From contig WHUZ01000027.1 in the NCBI GenBank assembly GCA_015179045.1, positions 186,001 through 250,000 of the forward strand: 64,000 nucleotides of DNA, written 5' to 3'. Below are positions 1 through 64,000 of the stretch, piece by piece; positions within the stretch are counted from its first letter, which is position 1, and each line of letters starts with the position of its first letter. This DNA comes from Kalaharituber pfeilii. Taxonomy: Eukaryota > Ascomycota > Pezizomycetes > Pezizales > Pezizaceae. The position numbers and the translations under genes are program-made. The notes below the pieces were generated by a model. It had not been told where the DNA came from, ran no database searches, and was given only the letters and a program-made list of their open reading frames with translations.

Positions 1-177
1 AAAACACCACCCACTCCTCCTCTTCCTGCTGTGGATGATATGGGCGGGTTTGCCGCGGGAACGCTGGGCTGGCTGGAGATTCGCGATACAAGTCGTGGTG
101 ATCTGGGGTTGGATTGGTCTGAATGGATGACACCTGACGGCGCCTTTCAGCCGTTGGAGGTTGAAAGGCCATCTTAG
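1..177 (+). CDS. 3' end of an unidentified gene entering from the left
   Basis: Frame 1 is open from the first base for 58 codons and stops with TAG at 175-177. The peptide has a proline-rich start followed by a globular-looking stretch (GTLGWLEIRDTSRGDLGLDW) with many W, E and D. The DNA is GC-richer than the sequence that follows. I do not recognise the family. An open frame of this length could occur by chance, so this is a tentative C-terminus of a gene that begins outside the window. Confidence 0.35.
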   Translation, partial: KTPPTPPLPAVDDMGGFAAGTLGWLEIRDTSRGDLGLDWSEWMTPDGAFQPLEVERPS

Positions 178-3048
178 GCAGTTGGTTGCGGGAGAAAGCT
201 ATTTACTGGAGAACAAAGTAGGGTATTTCTCGTTGAGGCACCCGGGGACGCTTTCAATTCGACAGGCTGCCGTCCAGCTGTAAGTTATATGCTCAGGCCC
301 GAGAAGCTCATCGACAAAAGGGGAAAGCTCACACTGCAGCTCAGGACGACACTAGCCAGTTTTGTCGCCCAAGCAAGTCAACAATAACTCGCGATGTCAA
401 AGCCCAGAGATAAATGAACAAATGCGATGGGTATCGAATGCAAGCCTGGCGATCACGGATTCTGGAGCTAATAGCGGATATTCTGAGTGGGGCGATATGG
501 ATCAGGCCGGCGGGGTCACGTCGGCGGGTTGATTTGGTGTGGTGATTGCGATTCGTGCTCCAGCAGTGAAACAACCGACCTCGATGCCCTGCAGCGAAGA
601 GGCAGTCGCGACGTTTCTGCCTTCGCCCTTCACTCTCCAGTCCTCTGCGTAAAATTCTTTAATTGAATTATCGTCTGGCAGCGCCCTGTGCTAAGGCTCG
701 CTCAAACTGAAGGCTATCGCGCTACTATGGTATGTTAGTATTACCAGGGTGGGATAATAAGTAGCACTGCGCATGAGCAGGGAATCCGGGAAGAGATAGC
801 GTCACTGGCTGAACTAGATCGTTATTTGGCTGCTGGGAGGCTCGTTCTTGGTGGGGGGACTTGAGAGAGGGGGAACATACTGTATATTGCTTGTCGATGT
901 GTGTGCGGAATAAACTTGTGTGAGGGGTCGGCATGGGGGATGGGGTTGCTTCTTCAGACCCTCTAGATGGTCTTAACCCCACCAGACCGCTCAACCCAGT
1001 GTCATCACTCTGAGAACCGGATGAATCACTAGTTGATCTATTCTACCGAGAACCAGGGCAGCGAAGTGGACAAGTTAGGAGGAGGGAAGAGCACTTCCTG
1101 AACACCCTTATTGCTCGAGAAAAATACTACGTAGTGGCATGACCAAATGATCCACAGCTAGACTCGGGTTCAAGTTGCGGAAAAACGACAGCCTGATTTG
1201 GGCGAACAAGAGCGCCTGTTGATCTGGTGAACTTTGTGTGACTACCAGTCAATGGGAAAACCAAGGAGAGTTTGATGAAGGCTGCACCGATAACATCAAC
1301 ATAAGATTCCGAAACACCCCATCGTAGCTGCGAGTGCAAAGGCAGAAGCGTTTGTACCTGACCAGTGAGATAGCCCTGAAAATCGCACTGTGGCTCACTT
1401 AGGTCAGGCAGAATGCATATATTGGGTGAGGTCAAGAGAGAGAAGCTAGCTACTGACATGTAACATAGACCACATGAGGACGTCATATCACTAGAGGAAA
1501 TGCGCGCCATCGCGGTATCTCGATACCGCTCATCCCCTTGTCGTACGTCCCTTGGCGCGTGTCCAAGGCGGCGTATAGGCGAAGCAGGTCTTGCCGTGTA
1601 GAGCGCATACCCTACCTGTATGCCCGCCTGACGGAGACATGTTAGATGAAGACATGAATTGGATGACTGGGACCATTTCGTCAGACAGAGTCGAGTATTA
1701 ATTCCTAACGTCCATCTGCAAGAGCTCCTTATGTATGACTATGGTGAAGTATGTAGTTGGCTCGGTACCAGAACAACTTTCCCTAACTTATGAAGTGAAC
1801 CATGTGCAGGGTTTTATGCAGAAGCTATCTGGCACGTCGGAAGAGCTGACCTGACGAGCCGAACGGCTGCAGCAACAGGAGTCTGCTGCCCCGACCCTCT
1901 CCTACGGTAGAACCGCAATCAGGTGATGGATCAAACTTCAGACGAATGGATAGGTGAAGTATCAAATGGGCTGAGTCTTTGACATGGGACGCTGCTGACC
2001 TTGCATGCCTGTGAGGTTTTGGCTATGTTGCAATCGGACCCAGGTTCCTGGTCAGACATACTTCTAGGTAGATCAAATTAAAATGGTACTCACACTTGGT
2101 TTATGCAATTACGGGGCAAGCATAATCCAAGGTTAATTCCAAAGCCTACATAGAGTACTATTGCCAGAGGGAGGCAGAGGAACAAAAGGCTGGAAAACTT
2201 GAGAGAACGTTCGGCGATTGTTAAATATTCCAAATAGCCATTGACATCCCCTTGACGGTGGACGGAGTTTCAGCAGCTGCGCCGCGTATTTGGCGAGCTT
2301 GATAAGGTAGATTGTACCGTGCAGTGTCAGGCTGCACAAATCCGGATCACTTCGCAACATGTACTCTTGCCATCTCTGCTTCTGTCTACTAACTGGGACC
2401 AAGTCACTGAATTACCTCCTCCAGCTTGTTTAATCGCCAGTCCCATACAACCGGAATGGTTCGAGACTGCCGGAATATAAACACATTTGCTGGCACTGCA
2501 AAGTGGGGAAAGTAGAATTAGTCTGGAATTCCGCAGTTATGCCTCTGGGTTTTGGTTTGTTTCGAGAGTGCTTGCTTGTTCAAAGCTTAACTACGGAGAA
2601 CATTTGATGATTTTTCATCTTGATCTTGGGAGCACCAAGTGACCGGTAAATGGTGGAGCCTTATCTCCAGTACAATATTCTGAGACGGTTTGAGGCTAAT
2701 CTCCGGTACGACGTTTTAAGACGGTTCGAGACTGACTTTGAGATACAAGCATGCCAGAGGCCCCATTAATGGGTGAAAGGTCATATTATGTGGGCAGCAG
2801 CTGGCAGGGGCATTATGAAAAGGCAGTAAAAGAAAGTAATTCCGAACCGCTGGTAATGCATAAAAATAGCAGACGAAAAGCGACTAACAATTACCATGTA
2901 CACGCAATCCCAAGAAAATGTTTCTTTCTCTCCCAATCAAGCCGAAACCCCGTTACCCCAGTATAAGACCTTTATCGAAAAACAAGAAGAAAAAGATTGT
3001 TATGGTCTTGTCTTTAATGTTTTATAATGCATCTCTAAACAGGGGAAC
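178..3048. other. Intergenic region, no gene recognised
   Basis: Only short overlapping frames without recognisable motifs are present on either strand. The RPL10 3' flank lies at its right end. One short tandem repeat (2664-2733) is listed separately. No tRNA, 5S or other RNA gene was recognised. Confidence 0.5.
2664..2733. repeat. Imperfect tandem duplication, two units of about 35 bp
   Basis: The units ATCTCCAGTACAATATTCTG... and ATCTCCGGTACGACGTTTTA... lie back to back, and each continues into GACGGTTYGAG. They differ at several positions. The function is unknown. Confidence 0.5.
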
Positions 3049-3901
3049 TTAAGCTGTCTCCTGGAAAGCCTGTGGGAATATGCGCATATTGTCTGACAAT
3101 TTGCCCTTCGGCCTCAAGAACTTGACGTAAGCACCATCATCCTTGAGCTCACCAGCAGCACGCTTTTCCAAGAACTCCTCGCGGCGGAGAGGAGTGAAAC
3201 CCCAGTTTTTGGAGACGATAATCTTTTGGCGTCCAGGGAACCTTAAAAACGATCAGACACCGCTGCAGAAAAAAAACAAGGAAATGAAACTTACTTGTAT
3301 TGGGATCTTCGGAGAGCCTCGATAGCAGTGGCGCGGTGAGAGTCCCTCGTTCGTACAGACATGATAATCTGTCCAATGTTCACACGAGCAACAGTTCCGT
3401 ATGGCTTTCCCCAGGCACCACGCATACCAGTCTGAAGCCTATCGGCTCCAGCGCATGACAACATCTTGTTGATACGGATGACGTGGAAGGGGTGAGCACC
3501 TGAGAGACATATATTAGCGCACATTCCGGAATTCGCAAGCCGAAATGTCTGGGCTTTGGGCAATAAGGGATACGTACGGACTCTGATGTGAAAGTTGTCC
3601 TTCCCGGCAATCCTCACAAGGTATCGGTTGGCGCAGACACGGGCGGCTTCCAGAGCCTCCGAGGAAAGTTGTTCATACTCGTTGGAGACCAAGTGCACAC
3701 AGAGAGGAAATTCATCGACACCAGCTTTCTTTCGTCCTAAATCGAAGATCTTAATCTTTGGGTCTGGGACACCACGGTTAAACCTCGACTTTGGGTAGGG
3801 CTTGTCTGTGCCAGCGTCAGCGCCTGCTCGTATTCCATTCAAAATCACAGCCCTAACATACTCTTGCAGTATCGGTAGCAGCGGGCTGGACGGCGGGCCA
3901 T
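3049..3901 (-). CDS. RPL10: 60S ribosomal protein L10 (uL16, QM family)
   Basis: Component of the large ribosomal subunit that sits near the P site and is loaded late in 60S maturation. Four exons keep frame: 3901-3862, 3805-3578, 3499-3295 and 3241-3049, giving 221 residues, the usual length. The start exon encodes [13 protein letters not shown]. Exon 2 continues with [18 protein letters not shown], exon 3 with [20 protein letters not shown], and exon 4 with [20 protein letters not shown] up to the stop TAA. Donors are GTATGT, GTACGT and GTAAGT. The last intron contains an internal CAG, but AAG|G at 3241 is the acceptor that restores the family sequence. RPL30 lies upstream on the same strand, so the promoter must fit in 3902-4366, where a telomere-like box occurs. 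Confidence 0.96.
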
Positions 3902-4105
3902 TGTTAATGATTTTCAAGTCGTAAACTCGTAAAAAAGGGCAGTCGAGTTGCTGTTGGATGATGATTGGGAATGCTGGGCTCGTCAGGGACTTAATAGACA
4001 AAAATGTATGAGTGAGTGTGATTGTATCTTTGATTTCAAATGCACAATTCTTGGCGTTCGAGTGGTGGGATGATTACAAATCAGCATCCACCAGGTTTCA
4101 GCAGT

Positions 4106-4120
4106 CCTAGGGTTAAACCC
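4106..4120. promoter_or_regulatory. Telomere-repeat-like box upstream of RPL10
   Basis: The sequence CCTAGGGTTAAACCC lies about 205 bp upstream of the RPL10 start codon. Such TTAGGG-type boxes bind Tbf1-like Myb factors in ribosomal protein promoters of several yeasts. That the same holds here is inference, supported by a similar box upstream of RPL30. Confidence 0.45.
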
Positions 4121-4366
4121 GCACTTCCAGAGTTCAGTGTGACCAATCAAGCGTCATTCTCACTACTTTTCAGCTCGATTGATGGCAACTATGATGAAAC
4201 AATACTGATGAAGAGTAAGCAGTTTTATTTCATTTGCCAGATCTTCAAATTAACGCCGTGAAATCTCCCATTTTTGCCTTCCTTTGCCTTGCCCTGAATG
4301 CCCTATTTATACTAAGAAAAAGTAAACAGTACATGGTTCATCCCAACTCGTGCCGTAATGGCCTCC

Positions 4367-5023
4367 TTAAGCACTAGCAGACAAAATGTCGGAGTCACCT
4401 TGGTCCAAGATGGCCATGGTAGAGCATCTGAAAAGTTTACCGCATGCAGTTCCCAACTCAATCTATAGAACATAGGCCAAAGAAATGTCAGTTACCCATA
4501 TTTCCCTCCAAAGCAAAGTCTCTGGTGAGATTGCTTCTTCGCAGGGAATACACCTTCCTCCCGTCATTTTCACTTAGGGAGTACACGGCAGCGTAGACCA
4601 AGAGAAAATAAGCTCTCTCCGAAGCTCAAGAGAGCTTCTTCTCAGAGAATTTAAATTCAAAGCACGGAGAGAAATGTACTCACGTTGGTACCGGCGAAGT
4701 GGTGCACATTGCATTTGCCCAACATAGAGTAATACTCCAGCTCAGACTTGCCTGCAGAATTTGTAAGTGTGTTGAATCATATCGTGGATGGAAGAGGACC
4801 TACGGAGTGGTGGGGTATTGCCGGCAATGATAACCAATTTGGCCTTTCCATTCCTCAACATCTTAAGGGTAGACTTGTACCCGAGGACGTACTTTCCTGA
4901 CTTCATCACCAACGCCAAACGGGAGTTGATGGAGTCCGACGCCTTCTTGGCCTTCTTGGTTGGTGCTGCATCCTCTAGTCAGCCAATTGTTATAATAACA
5001 CTGTGGGAAGTTGTCATACCCAT
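4367..5023 (-). CDS. RPL30: 60S ribosomal protein L30 (eL30)
   Basis: Large-subunit ribosomal protein of the L7Ae-type RNA-binding fold. Exons are 5023-5020 (ATGG), 4974-4804, 4751-4684 and 4462-4367, giving 112 residues. Exon 2 encodes [20 protein letters not shown] and then the [20 protein letters not shown] stretch. The later exons give [20 protein letters not shown] and [20 protein letters not shown], all matching the family in order. The two main introns have good donors (GTAGGT, GTGAGT). The four-base first exon is the least certain part. It was chosen because ATGG plus AG keeps frame (M-E-D-A-A-P-T-K-K) and GTATGA follows it, but that intron is only 45 nt. The gene is divergent from the cytochrome b5 gene. 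Confidence 0.93.
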
Positions 5024-5544
5024 CTCTGCGCTTGCTTGTGGTCGAAATAAGCACTCCGGTCTTCGAGAAGATTGGTTGGGGCGGCGGTGAGGCTGGGGAT
5101 TTTGGTGGTGAAAGTTGTATACCGTTCGAGTCCACAATTGCAGCCTCTTAGCACTTATTGTATTGTGTGGTGCATCTTTGCATCCTAAACCTAGCCCTAA
5201 GGTCGGCGAACCTGTCCCTGTCAGATGACCATTATCACGTGGGTTCCTTGGCATGGCCTCGTGCCCTCTTGACTTAAAGCTTGTCAGCAGGGCAATTCCA
5301 TAGTCTCGTACGGCAGCCAATCAGCTACCCGGTATTCAAGAGCTATGAAGCTCAACCTCGGCACATTTGCCCTTCGCTGTCTTCTCCCTGTTAGTGCGTA
5401 TATGTAGCTGCCGGCCGATACCCTTCCTTCTTTGTTCCTTCTGTTACTGCTCAAGAAATACTCATTCCCGAGCTTCTCCTCTGCGTGTTTCTCATTCATC
5501 ATTCCCTTCCATTAAGACACTCTCTTCCATTCAGTTGCGCCATC
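5024..5544. promoter_or_regulatory. Divergent promoter between RPL30 and CYB5, with a telomere-like box at 5184-5200
   Basis: About 520 bp separate the two start codons. CCTAAACCTAGCCCTAA at 5184-5200 is about 160 bp upstream of the RPL30 start and resembles the fungal telomere repeat, like the box in front of RPL10. A pyrimidine-rich stretch just before 5545 suits a transcription start for the cytochrome gene. No TATA box stands out. Confidence 0.45.
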
Positions 5545-5970
5545 ATGTCGAAAGTCATCTCTCCTTCTGAAGTTGCTGCGCATACGACTCCAGAAACTGG
5601 AATGTACATTATCATTGACGGTGGAGTCTACGATGTCACAAGTATTCCTTCCCGAGCTTAAAAACTAGCAACCGAGGCTGACTCCTATCAGGATTCATTG
5701 ATGAACATCCTGGAGGTTAGCGTTTCCTGGAGTCAACCAATAAATAATTGAATTCTAATACTTGGGACTCATAGGAGCTAAGATCCTGAAGCGGGTTGCT
5801 GGAAAAGACGCCAGCAAGCAATTCTGGAAGGTACCGCAGTAAATGCAATAAGATGGTTAACCCGAGGGATGGATGGGCTAACCTACACATAGTACCACAA
5901 CGAGGGCGTTCTGAAGAAGTACACTCCACAACTGAAGGTCGGCGAAGTTGGCGAGAGGGCCAAGATATAA
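5545..5970 (+). CDS. Small soluble cytochrome b5-domain protein
   Basis: Haem-binding electron carrier. Four exons (5545-5641, 5692-5715, 5775-5830, 5893-5970) join in frame to 84 residues. They start MSKVISPSEVAAH and continue VYDVTRFIDEHPGGAKILKR, then a short helix and WKYHNEGVLKKY. The two axial haem ligands are His38 in HPGG and His61 in KYHNEG. The protein is just the cytochrome b5 fold. There is no C-terminal membrane anchor and no fused desaturase, reductase or hydroxylase domain, so it is probably cytosolic and donates electrons to a separate enzyme. Its partner cannot be read from the context. The gene is divergent from RPL30. Confidence 0.9.
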
Positions 5971-6647
5971 GAGCTCCGCAATGCATATTCTCGTTACACT
6001 ACCATCGCACACCATTTCCCTTTCACACCTTTGAGATGGGCTATTTCTCCATATACCAGCATAGAATAATAATGTATTCTAGACATCAACATTTATAGAC
6101 TCGTTACACATTATATGCCACTACTTTTCGTTGGCTCCATTGTAGCCTTGCCCCATTTCCCTGGACTATGTACTACCTTTATTTGCCCAGTTTGAGAGCT
6201 TTCCGTTAGTGTAATCTACAGCCTTGAAACAAGAATACATAACCGCCAAATAGCATATGCTTGCTCCCCAATTTTCTCTGACGGGAATGCCTAAAGTTGG
6301 CGGAAGATCGAGATTTCTCATCTATTCAGTTGAGTCCCTAATTCACAATAGTATCTTGACGTTATTCCAGGGAAGACAAAGTTTTGTGCGTTTCGGTTTG
6401 CGGAAATTTGGTTCTTGTAACGAGACTAGCTTGATTTACTTATCACCAGTGAAGCTCAAGCAAACTGGAGGCTCAATGTAAGAATATTGTATATCGTTTG
6501 AGAGGGTATGTTTAGGGTGAATCAAATGTAACTGGTTCTAGTTCCATTAAAATATCTCCACCGCAGGACATTATCGACATTATCTAGGGATACAATAAAT
6601 CAAAAGTAACTATTTTCCAAAACCTAATACAGAAACTCGAGGAGCAT
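5971..6647. other. Convergent intergenic region between CYB5 and PRP6
   Basis: Two genes end towards each other here, so the stretch should hold both 3' untranslated regions. Nothing else is seen. Confidence 0.5.
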
Positions 6648-9600
6648 TTACTCCAACTGCGCCACAACCAACATCAATATCTCCTCTATCGACTTTCCCG
6701 CATTCTGAGGTGCTTTTGCGACCGCTTGCCAAATCTCCCCATGTCTCGGCTCCACTGAGACACATTTTGATATTGCGTCTTGTCGTTTCTCCTAAAATTA
6801 TTGTTAGCGTTTATCCGGGTAATTGCGCAACGTGAATGGATGCAAGACTATACCTCAGTACCATGTTGCAACAAAAACTTGTAATACCATGCCCACGTAT
6901 CCCCCAAGTCACTGTCTGCCAGGATAGCCTTTTCGAACCAATTCAACGCCTTATCCAATTTCCGCTCATACCAAAAATTCCTTGCCACAGTGACAAAAAG
7001 CACAGGGTCATTATCGACCTTCCGCATGGCCTCCACCATCCTCGGTTTCCGTTGTGTTCGGGGCTCAAGGTGCCAGATACTCTCGCTCCATAGCAGTCCT
7101 GAGTTAGGACACTCTTGTAATGCCTTTGCCATTAGAGCCTTCGCTTGGTTGATGTTATTGGCGCGCCGTTCGACGCGGACAGATTCGCACCATAGGACTG
7201 GGTTCTTGGGAACAGCCAATCGAGCTCGGTCGAGAACGGAGCGGGCTTTGACCACGACGCCAGCCTTCTCCTCCAATCGTGATGCGAGCAGCCATAATGG
7301 AACAGACTGTGGACAAGCCTTGGTGCCCGTCATGTAAGCTTCACGAGCTTGTGGTAGTTTAGACTCTCCCTCATATATCTGTCCCTTCATCATCCACAAC
7401 TTATCCGCCTTGGGGTACAGCTGAAGGCCTTCATTGACCAGCGTCAAAGCCGCCTCAATATTACCAAGCTGCCGCTCAAACGCAACGGACTTGATCCAGA
7501 CTCGATCCGTACCTGCTTCCCGCCTCGCTGTAGCCAGAAGCTCTCGTGCAGCATCGTGTTGTTTGTTCTCTGCCTCCAACTTCACTGCCGCTAGCCAGAT
7601 ATCTTCGTTATTTGGGTTCTGCTTGAAAGCGCGACCAAGAACAAGACGTGCCCCATCAATTTCACCAGATTGCCATTTCTCTTTTGCAAGCATCATCCAT
7701 AGGACTTCGGCTTGAGGACACGCCTCCACGGCTTTTTCAAGAAGGGCTATTAAGGCTTCTCGGGTACCGTGGTTCTTCTCCAGCTCTGCTGCCGCACGCC
7801 ATATCGACTTCTTGGTGTAGAAAACGCGAAGAGCATAAGCATATATAGCTCTAGCAGTCTCGTACTTGCCGCGTGATACAGCGCCTTCAGCATCCTCCAT
7901 CCAGGTTTTCTTCCGGTCATCGTCCTCGTCAAGACCCCAACCAAGGGTTTCTCGGATGATGTTCTGGCAAGTGAGAATTGCGCCTTCCTCCTCACATTTC
8001 TCCGCTTCCATAATCCAATCTTCTCGCTTAGGCATTGCTTGCTCCCTCGCGAGAGCCTGGACAGCACGCTTCATAACGTTGATTTTAGTATTACCGGACT
8101 GTTCTTGTAGACGTGCAGCAGCAAGCCAGATTTCGTGAGACGTGGGGATGGCTTTGCGTGCTTTATTGAGGACGGCTTGGGCGTTTTCGAAGGTTTCAAG
8201 ACGTGCCAATGCCAGCCAAAGATCGACAGATAGAGGTACCAATTCGACCGCACGGGCGAGTAAGATACGCGCATCCTTGGGGTCCTCTTCCAGCTTGACT
8301 GCCTCCTTCCATAATATGACAGACTGCGGTATGACATCGAGGGCCTTTCTGACAACACGCTTCTTTGCGCGAGGGTCCGTCTCCAGCTTCATCGCCTCTT
8401 TCCAAAGATTGACTGATTTCGGGTTTTCCTTAACTGCCTGCGCAACAATAATCTTTGCATTCTGGTTATCGTTGAGCCGGATGCTCTCTAACCAGACATC
8501 TTCGTTCTTGGGACAGTGCTCACATCCTCTAGCAATGACATTTCGTGCCTGAACCATCTTTCCTGCCAATTCCTCTAGCCTCGCTGCTGCGATCCAACCA
8601 GGAGCATGCGATGGATTCGTTTTGATAACAGACTCGAGAAGTACTCGGGCTCGTTTAATGTCTCCGACTTGTGCTTCGGTTTGCCCAACAATACTCTTGT
8701 TCAAGCTAGTAAGGTAGCCCTTAGGGTCGATATTTGTAGCCCCACCAAATACAGAATCTGTGCCACCATTTCCGGCGGCCTGGTCCAATCTAACCTGCAG
8801 CACCTTGTTTTTTGCAGCACCAATATCGGCGAAATTTGTCATAGTCCCATCAGCTGCATCCGTGCCACCGTCCTCCACTGTTGTCGAAAATTGGGCAGAA
8901 CTGCTAGCAGCAGCAATAACAGAGTCGGGAACTGCATAGAATTTTTGGTGAAGCGCCTGCCTTGCTCTGCGATTCCTCCCCGTCAAATCTCCAACATCCG
9001 GAAGGTTCGCCCATTCTTCGTCGGAGACGGTACTGAGAGCTCGTTTCAAGTCCGCGAATTGCTGCTGGATCTTCGGATTCTTGCGCTCGTATTCTTCTCG
9101 CTCGGCTTTCTCGCGAGCTTCCCTATGTGAAGAAATCCAACGTCGGCAAACTGCTCAAAGAATTGGAAAGATGATAAACCATGTATTCATTTATCAAAAA
9201 TTAAAGTAAAAATGCATGAGGTGGTATGGGGTGTATTTACCTTCTTGCCTTCCGTCGCTTGTCCATCTTCTCATCTACAGATTGGTATATCCTGTCTGCT
9301 TCATCATCATCCTCATCGTATGCCCCAGTGGCGAACAATCCGACTTCGTTCTCGGGGTCCTGATATCGGTCGTCGTCTTCATCTTCGTCCTTCTTCTCCT
9401 TGGCTCCATAGGCGGTAGGTGGGGCTTGACCGAGAAGCTCAGCTCGCCGTGTGAGAGCTGCTTTGATGGCCTCCTCAGATGGGCCTTCCCTAGCTGGACC
9501 GATATCTGATCGTGTCGTAAACCCAGTGGCACCTATGGAAGGTTACGTGTTAGATGGCTGAGAGCACCGAGCCCGCAAGGTTGGCAAGCTCACCTCTTCC

Positions 9601-9651
9601 TAGACCAGCGACGTAGTTCGCCGGCGCCTCTTCGAGCAAAAACGACTTCAT
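6648..9651 (-). CDS. PRP6: Pre-mRNA splicing factor Prp6 (U5 / tri-snRNP TPR protein)
   Basis: Scaffold of the U4/U6.U5 tri-snRNP in the nucleus, bridging U5 to U4/U6. Four exons (9651-9594, 9532-9241, 9122-6854, 6791-6648) join in frame to 920 residues, the normal size. The N-terminus, [20 protein letters not shown] then [16 protein letters not shown], is the PRP1_N domain, followed by an acidic stretch and [20 protein letters not shown]. Roughly residues 250-900 are HAT/TPR repeats with recurring LW, A and P positions such as [12 protein letters not shown] and [12 protein letters not shown]. The last exon supplies the conserved tail [20 protein letters not shown]. Its donor, GTATAG, is not the usual GTRAGT, and reading through would truncate the protein at HGTEV. 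Splicing restores the family ending. Confidence 0.97.
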
Positions 9652-12021
9652 GGCACAGAGTTGAGAGATTCTGGATGTTGTTTGAGTGAGCAGCAGTCAG
9701 GTTCGCGATTTCCCGGTCCTGAAAAGTGCCTTCTGGGTTACTCAGCCGGATGTCAAGCTTCTGCTAAAGGAGGCAACCTGCCAGTCTTGGCATGCGCTTG
9801 ATATGAACATTTGCTACGGTTCTTGGCAGATCACCTGATTGCCTAATTACCTAATACAATAGCTCCATACTAACGCCTTGGACAAAGGTTGGTCTCATGC
9901 CAAGACCGTCTGGCTTGGAGGTTAGCCAAGTAGACAGACTTCGTAGAGTACAATCACACGATGCAAAGACCGGCGCTGCAAACATTATGATTAATGTTGC
10001 TCATATGAGCAAGGACTCTGCTCAGTATATCTTGAAGATGCAATTTGGTCAAAGCAGGCCTGAAGCAATCTGATACGTTTGATTTTCTCTAATATGACGA
10101 GCCCCGTATTGTTAACGAGGAGTTTAAATTGTACTTGAAATTGGTCTGGGTACTGGTAGCTCGACAGTTCGCATTCTGAGAAGACTCCGCGAGTGATTCC
10201 TGTTGAGATGGATCCCCACATGGCAGTCGAAATCATAAAGCGTGTGACAAGAGAAACCGGAAGTCAAATGACTTGAAGTCAAGTTGGGGGGATGGTATCA
10301 AAACGGATTGTCCTTTGATACCCGTACCAGCAATACTCTGTATCAGACCTCATTGCCACTTGCTTCCAAGCTTATCTTGCTCTTCGGATATGTATTCTTG
10401 CGTTTCAGGAAGAGTTTGCAATACAACTGGTTGCGGAAACCGGGTGACGCGCTGAACTTGTCAGCAATCCATGCGGTTCCACTGTCAGCTACGAGTATTT
10501 GTGTTTCATCCGTTACAGTACCAATCGCAATGTGGATTGTAAAATCACAGTGTTTTGCCCCGCGCTTAGTTTACGATGCTGTACGAACAGTTGATCTATG
10601 TTTAGAATATAGGTTCTGGGCGGTTGTCTGGCATTCCGGTGTCATTTGTCAATTAAAAGTGCCTTTCTGATTTCAGCAGCCGTCTTATATCATCCCCATT
10701 CTTGGGCTCACTAAGATATCGAAACAATTGGCATGAAACTATGGAAACAACAACACGCATCTGGAAGGAGCCTATCGGTAGCAGTGCTGATGCCGCAGCC
10801 GCCTCTGGTTACGACCGCTAGCAGCCGCCAATATCCAGTGGTGGTTGGCATGCATGCAAGGGCATTTGGATATGGGTCGGCACCTCCAGATCGATTAACA
10901 AGGGAGACCCAGGAATTGAGATTATGCAAATTAACTTGTTTGAGATCTCCTGTACCGTTTATTCTAATACGCAGAGTGGGGGTACGAGAACACACAGGGT
11001 GCATCTTTCTATTATGTAGTTCATAGCTCCAAACCGCTATCATATGTAGCCTTGCTAGGGTTCCAGCATAATTCATGGAGTAAAATTACTATCATACATC
11101 CTTTTGCGCCCTGCAAAAGCGGTACAGGCATCCCACATGTCTGTTCTCGTGCCCAGACTCTCCTACATGTCCATCTTGTTTTGAAAATTAAAATATATAA
11201 GGAAATAAAAAACAATTCCGCGTTGCCAGCCTCATGGACGCACATAACATACAACATCCTTGACCAAGTCGGGTAGCCGCTAGGCGAAGAGCATAAGATT
11301 CCATTTCTCTCAACGCTCCGGATAGTTACAAGGAAATATCGTATGTTCCGAGTATATTCCCAAACAAGCAGATAGATAGGGTGACAATTCCTGAAGTAAA
11401 CAACAGCTGGTACTCTACTAGCAGTTGGGCCAGAGATGGAATTATCCGAAGTAATTGAGAAAGGACCAGCCGGGGCTGGATCGACACAGCAGTAATCCCG
11501 AGCTTGACAGAGCGGGTATCCTCGAAGGGTATGAGGGTTCTCGTGCCGTCTGGGGGCGGCCTGTAGTGGTTGTCTGCAGCTTGCAAAGCAGAGCAGCTTG
11601 TCAATCCGATCGCATTGTCATCGTGCTCACCCACGGACGGCGGGGCTGTTGTTGATATGCCTACCGTAGCTTCGTGTATCCGTCGCTGCGCGCTTCGGAC
11701 TGCTGCGCTGGTGATTTGCGGCTTCACCAAGGACAGCCCCTTCAGGCCATCGCGCACGCGAAGCTGCTGCACATAACATGCACATGCACCTGCAGCGCTG
11801 CGCGAGGCATTCTCTGCGGTGTGAACCAGGCACGCTGCATCGCTCGCTGCAGGCCGACAAGGGCCCAAGGGATGCACATACTCCAACGGAACGTAGCGTT
11901 CACATCGGCCCACCCAGTCCGGCGCGAGATGCGGGCGGACGAGTCTGGACAGGTGCAGCAAAGTAAAACGTATTAGAAAGTAAAGCGCAGTACTGTACTG
12001 GGAGCAGGCACCTCCTTTTCC
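9652..12021. other. Intergenic region of 2.4 kb, no gene recognised
   Basis: Frames up to 242 codons exist on the minus strand (11326-12054) but are biased in composition and overlap open frames on the other strand. No family motif was seen. The stretch 11500-11960 is noticeably GC-richer than its surroundings. Confidence 0.45.
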
Positions 12022-12600
12022 GTGGGTGCCGCGCTTTTGTGGGGAGGGCAACAAAAGCTCATCTCGTCCCTATCATATCCCTATCATATCCCCATAATCC
12101 CATCCACCTCCCATCTCATCGTCCCGTCCCGTCCTGCTTTCCCTAGATTTTTTTTCTCCTGCAGGAACAGCAGCAGCAGCAGCGGCAGCGGCAGCGGCAG
12201 CACTGCAGGGCAAGACAGCCACCAACGCACACCAACAGCAACAGCAGCAGCAGCAACAACAAAAACAACAACAAAAACAACAACAAAAACAACAATAACG
12301 ACTGACACGTACGCGCAGAAACAAACCGACAAGTCCGAGCTGGAATTGAATCGGCCTTGTCGCTTGTTTTTTCTGCAGTCCTCTTGCTCGCGGTGGATTT
12401 GGCTCTCTGAAGCAAGCTCTAGCACGCTCGCTTGGAACTCTCTTTTCTCCTTTGCTACGACACTTTAGAGTCTCTGTTTAGACCGTTAGCGTTACGATAC
12501 CCTCTGGCGCCTTTGTCTTGTCTATTGTTTCTTCCAAGTAGAACTACACACTGCCACATACTGCCTTAATATAGTTGAGTGAACTGCTAGATTGAGCACA
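12022..12600 (+). promoter_or_regulatory. Pyrimidine-rich promoter / 5' leader of the coiled-coil gene
   Basis: A C/T-rich run (12060-12150) is followed by a CAG/CAA repeat tract and about 300 bp without a credible start codon, ending at the ATG at 12601. This is the usual look of a filamentous-fungal promoter with a long leader. The transcription start is not determined. Confidence 0.4.
12161..12297 (+). repeat. CAG / CGG-CAG / CAA-AAA simple repeat tract
   Basis: Trinucleotide runs shift from CAG to GGCAGC, then CAACAG, then CAAAAACAA repeats. All three frames are open across it (poly-Gln, poly-Asn/Thr and so on on the plus strand), which explains the misleading open frames here. It probably lies in the leader of the downstream gene. 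Confidence 0.7.
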
Positions 12601-14774
12601 ATGTCCACGGCTACGCCAGCTAGGAAGCCCACTAGCACGGCAAACCGCAAGTCCCTCATTGGCACAGGGGCTCCCCCGCGATCGCCAACTCCCTCGAGGG
12701 ACACGTTGTCCTCTGCTACCAACGGCACTGCGGGCCTGATTGGTAGGCGCCATACAGTTCGTGAAGGGCCACTCACCAACGGCCATGCCTCACAGGGCTC
12801 GATATCTTCACTGCGCAATGGCGTGAGTGCGCGGTCGGCTGTAAAACGCCCGTCCATATCTGGCCCCGTTGACGATGCCCAGCTGTTGGAGAAGGATGCT
12901 ATCATTTCTGAGCTTCGCCAAAAGGTTGCGAAGCTCGAGGCCAACGCCGAGGCGGCCATGGAGAGCTTCACGGATCAAATGAAGTCCCTCCAGACGAGGA
13001 TGGAAGAGGCAATTGAGGAGGCCAGCAAGATGGAGGAACTACTACACTCGAAGGACGAGGTGATTGAGCAGTTGCAGAATCAGGAGAAGGATATCCAGAG
13101 ATCCAAGAGGGAGCAAGAAAACATCTATGATGCGGAGGTACGCTTTCAATCTGTGCAGAACCCTTCACTCAACTCCATGACTCACGTTTGGTGCAACAGC
13201 GGATGGCCTGGAACCAAGAGAAGGAAGAGCTGGCGGAAAAGGAAGTGGAGCTCAACACTACTATCCAAAGGCTTAAGGAGTCACTTGCGCAAGCCCAGAA
13301 GGAAAGATCCGTAGAGGAGATTAGCAGTGGCCATAGCCGACGCATGTGTAAGTGATTGCCCGTACATCGCATATTCAACGTGAAACGATCCTAACAGGAG
13401 ATGCTTAACAGCAATCGCGGGTGAATATCAACAAGAAGATGGGGTACAGTTTGCACCGCCGAGCTCTTCTGGGAGTCGAACCCCTCCCCGAAATGGCTCC
13501 AATAACCTCTTATTCCAAAAGGACAAGATCATCCAGCAGCTTCGACTTGAACTTGCGGAAGCCCAGATTAAGGTTGCCGAAGCAGACCATATGGGTGGTT
13601 CAAGGGTCCATGACCTCGAAAAAACACTCATGGAAGTTCGTATGGACAATGCAAAGCTTATGGAGGAGAACGAGAGCTTCCAGCTCTTGCTGAGCCAGGC
13701 TACTCTGAATGGGGAATTTTCACGTAGTGACTTTATGACTAACGCGTTCTCAGACAATCCAGTGGGTGATGGAGACGAGCAGGATAGTGATCATGACCAC
13801 CCCAGACGCAGGAAGGATATGTCTCGACGAAACTCAGTCGGACTGGGATCTTGCCTTGCACATGAGCTTGAGGACCTTGAGGATGCTGAAGAGGCCGAAC
13901 ATGAGCATCAAAGGAAGTTGGAAGCAGAGATCAAGTCCCTGAAAGATCATAACAAGGTTATGACCATTTACATTAATCAAATCCTAGAGAGATTATTGGA
14001 GCATAAGGACTTTGAAGCTATTCTTGACAAGACACCCTCCTTGGGTAGTATCCAGGCAGGGCAGAAGGAGAGCGCCACTGCACCTCCTCCACCCCCAGCT
14101 GCGGAGAAGCCTAAAGGTATATTTGGCCGTGCTCGCTCAAATACTTCAAAGGTAGCACCACAAGCACCACCTACACCACCGGTGAACAAGCCAGTGCCAG
14201 CCCTTCCAGCTCCAGGCCACGAGCCAGGATTACTCTACAAGGCTCCATCCCCGTCCATGCGGGCAGGACCAACAGGTTTGCACCACAGAAGATCCGAATC
14301 TGAAGCAGGCGCCGCAGCTTATACCAATGGAGCTAATGTAGTCAATACCACGATACCGAGAGCTCTTCCACGAGCAAGCACCTTCGCATCCCCAACCACG
14401 CCAACATCTGATAGATACACGGCACGCCCTTCAAAATCTAGACATTCTGTTGCATCCAGCGCGTCGGTTGGAAGCTCGATTTCGGATTTCTCGAGTGAGG
14501 CCTCCAGTCCAACGACGAGTCTGGGAAGTGGAACCGGGGCGATCTCAGGGAAATCGTTGAGACCGTTGACATTAGTGGATGGGAACGTTAAGAGCGTTGA
14601 GGACAAGAATAGGGCTAAAAGGAGTAGCTGGTGAGTGTTGCATCCGATTCTGCTTAATTTAGGGAACTAGGATTTTTGCTTACAAGAGAGTTTAGGTTGG
14701 GTTGGTTCAACCGCGGTAAGGAGGAAGAGCCGCCTTCCCCTACCATTGTTTATGAACAGAAGGAGGTTGAGTAG
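12601..14774 (+). CDS. Coiled-coil protein with disordered Pro/Ser-rich tail (fungal family, function unknown)
   Basis: Four exons (12601-13137, 13200-13347, 13412-14630, 14696-14774) keep frame and give 660 residues starting MSTATPARKPTSTANRKSL. Residues 1-95 are basic and Ser/Thr-rich. About 100-230 and 255-320 have long heptad-like coiled coils rich in E, K and L. A conserved-looking block, NKVMTIYINQILERLLEHKD, follows near residue 405. The rest is low complexity with poly-Pro and Ser/Thr, and the last exon encodes WLGWFNRGKEEE. The layout (basic N-terminus, coiled coil, short WFNRG tail) recalls uncharacterised fungal proteins sometimes labelled M protein repeat. A cytoskeletal or microtubule role is plausible but not shown. 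The third donor, GTGAGT, splits a Trp codon. Confidence 0.85.
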
Positions 14775-15839
14775 GGTGCACTTTGACAAAACCAGTAGCA
14801 TCCTTTTATCTTGTTCTTTTTCTTCTGTGTTTTATCTGAGTGAGTAGCCAAATATGAAAAAAAAAATATCAAGGGGCTGTTGTGGACACGACGCATGCAC
14901 AAAAAGAACAAAAACAGGAAATTAGGGATAACATGAATAAGAATAAATAACAACAAAGATTTATGAATAATGATGAATTGATGAATGTTAATCAAACACT
15001 GGTGGTCGGGTCAGTGAATGAGGAGGAAGGTTCGAGGGTCGGGGTGGTGGGAGTTAATGAAAATCCGTTTTGCGTTTCCCATTTGTATACTGTGTACTAT
15101 GCGGCCTTTTACTATTTCGTTTTTTTCTTTGTGTGTGTTTTTTTTTTTCCCCTTTCTTTTGTTATTCTGAGTCGTCTTGAAATTTCTGCTTGGGGGGTTT
15201 TCTTGGATTTCGATTCATGCGCTGTGTGCTGTGTTGCTATCTCGTGATACAACCTTGATATTTTTCTCTTTCTCTTCTAACTTTTATTTTAAACTGAGAT
15301 ATACTCTACATATTTCCTTTTTTCCTTTCTGTTTTTTTGTTTTGGTTTGCAGGATAGTCAATCAAATCCTTGTTTGCTCGTTTGTTTGCAATGTGTGGGC
15401 AATCGAACCAAGACTTTTAAAGCCCTTAATTAATCAAGCTTTGCACTTGTGCACCGTGATTTCTGGACATTGCAGTGCTCAAGTACCAAGCAAATCTCAG
15501 TCTTATTGGTGGAACCCTTACATGTTGTCAGCTCCCTGTCAGTGTATTCACAGTCTTATTCTAGGGTACTTCCTTACACAATGATACTTTCTGAATCGCG
15601 GATTCTTACAGCATTGAGACTGACTGCAGAGACGTCCGTTACCCTCTTCTCAGTTCACCACCTCGTGACATGCGCCAAGACTGTCAACCCCAACCAATCA
15701 CATTAGTTTCATAGCCCATCCACCCAACTACCCTTGCGATTGCAATTGCGGAACCTTGAACCCTTACCTCAAACGTTCCGCAAGCTCATATATCTCCACC
15801 ACAGCTCATTCCTTCGTTTTCCAACTGAGACGATACACG
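14775..15839. other. Intergenic region between two plus-strand genes
   Basis: T-rich runs around 15110-15340 may be the 3' flank of the coiled-coil gene or promoter of the next. No gene is recognised. Confidence 0.45.
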
Positions 15840-16807
15840 ATGACTGCTAGTTTACGGTTACCTCTGCGGATGCTGCTCCGACGACCGGTGCGCATGGTAG
15901 TGGCGTCGTCGTCGTCGTCGTCGTTGAAAGTGGCTGGTCCTCAGCGGGGGATCTCGTCGACTGCAGTGCGGTGCAGTGATGCTTTGGCTGTGGTACGTAT
16001 TTTAGTACCCATTGCGTCTTCTAAGTTTACCCCGGATGCTTTATTTCGATGGGGAAACTGACACTCAACTACCCCGCACCCGACCCCACGTTGGCACACA
16101 TAGCACCGCAACACCCCCAACAACAACCCATCCATACCGTTCAAATTCAGCCGCGAGAACGAGCCATTGGTGGCCGAGATTCTGAAGCGCTACCCGCCGC
16201 AGTACAAGAAGGCCGCCGTCATGCCGCTGCTCGATCTCGGCCAGCGTCAGCACGGCTTCTGCTCCATTAGCGTCATGAACGAGGTTGCGCGGATCCTGGA
16301 GATGCCGCCGATGCGTGTGTATGAGGTAGCGACGTTCTATACGATGTACAATCGATCGCCGGTGGGCAAGTACCACTTGCAGGTGTGCACGACGACGCCA
16401 TGCCAATTATGCGGGAGCGACGGGGTTATGAAGGCAGTCGAGGAGGTAACTGGGTTGAAGCCGGGGGAGACGGATAAGGAGGGGATTTTCACATTCAGTG
16501 AGGTGGAGTGTTTGGGGGCATGTGTCAATGGTAGGTTGGGGTTGAGGCTATTTGAGCTAATACTTGCTGATGTCGACGCCCAGGCCCAATGATCCAAATT
16601 AACGACGACTACTACGAGGACCTGACGCCGGAGACTACACGCAAGCTCCTTGAGGCTCTCAGGACCGCAGCGAAGAATCCAAACGCAGCATCTAAGATTC
16701 CGCCACCAGGCCCGCTCAGCGGAAGGCAGACTTGCGAGAACTCAGCAGGCCTGACGAACTTGACGAGTCCGATGTGGGGGCCGGAAGTGACCAGGAAGGA
16801 TTTGTAG
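15840..16807 (+). CDS. NADH:ubiquinone oxidoreductase 24 kDa subunit (NDUFV2 / NuoE homologue)
   Basis: Peripheral-arm subunit of mitochondrial complex I that carries the [2Fe-2S] cluster N1a next to the flavin subunit. Three exons (15840-15992, 16104-16530, 16584-16807) join in frame to 267 residues. Exon 1 is a mitochondrial presequence: [20 protein letters not shown], no acidic residues early, then a serine run encoded by a GTC repeat. The mature part starts around SDALAV and continues [20 protein letters not shown]. The core [20 protein letters not shown] is intact. Cluster ligands are Cys146 and Cys151 (CTTTPC) and Cys187 and Cys191 (ECLGAC). The end is [20 protein letters not shown] followed by a family-like tail. 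Confidence 0.96.
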
Positions 16808-17519
16808 GGTGGGGAGTTGGTATGGGAGTAGAAGGGGCAATTGTAGATAGTAATTTGAGAATCACGATGGGGTGCATGCGGCAAGAAGCGGAATACTTCA
16901 AAGCTAGAGTACTATTCTAAGCAAATGTCAGCGTTGTGCAGCATGAGAGAGGAGAAAAGCTCTGCTCTCTCATTCTATTAAATTATTTTATATTTTTTGT
17001 TGCTAGAGAGTTTTTCCCTTTTTTTCTGGATTCGGTTTCTTTGGTAAAATGTAGCTAAAATATTCTGCCATATATATATAAAGCAACAATATTAACAGCG
17101 GAGATCTCAGATCATGAAACTTTTCACTGTTCTCTGATGAAATTTGCTCAAACTCCTAAGTTTCAATCATAAAGTTCCTGCACCTTACAGTAAGGCTGCA
17201 GGATCAGAATGGCGGGGAATCACCATGAGTTTTTGTCCTGGCCCCGTGCATGCTATTGAGCACGTTAATGCATTGTGTGCGCCCGCGGTGTGGGGATATA
17301 TTTATAGAGTCCTGGGGGAGGGGGGGGGGGAACCTTGTGGGTTGCATGGTGGGGCTGGGTGGGACTGTCGAGATACCCCACATAATGTTATATCTACGAA
17401 GTACACTTCCTGCGCCCAATCCAATTCTAACGTTAGCTCACCCCACAACTACACCTTCCCTTGATTTTTGATACCGGGCCGCCTAATACACCCACATCCA
17501 ACCTCTTCGCTCTCCCACC
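16808..17519. other. Intergenic region of 0.7 kb
   Basis: Contains a short TA-repeat (about 17071-17082) and a G-rich stretch (17315-17335). Nothing gene-like is seen. Confidence 0.45.
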
Positions 17520-18610
17520 ATGCCCTCCGGCGCCGCGCCGCCCCCGGGTGGCTTCCGCACCGCCTACACGCAAGGCGTCGGGCAATACTACAGCTCTCAC
17601 GGACATACGTACCGCAACCCTCACGTCGTCGGCGTCACCAAATGCATCCACGCAATCCTCCACCGGCTTCTGCCACCGATTTCAGGTGCTCCTGCGGTGC
17701 CGAAGGACCGGGACGTCGTTTATGAACTCGATACCCTTGGTGCGGATGATGGGGGGAATGGTGGTGGCAGTGGTGGTGGTGGAGGGTGGGGGAGGGATAG
17801 TGTGGTGGGGGATGGGCTGGCGATGTTTGATTTGGGCGCGGGGGGAGGCGAGGCGACGGTGGCGGTGCGGGAGTGGGTGGGGAGGTGGATGCCGAGTTTG
17901 GTTGAGTATGGGGAGCGGGAAGAGGGTGACGATGATGGTGGGGAAGGGGTAGGAGTAGGGAAGGATGGGGATGGGGATGAGGATGGGAATGGAAGCGCGG
18001 GAGAGCGGAAAGGGAGGTTGAAGATCTATGCGTGTGACCCTTACACGGCGAAACTGTACGAGGAGCGGGTGAATGCGCATTTACGGCGGGGCGAGGCTAC
18101 AAGCCAGAGTGGAGATAGCGCTGTGCAGGGGGAGGACGAGGAGAGAGAGGAGAAGGAACAGGAGGCGGGTGATGCTGGGGCTGATGGAGGTGCCGACGCT
18201 GGAGCCCTTCAACCATCATCACCATCATCACCACAGTCCCACTCTCACCCCATCCCCACCCCCAACCAAACCACCCCTTCGTCCCCTGCCACCCCCACTC
18301 CTTCCTCGACATCCTCACCCACGGCCTCGACACCCTTCTCTCACTCCCCACGCCGCCCACCCTTCCCCCTATCGACCTCCTCATAGCCTCATTCTCCCTG
18401 CACCTCTGCCCACCTCACCAGCTCCCCCCGCTCCTCTACGAGCTCTCGCGCCACTGCAGATGGCTCATCGTCGTCGCGCCCCACAAGAACCCGCACGTGC
18501 CCGGAGGAGGCGAAAGCGGGTGGCTGGGGCCCGCGCTGGAGGTTGTGGTGAGGAGAGGAAGGGAGAGGGTGAGAGGGAGGGTGTGGAGGAGTTGTTGTAC
18601 TGGGTATTGA
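17520..18610 (+). CDS. SAM-dependent methyltransferase-like protein with Gly/Glu-rich inserts
   Basis: The first frame starts MPSGAAPPPGGFRTAYTQGV and contains a class I methyltransferase motif I, MFDLGAGGGEATVAV, near residues 102-116. KIYACDPYTAKLYEERV then looks like the acidic end of strand 2. The fold seems to resume in another frame from about 18275: SFLDILTHGLDTLLSLPTPP, DLLIASFSLHLCPPHQLPPL and WLIVVAPHKNP, ending TGA at 18608-18610. An intron is therefore needed between about 18130 and 18270, and I could not fix its ends. The substrate is unknown. Long glycine and acidic runs (about residues 77-92 and 145-170) and the G/C-skewed coding sequence are odd. A frameshifted pseudogene is the alternative. 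Confidence 0.6.
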
Positions 18611-19245
18611 AAGGATGTGGGGGGGAGGGTGACAGCAGCGGGGACGGTAAAGTGTTTCAAGGGCGTTCTGGGTACATGTGCATAGTATATCCTTCTACTG
18701 TACAATATATTTATTTTTTTATATAGATGCATTATATAGTTGGTTTTTTGTTTTAGTACATATATTTATGTGTTCAGCTTAAGCTTGATATGCAAACATT
18801 CACCCCTGATTCAAATACCTTTGTATCTCTATATAAAACCACATGCAACATTTTTTTATTTTATTTTTCATTTCTGTTCTCATTCTTTGTTTTTGTCCTC
18901 TCACCATGAAAACAAACATACACAAAAAAAAAAAAAAAAAAAAATAAATAAATAAAAAGGAGCTTATATAACTCTCCACTTATTTTATTTTACGTTTCAT
19001 TTTTTCTGTCGATTTCAAGTTGGTAGTACCGTACTACTCTGCAGACACAAGGGACATAGCCAATAGCCATTTAAAGAAAAAAACAACAGGAAAAAGAAAA
19101 AAAAGAAATTAACAAAAACAACATGCATGACCAAAGGAAAAAGCATACGCCCAAATCACAGCAGTTTCACTCCATTTCTGTTACCCTGAGTCATTTCACA
19201 CAGTCTCAAACGCTGAGCAAAACCAACAAGTTAGAAAAACACTAC
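18611..19245. other. Convergent intergenic region, A/T-rich
   Basis: Holds the 3' flanks of the methyltransferase-like and NASP-like genes. A poly(A)-like run lies at about 18926-18944. Nothing else is seen. Confidence 0.5.
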
Positions 19246-20863
19246 TTAAGCAACCACCCCGTTCGCTGCTCCACCCCTCCCCACCACACTTGCGCTCCCA
19301 CCCTCTTTCTCCTCCTCATCGATCGTATCCTCTACCTTCGCCTTCTTACTTCCCGCATTTACTCCGCCACCTTCCACTACCTTTCCCTCTACATCCATTT
19401 TCTCCACGTCCTCAATCTTCCTCTTTGCCCCTCCAGGCTGTGACACTACCACCTCCTTTTGTATTGGCGCCGGCGCCAGCTCAGTCTCCGCCGCAGTTTC
19501 CTGTGCAGGAGCGGGTGCAGGAGCAGCTTCAGGTACGGGCTTCGGCTTCGGCTTCTTCTTGACCAACCCACTCACGTCCTTCGCCGCCTTGACCGCCTCC
19601 TCGACCCTCTTCCTCCGCTCTTCCGTACCCTCCCCGCCTCCACCGACCAATTCCCTCAGCAGGTCCTTGACCACCTCGCTTTGGCCCTCTTCTCCCTCTA
19701 CCGGCGCCCTCAAATCCACCAGTCTCTGTTCCAATTCCCTGACGATCTCTCTTGCATCCTCTAGACTCTTGCTTGTGACATCCTTTGCCTTGCCTTTCCC
19801 CTTCCCTTTATCGTCACCGCCCCCTTCACTCTCACGGATCGCGTCCTCCTCGATTGCAATCCTCTCTTTACAGCTCTGGATCGCCTTCTCCATGTGTTCC
19901 GCCGCGGCCTCTCGTCCCTTCTTGACCAACTCGTCCGGCACGCCCTCCATTGCAGCCTCGAACTCGAGCGCCAGAGAAAGCTTGTAGTGCGCTTCAGAAA
20001 TGAGCTTGTCGGAGAAGGGCAAGAGAGTGGATTTGAGCTCGAGCGACGAGCGCAGGTCCTTGACGGCTTGCGGGAAGGACTCGGATTCAAGCGAGATCTC
20101 GCCGAGCAGGTCATACGTGTCTGCAAGGTGCATCTTCGTTTCCCGGATTTGTTCCTCTGTAAGGTTAGCTGTGGCGGCGGCATCTGCAGCCGCGGGTTCC
20201 TCAGCAATGGTGCTCAAATCCCCGTTGGAGGCAGTCGTAGAAGTGTAATTCGGGTCAAGGGACTTGTGGAACAAGACACGGGCGAGATCCAATATCTCCC
20301 ATGCATTCGCAAAGTCATCTTCTTCGTCCCCTGCGCCTCCTCCTTCACCATCTTCCGCCCCCTCCCCTTCTCCGTCCTCGTTTCCCTCCTCCTCCCCGCC
20401 TTCCTCATCGGAATTATCCCAGTTCTCATCCCCTTGGAACGAGAACACACCTCCCTTTGGCGGTTGTGCTGCCGCTGCCGCCCCTGTTGCAGCTCCAGCA
20501 GCATCCTTCTTACTTTTTGCCTTTGTCTCGCCTTTGGTATCGTCATCCTTCTTTGCTGCTGTGCCCAAGATGTCTGATTTCGAGACGGCAACTTGGTACA
20601 GAGACTTTCCGTAGAGGTAGAGCAAGTGCGCATTGCGAGGGTCATCCTCGGAGCCCCGGATGCGAGCTTGGAGTTCGCAGGCGGAAGCGAAGAGCGTGGT
20701 GCTGAGAGGGTATTGCTTGAGGGAGTACGCTTTGACGGCGGAAGCAGTAAGCTGCGCGAGCTCCTTTTCTTGTTCGGAGGAGGCCGTCTCAGTAGGTTCA
20801 GCGGCGGGATTGGGGTCAGGCGGGGCTTGAGCAGGAGCGAATTCGGTATTGGCGGTCGTGGCT

Positions 20864-20906
<43 letters not shown>

Positions 20907-21087
20907 CAGGAGCGGGATCGGCGGCTGTAGATACGGCTGTTACTGCGCTGCTACCCTCATCAGCCCCACTAGCAACAGGCTCCACGTTCTCCATGGGCAC
21001 ATCAGGCGCCTCGGTAGTGGATGCAGGGATAGCATCAGGAATTGGCGTTGTTGGGGAGGCGGCGTCTGGCGAGGTCGAGGTGGACAT
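19246..21087 (-). CDS. NASP / SHNi-TPR family histone H3-H4 chaperone (Hif1/Sim3 type)
   Basis: Single exon, 613 residues. Residues 1-105 are disordered and include a run of 14 Thr. About 106-175 is the first TPR (EKELAQLTASAVKAYSLKQY ... LLYLYGKSLYQVAV). Residues 226-258 are a Glu/Asp/Gly-rich acidic insert that interrupts the TPR array, a hallmark of the family. About 259-380 is the remaining SHNi-TPR region (MHLADTYDLLGEISLESESF, SEAHYKLSLALEFEAAMEGV). The C-terminus is Lys/Glu-rich with basic clusters (KKKPKPKP, GAKRKIEDVEK, GSKKAKVED) that fit nuclear import. Members bind H3 or H3-H4 and hand them to chromatin assembly. Family assignment is strong; orthology to a named yeast protein was not tested. 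Confidence 0.88.
20864..20906. repeat. (GTA)n trinucleotide repeat inside the NASP-like gene
   Basis: About 14 GTA units read as ACT on the minus strand and encode the poly-Thr run at residues 62-75. Length variation would change the protein without breaking the frame. Confidence 0.85.
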
Positions 21088-22821
21088 TGTTTTATGTGTA
21101 TTTGTGACTGCGAGTATGTGAGTGTGGACTGTGTATATGTGAATAAGTGGATGTGTGATGGGGTGTTTGTTGCGCAGGCGTATGGGTTAAGAGATGTGTC
21201 TGTTTGTGTTTGTATGTTGTGGGAGTTTAAATGGGCTTGTGGATGTGTCGTGTGGTTGTGGATGGGGGGCGTGGTGCTTAAGTAGTGGTGGCAGTGCGCT
21301 CCGTTTGTTACACGGCAAGGTAAAGTTTGCTTGTGAGGACCAGACCGATTGGATTGATTGATTGAGTGGAGACCCTGATTGTATGCCCCACTTATGTAGT
21401 ATGCTGTACGAAGAGGTTTGTAACTGTTTCAATGTTTGCACAGTGTGTAGGATGTGCTTTGTGTTTTGGTGATTGTGATGTTGGTAGGCAACCCCTTCAA
21501 CGTCCACAGCGCACCAAAGCACCCAAGTACCAGGTATCTATAATTTTGATGTGGTTCAAAGGTCAGAGGTGGGGGGGGGATATGGAAAGATGGAAAGAAC
21601 AGAGATAAAGGAAAGTTCACGCCGTTTGTAGACAGCGGAAGGAACCACACCAGGCGTTGATTGAATCTTAGCGCTAAGATGCACATGCTAGTCAGTACTT
21701 GAACTTAGGGCTGAGAACAGAGAGCACCAATTGCAACGTACCTCAAGTCTTATTGTTTGCGTGTGTTCGATGGCTGTGGTGGTGGATGCAGAGTGGTGTG
21801 CGCGGATCGATGCTACTACAGGCTACCATAGCATATCACAGGGCCTTGTCTTGCGAACGTGAATGTGAAACGCAACGACAGTACGAGTACTCATACATGC
21901 GGCTGCGATGAGGCTGGCCTGCAGCGCGGAGCAGTAGGGCGGCGGGGCAGGATGGAGGGCAGCGGCACTTGCATTCTTCTATCATATCGATTGAGAATCG
22001 GATATAGAGGACACTCTGCCGACAACTCTCCTCATGAACGATGCCTCTTTTCTGGACAAAAGCAAGCGCTCTCGCGTGTCTCTCTTCCTGTCGCGCTATC
22101 CACGCTAGCGTCGATGAACGCGTACCGTCGCGTCTCCCGACGTCGGCGGTGAGCTCATCGAGAGACTCGATTGTTACAACAGTGATCGCCCGCGAATAAG
22201 ACCATATTCAAGAAGAAGATCCTAGTTGACAGTGTTTGCACTTCAACCATTCAGCGTACTGTTGACTAAAACCATATTCCTTGAGCAAGGCTATACTGCA
22301 CTTTCTCATGGTGTATCCAGAGATAGCGAGATTGATACTGAGGGAGTACCAAACTCCCGTGTATGAGCAGACAGCTGCAGACCGAGTGAAATACTCGTGG
22401 AAGTGAGAATATGTGCTGGCTATGAAGCAGTGATTTCATGTATATATATCATGCCTGCTCAGCACATGTACCTCTGAGGTCCATACCCGCTAGTACAGAG
22501 TACTCTACTGAGCCGCGAATAAGACACAAGATCCTAGCAGCGAGATCCTCGCCTGCACAGGTCTCGTGTATGATATCGTCTTATTCGTGGAATTTTGCTG
22601 TGCCTCATTCTTGCAAAACAGAAAGGCAGCACAAGGCGTTCCTACACAAATCACCTGCGCCGCCCCATCCTGCAATGCCCCTCGACAAAGGCAAATCGCG
22701 CGACAACTTTCCCCGCCGCAATTCCCACCACCAAGCCCGCCTGCTCGCCATCCACATCCGCACTCGGCCCTCCGCTCCCCCCCCCGTCTTCACCAGGAAG
22801 CCCACCTCAATCATTGACTTT

Positions 22822-22854
<33 letters not shown>

Positions 22855-23969
22855 CCCCAGCTCTACAAATTTGAATGTAGGCCACCCTTACCTCTTGAAT
22901 ATGCAGAACTGTGGATCCCATCTTATCAAGATGGGGGGTGGCGGGGATTGTACTAGTACACGTAAGTATCGGTACATACTGTGTAGGTGCACCCATCGGC
23001 AACGGCAATCGAGCGAAAGAGTCAAGGATTAATTAGTTCTCGGGAAGAACATATCCCGGAGTCAGCATCTTAAATACATACTGCTAATCTACTAACCTAA
23101 AAGCATCGATACCCCATCGCTTTTGCATATGTATATTGAACTCTTATTCCGCTGGCTTACTTAACCTGAACTCGAGCCTGTGCTTGCTTTCTATAATTGC
23201 GGTGTTCAAAGTTTCAAAGTATATAGAGCACACGCAATCCAATCCGTGGGGGCCTGCATGAATCGTCGGGTGATTGGGAGCTTGAGCGTACAATAACGCT
23301 GAATTGGAGAAACGTTTCGGGTGAGCATTTACCTAAAGGAATGTAGTGCCAACATGTTGCTGTACTTTACTGTTCAATTAGAACTATTATAGTTTTTACC
23401 ATCTGTGTTTGATTTTGCTTGGTTGCGATGCAAACGTCCACTGTACTTGTATATACTTGATCGGGAAGCCGCAATAAAAGCCGCATCCACTTTTGTCCCA
23501 ACTGTCGGCCTATCTGCACAAAGAACTGGCAATTAACAACCAATCAATATTCACAAACCAAATATATAAAAATACAGACAAATGAAATGAACCATCCAGG
23601 CCATCCCAACACCCCGCAGTCTCGGGAACCAGAACACCTAATACCCAGCTCACAGCTCCCCGGCCCTCAAAAATCTCAAACTCACATCATGAAGAAATCA
23701 AACAAACAAAAAAAAAAGACATATTCCCAAAAACTCCAGTCAAAAACTGAACCAAGAGACCCAATATGTAGGAAAACAAACGGAAAAGGAAAAAGAAAGA
23801 TTACATACATATATACATACATACATGTACATACTGGTCATAGTGCATGTTCATTCTATACCTGGATAAAATATACCCAACCATGTTCTTCCCCCATCTT
23901 TTCAGATCTCCTTACGAGGGTAATCTATAATCCCTCGTAGCTCTTATGCTCACACCCAAACAACGTACA
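21088..23969. other. Intergenic region of 2.9 kb, no gene recognised
   Basis: Contains a pure T run at about 22826-22855. Open frames are short and unconvincing. The NASP promoter must lie at its left end. Confidence 0.45.
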
Positions 23970-25332
23970 CTACACCTTCCTCTTCCCTTCCATTCTATCC
24001 CCTTCCTCACCTTGCATCCCTTCTCCAGCACTATCCCTCCTCTCTCCTCCACTTCCGCCCCCATCCTTGACCTCCATCTCCCCATCTGAACATAACCCTG
24101 CCCTCTGCAACTCCTTCCATTTCGGCCCGCTCGGCCCATCCCCCACGCCCACAGCCCGCCATACTCCATACTGCCTCTGATCTCCCACTGGCAACTGCTT
24201 ATTCCCCCAGTGCCCATCAAAATGTGCCAATCTATTGGCGCCTCCGAGTTCAAGGTTGCAGAGCGAAAGACGTAGATCGAGTCCCCTGCGTCCTCGGTGG
24301 CGTTTTGTTTACGATTCCGGCATTCAGATGGATACGGTGGTGGAGACGGTGATGGGGTAGGGTGCTGAGGCCGCATAAGTCAAGGGAGTAAATTGCCGTA
24401 TTGCGAACTGGGTCCCAGAGGGAGTCGGCGTACGTGTGGTCCGACAGGAGGCCGAAGGGAGAAAGAAACCTGTGCGTACCGAAAACCTTTGTTTCTCTTA
24501 TATTAGTACAGAAGCTTCCGCTCGGGGGGCAGAGGGTAAGAGCCTAAAGCTTACCCAGCAGCAGGATAATTGGCATGTGCCCCATACGCAACGTATGTAA
24601 CAGGCTATTAATTTTTATCAATGAACTTCTCTCAACTCCCCTCTCATTTCGGAGAATACCAATACGTACCCTCTTCCCAATCTTCTCCACCGCCTCAAAT
24701 GCTACCGCAACCCCATTCGAATGCTCGCTAAAAAACATCACCTTGAGTTCCCCGTCCACAAACCTAATCATCGTATACTCCCTGTCCGCCGCAGTAGCAA
24801 TTTCTAATGGTCAGCAAAAATATCCTGTTATGCATACCCCCATTCCGCCCGTGCAAACCAGTTCCTCTCTGCCCCCCCTTCGAACAAAATAAAAAGAAGG
24901 CACACATACCAGTCTCCTACGACTCCCAAACCTCATTCCCAACACGTCTGGCCCCAAATAAAACCCATAAAAGTAAAACGCGTCCGTCAACATTCCCGAC
25001 CCCGCCGATGCAGCCGTCACTGCTGCTTATATCCCTTAAAATCGCTCAATCAACTCCCTTTCGCCCTTTTCTACAACAATGATAGTCGACTTTGCCTCAC
25101 TCCTTCCTCTGCTCAGCGGGTCGGGCTCCTTGATCCCCTTACCCGCCAGCCACTCCGGCTTTTGATGCGGGTTGTCGTTACTGTTCAGAGAAGTGAGTGG
25201 AGCAGGAGATACTGCGATAGGGGTGTAATTGATGTGAGGTGTTGTTGCTGGAATTGATTGATAATGTGGGTGGGACGTTAGGGATCTTTCTTGTTTTTTT
25301 ACACCTTCCCGAAGGATGAGGGGCCTTTCCAT
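23970..25332 (-). CDS. Probable multi-exon gene, exon structure unresolved, function unknown
   Basis: Several minus-strand blocks look like protein rather than chance. One starts at 25332 (MERPLILREGVKKQ ...). A second, about 25020-24905, reads ASAGSGMLTDAFYFYGFYLG and then PDVLGMRFGSRRRL before a GTATGT donor. A third, about 24795-24670, reads RFVDGELKVMFFSEHSNGVA before GTACGT. A fourth, about 24440-24380, has PFGLLSDHTYADSLWDPVRN. A last frame, RLAHFDGHWGNKQLPVGDQR, runs to TAG at 23970-23972. The blocks are in different frames with intron-like joins between them, but I could not make one model keep frame throughout. I do not recognise the family. It could be an active gene with short introns or a decaying one. 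Confidence 0.4.
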
Positions 25333-25376
25333 TACATTGTTGTTTATTTCTACCTTTATCTCCTATGTACTTAAAA

Positions 25377-25435
25377 TCGCCATAGTCCCTAGGGTGGCAC
25401 GCGATCAATGATTAAAAAAAAAAGATAAAAAAAAA
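25377..25435 (+). mobile_element. Micro-retroposon, type B copy
   Basis: The B unit (CGCCATAGTCCCTAGGGTGG then CACGCGATCAATGATT) is followed by an A-rich tail broken by one GAT. No clear target-site duplication, so probably an older copy. It is the only one in the left 30 kb. Confidence 0.6.
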
Positions 25436-25838
25436 GATGTGAGGTGTCGTATGCTCCAGACTAACGCAGAAAGCAATTGCAGGGTTAGTGTTACCCTCTA
25501 TCACAATGTGCCCAGAATGTCGTTGCAGCCAATTAAATTCACCGCAAACAGGGAGCCTCAAGTGAGAGAGAGCTGTCAGGTTTACGTACTGCGGTTCCAA
25601 CGGAAACATCTCTCCACTTGCTAAATATACAAAAGGTGCTTAAATCATACATAAGAAGGAAATAAAAAAGTTAACAAGTTTGTCCCTTTATCCAAAATGT
25701 TGTACGTATAACTCTTATGCTGCTGTACCTGCCGTGGGTCATGTGTCATTCTGCAGACTTAACATATTCCAACGCAAAATCTGGGATCTCTACATTATCA
25801 ATTCCCTCCTAGTCTCTCCTTTCGTACGATCTACGGTC

Positions 25839-26375
25839 CTACTGAAGTTCATTTTCCTCCTTCCTAATCAAATCTTGACAGCCATCTCCAAATTGCGCCT
25901 TCCAGCTCCAGCATTGCAAGTTCCAGGTTGTACCAAATGCCTCCCCTTCCATATAAAAGAAGAGCAAGAGTGCCAAAAATCCGAGGGTAATCCAGCATAA
26001 AGCAAACTTTATGTTGAGTCCTCCAAAGTGAGTCTGCAGCTTGTTGCTCATGGATGTATATATGGAACTGCGACTCCGATAAAATACCGGGCGCCGATGT
26101 CCAGAGGCCCACTCAGACTCAAACCGCTCTTTTGCGCTAAGTAATTGTAATCTAGGTCGGGAACTAACTGAACTAATACGATTACTGGTCTGTGAAAGAT
26201 ATTGGTCATCTTCTATCCCTGCCTGGAACTGGTTGTCAAGAGGAGGGTTGGATATTGCGCTGGACCTCGGTGCTCCAGATTCCAAAGGTGGTGTCAAGTC
26301 AAGTCGTGAATCATCGGAGCTGCTTGCACAATTCCCCTCTCCTGAATTAGAAGGAGAGCATATTGGGTTATCCAC
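25839..26375 (-). CDS. Possible single-pass membrane protein, 178 residues
   Basis: Open single-exon frame starting MDNPICSPSNSGEGNCASSS. The first 120 residues are polar and Ser-rich, ending in a basic stretch (RRPVFYRSRSSIYTSM). One strongly hydrophobic segment follows at about 132-152 (FALCWITLGFLALLLFFYMEG), then a short C-terminal tail. The order fits a type II or tail-anchored-like membrane protein. No family is recognised and no homologue was tested, so a chance frame cannot be excluded. Confidence 0.4.
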   Translation of the reverse strand: MDNPICSPSNSGEGNCASSSDDSRLDLTPPLESGAPRSSAISNPPLDNQFQAGIEDDQYLSQTSNRISSVSSRPRLQLLSAKERFESEWASGHRRPVFYRSRSSIYTSMSNKLQTHFGGLNIKFALCWITLGFLALLLFFYMEGEAFGTTWNLQCWSWKAQFGDGCQDLIRKEENELQ

Positions 26376-29300
26376 TATACGCCGAGTGTATCAGCTTTTG
26401 ATCCAAGCAGAGGTAGAGCAGATTAGAATAAAGATAGTTGGTAATAAAGGGTATGATACTTTTATTTAAATATAGGAGCCATATATGTAGGAGCTGATAA
26501 GATTCCCGCACTTCACACTCCTAGCTAAAAGCGTACTTGATGGGGCAGATTGGTAGCTATATATGTGTTGGAAAATTACCTATAGCATGTGTAGGCTATC
26601 GGCTTACATTCTCTGGAGCCTGAGTGTATATACCGGTTTCAACTATTCTGGCCTACCGGAAACGTATCAGTTAGTGTCAGATGGCTTGAGCATCTCCGCA
26701 TTCCGACATGGGTACCGTTATCGACAAAAGAACGCAGCAGAAAAAATCATTAGAAATCGTAGGCAGACTACTCACAATGTGGTAATACTGTGCCTTGCGT
26801 AAGCGGGGTGATGGTCCGGCCGCGGATGTGTTACTGACGGATTCACTTTAGCTCTCAAGCTTCCCCAGTCGGCCCCCCGGATTGTATTGCAATCGGTCGC
26901 GGACGTATACCACTTCCGATCCGGTTCCGAAGCCAGTTACCGCAACACCTCACAGAAATAAAATTATGAGACTTACATGAAGAGGAGGAGTGCACTTGTG
27001 CAATATTTTTGGCGCCCGCAGTGGCTCGGAGGTTTCCGCATCCGACTGCAGTGAAAATCAAGATCATCCCATCTCGAGCAGCGGTAGCATAGTTTATATG
27101 CTCGCACTTGATAGACAATTAACCCCTTGCGCCAGTGTACCTGGTTGTGCGAGGGGTCTGATCGATGGGTCCCAAGGTCAGGTAAATCATAAGTGAACTT
27201 GTCTCTATTAGCTGCGCACAGCTTCGTTTCATTGCAGGAATGGTTGCTAAATTATCGCTGTTCTGTGGCTGCGCTGCCCGGAGCTTAAATCATATACGTC
27301 ATAAAAAAAACCTATGATGCAAAGGGATTGCCCTTTCGGGATGCACCTCAGTCAAAATATTCTACTATCTGGGCAGTTGATCTCGTGGCATGCCAACCAA
27401 ACAGCATTCTCAATGAACCACGTCCCGCAAAACTTTCGACTGGTTGGGAACATTTAAAATATCCGTCCGCATTGGATCCGACTTACAAACAGCAAAATTC
27501 TGACCTACTTTATTGTGATAAAGCCCGTTTTTGGCTGCATACTCTTGTGGCGAATGGCATGGAAAATCTATCACCAGTCACTTTCTTATAAACTAGACCG
27601 TATTTGCATGTCTATGCATCGCACAGCTTGACCGACGGATCATTTGGGCGCACAGCGGGACGCCCACAAACCCAGCCCGCAGTGACAAGCACAAGTTGCT
27701 GAATACAGTAAGATGAGATAAGTACGACTTCTTTAAGTATACGTCAGTCGTTTAGACAATTGTCTTAGATTTATACAGACCATTGAAGATTATCCGCAAG
27801 GAGGTGTAGAGTATATCCGTGAAATTCGTTGAACAAACTAAGGGTTTTGGAACGCCGAGATTCTATGCATTACATTACATTGCGATTATAGAGGATTGTA
27901 ATAAGTTCTGATTTTGTATTAGTATCCTGACGGTGAAAGGAGTTCATTGCATGAGACTAGGGTTAAGCGAATGCTGCTTTTCTATATTTGATTTTTGTGT
28001 TTGCGACCGCTGTGGCGCTGCACAAGGTGTCCTCGTAGCATAATTAACGTTAACGTGGAAAACGATAGGTACCAGTTGTCCTCGTGCTCTCCAGAAACAG
28101 AAATTACAAATTGCGTACCTACATATACCACACAATGTAGAGTATAATTAGAATACTTGTAGTGGCACAATTAATTAGAAACTCCTCCCTTCGCACTGTC
28201 TGCCTTCCGCTCATGTGCAGACTCGGCCTGATACAAACAAACAAATATATCTGTACCAGTGAGCAGGACTAGGCCCCGTCACCCGTTTCCGCAATTGACG
28301 CTGGCGAGGGCATTGAAAATGTCAGCAATACGTCCACTATGATTGAAATTTAAGATGTCTCATGCTGTTAGGTTGATCTTGAAATGCAGCGGCTGCTTGA
28401 GGCAGATGTGGACATCTTGGTCTATACGCACATGCCGAATTGCTAATTAAGCTGTGTCTAAACAGGATGGGCACTAGAGCAATATGCCGATTGGCTCTAT
28501 CAAACTGGTATCAGGCGTATTGAGATCTAGAGGCAGCTGCCGAGTATTTGACCCAAGTCAGTAACATCGTGTTTCTGTAATTTACCATTATAGTGATCCA
28601 TAAGATACTTGGCTGTATGTTGCTCACAGGTGAAAGCTGCTTTGTCTGAGGGTCGAACAGAAAAGCCTGTGGCCACCCAGAAACATTGCTTTCAGGTTCC
28701 CTTCTCAATCTTGTGGTAAATTGCGATGCGGGGGTTATTTGAATCGTGTATTACCGTAGACTCCGGAGCTGCGCCCTGCATAGACCCACCTCTTCTAGAT
28801 CTGTACCTTTAGCAGGAGCAACAGAATTAGGTTGCATGCATCAGTTGCAGGTCAGCCTTATCTTATTTCATTGTGGGCCGCGTTAGACCGGTCATAGAGA
28901 ACTCTGAATATGATGTTCTTGCCGAGAACGCATAAGCACTGTCATCTACATCACTTACTTCCTATTTGGTTTAATGGCCAGCACGCAAAGCAATATTGGC
29001 TGATCCTGATATATTCTCTACCACCAAGGCTCCTAACTTAAGAGGCGGAAAAAGGCTGACGGCAAGGCAAAAAATCCCTACACTCAAGCCCAGAGCTCAG
29101 TCAAGAGTAGCTCCAGCTCGAATCATTCCTAAATAAACTGAACTGCGATGCAATCCAACGTGGACGACAGGGGCTCGGAAGGCCCAGGCATGACCACCTA
29201 CTGATGGAGCGATTTTTATTATTGATCATAATGTTTCCTAGGATTTAGCAGAGATAAATCGAGATCGGGGCCTTAGGCAATGGATATCTCAGACCAAGCC

Positions 29301-30237
29301 CCCAGGGCACTCTTCGAGTGCAAATGGCAGCACTACGAAGCTCGTTGTGGATGATCTGATTGCAGGTACGGAGGCTGGTGGTAATCCCATGGGAGAGTTT
29401 AGCGATACGCCGTGGAATGCAGTCCAGGTACTCCATGGCCCCTCGTCGTGCCAAGGGAAAGGGAATTGGGGCAGACTGGGTACAGATAGTGTACTGTAGT
29501 CTCGTAGCGTAGCCTGCGGTGCCTATTTCCCTTTATGGAAGCTGAAACCCGTGATCACGTTCGGTTGATTTCAGTACTAACACGATAATATATGTATGTA
29601 GGATCGGCTTACTGGAGTCACATTCTCACATGTGCATATAAGCACATAACGTACATCGAGTGCGGATAGGAGGTTTACTTACCTTGTAGTATACTCTGCA
29701 TAGATGCCTTGGAAGTATATAGCACATCCTCTTCATGTCTTCTGCTGATTTGTGACCTTAGGATGCCCCCTTGTGTCCACATTTTCCAGGATGTCAAATA
29801 TGCAAGAGCAGAGACATTCAAGTGGAATCCCTATGAGACTAGGAGCCTTAGGCACGAGATTACGAGAGCCACAAGTATACGTAATTCTTTGACCATATTA
29901 GATGTAAGGCTCTCCTCGTTTGTGTTCTCATTCTCGTTCCATACCTTGTTGGGACGCCTTTGCTTTGCAATTTCAGATGTGAGGCACTCCTGGCACATGA
30001 CAATTGGTTTCTAGTGCGAATGCTACTGAGGTGTTTAAGACGGAAGGGTGCCCCTGCAGTCGTGGGTAGCCCGGAAGCTTTATGATCCGACACCTGAGAT
30101 ATGGTGCACTACATGCGTTTTGCTATATGATACGCGTGCCCTATGTATACGTATTCACTCGCGGACTCTATCGACTGCATGGAAACCAAGAGTGAATTCT
30201 ATGTTGGTTTAGTACAGTTAATCCCTATTCAATTATT

Positions 30238-30282
<45 letters not shown>

Positions 30283-31810
30283 AAAAAGGTCAACAAATTA
30301 GGTTGTTGAGGCGGAGATAGCTTCGCTCCGGGTGTTGGATTGTGGCGAGAAATCGGATTGGGATTCTTATAACCGGTTAATTGCAACGACGCATACTGAA
30401 GCTGCTGAAGCCCTGCAGACTGCGAACGTACCCTTCATCCTTCTCAAATAAAATATAACGAATCTACAAGGTCAATAATTGATTAGATGTCTAGGCTGGC
30501 CGAGCCCGTTTCTTGCCCACCTAACTCAAAGCCTCTGTCTTTGAAGCCTTGGAGACTTGTGTCGCTTCACTTCCTAAGAGGCGTATCCTACAAAGTGCTT
30601 TGGATGGTTTCTGCGATATACGTATTAAGAAAAATGAAATCAAGGGCCTCTCTATTAGGAGCATCCCTAATTGGGCTTAAGGGTGTTGACAGTCACCTGG
30701 GATAGGACCCTCTATAGATATGTCCCTCTGTTAGTTATCCTAACTAGCCTTTAGTTGTATCAGGGCCTGATATGGTGCTCACTTACCAAGCACTTGATCT
30801 TTGTACCTCCCCCCAGCAGTCCAATCAATACAGACCAATAAAATTCCATCAATTACCTCATTGGTGCTAGCAGGTTATAGCTAGGTAACCAGGCATTAAA
30901 CACAGGAAGTTTTCCAGTCGAGGCACCGCTGTATGCCGCAAATGTAGCAGTAGACAATGTAGTGTAACAGACAGGAAGATGTAACTTCCTCAAGGCTAAA
31001 AAAAGAGTATGCGGGTCAGGTCTCGAACCTATTCAGGTATCTTTTAGGCATGGGAGCGTTCTTTGCGTGGGTCATTACCACGTATAAGAATGGTCGTATC
31101 GCCAGTTCCAGAGCTGCCACCGCACCTTGCTATAGAGGCTCTAAGTTGATATATACTCAAGCCTCCCATGAGTTACTGCATGTTGTGCGGACAGCGCATT
31201 AGACAACATTACTATTTGCCAATCCAGAGAACCCGTTTACCACAGACTTAATGCAGTTCTGTTTCTTGCAGCGTGCAATACTTCATCGGGGACCCAGTCC
31301 ATGCATCTTAATGGTCCACATGATTTTTGCTCTCACCCATATGCAGTACGAGGAAAGCGGATTAGTAACTACTTTTCTTTGTTTCCATCTAGTCTTGAGA
31401 CTAGTTTCCATCTATGTTCGTCAAGCTAGTGATGGGAACAGTAAAACATCAAAATGAACTACCAAGTTAGTGCAATAGATTTCTGTGCAGCGTGTTGCTT
31501 GGGCACTTAACCGCTGTTGGCCGACTGATTCTGAACACGCAGCTAATAAACCCCACTCGATTTCTCCCCTCCGTTGGCTAGTTGCGGCCTAGGTGTTTCA
31601 TCTGTTCTGTGAATGGTGGCCACGACGTCGACAGCTAGCCCCTGCAATAATTGTAATGAAAAGTAACTCACCATCAATTGATTGTATCTAAGATGATTGA
31701 TGCACGAATGAGAGTCCGATTACTCCTTGTGAGTCCGATTGCTGCACCAGGCAATATTGTAGACCAGCCGGCCATGACAACTAAAGTGCATTAGCCAAAT
31801 TCCAGAGAAC

Positions 31811-31875
31811 TCGTCATAGTCCAAAGGGGCTGCATACGGAAAAAGAAAAAAAAACGAAAAAAGAAAAAAAAAAAA
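31811..31875 (+). mobile_element. Micro-retroposon, type B copy, decayed
   Basis: TCGTCATAGTCCAAAGGGGC is a mutated B unit, and GCATACGG followed by an interrupted A tail completes it. CCAGAGAA (31802-31809) and CCACAGAA (31877-31884) flank it, a 7/8 match that looks like an aged target-site duplication. Confidence 0.5.
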
Positions 31876-32409
31876 TCCACAGAAGAAACAACAGCGGGTG
31901 GGCAAGAAACTAAACAAAGAAGTGAAAAACAGCATGATGTATACTTGCAGATTGTGAGGCATCCAATCGAAGAGGGAGGCAAATTAAGCACACCAAATTC
32001 ATGAGACTGCAACAATTTAGAGTCTCGGTTCTGGAGGTAGTGATTTTTAAGCTTAAACTGAGCATTAGGTTGGGATACTGCCCAGCGAGAGAAAGAAAGG
32101 GGGGGAAAAAAAGGAAGAAAAGCAAACGAAGGAGAAGAAAAGGCATTCCAATGATGGATTCATTCAATAGCACAATTTGTAGGCTGTGCAAACTGGCTGC
32201 AAACTCGATAACTAAGCTGCAACAAGTACTGGTAGTATGTTAATAAGCCGCAGCCGGCTAATTATAGCTTGCGCCAGGCTTCAAGAAGGCGGTTGGCAAC
32301 TGAGACGAGTGACAGAGGCTGTATTGCAAATCGTTCTTGCTGTCCGTTACGTGCAGATGGCATACGTTGACTGGAGCGAGAGGTCAGGCGAGCAATATTA
32401 ATATTGCCG

Positions 32410-33340
32410 TACGGAGAATTTTGCCCAGCGGGCCGTGGTGGGGCTTGCAGCGGCGGCAGGCGCGTGCCAGAGCCTGATGCGTGTTAGCCTGCACTGTCCC
32501 CGCGGGCAGCTAGCCTGTCTCAGAGGTCATCTGACGCACTCAGTGAGTTGGGCGGTGGACATCCCGCCAGCGGTGGAGTTGGGGTTGGGGGGGGGGGGGG
32601 GGGGGGGGGGGTTGGGGCGGCGATGAGATGTAGGATACAACAATGTTCAAGGCACTTGGCTGCGTGGCGGGGCCAGCAGGGCGGCCGCGGCCGCCCAGCG
32701 CACAGAGGGCGTTTGTGCGAGAATGGATGAGGTGTCTGCTGCGCAATACAGCACTGCTGCAGCGGGCCTGGGCCTGTCCACGTGGGGCCGCCGCAGCATG
32801 GCCGGTCGGAGGCGGCACTCACACACGCATGCATCGCCGGCCAGCTGGGCCCATCCATGGGCCCAAGGAGGAGTCACCTGGGCGTGTAGGCACGGAGGCA
32901 CAGGTGCAATTTGCGTCGGGCTGAGCGCACAACACATACTTGTACGTAGGCGTGCTTCGGGCTCCAGGCCGCATGCTGACACGCCCGACGCGGACGCGCG
33001 CGAGACTGGCGACGCGGTGCGCAGCTGCCGGCCTGGCCCGCCCAAGTGCCGAAGCGAGCCGGCACTGTATAAGCCCCGGCCCACGGCGCCCCCGTCCCCG
33101 TCCCCGCCCCCGCCGCCCGCCACGCTGCTGCCAGCCGCACTCTCGTTACGTGCTCCTGCTGCGAGCGAGGGCTACAAGACTGCTACGAGCGTCCGAAGAC
33201 CTGTGCCATTCAGGGTCAACCAGCCTTTCGACACCACTTCATACCCTCTCGTGCCCTCTGCCACAGCCCAATTGTGGAGCGCTTGGGCACCTCGAGGATT
33301 CATTCGCCTGAAGTATATACGAGCACACAGCTGAATGCCC
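32410..33340. other. GC-rich island with 25-nt G run
   Basis: About 0.9 kb is strongly GC-rich and CpG-rich between much poorer flanks, and contains a G run at 32587-32611. Long open frames occur on both strands (for example 32723-33334 + and 32647-33123 -), as expected from base composition alone. CTGTATAAGC at about 33065 resembles a TATA box. No protein family is recognised. Confidence 0.55.
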
Positions 33341-34522
33341 CCGCTGCCCATAAGCTTCACGGTAAGTAAGGGTGACGCTGCCCCTCACCCAGCCCTCTCT
33401 CGCCATACATGCACCATGGCCTTCATGGAATTCATACGCATCTCCTAAAGGAGCCACTTCCTAACATGAATCGGGCTACTCATGGCTGATTGCTGCTTCT
33501 TAGCTCTTTACTTCGAGGTGCAAAACTTAGCATTCGCCATCAAGATCTAAATCACAGAACGCAAGGAGGCTTCTACTTTAGGGCTCGAGTGGCAAAACTA
33601 GACATAGTCTACGCAACCATTGACCTTTTCCCAATAGAACTGTTCGTTATAGGGTCATACTAATGTGCATATCCCATGGATCCCTCAATTACAATTGGAC
33701 TGCACTTTAAGGTGGGCCTCAAGTGAGAAGTGAAGCAAGCTTCTAAAGCACCAAGAAACAATATTCATACCAGGATCAATTATTCCATCCCTGGCATTCT
33801 ATCTCTAGCATACTTGTATATGCGGGGGTTATATAAATCTGTTGTCTCGACACAGCAAATGGCTTCCAGAAGGCTGGACACAAAGCGTACGAGTTCGGTC
33901 AACTTGAACAGAACCACCCACCGGCATTTGCAGAATCAGAATTTACAGCATGAGAGCTTCCCCACATGACGATAACGAAGTTCAAAGTAGTATCTACATC
34001 AGCAATCCAATAAAGGAGCCTTTTCTCCCACGTCGACTAGTTCCTTTTAAAATGAATGTTTGCTCTTTATCCATCACCGTAAGGAGTCAGGACATGTTAT
34101 AGTAGAAGAAGAGGTATATGCTCCGTTCAGAAACTGTATACAGGAAAGCCAACGAGGATAAATCTCGCGGAGACTTGTGGCTAGGCTTTTTAAAGGCTTG
34201 CCCTGCGATATAAACGTCTTCAGCACCTTACGAACAAGCTCGCAAGTAGATCCTTCCCAACAGGGCTTCGTCAGTGGCCATGATGAGCGTGCCCTAATTG
34301 CGTTTGTCCAGGCTCAGATTTCAAGGACTTTCGAGCGAAAGACAATATCAATGGTGCAACTATACCACAACTTACAACGCGACACTACTTACAAGGAGAC
34401 CTCCTAACTACGCTGAAACGTCAGTTTTACCTGCCTGACGTGCCGACAACTGCGATGCACCACCATTTGAAGCACCATGACGATTAGCCGACAATAACAT
34501 TACATGGCTACATTTTTACTAG

Positions 34523-34557
<35 letters not shown>

Positions 34558-36376
34558 AACGTAACAGCTGCAATAAGACCCTTAGTTTGTGTCGGTTACG
34601 TTCAGGGATCCTTCATTTCCACGGCGATATATTTGCAATACAGATTGGACGTCTAGGGAAGTGTCCACACAATTGTGCTTGTGCGCCACGCCGACATTGA
34701 CGGACGACACCACGTTTTAATTAGAGCGGGCAAATTTGCGAACAGCCAGTTTAAAGAATCGCTTCATAGATGAAGTTCTTCTGGAAGAATCGCCCGCTCG
34801 ATCTTCGAGCTCACATTTTCCAGGTCACATTTAATTCCTCTAGTTGAAGGGCACTGGACTCCATTATTGAACACCAGCCTTTATATTTCGTCGCCGCGCG
34901 ATTACCGGACACTAATTACCTTCAATTGGCTGTAACCACTCGGCTTACAGAACGGTCAAGATACATTGCGAACTATACAAGGCTTCAGCGGTTCCAGGTG
35001 CACAATCATCACAAGATCGCAGTTCACGTAGCAGTTTATAATCTAAACTCACTCGCCGAAGTAAGGAAGTCTGCTAATCCTAGATCTAATTTAAGAATTC
35101 TCGCAGGTTGGATTCGCTATTAGTCAACAGAGTTCTGTCATATTTCTACAAATTTCAAAAAGTGACTGCTCGACATTGTGTGCAGTCTCTTTTACGACTA
35201 AGCGCCTTAGCACGCTATCCACAGGAATGGCCGCGAGTAATTCCAACAGTCAACCGAGCCACGTTTGGGTTCTTGAGACCACGAAATAGTCCTCTGAAGG
35301 TTCGGTCATATTTCGGTCATATTCGACTTGAGCTTGAGGCTCAATCCGAATACTGCAGGACCAGTTCGGCGGGACAGTTAACTTCACGGATGTTGCATAG
35401 ACGTAGGGAAAGGAGTAACATCGCGCCAGGAAAGTTACGTGGCTAATCCTGCAGGCACGGCAGTTGCATCTGGGGACAGCTTTACGGTCGATCTTATACC
35501 GCGCTGGGCAGATGCTCTACCACTGCTTGTGAACTCTATTGTTCTTGCAACGCAACTTATGGACATAGTCGAAAATTCATTGGAAACATGCGATGTAGCC
35601 CCAGTGTGGCACTCGCGTACATATACAGTTTCAGAAGCCTGGAACAGTCTCAATGCTGGCTCCAGTACTAGGTTGAAACTACCGCAAGTCGGCACTTTGC
35701 CCATGCTTGAACTTTGTAGTTTGAGCGTGATGCTCATATGTGCGTCAATGGGTTGCTATTATTGCCAAAGCTGCTATTGAATGGACTCGGCACTGGTCCT
35801 ATCATAGCGGGACACAATACTCCTGTTCGTAATTTTCATGTTTACCCCTTGATCAGACCCCTTAGCTTGGATCTGTGAATGGTGCTTGACGAAGCCCTTC
35901 CGAGCTTGGCACATCTTCGGAGCGCTCCTTCTTAGGGCAAAAGGAGCTGCTTATATCATTGAAAGCTGCGGACTGCGAATCATTGGTTTCATCGGCACTT
36001 GAGAATCGAAGCAATTGCTCATTGGCTACTAGCGTTATGGGAGAGTGCTACCCGACCATCTAGGTATCGCATTGGTGCATAAGTTCATCTCATAGAATTC
36101 CCGGGTTAGCAGCGGGTGGGAATATCCGATGGGGAAACTGCAGGTACGTCACTTGCGATAGAAAGGATCTTGGTTAAAATAGTACATATATGAACTTGAA
36201 GTCGATAGAGAGTCAAATACTTGCTTTCTTAACCTTTACTGCGTTTGCTATAGCAATTGAATCAGCACAAATTTCCTCTAAACACAGGTACATTCTCGCT
36301 ATATCACACACATTCTTACTTTTTCAAGTTCTCAATCTCGTCCTATTGATACCTCATAAGAATTTATACATCAACA

Positions 36377-37194
36377 ATGCACGGTTACATGGAGTGCCGC
36401 CCATTCCATTTCCCAGGTAAGCCTGGGTGCACAATTGGAGTCAGAATCGCCACAATGAAGGATCTTGATGCTCTTGCACGCCTTGCACAAGTTGCATCTA
36501 CGCAATTAGAGGGTGGCGGCAGCTATGGGGTTCGTCAATTTTGTTGGGGAAGGAATGAAGATCCAACGACAATATACAGGCAAGAAATGGAAATGGCTAT
36601 TAACGACAGCGGCAAACAAGCTGTGTACGTGCTTGAAGATACCTCCGAACATGAGCTGTTAGCTGCAGCCATCGTTATGTTTAAGCATGATGAGCAAGTC
36701 ATGCCTGTATACGACAGATTCGCAATGCCAGCAAGATGGTTGCATTACCAAACCGAGGTATACAATATGCGCAAGAGGTGAGTAACCGCCGGGGCACCCC
36801 CTTATGTGCCATTATTTTTGGGCCAACAATTAATGACTGTATTGGCACTTCCAGCGTTGAAGCGCACAAACAAGTTCATCTAAAGGAGCTTTTCATTGAC
36901 CCTGAGTTATCATACATTGAGACTTGGGACCCCAAAAACCCAGATCCGTTTCTCGCCAAAGCCCTGTTTCACTTTATCTATACTCTCCCCGAGGAGGTTA
37001 AAAACGCGGACAACATTACTGCGTTGGTTCCAATCTTGACCGCTGGATGGTTATACGGTCGTCTGGGTTTCGAAACACTCGACAACCAAGAAAATAGACG
37101 ACGTATCCAGCCACCGGACGAATTACAGATGCACCAGGGTTACGCAACGGGATTTGTCGATCTTGAGTTGATGGTGTGGAGAAGAAGGCCCTAG
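36377..37194 (+). CDS. GNAT-like acetyltransferase, divergent
   Basis: Two exons (36377-36777, 36855-37194) with donor GTGAGT and acceptor CCAG join in frame to 246 residues. The N-terminal part GVRIATMKDLDALARLAQVA is the typical opening of fungal GNAT proteins. Later come VYVLEDTSEHELLAAAIVMF (a central strand), HLKELFIDPELSYIET (motif A strand) and GWLYGRLGFETLDN (motif B). The Q/R-x-x-G-x-G/A loop that binds the acetyl-CoA pyrophosphate is not seen; TWDPKNPDPFLAKAL stands in its place, so catalysis is uncertain. The substrate is unknown. It is the only clearly spliced gene in the accessory region, next to dense transposons. Confidence 0.72.
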
Positions 37195-38393
37195 CACTGC
37201 TTGAGGTTGCCTTCATACCAACTTCTCAGCTCATTAAAGGTTTGCTTGGAACTCGTTATGTCGGTACTTATGACAGTTCAGACAAGCGTCGCATGAGAAT
37301 TTCCATGATGTCAACTCTTTTCAGGACCCGCTTTAGTCACTTGAGGCACATTAACTGTATTGTTCTTGTTTTACCTCTCTCTTGAGTGTTATGATGATGC
37401 TATGCGCTACGAGCTATGATTTTCTCTTTTTTTCAGTGGATTTAACATGTTCCATATATGCGATGCAAGGTGCGGTTGACAATAAGGGTCTGGTATCCAG
37501 GTTGACACCGCTTCCCAATCCCAATTGAATGATTCAGACCTACCTTATCTGAGACCTACATATGTACGCCTGTGACACAGAAACCTAAACATGCCTATTC
37601 GCTAATCACAGTTCACTCCCACGGAGATAGCCCTATGACCCATTTGCGACAAAGCACGAAGGACTCTAACTGCATGTGACTAGTCGGTATGGACGCCAGA
37701 ATGTTCCACAGAAGAATACCATTAGTGCTAAGATGGTGTGCATTGGTGCTTTAAAGCTGGTCCCGATACCCTTATGGCCTTTATGGCCTTTGCTTTACGA
37801 GACTAGACCTTTGCTTTTTCTCTATTCATTACTCCTTACATTGAGACTCTCATTGGCATGCCACTTTACCCAGCTTATGACCCCCACGTGAATATGCGAA
37901 CCACCGGTGCGTTCCGCCCGATACGCCATTGGGAGAGTTTGACCAACGGGCCAGACTATCCAGCAGTATTGCTGGATCGTTCAAATTCCTGGATAGGCCG
38001 CCCTATCCACCAACGGTGCACAGGCAGACTACTGACCAATGCGTTGGCCTGTCGATCGTACGCCACTGTTGGGAATATATGATACGGCAATGTACCAAAT
38101 TGCCTGCCATTGGCCAATCGCTTTCCTTGGTGTGTCGTCCAGAATAGTGAGTGCCCAATCACAATGAACCTACACTATAAATCGGCTTTGCTATATATTG
38201 CTCGCGTGTTGAAAAACAAAAAAAATTGTCACAGCGAGGTGCAGATGTATTGATTCCGGTGACGAATGGGGGATCATGAAGAGTTTCTTGATATTTCGAA
38301 GTTTTATGACTGGAATCCAGATCGTTCCTGATTTGCCTCTTCCTCTACTGCAGATCTGTTCTACTCAGCTTCTTTCTAACAACTATCGGCATA
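37195..38393. other. Intergenic region of 1.2 kb
   Basis: No gene or clear repeat recognised between the GNAT-like gene and the first MITE. Confidence 0.4.
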
Positions 38394-38567
38394 CAGGTGA
38401 CCCCGGCTATAATGGTTGCCAAGAATCCGATCGATCTGCTTCACTATAACCAGCTTTCACTATAGCAAGGGCACTTTCTTTACCTGTGTATACAAAGAAT
38501 CTGGCCCATCCCTTCACTATAGCCAGGTTTTCATTAAAAAGGGGTTCATTATAGTCAGAGTCGCCTG
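38394..38567. mobile_element. TA-target MITE, family CAGGTGAC, copy 1
   Basis: A 174 bp element flanked by TA (38392-38393, 38568-38569). Terminal repeats begin CAGGTGACCCCGGCTATAAT on the left and, read inward on the other strand, CAGGCGACTCTGACTATAAT. The inside shares CACTATAACCAGCTTTCACT with the copies at 39141. TA duplication and the inverted repeats place it with Tc1/mariner-type non-autonomous elements. Confidence 0.8.
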
Positions 38568-39140
38568 TAGGTGAGGGAGCTCGAGGTAAGATCTATTGCC
38601 CGGCCCGCCCGAGGCAATTGGCCAACTATCAATAAAACCCTGGGTACGAGAACAAATAAAACCGCTTCCAGCGCCGATTTTCCGCTTCAGTGTCCTAGTT
38701 CGCAAATTAGAAGGGTTTAACTGCTTGTTCAGGAATCAGTAGTCTTTCAGAGTCTAGCGTCTCCTTGCGAATTCTGTGGTTATGGCTCAGGTTTTCGACT
38801 TCACTTCCCCTCCGGCCTAGGGTGCAGATCATTCGGAACGTCATGGTGCATGAATAGATATTATTCTAGATGCAATCTTCAAGATATCCCCATGCATGGG
38901 CCAATTCGTTCTAAGAATTGGTTAGCCTTGTGAACCCTTATTCTTTGAGCAAATAGCTTTTCCTGGTATGAGTTTTTTGATGGCACCCCTCTTGCTGAAC
39001 ATGACTGATGCTAATTCTGGAGGAGGCAACTGATCGTCTGCGTCCTTGGTCGGAATCGATGCAAGCAATATATTGGGTCCATTGCTTGGTACGTGCAGGT
39101 AACTGCTGGTTACCAGACTAGGTATCTGCCTTCACGACTA

Positions 39141-39430
39141 CAGGTGACCCTGGCTACAGGTGACCCTGGCTATAGTGAAGGAACGGGCGAGCTTCTTTGT
39201 CTACACAGGTAAAGAAAGCACCCTCGCTATAGTGAAAACTGGTTATAGTGAAGAAAATCGGTCAGATTCTTGGCCTGCATTATAGCCAGGTTCACCTGTA
39301 TAATGAATGTCAAGGATCCGACCGATCTTCTTCACTATGTATAACCAGTTTTCACTACAGCAAGGGCACTTTCATCACCTGTGTACACAAAGAATTTGCG
39401 TTATGCCTCCACTATAGCCAGGGTCACCTG
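39141..39430. mobile_element. TA-target MITE, family CAGGTGAC, outer copy interrupted by an inner copy
   Basis: Begins CAGGTGACCCTGGC, is interrupted at its own TA by the inner element, and resumes TAATGAATGTCAAGGATCCG through to GCCAGGGTCACCTG. TA flanks the whole (39139-39140, 39431-39432). Without the insert it is about 146 bp and aligns with the copy at 38394. Confidence 0.8.
39157..39298. mobile_element. TA-target MITE, family CAGGTGAC, inner copy
   Basis: A 142 bp element from CAGGTGACCCTGGCTATAGT to AGCCAGGTTCACCTG, flanked by TA at 39155-39156 and 39299-39300. It sits inside the left terminal repeat of the outer copy. Confidence 0.8.
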
Positions 39431-39769
39431 TACTTTACACCTATCAGGCGCCATGCTTCGTATGGTACTCGTCACTGGGTATTTAGTGATGCAGGTGGGG
39501 TTTTGCTCCCAAAGTCAGGTACAGACCTTGGCCTCACCTGCTCACAGACCGCTCGCACGGCCTATAACTTGGCCCCCACCTGCATCACTAAAAGCTAGTA
39601 ACGAGTACTCTATATCTGGCAGATGCGAACTTACTTTTTGGGTATATCATAGCGAAAGTCGGAAGTAATCAGACTCAGGAACGCCGATTCGTTCGGCTGA
39701 AGCTGGGTCGTGCCAACAAGACTAGTCCGATCCGCGTCGGGAGTGACGGCGAAGCTAGCTAAGAACATG

Positions 39770-40544
39770 CAGTCTAACTGGACCTCGCTATTCCGGAAAC
39801 CTTGCTATATCGGATGGCCTCTGATTCGGACAACCGTTTCCCATACAAATCGCCCTTGCTATACCGGACGCCGTAACAATTCCGGACCGAACAGAAACCT
39901 CCAGACAAGTACCCCCCTGTCTTCATACAAATATTATTTGCTATACCAGATACACTTATACTAATACATCTTAGACTACCCCACTTCACACTTGGCTGCT
40001 ATCACTGCTGCTACCATCACTTGCTACAATGTTGTTCAAGTAATGGAAACTGGGCGCTTCGCTGCTTCTTTTTCCATGTACTATCATTTCTAAGATCAAT
40101 TGTTAAGCACTTATCACTTTATTTCAAGATATCTAACAAAGTAGGGACAGCTACTGATCAGCCCTAAATAATAGGTTAGATACTTAGGATATCACAGTTA
40201 GTTAAAGTACAATAATTTTAGCAATTTATCTCAAAAATATTTACCAAATTCACTTAACTTTTCTTTAGCATACTTTGGTTCTAGTTGACATTTACATATT
40301 TGATGCTTCTCAAGCACACTTAAGGCCCGATGTTGTCTAGATTTTGTAAGCAATGCAATTGTATTTGGCTGGATATGTAAACAAGTTGATGTTTACTTTG
40401 TTCATTTCCTATTTCAGTAATTATTTAAATTTGCAAATTTTTCACCCCCCTGTCTGCCAAGCTTTCTATTCTATACCGGAACCTTGCTTGCTATCGGACG
40501 AAAAGTGCCAGATTTTAGCGATCCGGTATAGCAAGGGTAGACTG
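39770..40544. mobile_element. Non-autonomous Fot1/pogo-like element
   Basis: 775 bp with terminal repeats CAGTCTAACTGGACCTCGCT (left) and, reading inward, CAGTCTACCCTTGCTATACC (right). The right end is followed by TA; the left flank is TG, a probable decayed TA. Internal motifs such as TTGCTATACCGG recur. There is no long open frame, so no transposase is encoded. Confidence 0.65.
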
Positions 40545-40972
40545 TAGGCGATTCTCTTCCTGTTCAATTGATTGGATCATTGCTTCTAGACTATAGATTA
40601 GCGTTGATTCTTTTGCTAGGACAACTCTACTTATACCTGTCAAGGCTAACTACATAGCTGTTTATATATACATTTATTCTGACCGGCTATATCGCGAGCC
40701 TTGTGCTGTACCAGCTCGCTAGATAGTGCGGGCAATACGGTTGATTTGAACGTGTGCCAGGCCTAATGCAAGCTGGCAAATTGGCGGAGCGGTCAGTTTT
40801 GCGGTCGGAGTTCATTTGGGGCTGGTTATTTTCCTTGCTAGTCAAACAAAAGAAGCTGACTACTACAGATACGATGACGAGGCAAGACTAATGTGCGTGA
40901 AGGAAATGGAAATCGGGTTACTATTCCTAAAGTAGCAAGTCAATGTTTGAGCAGACATTTTCACTCATAAGG

Positions 40973-41483
40973 AGATACTATTTTGATATTGAGAGATGAT
41001 TCAGGAATTGAGATATGAAACTACTATAGAAATTTAAAGAATATATGTAGAAGAAAATACGTTGAGCAGCTTGTGATATTATGCTCAGACTGAGGTACTA
41101 ATATATAGTGATGTTGACTTATCCATGTTTGGTGTGTAAGGTTAGATGATAGAGAATACAGCTAAATATATTGAGAGCTTTAGGATCTTGCAAAGACATG
41201 TAAAAATAAACTTAAAGAATAGTCTTATCAAGTGTACACTTTCATATTAGTACAAGATCCTAAGGTTCTATATTCAACGGTATATCCTATACAGCCCTAG
41301 CCTTATATACTATATATAGATAAATATACATCTTCATATATTGTATCTTAACATAGGTATAATGCTACAAGCTGCTCAATATATACCCTTCTAGATATAT
41401 TCTTACATTCCGCATACCTTTATAGTTGCTTCATATCTCTATTCCTGAATCCTATTTCAATATCGAAATATCTCTTTGTAAGT
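40973..41483. mobile_element. Foldback element / giant imperfect hairpin, about 510 bp
   Basis: The left arm matches the reverse complement of the right arm almost to the centre. Examples: GATTCAGGAATTGAGATATG against the complement of CATATCTCTATTCCTGAATC, GAGCAGCTTGT against ACAAGCTGCTC, and CTTTAGGATCTTG against CAAGATCCTAAG. The loop is about 41190-41255. No coding frame. The target-site duplication is not clear. Confidence 0.75.
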
Positions 41484-41662
41484 AATAATTCTCCATCAAA
41501 AATTGACCTTTTACTCTGGAAATATTAACCCAATTGGGAAACGCTTGCACTGCAAATAGAAAAAAGAAAGAGGGCGCATTGGAGAATGCAAACGACAATT
41601 TTTTGGCACCCACTTATAAAATATATCCTGCTACTAGCAATTGAGCGTTTGTTCAGAAGACG

Positions 41663-41920
41663 TTGATTTGGAAAAACAAACTTCCCTCTGCAGCTCCAGT
41701 TGCTCAAAGCTCCACGAACGCCCGAGCATTCATGGCATGCCTATCCATTCAGCCTTTGAAAACCCTAGGCTTCTTCAATGTTATCTTCGTCACGCTCATG
41801 GGAGAAGAGGGTCGTAAACTAATAAGAGTTCCCGACGACAACGAGGATGAATTTGAGGTGGCTATCTATCATCTAGTTAATACCCAAAAGGAGCAAACCT
41901 CAAGAAAAACGTTCCTATGA
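41663..41920 (+). other. Short open frame, 85 codons, doubtful
   Basis: MIWKNKLPSAAPVAQSSTNA... has ordinary composition but no motif and no visible partners. It may be a remnant of a transposon gene. Listed only because nothing else occupies 41500-42200. Confidence 0.15.
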
Positions 41921-42250
41921 CACAGCACTTGATAATATACAATGACGACAAAATGCTCTCGAGCATATATATGGAGCTAAAAATAGCATAATATTAGATA
42001 AGCTATCACCTAGAGAAGCTCTTGCAGCCAAGACCTTGCTCGGGATTGGAATTAAGATCTCAATACATTTAGCGGATATGCAGAAGTCGCACATGATGTT
42101 AGTTGGATGCGGGAGATGTAACAGCTCACTCCAATTAACGTGTTTTCTAAACCTTCTACCAGGTTTTCTCGATGCAAAGGAATGGGTTGCATTTGACAAA
42201 TCATGAAGCGATGGAACGTACCATAGGATTCCGCTGGCCCTCAACACTTG

Positions 42251-42312
42251 TTTTTTTTTTTTTTTTTTTTTTTTTGTCACGTAACCCCGCATACAGGCTA
42301 CCAGCCTATGGC
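42251..42312 (-). mobile_element. Micro-retroposon, type A' copy
   Basis: A T run of 25 followed by GTCACGTAACCCCGCATACA and GGCTACCAGCCTATGGC, that is, the unit plus A tail on the minus strand. The middle GGCT-NNN-AGCC is a perfect small hairpin. No clear target-site duplication. Confidence 0.6.
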
Positions 42313-42338
42313 AAAGACCCATACCCAGGTAAGGTTAA

Positions 42339-42430
42339 GCAACTATCTATGCCCGGCCATGACGAACAGCTGCACGCGGGGTTACGTGATGGAAAAAAAA
42401 AAAAAAAAAAAAAAAAAAGCAACTATCTAT
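42339..42430 (+). mobile_element. Micro-retroposon, type A copy with perfect 12 bp target-site duplication
   Basis: Unit 42351-42392 (42 nt, GCCCGGCCATGACGAACAGC then GCGGGGTTACGTGATGG) plus 26 A. GCAACTATCTAT flanks it at 42339-42350 and 42419-42430. Confidence 0.85.
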
Positions 42431-42850
42431 CTACCACCTCTACGTAGGCACATTGGGCACCTAACGTACCCTCTGGCCGTATCCGCCAGCCCAGATCGAG
42501 GCCGGCGAACCATTCCTCGAACAGGTTGCCCTCTACTCCCTCCTGCCTCCACCCATTCTCCTGTAGGTCCTCCCAGCACAGCCAGGTGACTTGCACCTCA
42601 TCCCAATTCTTCCTCTGGGGCCGCTCCAGCTCAGCACACCTGAACAACACGTGCTCAGCACTCCATATCTCTCCACAGGTACAATGCGCTTCGCCCCCCG
42701 ATCTTCCTCCTCCACATCGCTCACCCTTTCCCAGTCCGTAGCCAGGTGTAATTTGTAAGTGCTCTCCTACCCCGCTTCACAAACTTATCCTCCTCAACAG
42801 TTAATGATTGTTGCCAGAATTGCAGAAGTAGGAAAGTCCTATATGATTAC

Positions 42851-42893
42851 CTCCCTGCCATGGCGAACAGCTGCAAGCAGAGGTATGTGATAT
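42851..42893 (+). mobile_element. Micro-retroposon, type A unit without tail
   Basis: CTCCCTGCCATGGCGAACAG then CAAGCAGAGGTATGTGATAT. The A tail and duplication are not visible, so it is an old or decayed copy. Confidence 0.5.
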
Positions 42894-43127
42894 TTAACTA
42901 GCGTTTTAGGATACCTTATCTGGGTTACACCACCTACCGGAAGATCAATTGAGGAAGTTATACCTGTATTGGTATACAATGGATATGCAGATTCTAGCGT
43001 TGATGGAGATCCACTATTCACAGTGCCTTACAGATGGGCTTAACAATAACAATCTTATTCCTTGCCACGTTTGCGAACCAACTGCATACAATCACCAAAT
43101 GTCAGAGAATACGATGCATTTGTACTA

Positions 43128-43286
43128 CAGTCGAGCCTCTCATGTTGGATCCTGTCATATTGGATAACCTGTCTTATTGGGTCCGCTTTGCCGGCCCAAG
43201 CTGGGCCGGTGGGGATTATTGGCTATTTTATCTTGTTGGATAAATCTCACCGGTCCCGGCCTTATCCAATGTTACAGGTTTGACTG
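43128..43286. mobile_element. TA-target pogo-like MITE, family CAGTCGAGCC, copy 1
   Basis: 159 bp flanked by TA (43126-43127, 43287-43288). The ends are CAGTCGAGCCTCTCATGTTG and, inward from the right, CAGTCAAACCTGTAACATTG. The inside holds GATAACCTGTCTTATTGGGT, shared with the copy at 43798. Confidence 0.75.
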
Positions 43287-43472
43287 TACTTGCTTGAACA
43301 TGGTCTCGACTGTCACAGTGCCATTGGTGGTACTGTAGCCACGCACCATGCACCATGCAACACATAACCCCAGCTTATATAACTCAGGACAATTCTTTGT
43401 CACCAACTCATCAGCGTCGACCACTTAGTACACCGCCGATCTGTATGAACTTGCCAAAATTTACAACACATA

Positions 43473-43512
43473 TATTCCTCGACTCCCTATAGAATTCCTC
43501 AACTCCCTATAG
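43473..43512. repeat. Tandem duplication of a 20 bp unit
   Basis: ATTCCTCGACTCCCTATAGA is followed at once by ATTCCTCAACTCCCTATAGA. No function suggested. Confidence 0.5.
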
Positions 43513-43570
43513 AGGACGGTTTTCAATGTATGGAATTCCAGAGGCCACTTACTGATGAGCATCAGACTAA

Positions 43571-43795
43571 ATGCTGCATCTCAAGCCCACAAACAAGTCA
43601 CTTTTACGTATGCCAAGTCTAATGCCTTGTGAAGTTGCGATCGGTAAAGATATTACCCCTGCCTCTGCAACTATTCTCCAGAATAAGTGCCACAATATCA
43701 GAATTATAATGATTGATGAAATGTCAATGATCGGGCAGTGGTTTTTAACATGGATTGATCGAAGAATTGGTTACAATAGAACGTCTACTGTCATG
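43571..43795 (+). pseudogene. Fragment of a Pif1-like (Helitron-type) helicase
   Basis: The frame contains LHLKPTNKS near the start and IRIIMIDEMSMIGQWFLTWI at about residues 43-62. This matches the Walker B segment (DE-x-SMIG) and following helix of Pif1-family helicases, common in fungal Helitrons. Walker A is missing upstream, and the frame runs into a MITE at 43798. It is a short relic and not a functional gene. Confidence 0.6.
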
Positions 43796-43797
43796 GT

Positions 43798-43913
43798 GGA
43801 AAACCTGTCTTATTGGATCAACTTGCGAATTGGGGCGGTAGGGATTATTCGATATTTGGTCTTATTGGGTAAACCCCGCTAGTCTCGGCCTTGTCCAATA
43901 ACAGGTTCGACTG
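43798..43913. mobile_element. TA-target pogo-like MITE, family CAGTCGAGCC, copy 2
   Basis: Shares AACCTGTCTTATTGG, GGGATTATT and the right end CAATAACAGGTTCGACTG with copy 1. TA flanks both ends (43796-43797, 43914-43915). The left terminal repeat is altered or shortened. It interrupts the helicase fragment. Confidence 0.65.
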
Positions 43914-44139
43914 TAGCATTTCCTGGCCGTCAAGTTGTACTAATGCTCGTACCATTGCGATGGCAGGCTTTATATAACCGCTGCCACTGGGGGATCCAAG
44001 AAACCAGGGCCTAGACATAAGGCAATCCTGCCGTGTTATTCCGTGAAAATTAACGAAGTCCTTCAAACCCACCATTCGATAGACAAAAGCAGCACGGATT
44101 AGCAAGACATGCTCTCCCCGAACTGTTAATCGGAGACTC

Positions 44140-44176
44140 TCGTAATAGCCCTTGGGGCGGCATACGAGTAATGATA
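44140..44176 (+). mobile_element. Micro-retroposon, type B unit without tail
   Basis: TCGTAATAGCCCTTGGGGCG then GCATACGAGTAATGATA. No A tail or duplication. Old copy. Confidence 0.45.
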
Positions 44177-44249
44177 CAGAGTGTTTCACCTAGAACCCGT
44201 CCAATACTGGGAAACTGCCCAAATTTACGGAACAACGTATGAAGCTCCT

Positions 44250-44321
44250 GTGAATGCAAATAGCCCTCAAGTGGGCTCAAATTAAAGCCAGCGCATGGAA
44301 GAATATCGTAGATTATTTTCC

Positions 44322-44370
<49 letters not shown>

Positions 44371-44500
44371 CAAAATATACCATATCAATGGGGACCTCTT
44401 CCGATATATATACAGCCCTTATGTTAGATATGCTCTGAGTCTCCATGTGTGGAAGAGCCTTACCTGAAGTCTTATGTACTCAATAAATACTCTATGTCAA
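44250..44500. repeat. Dispersed repeat, copy 1 of 2, highly diverged
   Basis: AAATAGCCCTCAAGTGGGCT and the following text resemble 52370-52600 (AAATAGCCCTCAAATAGGCT), with further similarity around GCTCTGAG and CCTACCTGA. A long T run (about 44325-44368) lies within this copy. The element type is unknown. Confidence 0.4.
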
Positions 44501-46030
44501 AGAGGTATAGCAAGCTTGGTAGTGACTGGACAGGGTACCACCATCATGCTTAGGTGGACATTTTGCCTATTTAGGTAAAGGGTAATACCAGGTAATTATG
44601 CAATCAAAGAAGATGAATAGAGACCATCAAAAGCTATGAAATGGCAATACATGTATAGGAAGATAATTTTGGAATAGCTTACGGCACTGGCTACTGTTTT
44701 GAGCAGTTTGAATACTATAGAATATATTTGCATAAACACCTAATTGCTCAGGATAACACAATAGAAGTACTTACATATTCTAGCAACTCAGCATTTCAAT
44801 GTAGGTCATCTGGGCCGGTCCAAGCCAGTTTCAGGCCAACTCTGGCAGTACAAGTCCACGGCAAGGCAAGTACAAGAGATACAGCAATAGCTAATCGGAT
44901 GGGCAGAGTTCATGTTTTTCACTCTAAGGCTCAGTCTTCATTCCCAATCCTCAGTGACTTGCGAGATCTGGACAACAGTGAGGGACCAGCCTTCACATAG
45001 ACTGACTTGGAAAAAACAGCAATGCTGCCAGCGGTAGGGGCCAGGAAGATGGGGACAACAGCCATTCGGGCGTTCATACACGGGGCAGCTGCATCTACAA
45101 TTCTGAGGTTTATTAGTGCAGTGGTGGAACCGGACTTTTGCTGAGGTTGCTGAATCTTTCCTGTCGGCAGAGAGACAGACTCGGATAGTTCTTACGCTGG
45201 AATATTTTCCCTTTTTTTTTTTCAATTTATTATTATATTTACTTTTTTCCGTTACCCATATGCAGCCCTTTTGGAATATGATGGAATGATATCCAGATGA
45301 AAATAGCTCCAATTTTCGCCTATTTGAAACCTTTCATATGAAGCATAGATGAACTAACAACTCCGATGCTGTTTCGCACAGCATCCACGTATATGTAAAA
45401 GTATGTATGTATGTACGTCTAAGTTACTGGGGGTTTCCTACTGAGGACGTGCCTGGGCTACATGGGCTGCATGGTATGGTCAGGATTGCATGGAATGATG
45501 GATGCGCGCATGCATGCAAGAGTGACTGCATAGCGCATGGCGGTGGCACGACAGAAGCTTCTGGTGTACGCAGAGATACAGCGCTTAAGGACTTAGATTT
45601 TGACTCGAGAATAGACATCAGAATATACTCTTTCATAGTCTCGTAACTAGACTCTTTCATGGGCTTTGTCCTTCACCATCGGCTTTGTCCTTTACAGGAC
45701 GTTCCGAGTTTTAGCTCATCACATTCTCTTCTAAAATGTATACTACTCGAGAAGCAATCAACAACATGAGCTCCATACCATACGGACAGCTGTTTATAAA
45801 CAGCGCTAAGCAGAAACAGTAAAACACTAACAAACTTTATGAAATAACGACTATGGGCTGTCCGCAATATCAAATCATGATTATCAAAACCGAGAGGGTT
45901 GATCTAAGTCCCGAGGTACGCTCTAGAGATCTTGAAAACTTTCATGTGCAGTAGTTTCAAACTTCGCCAATTTTTACTCAAACAACTCTTCTTTTACGTC
46001 CACAAATACCCTCTGCGATCTCTCAACTTT

Positions 46031-48100
46031 TCAGCTCCTTGGCCAGCCTCCCCCACTTCCTTTCCTGTTCCCACGAGGCCTCCAATTCTTTCCACTCCCC
46101 CTCAGCGGCCTATCCTCCAGCCTGGGTGGCCCTGTGCATCTACTGTCACCAGTGGTTGCTCCCGCAACGACACACACATCTTCCTTGACATACTTTGGCT
46201 CCTGCTCCTTGGGGTTGCCCATGCTAACGAAAATCGAAGGATCCTCGGGTCTTGAACGTTTTATCTGTTGATCTTCTAAAAGGTTGTTTTGCTGCTCATT
46301 AGTTGCCCTTTTTAGCTGAACTAACGATACAATCATGTCATGTGGTTGCTTGTATCGCTCAAGTCGCCATAGTTGCTTCTCCTTTTCCTGCTCTGATGCG
46401 GTAATGTCAGAAAGATTCCTCTGCTCATTAGCCTCCCAGCACGCAGTCTTTTCTTCCATTGCCTCTGATGCTCTGTTTGGTAAATTTGGCATCGGAGGCC
46501 GCCAGCAATCGGCCTTGAGGTGTCTTCTCCTCTCGTTAGGCCCCTTCTCATCAACTTTCCTGTTCATATTTGCTTTCTTAATACTCTCCATTGATGGTTT
46601 CCTAGGTAGATTTGACGCTTGTGCATGCGAACAATTTGTTTCAATGTGTTTGGAGGGTTTGAAATCCGGCTTTTGTGGAAGGGAGTGGCGCGAAGGTTCC
46701 ACAGGGCCCTTAATTTTGTCTACTGATCTGTGTACTTGCTCTACAGGAGCTGCAGGAACATTTCTTGTACGACCCTTCGATAATGACACAGCCAGAACGA
46801 GGTCCTTCCTGTGAAACAGTGGATTATTCTCCGGTTTTTCAGGGAGTTTGGCGTTCCCTGTTTTCGTCATTCCCATAGCAAACTCCAAATTGACGGTTGT
46901 ACAAGTTTCCTCTGCTTTCTTTGAAACTTTCTCATCTCTATCCTGAGAAGCTTCCTTTCCTTTAATTTCGTTTGTCTTTAAGGGCTTGGAAGCTTTTTTT
47001 TTTATGAGACTCTTTTATCTGACTCTCATCCGTACCCGACTCCTGGAAGCCATTTTTTTCCTCGTTGTGAGGCAAAGATTTGCCCTGGCCCTCCTTTGGA
47101 TTCTTATCAGGTTTAGAGCCCCCTCCGCAAATGCCCTCCTTTGTAGGCAATGAGTGTGAATCTACTCGTTTCTGCTCCTCCTGAGACGAAACCACTTTCG
47201 CCTGTTTTGCATTCAGCTCGTTAGAATCTTTTTGATCTTTGTGAAGCCACAAGTCCTTCCAACATCCTTTCGCAAGTTCGAAGCACGCATATGGAAGTGC
47301 ATTGCTCTGATCTTGGATAAGGGCCTTTGCTTCTAGATGCTTGCAGTCGGAGGTCCGAACCCAGTCGTATGTCATCATGCAGTGGCAATCAAGAGCAGCC
47401 GGTACGAACATGTACTTGCTGCTACGAAGCTCGGAGCAGCCCTTCATAGCTTCCTGCGCCAAGACATCAACTATTTTCATCAGCTCTGTTTGAGCACATT
47501 GCAGCTTGTCGTCCCCTGGATGCCGTGCTTGGATGTACGTTACGTACGCTGGATGGAACAGATATTCTTCAATCACATACGTCGGGTAAGTCATTCTGAG
47601 ACTAGAATTCGGAACCTTTAATGTTAGCAGTCTAGCTCCTCTGAGTTTTAAACTACATTCAACAGGCCTACTATAACGCACACAGCTTTGCTATCGTGAA
47701 GTACGTTGTTATTATCCCCCAAATAGAGTCCCCAGTAGCTGAAAGTGAAACCGACATCCAACGTCCCGAGCGTTTGCTTTTCATGAGGGTTACAGCGCCT
47801 TGTGGTGAAAAGCAGTACTGGTACTCCAGCAGAAAGCCCAGTGATTTTGGTGTTACATAGGGCAACGTGAATTGTTCGTGGAATCTCTGCTCTCGTCAGA
47901 GGATTCAGTGCTCTCTTCCATCGACTCAGCAAAGTGACTCCATTCTTTGGAGTGCCTCCAGCCTTTCTGTATTCGTTCCAGATTACATTGACGAACTCAG
48001 TGATACCTGGTTCTTCTAGATCCACGAGTTTTGTGATTTGTCGAAACTTGAGATTGTGGAGCCTAAAGCTTGCAGCTAGGCCTTGAGATTTTGTTGCCAT
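46031..48100 (-). pseudogene. Unknown gene broken by two small frameshifts (or with unrecognised introns)
   Basis: Three minus-strand frames follow one another almost without a gap: 48100 down to about 47690 (MATKSQGLAASFRLHNLKFR, including TRRCNPHEKQTLGTLDVGFT); about 47690 to 47000 (SLRMTYPTYVIEEYLFHPAY, ALDCHCMMTYDWVRTS); and about 47000 to 46031, a long Lys/Pro/Glu-rich tail ending NRKGSGGGWPRS. The first join falls in GTGTGCG, where one extra GT would shift the frame. The second falls in a run of ten A (46994-47003), where nine would keep it. The joined product would be about 690 residues: a folded N-terminus and a basic disordered tail. I do not recognise the family. Assembly errors, slippage or real decay are all possible. 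Confidence 0.5.
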
Positions 48101-50327
48101 CCTTTGATTTGAAGGTCCACTTATGAGTGGATATTCACAGCTGTCTCTGTGCTTTTGGTCGGGCTTTTTCGACGTTCCACTTGTTGTGATGAGGTGAGGT
48201 ACATCAGAATCAACTATTGCTATGCTACGATCCTAATTGTCCCGAGTGCAGCGGTGTTGCCAACACTGGGTATCCCCAGCAAAGCACCGCGAATTTTCAA
48301 CAATAGCAACCAAGAACTGTTCCGAGGAAGTGTTGCTAGAAGCCTAGAACAGAAAGATTTCGTGGGCGACATCCAAAGCTGTGGAAGAGCTCGTTTCGGA
48401 GAATTCTGAGAACAAGAATCAAACCTGTTGATTCTTATTAACATGCTGACAACCTGTGTCGACAAATATGATTTGTGTGTCCTTCTACTTGTATGTGCAG
48501 TTTTGCTCGTACGAGCCTGCTACCATTCAAAGATTTGATTGATGTATAGAGAGTTTCCTATTCAAGGGCCGCAAGTCTGGAGGGCACGGTTAGTGTAGGG
48601 GCACAAAAGTGTTCGGAGAAGCACCTATAGCAACTGTACGTCATGTCATTGAATTCATAACTAAGTGCGTGACCTGGTGTTCTTCTAGTTAAGGTTAGCT
48701 ATAGCGTTTCCCGAATCACAAAAGGTGCATGTGTGATTTCGTCGGCCACAGTCTCAGTCAATCTAGATGCGACACGTCATGGAATGTGTAGGAGTAGCCC
48801 GTTGAGACTTAACAAACAACTCGCCTGGTTTGTACGAGATAGCTGCGGTTAAAGAAGTTCAGCATTAAAGTTGCGTCAGCCTGCGATGGAACTGCACTGG
48901 CTGGGCACTGGACCATCCAGCTCAGTGCACGACAACTCATGAACTATGACACACGATTGGGGAAGAAGCCGTGACCATATACTGTACACATCAGTAGTAA
49001 TAACAGCTCAGACTATGTTGTTACTTGCCGGATTGGTGTACTTGTCGTTCTACTTGACGAGTGGCCGTGAGAAGCTATTGGATCAAGTAAGCGTTTATGA
49101 TTCATATTCCGAACTCGTATGCGGTGTTTCAACCAGCCAGTGCAACTTACCGGGGCCGGGCCTATCATAGCCGCAGTGAGACCAAAAGCCGGCCCCCAGT
49201 CCCATGCCAAGACCCCAACGCCCGGCCCACTCGACTTCTTTCCTAGAGGGGGTAACCCCGTTTCCTATGTAAGTCTTATACCGCGTATAGTCCCGGAAAA
49301 AGTGCAATAGCCAGGCACCGTCGGGGACGTTAAATAATAACAAGCTTGATGCACCGGGACGCCTCCTCCCACTTGCCTTACTATGTCCCGGCCTCGTCCC
49401 CAGCTACTGCCCTGCAATCGAGCACTTCTAGATTCTGCCCCTTATTCCCAACCTCCATAAGTACTAGACCCTTGACTGGGTATATATTATGTCAAGTCTA
49501 CAAGACTTGCGACACGCAGCAGGACACCGAACCCTCTGGGAACCTGCAAATTTAGTATTCCTAGACATCAGTTTGCATCAAGCTATGTACAGCATTACAA
49601 CCTTCTTTAGTTGGACGTCCTGAACTACGGTAGGTTGAGACTGAACGATAATGGCTGCTGAATATGACCTTTATCCCACTATCACCGTTTGGATTCTACA
49701 TTGAACGAAAAAGCATCGAGCTCCAGCGAAGATATCGCCACTCTCTTCCTGCCTTAGGCTTCCTATAAATTTGGAATCTTTGAATGGAACGTGGCGCCCA
49801 GCACCCGAACGGATCTCGGTTAAAACAGGACATATACCTAGAAAGGGAGCACATTATAGGCAATGGGCATTGCTGCCCGCAAAAATTCCTAGAGTGGGCT
49901 GAGTTCAAGGTCATTGGTATAGGCATAAAGGACAGTAAGCTACAAAGCGTGCTGCAACATGCAGATGTACATTGCAGGAGGCAGAAACTGATTTTGAAAG
50001 TTGAAGTCGATAACCGAGACGCATTGGCGGTTCGCAGAATAAATTGCAAGACTTTGACAAAAGTGGGAATGCTCAATGGCGCGGTCCATAAGTCTCGGCC
50101 GGCTCTGTAGTACTGCATTGCTATTTAATATCACGTTGTAGCATGAAGTTTAAAACAGTGTCTCCTCCTAACTACTTAGACTATTAACATATGCGTGGGG
50201 ACGTTGAAGAGGTCTTGTTTCAAAACTGAATGCTCTATAAAACTATATTGCCAACTTGATAACGTATCTACAGCTAGTTCGAATATATTTCACGAGGTAT
50301 CGGACCGACTGGCTTGACCTCCTATTG

Positions 50328-50400
50328 TAAAAAGTCCAGTATCCTGCAGTGCATCTTGTTAACCGTAATACTTAAGAGCGCTAAGCTACTGGACTTTTTA
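50328..50400. repeat. Short inverted repeat, 14 bp arms
   Basis: TAAAAAGTCCAGTA (50328-50341) and its exact complement TACTGGACTTTTTA (50387-50400) bound 45 bp. The right arm overlaps the possible target duplication of the A' copy that follows. It may be a tiny MITE or a chance hairpin. Confidence 0.4.
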
Positions 50401-50448
50401 GGGGGGTCAGTCACATAACCCTGCATACAGACTACCAGCCTATGGCCG
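50395..50448 (-). mobile_element. Micro-retroposon, type A' copy
   Basis: TCACATAACCCTGCATACAG then ACTACCAGCCTATGGC reads as an A' unit on the minus strand, with only a short T stretch as tail. CTGGAC occurs on both sides (50389-50394, 50449-50454), a weak 6 bp duplication. Confidence 0.5.
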
Positions 50449-50541
50449 CTGGACATATTTGGTATGTACTCAGTACAAAAGAGCATACAGTACATCCATC
50501 AACGATATCTCTGCCCCAAAGAAGTTATAGCTAACGGTGAT

Positions 50542-50641
50542 GTGAGAACACAGTTTTTTTTATTTTTTTTTATTTTTTTTTTTATTTTTATATCAATACT
50601 CGCATGCCGCCCTATGGGCTATGGCGAGGTGAGAACACAGT
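50542..50641 (-). mobile_element. Micro-retroposon, type B copy with perfect 13 bp target-site duplication
   Basis: GTGAGAACACAGT at 50542-50554 and 50629-50641. Between them lie a T tail interrupted by single A residues and the unit TATCAATACTCGCATGCCGC then CCTATGGGCTATGGCGAG. Confidence 0.85.
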
Positions 50642-50861
50642 GTTGACAACTGCAGGCCTTGATTCAACGATACTAAGTGCTGTATCGGATTGTCATTGAT
50701 TCTACAAAGGGGCAGCCACAGTAAAGGCAAGTTCGTCGTTTGGCGTGGAATGCTCTGAGTGTATTGGCCTTAAATTGGCTAATTTAGAAAATTTTGGCTA
50801 TGTAACCTAAACAATAGTCAGTGAATACAGTGTACAGAACCCCAAAACTTACCTTATAGAA

Positions 50862-50870
50862 GATCGACCC

Positions 50871-50912
<42 letters not shown>

Positions 50913-50955
50913 CAGTGATCGCGTGCCGCCCTGTGGGCTATGGCGATGATCGACC
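50862..50955 (-). mobile_element. Micro-retroposon, type B copy with 8 bp target-site duplication
   Basis: GATCGACC at 50862-50869 and 50948-50955. The T run is about 37 long, followed by ATCAGTGATCGCGTGCCGCC and CTGTGGGCTATGGC. Confidence 0.8.
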
Positions 50956-51313
50956 AAATGCCTGCTCTTGAGCTGACAACCATACCGACAACGGGGAGCG
51001 GAATTATGGTGCACGGTTCTGAAAGTAGTTCTCTGCCAATGATTGAAAAATTTTAGAGTTGTTCATTAAACCATTTAGCACGTAATGGAGTGATAAAGAT
51101 GGATTACGGAACTTTATTCTTCTTCTATAACTTTTTTTTAGAATAAAAAAAAAGAAAAAGAAAACGGACAAGAGAAAATATGCCTTAAGCTGCGTATAAG
51201 TGATCATGTAACAACTAGCAAGCCAGTGTATACTCGAAGTTTGTTCTTTTTTTCGTCGATGGTTCCTTGGATGGGGAAGTCGCAATAGCGTAAGAAATCT
51301 GCCCACGTCTGGT

Positions 51314-51730
51314 TCAGTTTAGTAAAGTCAGCATAGTCTGCTCATCAGAAAACTCAAAGTACATATTCTCTTTACCATCTAAGAGGGTGATAGCTCGGGG
51401 TGTGGGAGGGAGGTTTGGGATGATATTGTTATCTAAAATTCGGAATGTCTCCAGTCGAGCAAAGGGGTCAGCCACTCTTAAATTCATGTGCCAAGCGAAA
51501 TTGTTTTGTTCACTTGGTCAAGCATCAGTAAAACGTCCACATTGCCTCAAGAAACGAAATATATACGTTCGAAGGAAGAGATTAGTAACAGTGTCTATGA
51601 TATTACCCATTCTCGCGTCGAGAGCACACATTCTGGTGTCAATATTATCGAGTCTCTCAATGACATTCTCCATTGCGGTCATAAGGTTGAGCGTTGGAAT
51701 ATTCGGAGTTTTGGAAAGCTCGGCCCCCAT
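51314..51730 (-). pseudogene. Unknown short gene with one in-frame stop
   Basis: The frame opens MGAELSKTPNIPTLNLMTAM, passes a heptad-like helix (MENVIERLDNIDTRMCALDA), reaches TGA at 51518-51520, and then continues in the same frame with NNFAWHMNLRVADPFARLET, PNLPPTPRAITLLDGKENMY and a stop at 51314-51316. A helix followed by a segment about I-P-x-x-P-P-T recalls the fungal Mug135-like repeat family; that link is a guess. The stop could be removed by an intron I could not define. Confidence 0.4.
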
Positions 51731-51802
51731 AAGCCTATTAAGCCCTAAACCTTGCTGTAGATGCTTGAATTAGGTAGTTCAGCTTCAGCCATTCTTGTAA
51801 AG

Positions 51803-51985
51803 AGGAGTGGTGGAGAAAGAACTGTGATGGTGTTCGAGGGCAGTGTACAGGAGACGGTTCAGGATAGATGGCAGTATAGAACAGACAGTCCAAGATATAC
51901 TATAGTATTACACAAGAGACAGTCAAGTATAGGCGTAGAGGAGTAGTGGAGAAAGAACTGTGATGGCGTTCAGAGAGCAGTGTAC
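51803..51985. repeat. Direct repeat of about 46 bp (51803-51848 and 51938-51985)
   Basis: Both copies share GTGGAGAAAGAACTGTGATG and then AGCAGTGTAC-like ends at about 85% identity. They lie just upstream of the broken minus-strand gene ending at 51314. Confidence 0.5.
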
Positions 51986-51990
51986 TGGAT

Positions 51991-52069
51991 CGTGAAGCAT
52001 CTTTTTTTTTTTTTATATATATCACATGACCCCGCTTGCAGCTGTTCGCCATGGCAGGGCAACGTGAAG
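51991..52069 (-). mobile_element. Micro-retroposon, type A copy with 7 bp target-site duplication
   Basis: CGTGAAG at 51991-51997 and 52063-52069. A T run of 13 and TATATATC lead into ACATGACCCCGCTTGCAGCT and GTTCGCCATGGCAGGG. Confidence 0.7.
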
Positions 52070-52203
52070 GAGTCCGATGTTGATGACCTGGTAATATACG
52101 GTTGGAGGATCGGTGCAACCAGACTAGGGAAACGGCTCTTATGCTAAGAATTAATCCCCCTCGAAAAAGTCATAGCCAGCCTTCCTATCTAAGTAATATA
52201 ATA

Positions 52204-52258
52204 AGATTTTTTTTTTATATCACTACTCATATGCCGCTCTGTAGGGTATGACGAGATT
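52204..52258 (-). mobile_element. Micro-retroposon, type B copy
   Basis: A T run followed by ATATCACTACTCATATGCCG and CTCTGTAGGGTATGACG. AGATT occurs on both sides, too short to be sure of a duplication. Confidence 0.55.
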
Positions 52259-52359
52259 AATTACAGAGGAAATAAATAGAGAAGCTAACATGTACAAAGA
52301 TATTGCGCACAGCAAGGTATTGCGCATTTTCTGGATGTCACAACAAAAAATTCCTGTCA

Positions 52360-52610
52360 GTTTAAATAGCCCTCAAATAGGCTCGAAATTAAAGCCAGAT
52401 CACGGCAGAAGATAGTGAATTATCCTCTGCATATTCATTAGGTCAAGTTTTAGCAGAGAGTAGTGACCTATTTGGTAGACACCAAAGCCAATGCTGGACA
52501 CACTCTGAGCACTAGCTGCCACGTGCCAATGATCCTACCTGAGATCTTATTCATCTTGATGTATACTCTATTACCTATGCTGAAGAAGTATAGAATCATA
52601 CAGTTCCTGC
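52360..52610. repeat. Dispersed repeat, copy 2 of 2, highly diverged
   Basis: Resembles 44250-44500, best over the first 70 bp. Type unknown. Confidence 0.4.
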
Positions 52611-52997
52611 TAAACTTCTAGATGTCTCGCCGGTATGCTACTTTAGGATGTACTTAGCGGCTAGTTCAACAACGGAGTTTCCATATTTGATAGAAGTACC
52701 TTGTGGCTGGTGCAGAAGACCAGGCCTGGAGCATACTAGTATGTGCCTAGAGTTCATATCAATCAGATCCATTAGGTGAAGGTGCGAACGACTGGTAGTT
52801 GGGGGCACGACCCTTACCGCGCTTCAATAAATAGGCGCCATATAAAAACAGCCAGTTTTTCCGTAGTTGCACATGTTATCAGTTGTTCACAATGCAAGCG
52901 TCCCTAGCTTCTGAAACCGGTGGCTGATATACTACCTATAAGCATTGCAACACTTGAACTGCTGATTGGGGGGCCCATAATATATAGACACTTCATA

Positions 52998-53077
52998 GCC
53001 TGAGTACTACCCTGCCATGGCCACGTGCTACAAGCGGGTTTATGTGATTTAAAAAAAAAAAAAATTGCCTGAGTACT
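52998..53077 (+). mobile_element. Micro-retroposon, type A copy with perfect 11 bp target-site duplication
   Basis: GCCTGAGTACT at 52998-53008 and 53067-53077. The unit ACCCTGCCATGGCCACGTGC then CAAGCGGGTTTATGTGATTT has 14 A behind it. The middle has diverged from other A copies. Confidence 0.85.
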
Positions 53078-53973
53078 GGAGCGGCTAAGCACCTTGCTCA
53101 ATATCTTTAGAGACCATGAATGCTCTCTTACTTTTGGATCTTCATTACATTCATTTTTTGTGTTTATTTTCATCGGTCTCTTGCAATACCGGGCGTTTAG
53201 TGCCATTTGCGATTTACTTCAATTGTACAGTGGAGCTTAGCTGTGGGGGGAAGGGTTGGGGTTTAAGTGTGATTTCTGGATCGTGATTTGTATGGACTTC
53301 TGTCGTTGGATATCCTGAGCTAGAGAACAATACTTCAGTGGACCCATGCTTGCTAGGGTATGTCAGTAATGTCGGTACCTGGGGAGCACGGTGGAGTAAG
53401 GTTAGTGTGGATGCAACCCTTTGCCGGTTAATCATGCACCGATACAATGTATGCAGTGATTTACAGCCAAGGGGGTTGGGCGGCTACTGCTGTCTTATGG
53501 AAATTTAAATCAAGACATAGACAGGCAAGTGAGGATTATTCTCGTTGGGCGAGCATGCTATTTTGCAGAGGTCGGATTAGGTCAAGGAAGGATGTGGGAT
53601 GTAACTCCACACTACATACAAGTACTACGGTGGCTGCATGCAAGATTCCCGGCATCGGGCCACTAGGTCGTTAATGTTGCTGAGGGTAAATATCTTACCA
53701 TTATCACTACTAGTATCTCCATACTTAGCCTCTGGTGTAAGAATCTTCAGTGATGACCGGTAAGTACAAGTAGAGAACTGGCAGAACAGATACGCAAGAG
53801 TGAAGAAAAAACAATAAAAGATACGTATCGTTTCACTTGTAAACAAACCATGCAAGATCAGGCTCATACAATAAACATAGACGACAAGAATATTATATCA
53901 GGAAGGTTCAACAATCCAAGCCTCTGTAGGCACACTAAGAGGTACATCAGCCTTAGCCCCAAGCTGGTGGTGC

Positions 53974-53989
53974 GGGGGGGGGGGGGGGG
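53974..53989 (+). repeat. G homopolymer, 16 nt
   Basis: Pure G run in otherwise ordinary sequence. With 32587-32611 it is one of two long G runs in the window. Confidence 0.8.
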
Positions 53990-54890
53990 ATACGGCAAAG
54001 CACATCTGGGGCGAATGCAGAACCTGGAGGAGGGCGGGAGGGACCCTCTGGAGGGGATGCTGGCGTGGACGGCGCCATGGGTGGGAAATATGGTTGCGGA
54101 CGGCTTTAATCAATACTTCATTTGCTTACTAATACAGCCCTTTTCTTTTCTTTTTTTTTTTTTCGTTCTTTAATCCCCCTTCCTTCTTGGTATGAGACTA
54201 CTTCCTTCTACTAGCTAGTAAAATACGGAACACCATCCTCGCCCTCTACTGTGCAGCATACCATGCCTCTTCACTTCGCTCCCTTGCCTCCTACTATACA
54301 TTTCGTTGAACGATTTTGGTGTGCAGCAAAATATTATGCGCATGAGAACTATCAATATAACTTTGAAGATTTACGTGTACCTGCTGCTTTACATTCTATA
54401 AGTACTGCTTGCTATTATGAGCACTATATACGACTTCTTAATGCATACTCCAATGGATATACCTATGCAACTAAACAATTTCAGAAATATGTATATAAAA
54501 GTTATTAGCAAGTGGTGAATAAAGAACTACATATACTTTAGACTTGACTTTTAAGAAATTTTTTCTTGCTTACTAAGACATAGTCTTACCTAATTTGTAC
54601 TAGTCGAATGTAACTCAGATCCACCAAAATTTGCTCTTCTTTAACTTTCAATAACTGTTTTACAAAAATTTGCAAAATTAAAAACACAACATAGATTGGT
54701 TCTTTGCTCAATTCTGTTCATATCTATATGCAGTCTGACATTTTTACGACTTTTGTTGTGTTCTTATCGAGTTTTGATATTTAGGATCATAATGTGTTGA
54801 GATAAAGGCGTCCGCAACCATATTCACTTGCTTGTTGGTTCAGGGTATTAATTTGGTTACATTATGTTATCTTTTATCTTTAACCTTAAT

Positions 54891-54943
54891 CCCGCCATAG
54901 CCTACATGGCGGCATGCTTTTTTAAAATAAAGAAAAAAAAAAA
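54891..54943 (+). mobile_element. Micro-retroposon, type B copy, decayed tail
   Basis: CCCGCCATAGCCTACATGGC and GGCATGC, then a degenerate T/A-rich tail. No clear duplication. Confidence 0.45.
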
Positions 54944-55278
54944 TCAGCCCCAAGCCATAACGCCACAATAAATATCTGTGAAGATAAACGATAAGCACAG
55001 TGATAACAGTAACCAATAAGAAACAAGTCCGTATGGGTGGCAACCGGCTTGCCGCCCCCCCAGTGGCGGATAACAGCTCAGATGTACGTACGCCTATTTT
55101 CCAACAAAGAGCTTGTATACTGTAATAAATAATATGATAGTTGGGGTGATTGAATAGAAAACCAGGATATTGCCACCAGACATATTTGTTACTTATGACG
55201 TTGTCACGAGCTTGAGTTTGCCATACATGCAATCATACTTAGCTAAACAAAGACATGTATGCAACTGAAGTCAGCCCT

Positions 55279-55366
55279 AGAGCAACAATGTTTTTTTTTT
55301 TTTTTTTTTTAATTTCACGTGACCCCGCTTGCGGCTGTTCACCATGGCAGGGCAGAGCAACAATGT
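55279..55366 (-). mobile_element. Micro-retroposon, type A copy with perfect 13 bp target-site duplication
   Basis: AGAGCAACAATGT at 55279-55291 and 55354-55366. A T run of about 20 leads into AATTTCACGTGACCCCGCTT and GCGGCTGTTCACCATGGCAG. Confidence 0.88.
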
Positions 55367-55606
55367 GATGACAACTAAACATGACGACAATTCAGCCTAT
55401 ATCTTGCACCATCTTGTGTATTTTGCACCATCGCAATATGTACGAGGGAATGTTGAGTGCTGCGAGTACGGAGTGCGAGAAGTGCGAGAACGATTGATTG
55501 AATGATTAAGTACACAACAGAATTGTTATATCCACCTATTTCAAAAACAAAGAAAAACAAAAAATCCAACAACCGAAGCAAAGAACCCATTCTTCCCACG
55601 AGATAA

Positions 55607-57001
55607 CTAGTCAACCATGCTAGTCGCTAGTTGCTTCGATTCATCAAACACGACATTAGTCGCATTGAATACCCTTTTACTTACTGGATCCCATACTCGC
55701 CACCACTTAGTGTTATTGTGGTTGTATCCAATGAATATACAACGTTTGGATTTGAACTGTTGTTTACCACCTCGTTTCCGCTTCGATTCTGGTATAGATG
55801 CATAGGCCGTGCAACCAAATACTCGTAGGTGTTGTAGGTCTGGTTTCTGGGCATACCATGCTTCGTACGGTGTTTGCATTTCCAGTGCTCTTGTAGGACT
55901 TCGATTCAGAATATAGACTGCGGTGGCCGCTGCCTCCGCCCAGAATTCGCTCTCTAGCTTTGCCCCACACAGCATACATCGAACCATTTCCTCAATTGTA
56001 CGGATTTTGCGTGAACTGACACCCCTCTGATGGTCGATGAATGACGCAGAGGGTTCAAATATGATTCCGCTTTGTTGTAGGATGTTCGTGAAGCTTTTAT
56101 CGTCATAATCTCCAATTCCATTATCACACCGGAATCTCTTAATCTTCCTCCCATGCTGGTTCTCTACCATCGTCGTGAATTGCTGAAATGCATCACACAT
56201 CTCCCTGCCAGCCTTCGACTTTAATGTATATAACCAGCACATACGGGTCAAATCATCAATATATATGATGAAGTAACGAGATCCACCAAGGGACATGGGA
56301 AAAGGACCGGCGAAAGCTGAGTGAACAATTTCCAGCGGTTCCGTAGCACGAGTGGAGGGAGTTCGATTGATATTAACCTGCTGCTTGCCTTGAAGACATG
56401 GGCCACATGCAGGTTTGTTGGCCGTGTCCACACAGGCAGCTAACACTGATATGCCTGTTGCTTGGCCATTAGCTAAGGTTTCAACTGAGGTGGTGTTGAG
56501 GTGCCCGAGCCTCCGATGCCATAGATCGAGTGTACCGGCTATAGCGGTATAGGTCTTGCTAGACTTCAAGAAACTGGCTTCCGATTTCGAGAGATAGGTG
56601 AGATGCAATCGATATAGGCTGTCCTGGCTATTGGACTCGAGAAGCAGCGTCCCATCTGAAGCCAGGATAGAGCACTTTCCACCACCGAACCTGACCCTGC
56701 AGCCAGCTTGGTCAGCTTTAGCTACAGAGAGGTAGTTACAGCCAAGTTTTGGGACGTAAAGGACATCAGAAAGGGCAATAATGGAACCCCCATGGCCTCT
56801 AGCATAGACAGTTCCAATAGCCGTGGCCAATAAAATGCGACCGTCCGCTAAAGGAACCAGACGAGGCTTGGATAAGGTTCGAACTGAGTGAAAGGCTGAG
56901 AGGGTACAGGCAATGTGGTCAGTGGCCCTTGATGCGATGCACCACAGCTTTCGAGAAAGTTGAGCCTGCGGGTGTGAACCGTGTGATGTTCGAGCAGCCA
57001 T
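55607..57001 (-). CDS. Copia-type gag-pre-integrase/integrase ORF with missing catalytic residues
   Basis: Uninterrupted frame of 464 residues from a Ty1/copia polyprotein. Residues 20-30 (WCIASRATDHI) sit at the protease active site, where the usual Asp is Ala23. Residues 158-202 are the integrase zinc module with His162, His167, Cys199 and Cys202 intact. Then comes the core: HSAFAGPFPMSLGGSRYF has Ala229 at the first catalytic Asp, CDNG keeps Asp293, and QRGVSSRKIRT has Ser330 at the catalytic Glu. The end, NATNVVFDESKQLATSMVD, stops before reverse transcriptase and RNase H, which are absent. The frame is open a little upstream of the ATG. No LTRs were recognised. It is either a decayed fragment that happens to be open or an inactive, possibly co-opted protein. 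Confidence 0.85.
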   Translation of the reverse strand: MAARTSHGSHPQAQLSRKLWCIASRATDHIACTLSAFHSVRTLSKPRLVPLADGRILLATAIGTVYARGHGGSIIALSDVLYVPKLGCNYLSVAKADQAGCRVRFGGGKCSILASDGTLLLESNSQDSLYRLHLTYLSKSEASFLKSSKTYTAIAGTLDLWHRRLGHLNTTSVETLANGQATGISVLAACVDTANKPACGPCLQGKQQVNINRTPSTRATEPLEIVHSAFAGPFPMSLGGSRYFIIYIDDLTRMCWLYTLKSKAGREMCDAFQQFTTMVENQHGRKIKRFRCDNGIGDYDDKSFTNILQQSGIIFEPSASFIDHQRGVSSRKIRTIEEMVRCMLCGAKLESEFWAEAAATAVYILNRSPTRALEMQTPYEAWYAQKPDLQHLRVFGCTAYASIPESKRKRGGKQQFKSKRCIFIGYNHNNTKWWRVWDPVSKRVFNATNVVFDESKQLATSMVD

Positions 57002-58569
57002 GGCTTCGCGGCTATGGGCGGCTGTATCACCCTCTGTCTTGTGAGGCTGTAGCGTGAGATCTTAATTTGCTCTGAACCGGTAGAAATAATTTGAGGATTG
57101 ATCTGATCGGACAGGAAATGTAGCAGATTATATAAATAGTTCGGCTACGCTGGAGGGCAGCAAAGCAGCGTTCAATGATTAAAGCACATCATCTAGCGTT
57201 GAAAATAGGCGTGTAGCGGTATGGCATGTGTCATGGCGTGCGCCCTATTGCACCTGAGTTGGCCGCAAAGCGTTCCGACCCGTACGCCACTGGATACCAT
57301 TGGCCAATATTGCATTGACCTATTCGATCTTGCCGAATGTTTCAAACCGCTTGATGGTTCAACATGGCAGGGACCCGAACCATTCAACGGTTGCAATGGT
57401 TGATTTGGAGCTTGAGCTGTGATTATGATGTACTTTCTTCTCGAATTCTGTTGCATGAATAGGGCCGTTTTTTGGACGCTAGATTAGAGTCTGAGCACGA
57501 GAACAGGCTTTCATAAGAATGAAGCAACTTTATTCCACCGCATTAGCTCTGCCGAACGATACCTCAATAAGGGTGTTCAAAATAACAGATTCTTAATGGC
57601 TATTGAACGTAATATTTTCATGTTAAAGTGTAGAATTTTGAACAGTCTTCTTCGGCAACTTGCCAGCCATCTGGCTCTTGGCACAAGTTGACCCCTCGCT
57701 TGTTCAAAAGTATTCGGACACCAGATGTTGCATACATACGAGCCATGCGCTTTGGGAGTAGCACTATATGCAACATTCATTCCCATGAAAGCAGAGAATT
57801 TGAATCAAGGTATGCATTGAATTAGGCGTACGTACACCCGAGTTGCCATCCGCTGTGAAAGAAAGCGCGCCTACTACTACTACCGTGCTGACGCTGGGCT
57901 CAGACGCCGCAGGTCACGAGGGGCATATGGTGATATAGGCAATGCTGGGTCACATACACACGGTGAGGTAAGCCAGCAGCGTGGAGATGCTTAGAAATGG
58001 TGATGTTGCACAAACTGGTATAAGAAGTTCTTTCTACCTTCTTCATCTTTCATCTTCATCTTCATCTTTCAGCCTTCCTATTCACTGTTTACTCATCTGT
58101 TCATACTCGTTTTCCATTACCTTCAACCTTTCTACAGTTATGTCTTTCTGATATTGGTTTCCGCACTTGCTATACAGTCAAACAACTCTCGCTTATGCTC
58201 AGTAATCTTCTCCATTCAACTACCTGATACTGCCTTCACTTCCTCCCTGGCCCAGTGGCCTCCCAGCAGAGGACCCAGTGCGTAGAGTAGTGGAATTAAG
58301 TGCAGCGCGCCTCACGCCCATACCGCCACTGTGTGGCTTGTTGCATTCTTTTCTATTGGTGCTGTTATGATACTTTTCTTACCTCCACATAAGTTTTTAT
58401 GGCTTGAAGGCAAACCTGCACGATGGTAGTCTGGTTCGAGACTGCTGCACTATCTTTGATTTCCGCTTATTTAAAACTTCATTATTTATACTAGTACACT
58501 ACCTTCGACATTTCAGATTCTTGTTGCCTTATCATTATTCATGTATATAAAGTCAGAGTCTCTTGCAAC
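57002..58569. other. Intergenic region beside the Copia fragment
   Basis: No gene recognised. A flanking LTR was looked for and not found. Confidence 0.4.
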
Positions 58570-58647
58570 TCTACATTCAGCCCTGCCATGGCGAACAGCT
58601 GCACGCGGGGTCACGTGACAAAAAAAAAAAAAAAAAATCTATATTCA
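58570..58647 (+). mobile_element. Micro-retroposon, type A copy with 10 bp target-site duplication (one mismatch)
   Basis: TCTACATTCA at 58570-58579 and TCTATATTCA at 58638-58647. The unit CCCTGCCATGGCGAACAGCT then GCACGCGGGGTCACGTGAC has an A tail of about 18. This is the cleanest A unit in the window. Confidence 0.82.
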
Positions 58648-58810
58648 ATATGCGAAATTAGGTTGATACATAATTAACAACTTTCCTTCAGTATGTAAGT
58701 ATACGTCCAAACGCTTAAAAACACTGCTGATGGCGAATTGAAGGTCCTCATGTCCACCATTACAGTCTTGTATTCTCTCTAACTTTCTTGGCCATCATTT
58801 TCAACTCAAT

Positions 58811-59523
58811 GGGTGCCTTCCCCTAAGGGTTTATGTGAAATTCAAACCGCGGCTTTGAAATAAAACCGGGGTCCGTATCCCTGTTTTATTGTTTGGTAGA
58901 GTGTTTGAAACAATTTTTTGAAAGAGGGGTACCCCCCCCTCTTTCAAAATACTCACTTGAATAAACAATAAACAATAAACTACAAAAGCAGTTAGTTAGA
59001 GTACACTACTGCTGAAGTAGCATAGTTTATAATAACTATACCATATAGAGGATATTTAGATTCACATTTGCATCATTTGCACTAGTCTTGCTTGCATATG
59101 TAATATCCAGTAATGCATTCTTATCCTCCAGCGGAAAATTTTTACTGAGAGTTCAGCCTCCTTCTCTTTCGCTTTTTAGATACATTGGTACTTGACTGCT
59201 GTTTCTTAAGACCTAGTCCTCTCTCTTGGAGCTTGAGAGCTCATGCTGTCTTTTGTAGCGGATTGACAGCTTGTTCACTGGCTTACTTACTAGTAAAATA
59301 TGTGTTCGGACATAGGGCATAATGTGCATTAGTACCCCTGTCCGAATACATATTTTATTGGCTAGTATAATTTCTGCATTTAAGGTGTAAATATCTGCAT
59401 AACAAAAAGTTTTCTAGATTTATTATTTTCAAGTGCTTAGAGAAACTACCCCCTGCTTGCGGTGGAAATGTACCCTGATAAAATTTGGTTTGAATTTCAC
59501 ATAATCCTTAGGGGACGGCACCC
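58811..59523. mobile_element. DNA element with 37 bp terminal inverted repeats
   Basis: The left end GGGTGCCTTCCCCTAAGGGT plus TTATGTGAAATTCAAACC is matched by the complement of GGTTTGAATTTCACATAATC plus CTTAGGGGACGGCACCC at 59487-59523, with few mismatches. The element is 713 bp with no transposase. The flank AAT appears on both sides. It contains three internal palindromes, listed as a finding. Confidence 0.8.
59288..59367. repeat. Palindromic insert, 80 bp, inside the 37 bp-TIR element
   Basis: TACTAGTAAAATATGTGTTC GGACA on the left pairs with TGTCCGAATACATATTTTAT TGGCTAGTA on the right. It looks like a tiny nested MITE. Confidence 0.6.
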
Positions 59524-59530
59524 AATCCCC

Positions 59531-59560
59531 CGAAACTTTAGGGTGGCATGCGAGTAATGA

Positions 59561-59596
<36 letters not shown>
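59531..59596 (+). mobile_element. Micro-retroposon, type B copy
   Basis: CGAAACTTTAGGGTGGCATG then CGAGTAATGATATATATT and an A run of about 28. No clear duplication; the left flank is the end of the adjacent TIR element. Confidence 0.6.
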
Positions 59597-59599
<3 letters not shown>

Positions 59600-59894
59600 T
59601 GATAACCTATCCCTCTAGCAGGAGCCGCATGACCATTCCTCAGTACATAATAGACAGTACATACCGCACCACCTCCAAAAGTGCAGTGTCCGTATACTTT
59701 TGAACCAGCGAGTATCCGTCCATCTTTATCTCTATTCTCGTATCATACCCACTTTATTGTGATTGTCAACCAAATTTCAACACGGGGGGTTCAGAGTTCA
59801 GTCACATTCATCTGATTTATATTTCCATGAGGGATACAGAGCTTCTTGATAAAATCTACTTTGAATACCCTTAATGGGGCGCATGGCCAATTAA

Positions 59895-60438
59895 TAGAGG
59901 GATTATGCTTGCACCAGGGATGGTTTGCAGAGATAATCAAGGACGGCTGCGCCACACGCTAGAGAATCCTATGGTCTGGATTTCCAGGGCTGGATCCCTG
60001 GAAACCACCGCTTTTTGTGCCCCATCTATCTTCACCAGTGTTTACTCAATTTTCATTCTGAGAGTTGAGATCGATTCAGTGAACTGATTCACATAGTAAA
60101 CCAAAAATCAGGGAGTGCCTGACGATGTTGAATTGTGATACATGTAGTTCAAAGGTGCTCCATTTTCATGGGAGCAAATGCCAACACTACGGCCTATACT
60201 GCCTACACCAAGTTACCAGTCCTGTAGTAGTAGTCATAGCACACCCGCAGTTATGATCTAGTAAGCTTTGGATTGAGTTGCCAGATTAGTAGGTTGGAGG
60301 CTGGGCACGAAGCGGAGAAAAGCTGGAGTATCCCTGATACAGCAAAAACTCAATTGCAATTCTTGCTATTCCCAGGGTTGTGCCACATGTTAAGGGCTTT
60401 ATCCCTGATAAATCCCTGGTACCAGCAAAATCCCTCTA
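59895..60438. mobile_element. DNA element with about 28 bp terminal inverted repeats (hAT-like ends)
   Basis: The left end TAGAGGGATTATGCTTGCAC CAGGGAT pairs with the complement of ATCCCTGGTACCAGCAAAAT CCCTCTA at the right. 544 bp, no transposase. The TAGAGGG ends resemble hAT elements, but an 8 bp duplication is not visible. Confidence 0.65.
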
Positions 60439-60493
60439 ATTCATAAATATGATATACAAGGCTAGTGGTATTTTTGTCTCTTTGGTACTTAAC

Positions 60494-60525
60494 CTCGCCA
60501 TAGCCCGTAGGGCGGCATACATGCA
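60494..60525 (+). mobile_element. Micro-retroposon, type B unit without tail
   Basis: CTCGCCATAGCCCGTAGGGC then GGCATACATGCA. No tail or duplication. Confidence 0.45.
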
Positions 60526-61235
60526 TAGCTCAGCAGTTAAGGTAGCCCTTGGGGAAGAGGGTTGTCTACAATCGTTTCAAAAGATGACTGAATGCTCCGG
60601 TCATGAGACTAGCTCCGGTCCCATATGAAGAAATTCTAGTGAAACTAGCGCAACCTGTTTTCATTTTTGCTTCCTTTTTTTTTAATGGTCAGCCAACGGG
60701 GTTTTATAAGCTGTGCCCTTCGGCATGATATGATGAGGATGGCAAGTCTTTGGGCAGATGTGACTGCCCTTCATCGATACACGTCTGGACCTTTGAATCT
60801 GATTAATCTATTTATGAGTTTGGCTTGCTATGGTTCTCCCTTTTTTTCCTTCCCTCGCGAGAAATTCGAGTACGTATTTGCCCCATATGATTGCTGTAAG
60901 AAACAACGAGCCCAGGCACTCAACTTCCTCTGCACTAATACCTAGACCAAGTAAGTATCTGCTCTCATGTCCCTGCTTCTACTAACCCAATCCACTTTCA
61001 ACTGCCTGTGCATCACTCCTTCATCTCAATATCACCGTTAGCAACACTGGCTGCGTCCACAAGTCTGGGAAGCATGCCTTAATAGAGTGTTGATTGAATC
61101 ATACATTCAGTTTGCAGATAGCATTGTAAATTATTAATGTTTTCAACAGGTATTAAGGCTCTGTAATTGAGCAACACATTCTTGTGCAAGTTCCTCGCCT
61201 ACTAGTGGACAGAAGGTTTCTTTGCCGAGGCCGTT

Positions 61236-61285
61236 GAAATGAATTCCAATATCGCAACAGCCCTCAGGGTGGCATGGGATTAATG

Positions 61286-61333
<48 letters not shown>

Positions 61334-61342
61334 AATGAATTC
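61236..61342 (+). mobile_element. Micro-retroposon, type B copy with perfect 11 bp target-site duplication
   Basis: GAAATGAATTC at 61236-61246 and 61332-61342. The unit is 61247-61290 (44 nt, ATCGCAACAGCCCTCAGGGT then GGCATGGGATTAATGATATT), with 41 A behind it. Confidence 0.88.
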
Positions 61343-61459
61343 GAAGGATGTTTCCTTTCACCGCTTAATTGTGAGACTGTGTTGGTAGCGACAGTTGTGC
61401 GCCAACGTCCATCAGTACGACTAAAAGAGGATGCTGCAGCTCCTGGAAGATCGCGAGGC

Positions 61460-61538
61460 CGCCTTGGTCCTTTTTTTTTTTTTTTTTAATTTCACATAAC
61501 CCCGTGTGCAGCTGTTCGCCATGGCAGGGCGCCTTGGT
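61460..61538 (-). mobile_element. Micro-retroposon, type A copy with perfect 9 bp target-site duplication
   Basis: CGCCTTGGT at 61460-61468 and 61530-61538. A T run of 17 leads into AATTTCACATAACCCCGTGT and GCAGCTGTTCGCCATGGCAG. Confidence 0.85.
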
Positions 61539-62270
61539 GCATGAACACAGGGTTTAGTGTCTTGGTATTTTTAACCTGAACAGAACTCAAACCGTGCGTT
61601 GGCCCGAAATATGTGGGAAGGAGGAGATCCCATGAGAGTTGCTGTAGAATAATTGGAGAACTACAAATTGTCGTAAAAAGCTCGTGTAACAGCCTTGGGA
61701 TGGCGGAAAAACAATGCTCAAGTAGTAGAAGTTAAATGCTGTAAGTTCGTAGATACTAAATCAAAAGCCTCTTCGGCTTTCCGGGGTCCTTTATAGGCGG
61801 CTGCTGCCCGAGTCGCCCTAACCATATGCTTCCACTCTATATCGCTTGTAACCGTCCGGAGTCAGAAGAGAGCCGAGAAGGACCATCACATTGAAAGGGC
61901 ATAGATCATATGAAATCAGTAGTTGAAGGTACTACATTCCCGAATAAATAGTCCCACACGAGTATAATCAGATGACAGTAAACCTCTTCTTTCAACCTAC
62001 TTACTCATACACCATTCGAGAGACTGATGAAGTAACGTACGAATACACATAATCCAGGCTTTCGTCTATCCAACAGGTGCCGTAAGTATTTAAGCGACTG
62101 CATCGGCGATTATCGGGTCTGTAGATGGCGTCTAACTTTCCGACCTTGGTCCACTCCAATTACTAACGAGCGATGGTTATTGAAGATTAACATAGGTAGC
62201 TTACCTCCTCTGGAAGAAATCGTTGCACCAAATGGTAGGTCAGCAAAGTTGCATGCTATGCAAGAAATTC

Positions 62271-62348
62271 ATTGAAGATGTTGATTTTTATTTATTTATT
62301 TTTTTTCTTTGTTAATATCATTAATCGCGTGCCGATTGAAGATGTTGA
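62271..62348 (-). mobile_element. 5'-truncated micro-retroposon, type B, with perfect 14 bp target-site duplication
   Basis: ATTGAAGATGTTGA at 62271-62284 and 62335-62348. Between them are a T-rich tail and only AATATCATTAATCGCGTGCC G, the 3' half of the B unit. Confidence 0.82.
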
Positions 62349-64000
62349 ACCCGGGCAGATGAACCAGCTGTTCATGGGCTATTTTCCAGGGCTTGGGCTG
62401 TGTGCTGACGGTAAAGCAATGTCATCTCTTCAACTTTCCCGATACCTGCAGAGTTCGGTTAGCAAAGTAAATTCTTCAAATACTTCTCTTATCCTTCTCG
62501 ATCCTCCAATATCGGGGTAACAATAAGAGTCCCACCAGTGCCTTTCCAGGACTGCGAAGCTGAGGCAATAAAAGACTTTTATGATTTAGGATCGATCTAA
62601 ATTGCGTGTAGGTCTGGCAATAGAGAGTTACATCGCTCTGCTTATTTTTCAACCTGCAAGCAATAGGTCTCCCTTCCAACTGGTGTACCTGTAAGCAACC
62701 CACATATCCCCTCACTTTACAGGTGCTTTAATGATTGAGTTTCAGTGCCTATGTTAGGCGGCTACCATCCTGACACGACCGTGGCAAACATGTGCTCAAC
62801 GTTTGATGATATAAACTTGTTTTTTACCACATAGTAGCTTGGTTCATGAAAGTTGCACATTCTGTATATGAAACAACCATTCTCAACCAATCACGATAAT
62901 GGCCTCCCAAACATGGTCATGTGATCGCAACTTGAAAAGGTATTAAGTGGTTTTGCTGGTCTCGAGTTCTCGACAAAGAAACGGTTCGGCATCTTGCTCT
63001 AGACGTAAAAACAACTCGACGCGTCCTAATTCGTGCCTAAAAATACGACCCGAGGGATTGGATGGAGCGGCAGGCGTAAAAATCATCATTGCGTTGTTGG
63101 ATAATATAGAAAAACGTCCAAGCAAAAGTTCTAGACAGGCTCTTCGTCCAACAACCAAAGACACCGCTTCAAATCTCTAAAGAGTGGCTCTCTAAGAAGT
63201 GGCTCTCAAAAGCGATTAACGGAAGATGCTTGTTCCCAGGTATGGTATCCCTATTTCTCAAGGCAACCAGTTCCATAATAGGGCTGGAAATACGGATATA
63301 TTAGCGAATTCTATGGCACATATATTGATTGGAGGTCCAGAGTCTGCAGTGCTTATTAGCAGAGGTCTGATGTTACAGTACCTTCAAACCAGTGCCACTC
63401 GCCGTTTCGTTATTTTCTCGCTTATTCGAGCAATTTCGTACTCGAGGCCTGAATATATGCCCTTTTTGAAATAAGATCTTACCTCCAGCAGTGTTGTTCG
63501 TTTTCGAGAAGTCGGTCTTAACTCTTCTTCATCCAGAACAGCTACCGGAGCCTTGAGGGTGTGCAACTTCCTAGCAAACTCAGTAGACACATGGTTGGTA
63601 TTTTCGACAGCTCCCCACTACTATAAGCCAGCGGCAGCTTACGTTTAATCAGTATACAATTTTACCACAATGTAAGGCCAAAAAGTAACCTACACTTTCC
63701 TAGGGCATGAATGAATGCCGCAGCCAGAGGGGCAGGATGTTGTCACTATTAAATAGCTCCGTAACCTCACAAATCTCCGAGAGGGTAACGGCTCTCAGAG
63801 GCCCTGCGAGAGGTGAACGGGAACTCGATATCTTCTTTGCCTGTCTCGTCTACAGGGACTTGTCCAAGCCTCATGACTGAAAAAATGTCTAGAATCTTAC
63901 CACAAACCTTCTCCCCTGCATTCTGAGTTGACGCGAAACCTTCTCCCCATAGCAATGGCCAGAGCGGAGCCATAATACTCGGCTTTCCAAGTCTCATGGG
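62349..64000. other. Right end of the window, no gene recognised
   Basis: Short frames on both strands (for example 62947-63180 +, 63384-63590 -, 63767-63997 -) show no family motif. Some could be exons of a gene continuing past the window, but nothing here supports a specific call. Confidence 0.35.

Follow-up and report, generated by a model that had tools for sequence, protein, structure and literature searches.

The window analysed here is a 64,000-nucleotide stretch of the Kalaharituber pfeilii genome (contig WHUZ01000027.1, positions 186,001 to 250,000), and its interval 42251-62348 carries 18 copies of short hairpin units. Seventeen of these are found by nhmmer at 9 bits or more; the eighteenth, at 62316-62335, is truncated and scores 6.4 bits, and we count it on the strength of its flanking 14-bp duplication. 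By its PRP6 the fungus is nearest, among named hits, to the cup fungus Peziza echinospora (89%), while four hits without a species name come closer (91-92%). The first-pass annotation had described a swarm of about 20 copies of one unit. The swarm is real but the count is 18, and its members belong to three hairpin types rather than one: A2, B, and A together with its variant A3. The features are as follows.

25377..25412, plus strand: hairpin B copy outside 42251-62348, the sole further copy in the first 42 kb
42250..42314, minus strand: hairpin A2 with poly(A), not hairpin-only but the 3' terminus of a longer LINE remnant
42351..42416, plus strand: hairpin A with poly(A), hairpin-only; 14-bp duplication 42337-42350/42417-42430
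42489..42701, minus strand: C-terminal piece of the ORF2 of the A2 LINE, 71 aa, 70% identity to L070
42853..42889, plus strand: hairpin A copy without poly(A)
44139..44176, plus strand: hairpin B copy without a tail
50411..50447, minus strand: hairpin A2 copy without a tail
50555..50628, minus strand: hairpin B with A-rich tail, hairpin-only; 13-bp duplication 50542/50629
50870..50947, minus strand: hairpin B with poly(A); 8-bp duplication 50862/50948
51998..52062, minus strand: hairpin A with poly(A); 7-bp duplication 51991/52063
52217..52255, minus strand: hairpin B with short poly(A); duplication looked for, none found
53009..53066, plus strand: hairpin A3 with poly(A), hairpin-only; 11-bp duplication 52998/53067
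54892..54918, plus strand: hairpin B, partial
55291..55353, minus strand: hairpin A with poly(A), hairpin-only; 12-bp duplication 55279/55354
58580..58637, plus strand: hairpin A (CC variant) with poly(A); imperfect 10-bp duplication, 9/10
59533..59563, plus strand: hairpin B, partial, then poly(A); duplication looked for, none found
60494..60525, plus strand: hairpin B copy without a tail
61247..61331, plus strand: hairpin B with poly(A), hairpin-only; 11-bp duplication 61236/61332
61469..61529, minus strand: hairpin A with poly(A), hairpin-only; 9-bp duplication 61460/61530
62285..62334, minus strand: hairpin B truncated within the hairpin, A-rich tail; 14-bp duplication 62271/62335

The unit at 42351..42416 sits nested within an A2 LINE remnant whose 3' end lies near 42251, and it is because this unit lies between them that the ORF2 end is 173 nt upstream of the hairpin at 42250..42314. 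The copy at 42251 is a LINE 3' end, and we reject the idea that all copies are units in their own right. An empty site matching the nested unit is found in the A2-LINE copy L086.

Exact duplications of 9-14 bp flank seven of the 18 copies, including the truncated one at 62271, as had been listed earlier, and the shorter or imperfect duplications claimed at 50862, 51991 and 58570 were found as 8 bp, 7 bp and a 9/10 match (TCTACATTCA versus TCTATATTCA, one mismatch); for the remaining eight copies a duplication was looked for and none was found. When 9-mers were drawn at random from the window, 22 of 20,000 had a second occurrence 45-110 nt downstream. Across the sampled loci, with copies sharing identical flanks collapsed before counting, duplications of at least 9 nt surround 109 of 214 tailed copies, where swapped flanks predict about 7, which answers the concern that such duplications might be no commoner than chance. 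Duplication length is 11.8 for hairpin-only copies (n=50) and 11.4 for long copies (n=59), and the pyrimidine preference at the target is likewise 82% and 80% in the same two sets. Among related loci we found seven pairs of filled and empty sites (50 copies tested); many rows of that search are one-flank self-matches or tandem repeats, and we claim the seven pairs alone. Filled and empty sites differ by the hairpin, the poly(A) and one copy of the duplication. Poly(A) at one end and duplications of variable length (9-15 nt) are the hallmark of LINE-type retroposons and, together with the empty sites, support the insertion route proposed at first, target-primed reverse transcription; the same two features, a poly(A) end and duplications of no fixed length, lead us to reject a MITE or other DNA transposon.

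Genome-wide, patterns for the three hairpin types give 3,696, 4,795 and 896 matches and the reversed patterns give none; a reversed-sequence control over 96 loci and the window likewise gives no match at 10 bits or more, and chance repeats are therefore rejected. LINE 3' tail ends are present in thousands of copies in the genome. Longer LINE-type elements terminate, at the 3' side, in hairpins A, A2 and B. In 19 loci hairpin A2 is preceded by an RNase H-bearing ORF2 whose end lies 63-109 nt away, and before hairpin B an ORF2 ends at 92-215 nt in nine of 12; upstream of hairpin A we found no ORF2 among the sampled loci, only ORF1-like frames. LINE endonuclease matches number at least 150, of which 22 lie in frames over 1,000 aa. 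The fungal literature points to the Tad1 clade as a candidate assignment for these LINEs, which were examined here by domain matches. The first-pass annotation had allowed that its proposal would fail if the units were only the 3' ends of a longer LINE or SINE with many full copies, or if the flanking duplications were no more frequent than chance. The first half holds, since longer LINE-type elements with many copies do end in the same hairpins, but the second does not, and the short units keep a defined left end.

The stem of B covaries: doubly changed cells number 42, whereas shuffling gives 16.2, and none of 500 shuffles reached the observed value. This alignment holds 81 of 84 distinct references with at most 12 mismatches from the consensus, the last three listed being omitted. 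Hairpin A is no more stably folded than shuffled versions of it (z of -0.4 to -0.8), and hairpin A2 refolds once 35 nt of upstream sequence are added. A rarer class of about 78 nt has three stem-loops; its near-constant left end coincides with the base of the first one or lies close to it. In only four of 12 of its rows did the caller accept a duplication.

The units are short, non-coding and present in many copies, as SINEs are, and we infer that their tail makes them LINE-dependent. They also have a trait of stringent LINE/SINE pairs, a 3' stem-loop sequence common to LINE and short element, A2 and B sharing theirs with ORF2-bearing LINEs and A with elements that have ORF1-like frames only. 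Stringent-type LINE/SINE pairs, such as eel UnaL2/UnaSINE1 and zebrafish ZfL2, have a common 3' stem-loop tail (PMC5135761, PMC4176376) and ORF2 proteins bind the cognate stem-loop (PMC4176376). The fungal units resemble these in having a 3' stem-loop common to LINE and short elements; the SINEs of the eel pair, as described there, have a 5' part derived from tRNA or another RNA, whereas the fungal units begin at the hairpin. Mg-SINE and SINE2-1_BG, with Tad1/LINE-like tails (PMC3747384), and AfuSINE2, with elements of 140-493 bp (PMC5063351), are likewise fungal and non-autonomous, with a LINE-related 3' end and target duplications, but are presented in those texts as tRNA-related with a Pol III promoter (PMC3747384, PMC5063351). 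We found no description of hairpin-only retroposons in the accessible parts of the open-licence literature on short or fungal SINEs, hairpin truncation and Pezizomycetes repeats.

What sets the short copies apart is their left boundary. Traced from a 14-nt 3' signature, left ends fall at -3 to +5 of the stem base in 29 of 50 A copies and 17 of 56 B copies, where neighbouring positions predict 0.5 and 0.7; copies with identical flanks were collapsed here too, a reversed control gave no matches, and a second count set aside short loci and those copies through which a locus had entered the sample. Left ends are most frequent a single nucleotide ahead of the stem (CCCTGC or CTCGC), and the claim of a defined left end, as opposed to random truncation, is borne out. 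Of the other B left ends, five of 56 lie inside the hairpin and 34 of 56 at least 17 nt upstream. In short copies the extra base before the stem is G for A (15 of 18), A for A3 (4 of 4) and C for B (7 of 8), and A2 copies with one extra base have T (3 of 3). Long A copies have A at this position in 6 of 10, and since short A copies mostly have G, most of them do not come straight from the sampled LINE-A copies.

We lean, with some reserve, towards the reading that the short units are LINE 3'-terminal stem-loops inserted alone, as a hairpin of about 38-42 nt with poly(A), likely from RNAs trimmed at the 5' side to the stem base. On this best reading LINE target-primed reverse transcription can make do with the stem-loop and poly(A) as a minimal template, and the two parts taken jointly seem to us somewhat probable. 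By analogy with stringent-type LINEs, a LINE ORF2 protein would recognise the stem-loop and poly(A); 5'-to-3' decay or cleavage of LINE or SINE RNA would halt at the structured or protein-bound terminal stem-loop, and the hairpin-poly(A) RNA left over would serve as the template for insertion. The 78-nt class, starting at or near its first stem base, is consistent with this rule. Against the trimming reading stand the folding results for A and A2, the B left ends within the hairpin or at least 17 nt upstream, the different base before the stem in long and short A copies, the search of the sampled loci that found no ORF2 upstream of hairpin A, and the few duplications accepted for the three-stem-loop rows. 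More tentatively, the units could be a headless, self-propagating retroposon of one stem-loop, in which decay intermediates halted at a LINE-tail hairpin are the mobile template and any transcript with a hairpin and poly(A) can seed copies without a promoter; on this view the CC variant would represent one line of this sort, living with no LINE of its own type.

The main rival to trimming, which we think unlikely, is abortive target-primed reverse transcription, in which the enzyme copies the anchoring stem-loop of a long LINE or SINE RNA and is then released, leaving an end at the 5' base of the stem. All four types (A, A3, A2 and B) have the same boundary, as such release would have it; for B the extra base agrees, long copies having C in 17 of 22, as most short ones do, and the sequence upstream is a U-rich stretch with no obvious barrier. 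Subfamilies nevertheless differ in their ratio of short to long copies, the upstream motif CAGGGR being present, among the matches listed, in 1 of 23 CC copies (absent in 22) versus 25 of 55 TT copies (absent in 30), and a three-stem-loop class that ends at or near another stem base is not expected if the enzyme lets go after the last hairpin.

It is improbable, in our judgement, that the short units form a SINE that has a small gene and a promoter to itself and is transcribed from source loci as an RNA of about 78 or 40 nt. The CC and TAA variants mostly lack LINE-like upstream sequence, which suits such a gene, and one A variant has 99 exact copies, 87 of them without such sequence; the near-constant left end of the 78-nt form also suits it, as does a B-box-like match (two mismatches to the B-box consensus) in the second stem-loop of that form. 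This match is weak, though, being equalled in 11 of 200 shuffles, and is absent from the 40-nt unit, and a single gene leaves the boundary shared by four hairpin types unexplained. Furthermore, there is no tRNA gene in eight loci and the window, and Rfam has no family that reaches its gathering score in the window, nor any relevant match in four loci; with nothing preceding the 40-nt unit, we reject a SINE derived from tRNA, 5S or 7SL RNA. Least probable by far are dead-on-arrival LINE copies whose hairpin is merely what scattered 5' truncation left, because, although long B copies do have left ends spread broadly from 17 to 1074 nt upstream, the pile-up at one boundary in A and B is far above neighbouring positions. 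Truncation points in 5'-truncated LINE copies are usually scattered, whereas one boundary dominates in the short units, which otherwise share with such copies the 3' end, poly(A) and duplications and, for B, occur alongside them here.

If inserted as proposed, the hairpin-only units would rank with the smallest known retroposons and show which piece of RNA a LINE enzyme needs, thousands of natural insertions marking the start and end of the smallest usable LINE template. Two open questions, which piece of RNA is sufficient for a LINE reverse transcriptase and how the 5' end of an insertion is determined, thus become testable by sequence counts and with an RNA of about 40 nt. Moreover, RNA turnover would itself give rise to mobile elements if decay intermediates serve as the templates.

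We have found that three types of stem-loop, each normally followed by poly(A), are inserted elements in Kalaharituber pfeilii:

Hairpin A, poly(A) sense: (R)CCCTGCCATGGCGAACAGCTGCAMGCGGGGTYACGTGA
Hairpin A2, poly(A) sense: (T)CCCTGCCATAGGCTGGTAGCCTGTATGCGGGGTTACGTGA
Hairpin B, poly(A) sense: (C)CTCGCCATAGCCCATAGGGCGGCATGCGAGTAATGATAT

A3 is a variant of hairpin A that differs in the loop. Genome-wide pattern matching at up to three mismatches, which counts long copies (LINE-type elements ending in a hairpin) too, returned 1,862 + 1,834 matches for a 22-mer of A, 2,408 + 2,387 for a 30-mer of B and 445 + 451 for a 28-mer of A2; reversed-sequence controls returned 0 genome-wide. In 96 loci of ~3 kb plus the window, nhmmer identified 235 distinct hairpin copies. 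Duplications, called as direct repeats of at least 9 non-A bases both after the tail and upstream of the copy, flank 109 of 214 tailed copies, against ~7 expected from swapped upstream flanks, and for seven hairpin-only copies (stem-loop and poly(A) alone) a related locus lacks the insert and carries the duplication in a single copy.

The hairpins are LINE tails. Hairpin A2 is preceded in 19 loci, at a distance of 63-109 nt, by an RNase H-bearing ORF2 C-terminus (Pfam RNase_H match, 1.3e-15); in the window, a nested hairpin unit widens this gap to 173 nt. A related ORF2 end lies upstream of hairpin B in 12 loci (92-215 nt away in 9 of the 12); none was found upstream of hairpin A among the sampled loci. 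ORF1-like frames, with no Pfam match in the two scanned, stop 131-229 nt short of hairpin A (9 loci) or 41-237 nt short of hairpin B (12 loci). The assembly contains at least 150 LINE endonuclease matches, and frames of more than 1,000 aa hold 22 of the 150 scored. We note that an ORF1-like frame, not ORF2, is the one nearest upstream of the hairpin at hairpin A loci L013, L014, L016, L028, L029, L031, L032, L035 and L068 and at 12 hairpin B loci; such long elements are perhaps ORF1-only LINE derivatives.

Hairpin-only copies form a discrete class. A scan for left ends, seeded only with poly(A) and a 3' signature of 14 nt, gave 213 matches (0 on reversed sequence), and duplications no shorter than 9 nt then fixed the left ends. 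For hairpin A (n=50), 0 fell inside the hairpin, 29 at -3 to +5 relative to the 5' base of the stem, 5 at 6-150 nt and 16 beyond; the corresponding counts for B (n=56) were 5, 17, 12 and 22. Neighbouring positions predict 0.5 (A) and 0.7 (B) in the 9-nt base bin. Without the copies that recruited their loci, the base accounts for 21 of 25 A left ends, the other 4 being more than 150 nt away, and for 12 of 40 B left ends. Directly 5' of the stem, short copies carry G in 15/18 (A), A in 4/4 (A3) and C in 7/8 (B), and T in the three of the few (4) short A2 copies that have one extra base; given the left-end peak and this consistent preceding base, the transposed piece seems to start one base 5' of the stem. 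The same position is C in 17/22 long B copies and mostly A (6/10) in long A copies, and therefore short A copies are nearer to the three-stem-loop units discussed below, which have G, than to the sampled LINE-A copies. Five of the 56 B copies, plus the window copy at 62285, are truncated within the hairpin, so the ends are not set solely by the stem base.

Folded alone, each hairpin is computed to close its stem with its first bases (CCCTGC/GCGGGG or CTCGC/GCGAG). Fold energy is clearly better than that of shuffles for A2 (z -2.6), somewhat better for B (z -1.7) and not better for A (z -0.4 to -0.8); A2 with 35 nt of upstream sequence refolds. Across 81 distinct copies, the B stem keeps 93.3% of pair cells, its outer pair being C-G in 40 copies and A-U in 26. 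Against shuffles that leave the relatedness of copies in, doubly changed cells number 42 versus 16.2 +/- 2.8 (0/500) and pairs with a double change 5 versus 2.9 (29/500).

Lineages of hairpin A differ in their upstream sequence. Among 100 places listed, the LINE-like CAGGGR precedes 25/55 of the TT sequence variant, 2/19 TC, 0/3 CT and 1/23 CC (TT versus CC, Fisher p=0.0004, with at least one TT place scored as lacking it, in L016, being a LINE copy with a mismatch). The CC variant occurs in 99 exact copies, 12 of them preceded by CAGGGG; reading 75-250 nt upstream of these 12 and of two near matches, we found no LINE-A 3' UTR in any. Ten of the 12 are ~78-nt three-stem-loop units (four of them one duplicated insertion) and two are not. 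Duplications were accepted for 4/12 three-stem-loop rows by a caller tolerating one mismatch; they place the left end between -4 and +2 relative to the first stem. Of 23 exact copies of the TAA variant, CAGGGR lies upstream of two and CAGG(T/C)G upstream of three. This scarcity of LINE-like sequence suggests that some subfamilies live mostly as short units, although a rare LINE of their type may have escaped notice. The related loci L010 and L012 (~1448-1600, minus strand) each carry a three-stem-loop-like piece and two copies of hairpin A in a head-to-tail array, an arrangement that units inserting into one another would give.

The window, from an assembly of 78 Mb in 360 contigs, has host genes and 1 hairpin copy in its first 42 kb and 18 copies (nhmmer-based listing) at 42-63 kb. 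An A2 LINE carries the copy at 42339 in its 3' UTR; the copy of that LINE in locus L086 is empty at the site. Other features are:

6848-9049: PRP6 splicing factor gene, 89% identical to PRP6 of Peziza echinospora, the nearest among the named hits, pointing to a pezizomycete-like host
43152-43270 and 43788-43899: an unrelated repeat, present as two imperfect copies that match at 78-84% over two aligned pieces
44261-44325 and 52363-52430: similar stretches spotted by eye, both starting AATAGCCCTCAA, the first continuing into ~50-nt poly(T)
46031-46888 and 46962-47681, minus strand: long open frames, Pfam match in neither
55607-57001, minus strand: Copia-type fragment with GAG-pre-integrase, integrase core and SH3-like domains

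Duplication length (11.8 in 50 hairpin-only copies versus 11.4 in 59 long ones) and the pyrimidine preceding the duplication (82% versus 80%) agree between the two classes, and their tail lengths overlap, agreement from which we infer that the same machinery probably inserts both. In stringent-type LINEs, the ORF2 protein binds the stem-loop in the tail of its own element (PMC4176376, PMC5135761). Here, stem-loop plus poly(A) would suffice as a template, and the short templates probably derive from longer RNAs that have lost their 5' part as far as the stem. RNA-decay enzymes, Xrn1 among them, can halt at structures. The main alternative to such trimming is that the reverse transcriptase lets go after copying the hairpin.

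We found no description of hairpin-only retroposons in the recent open literature searched. LINE/SINE pairs sharing a tail are already known, fungi included (PMC3747384, PMC5135761, PMC5063351).
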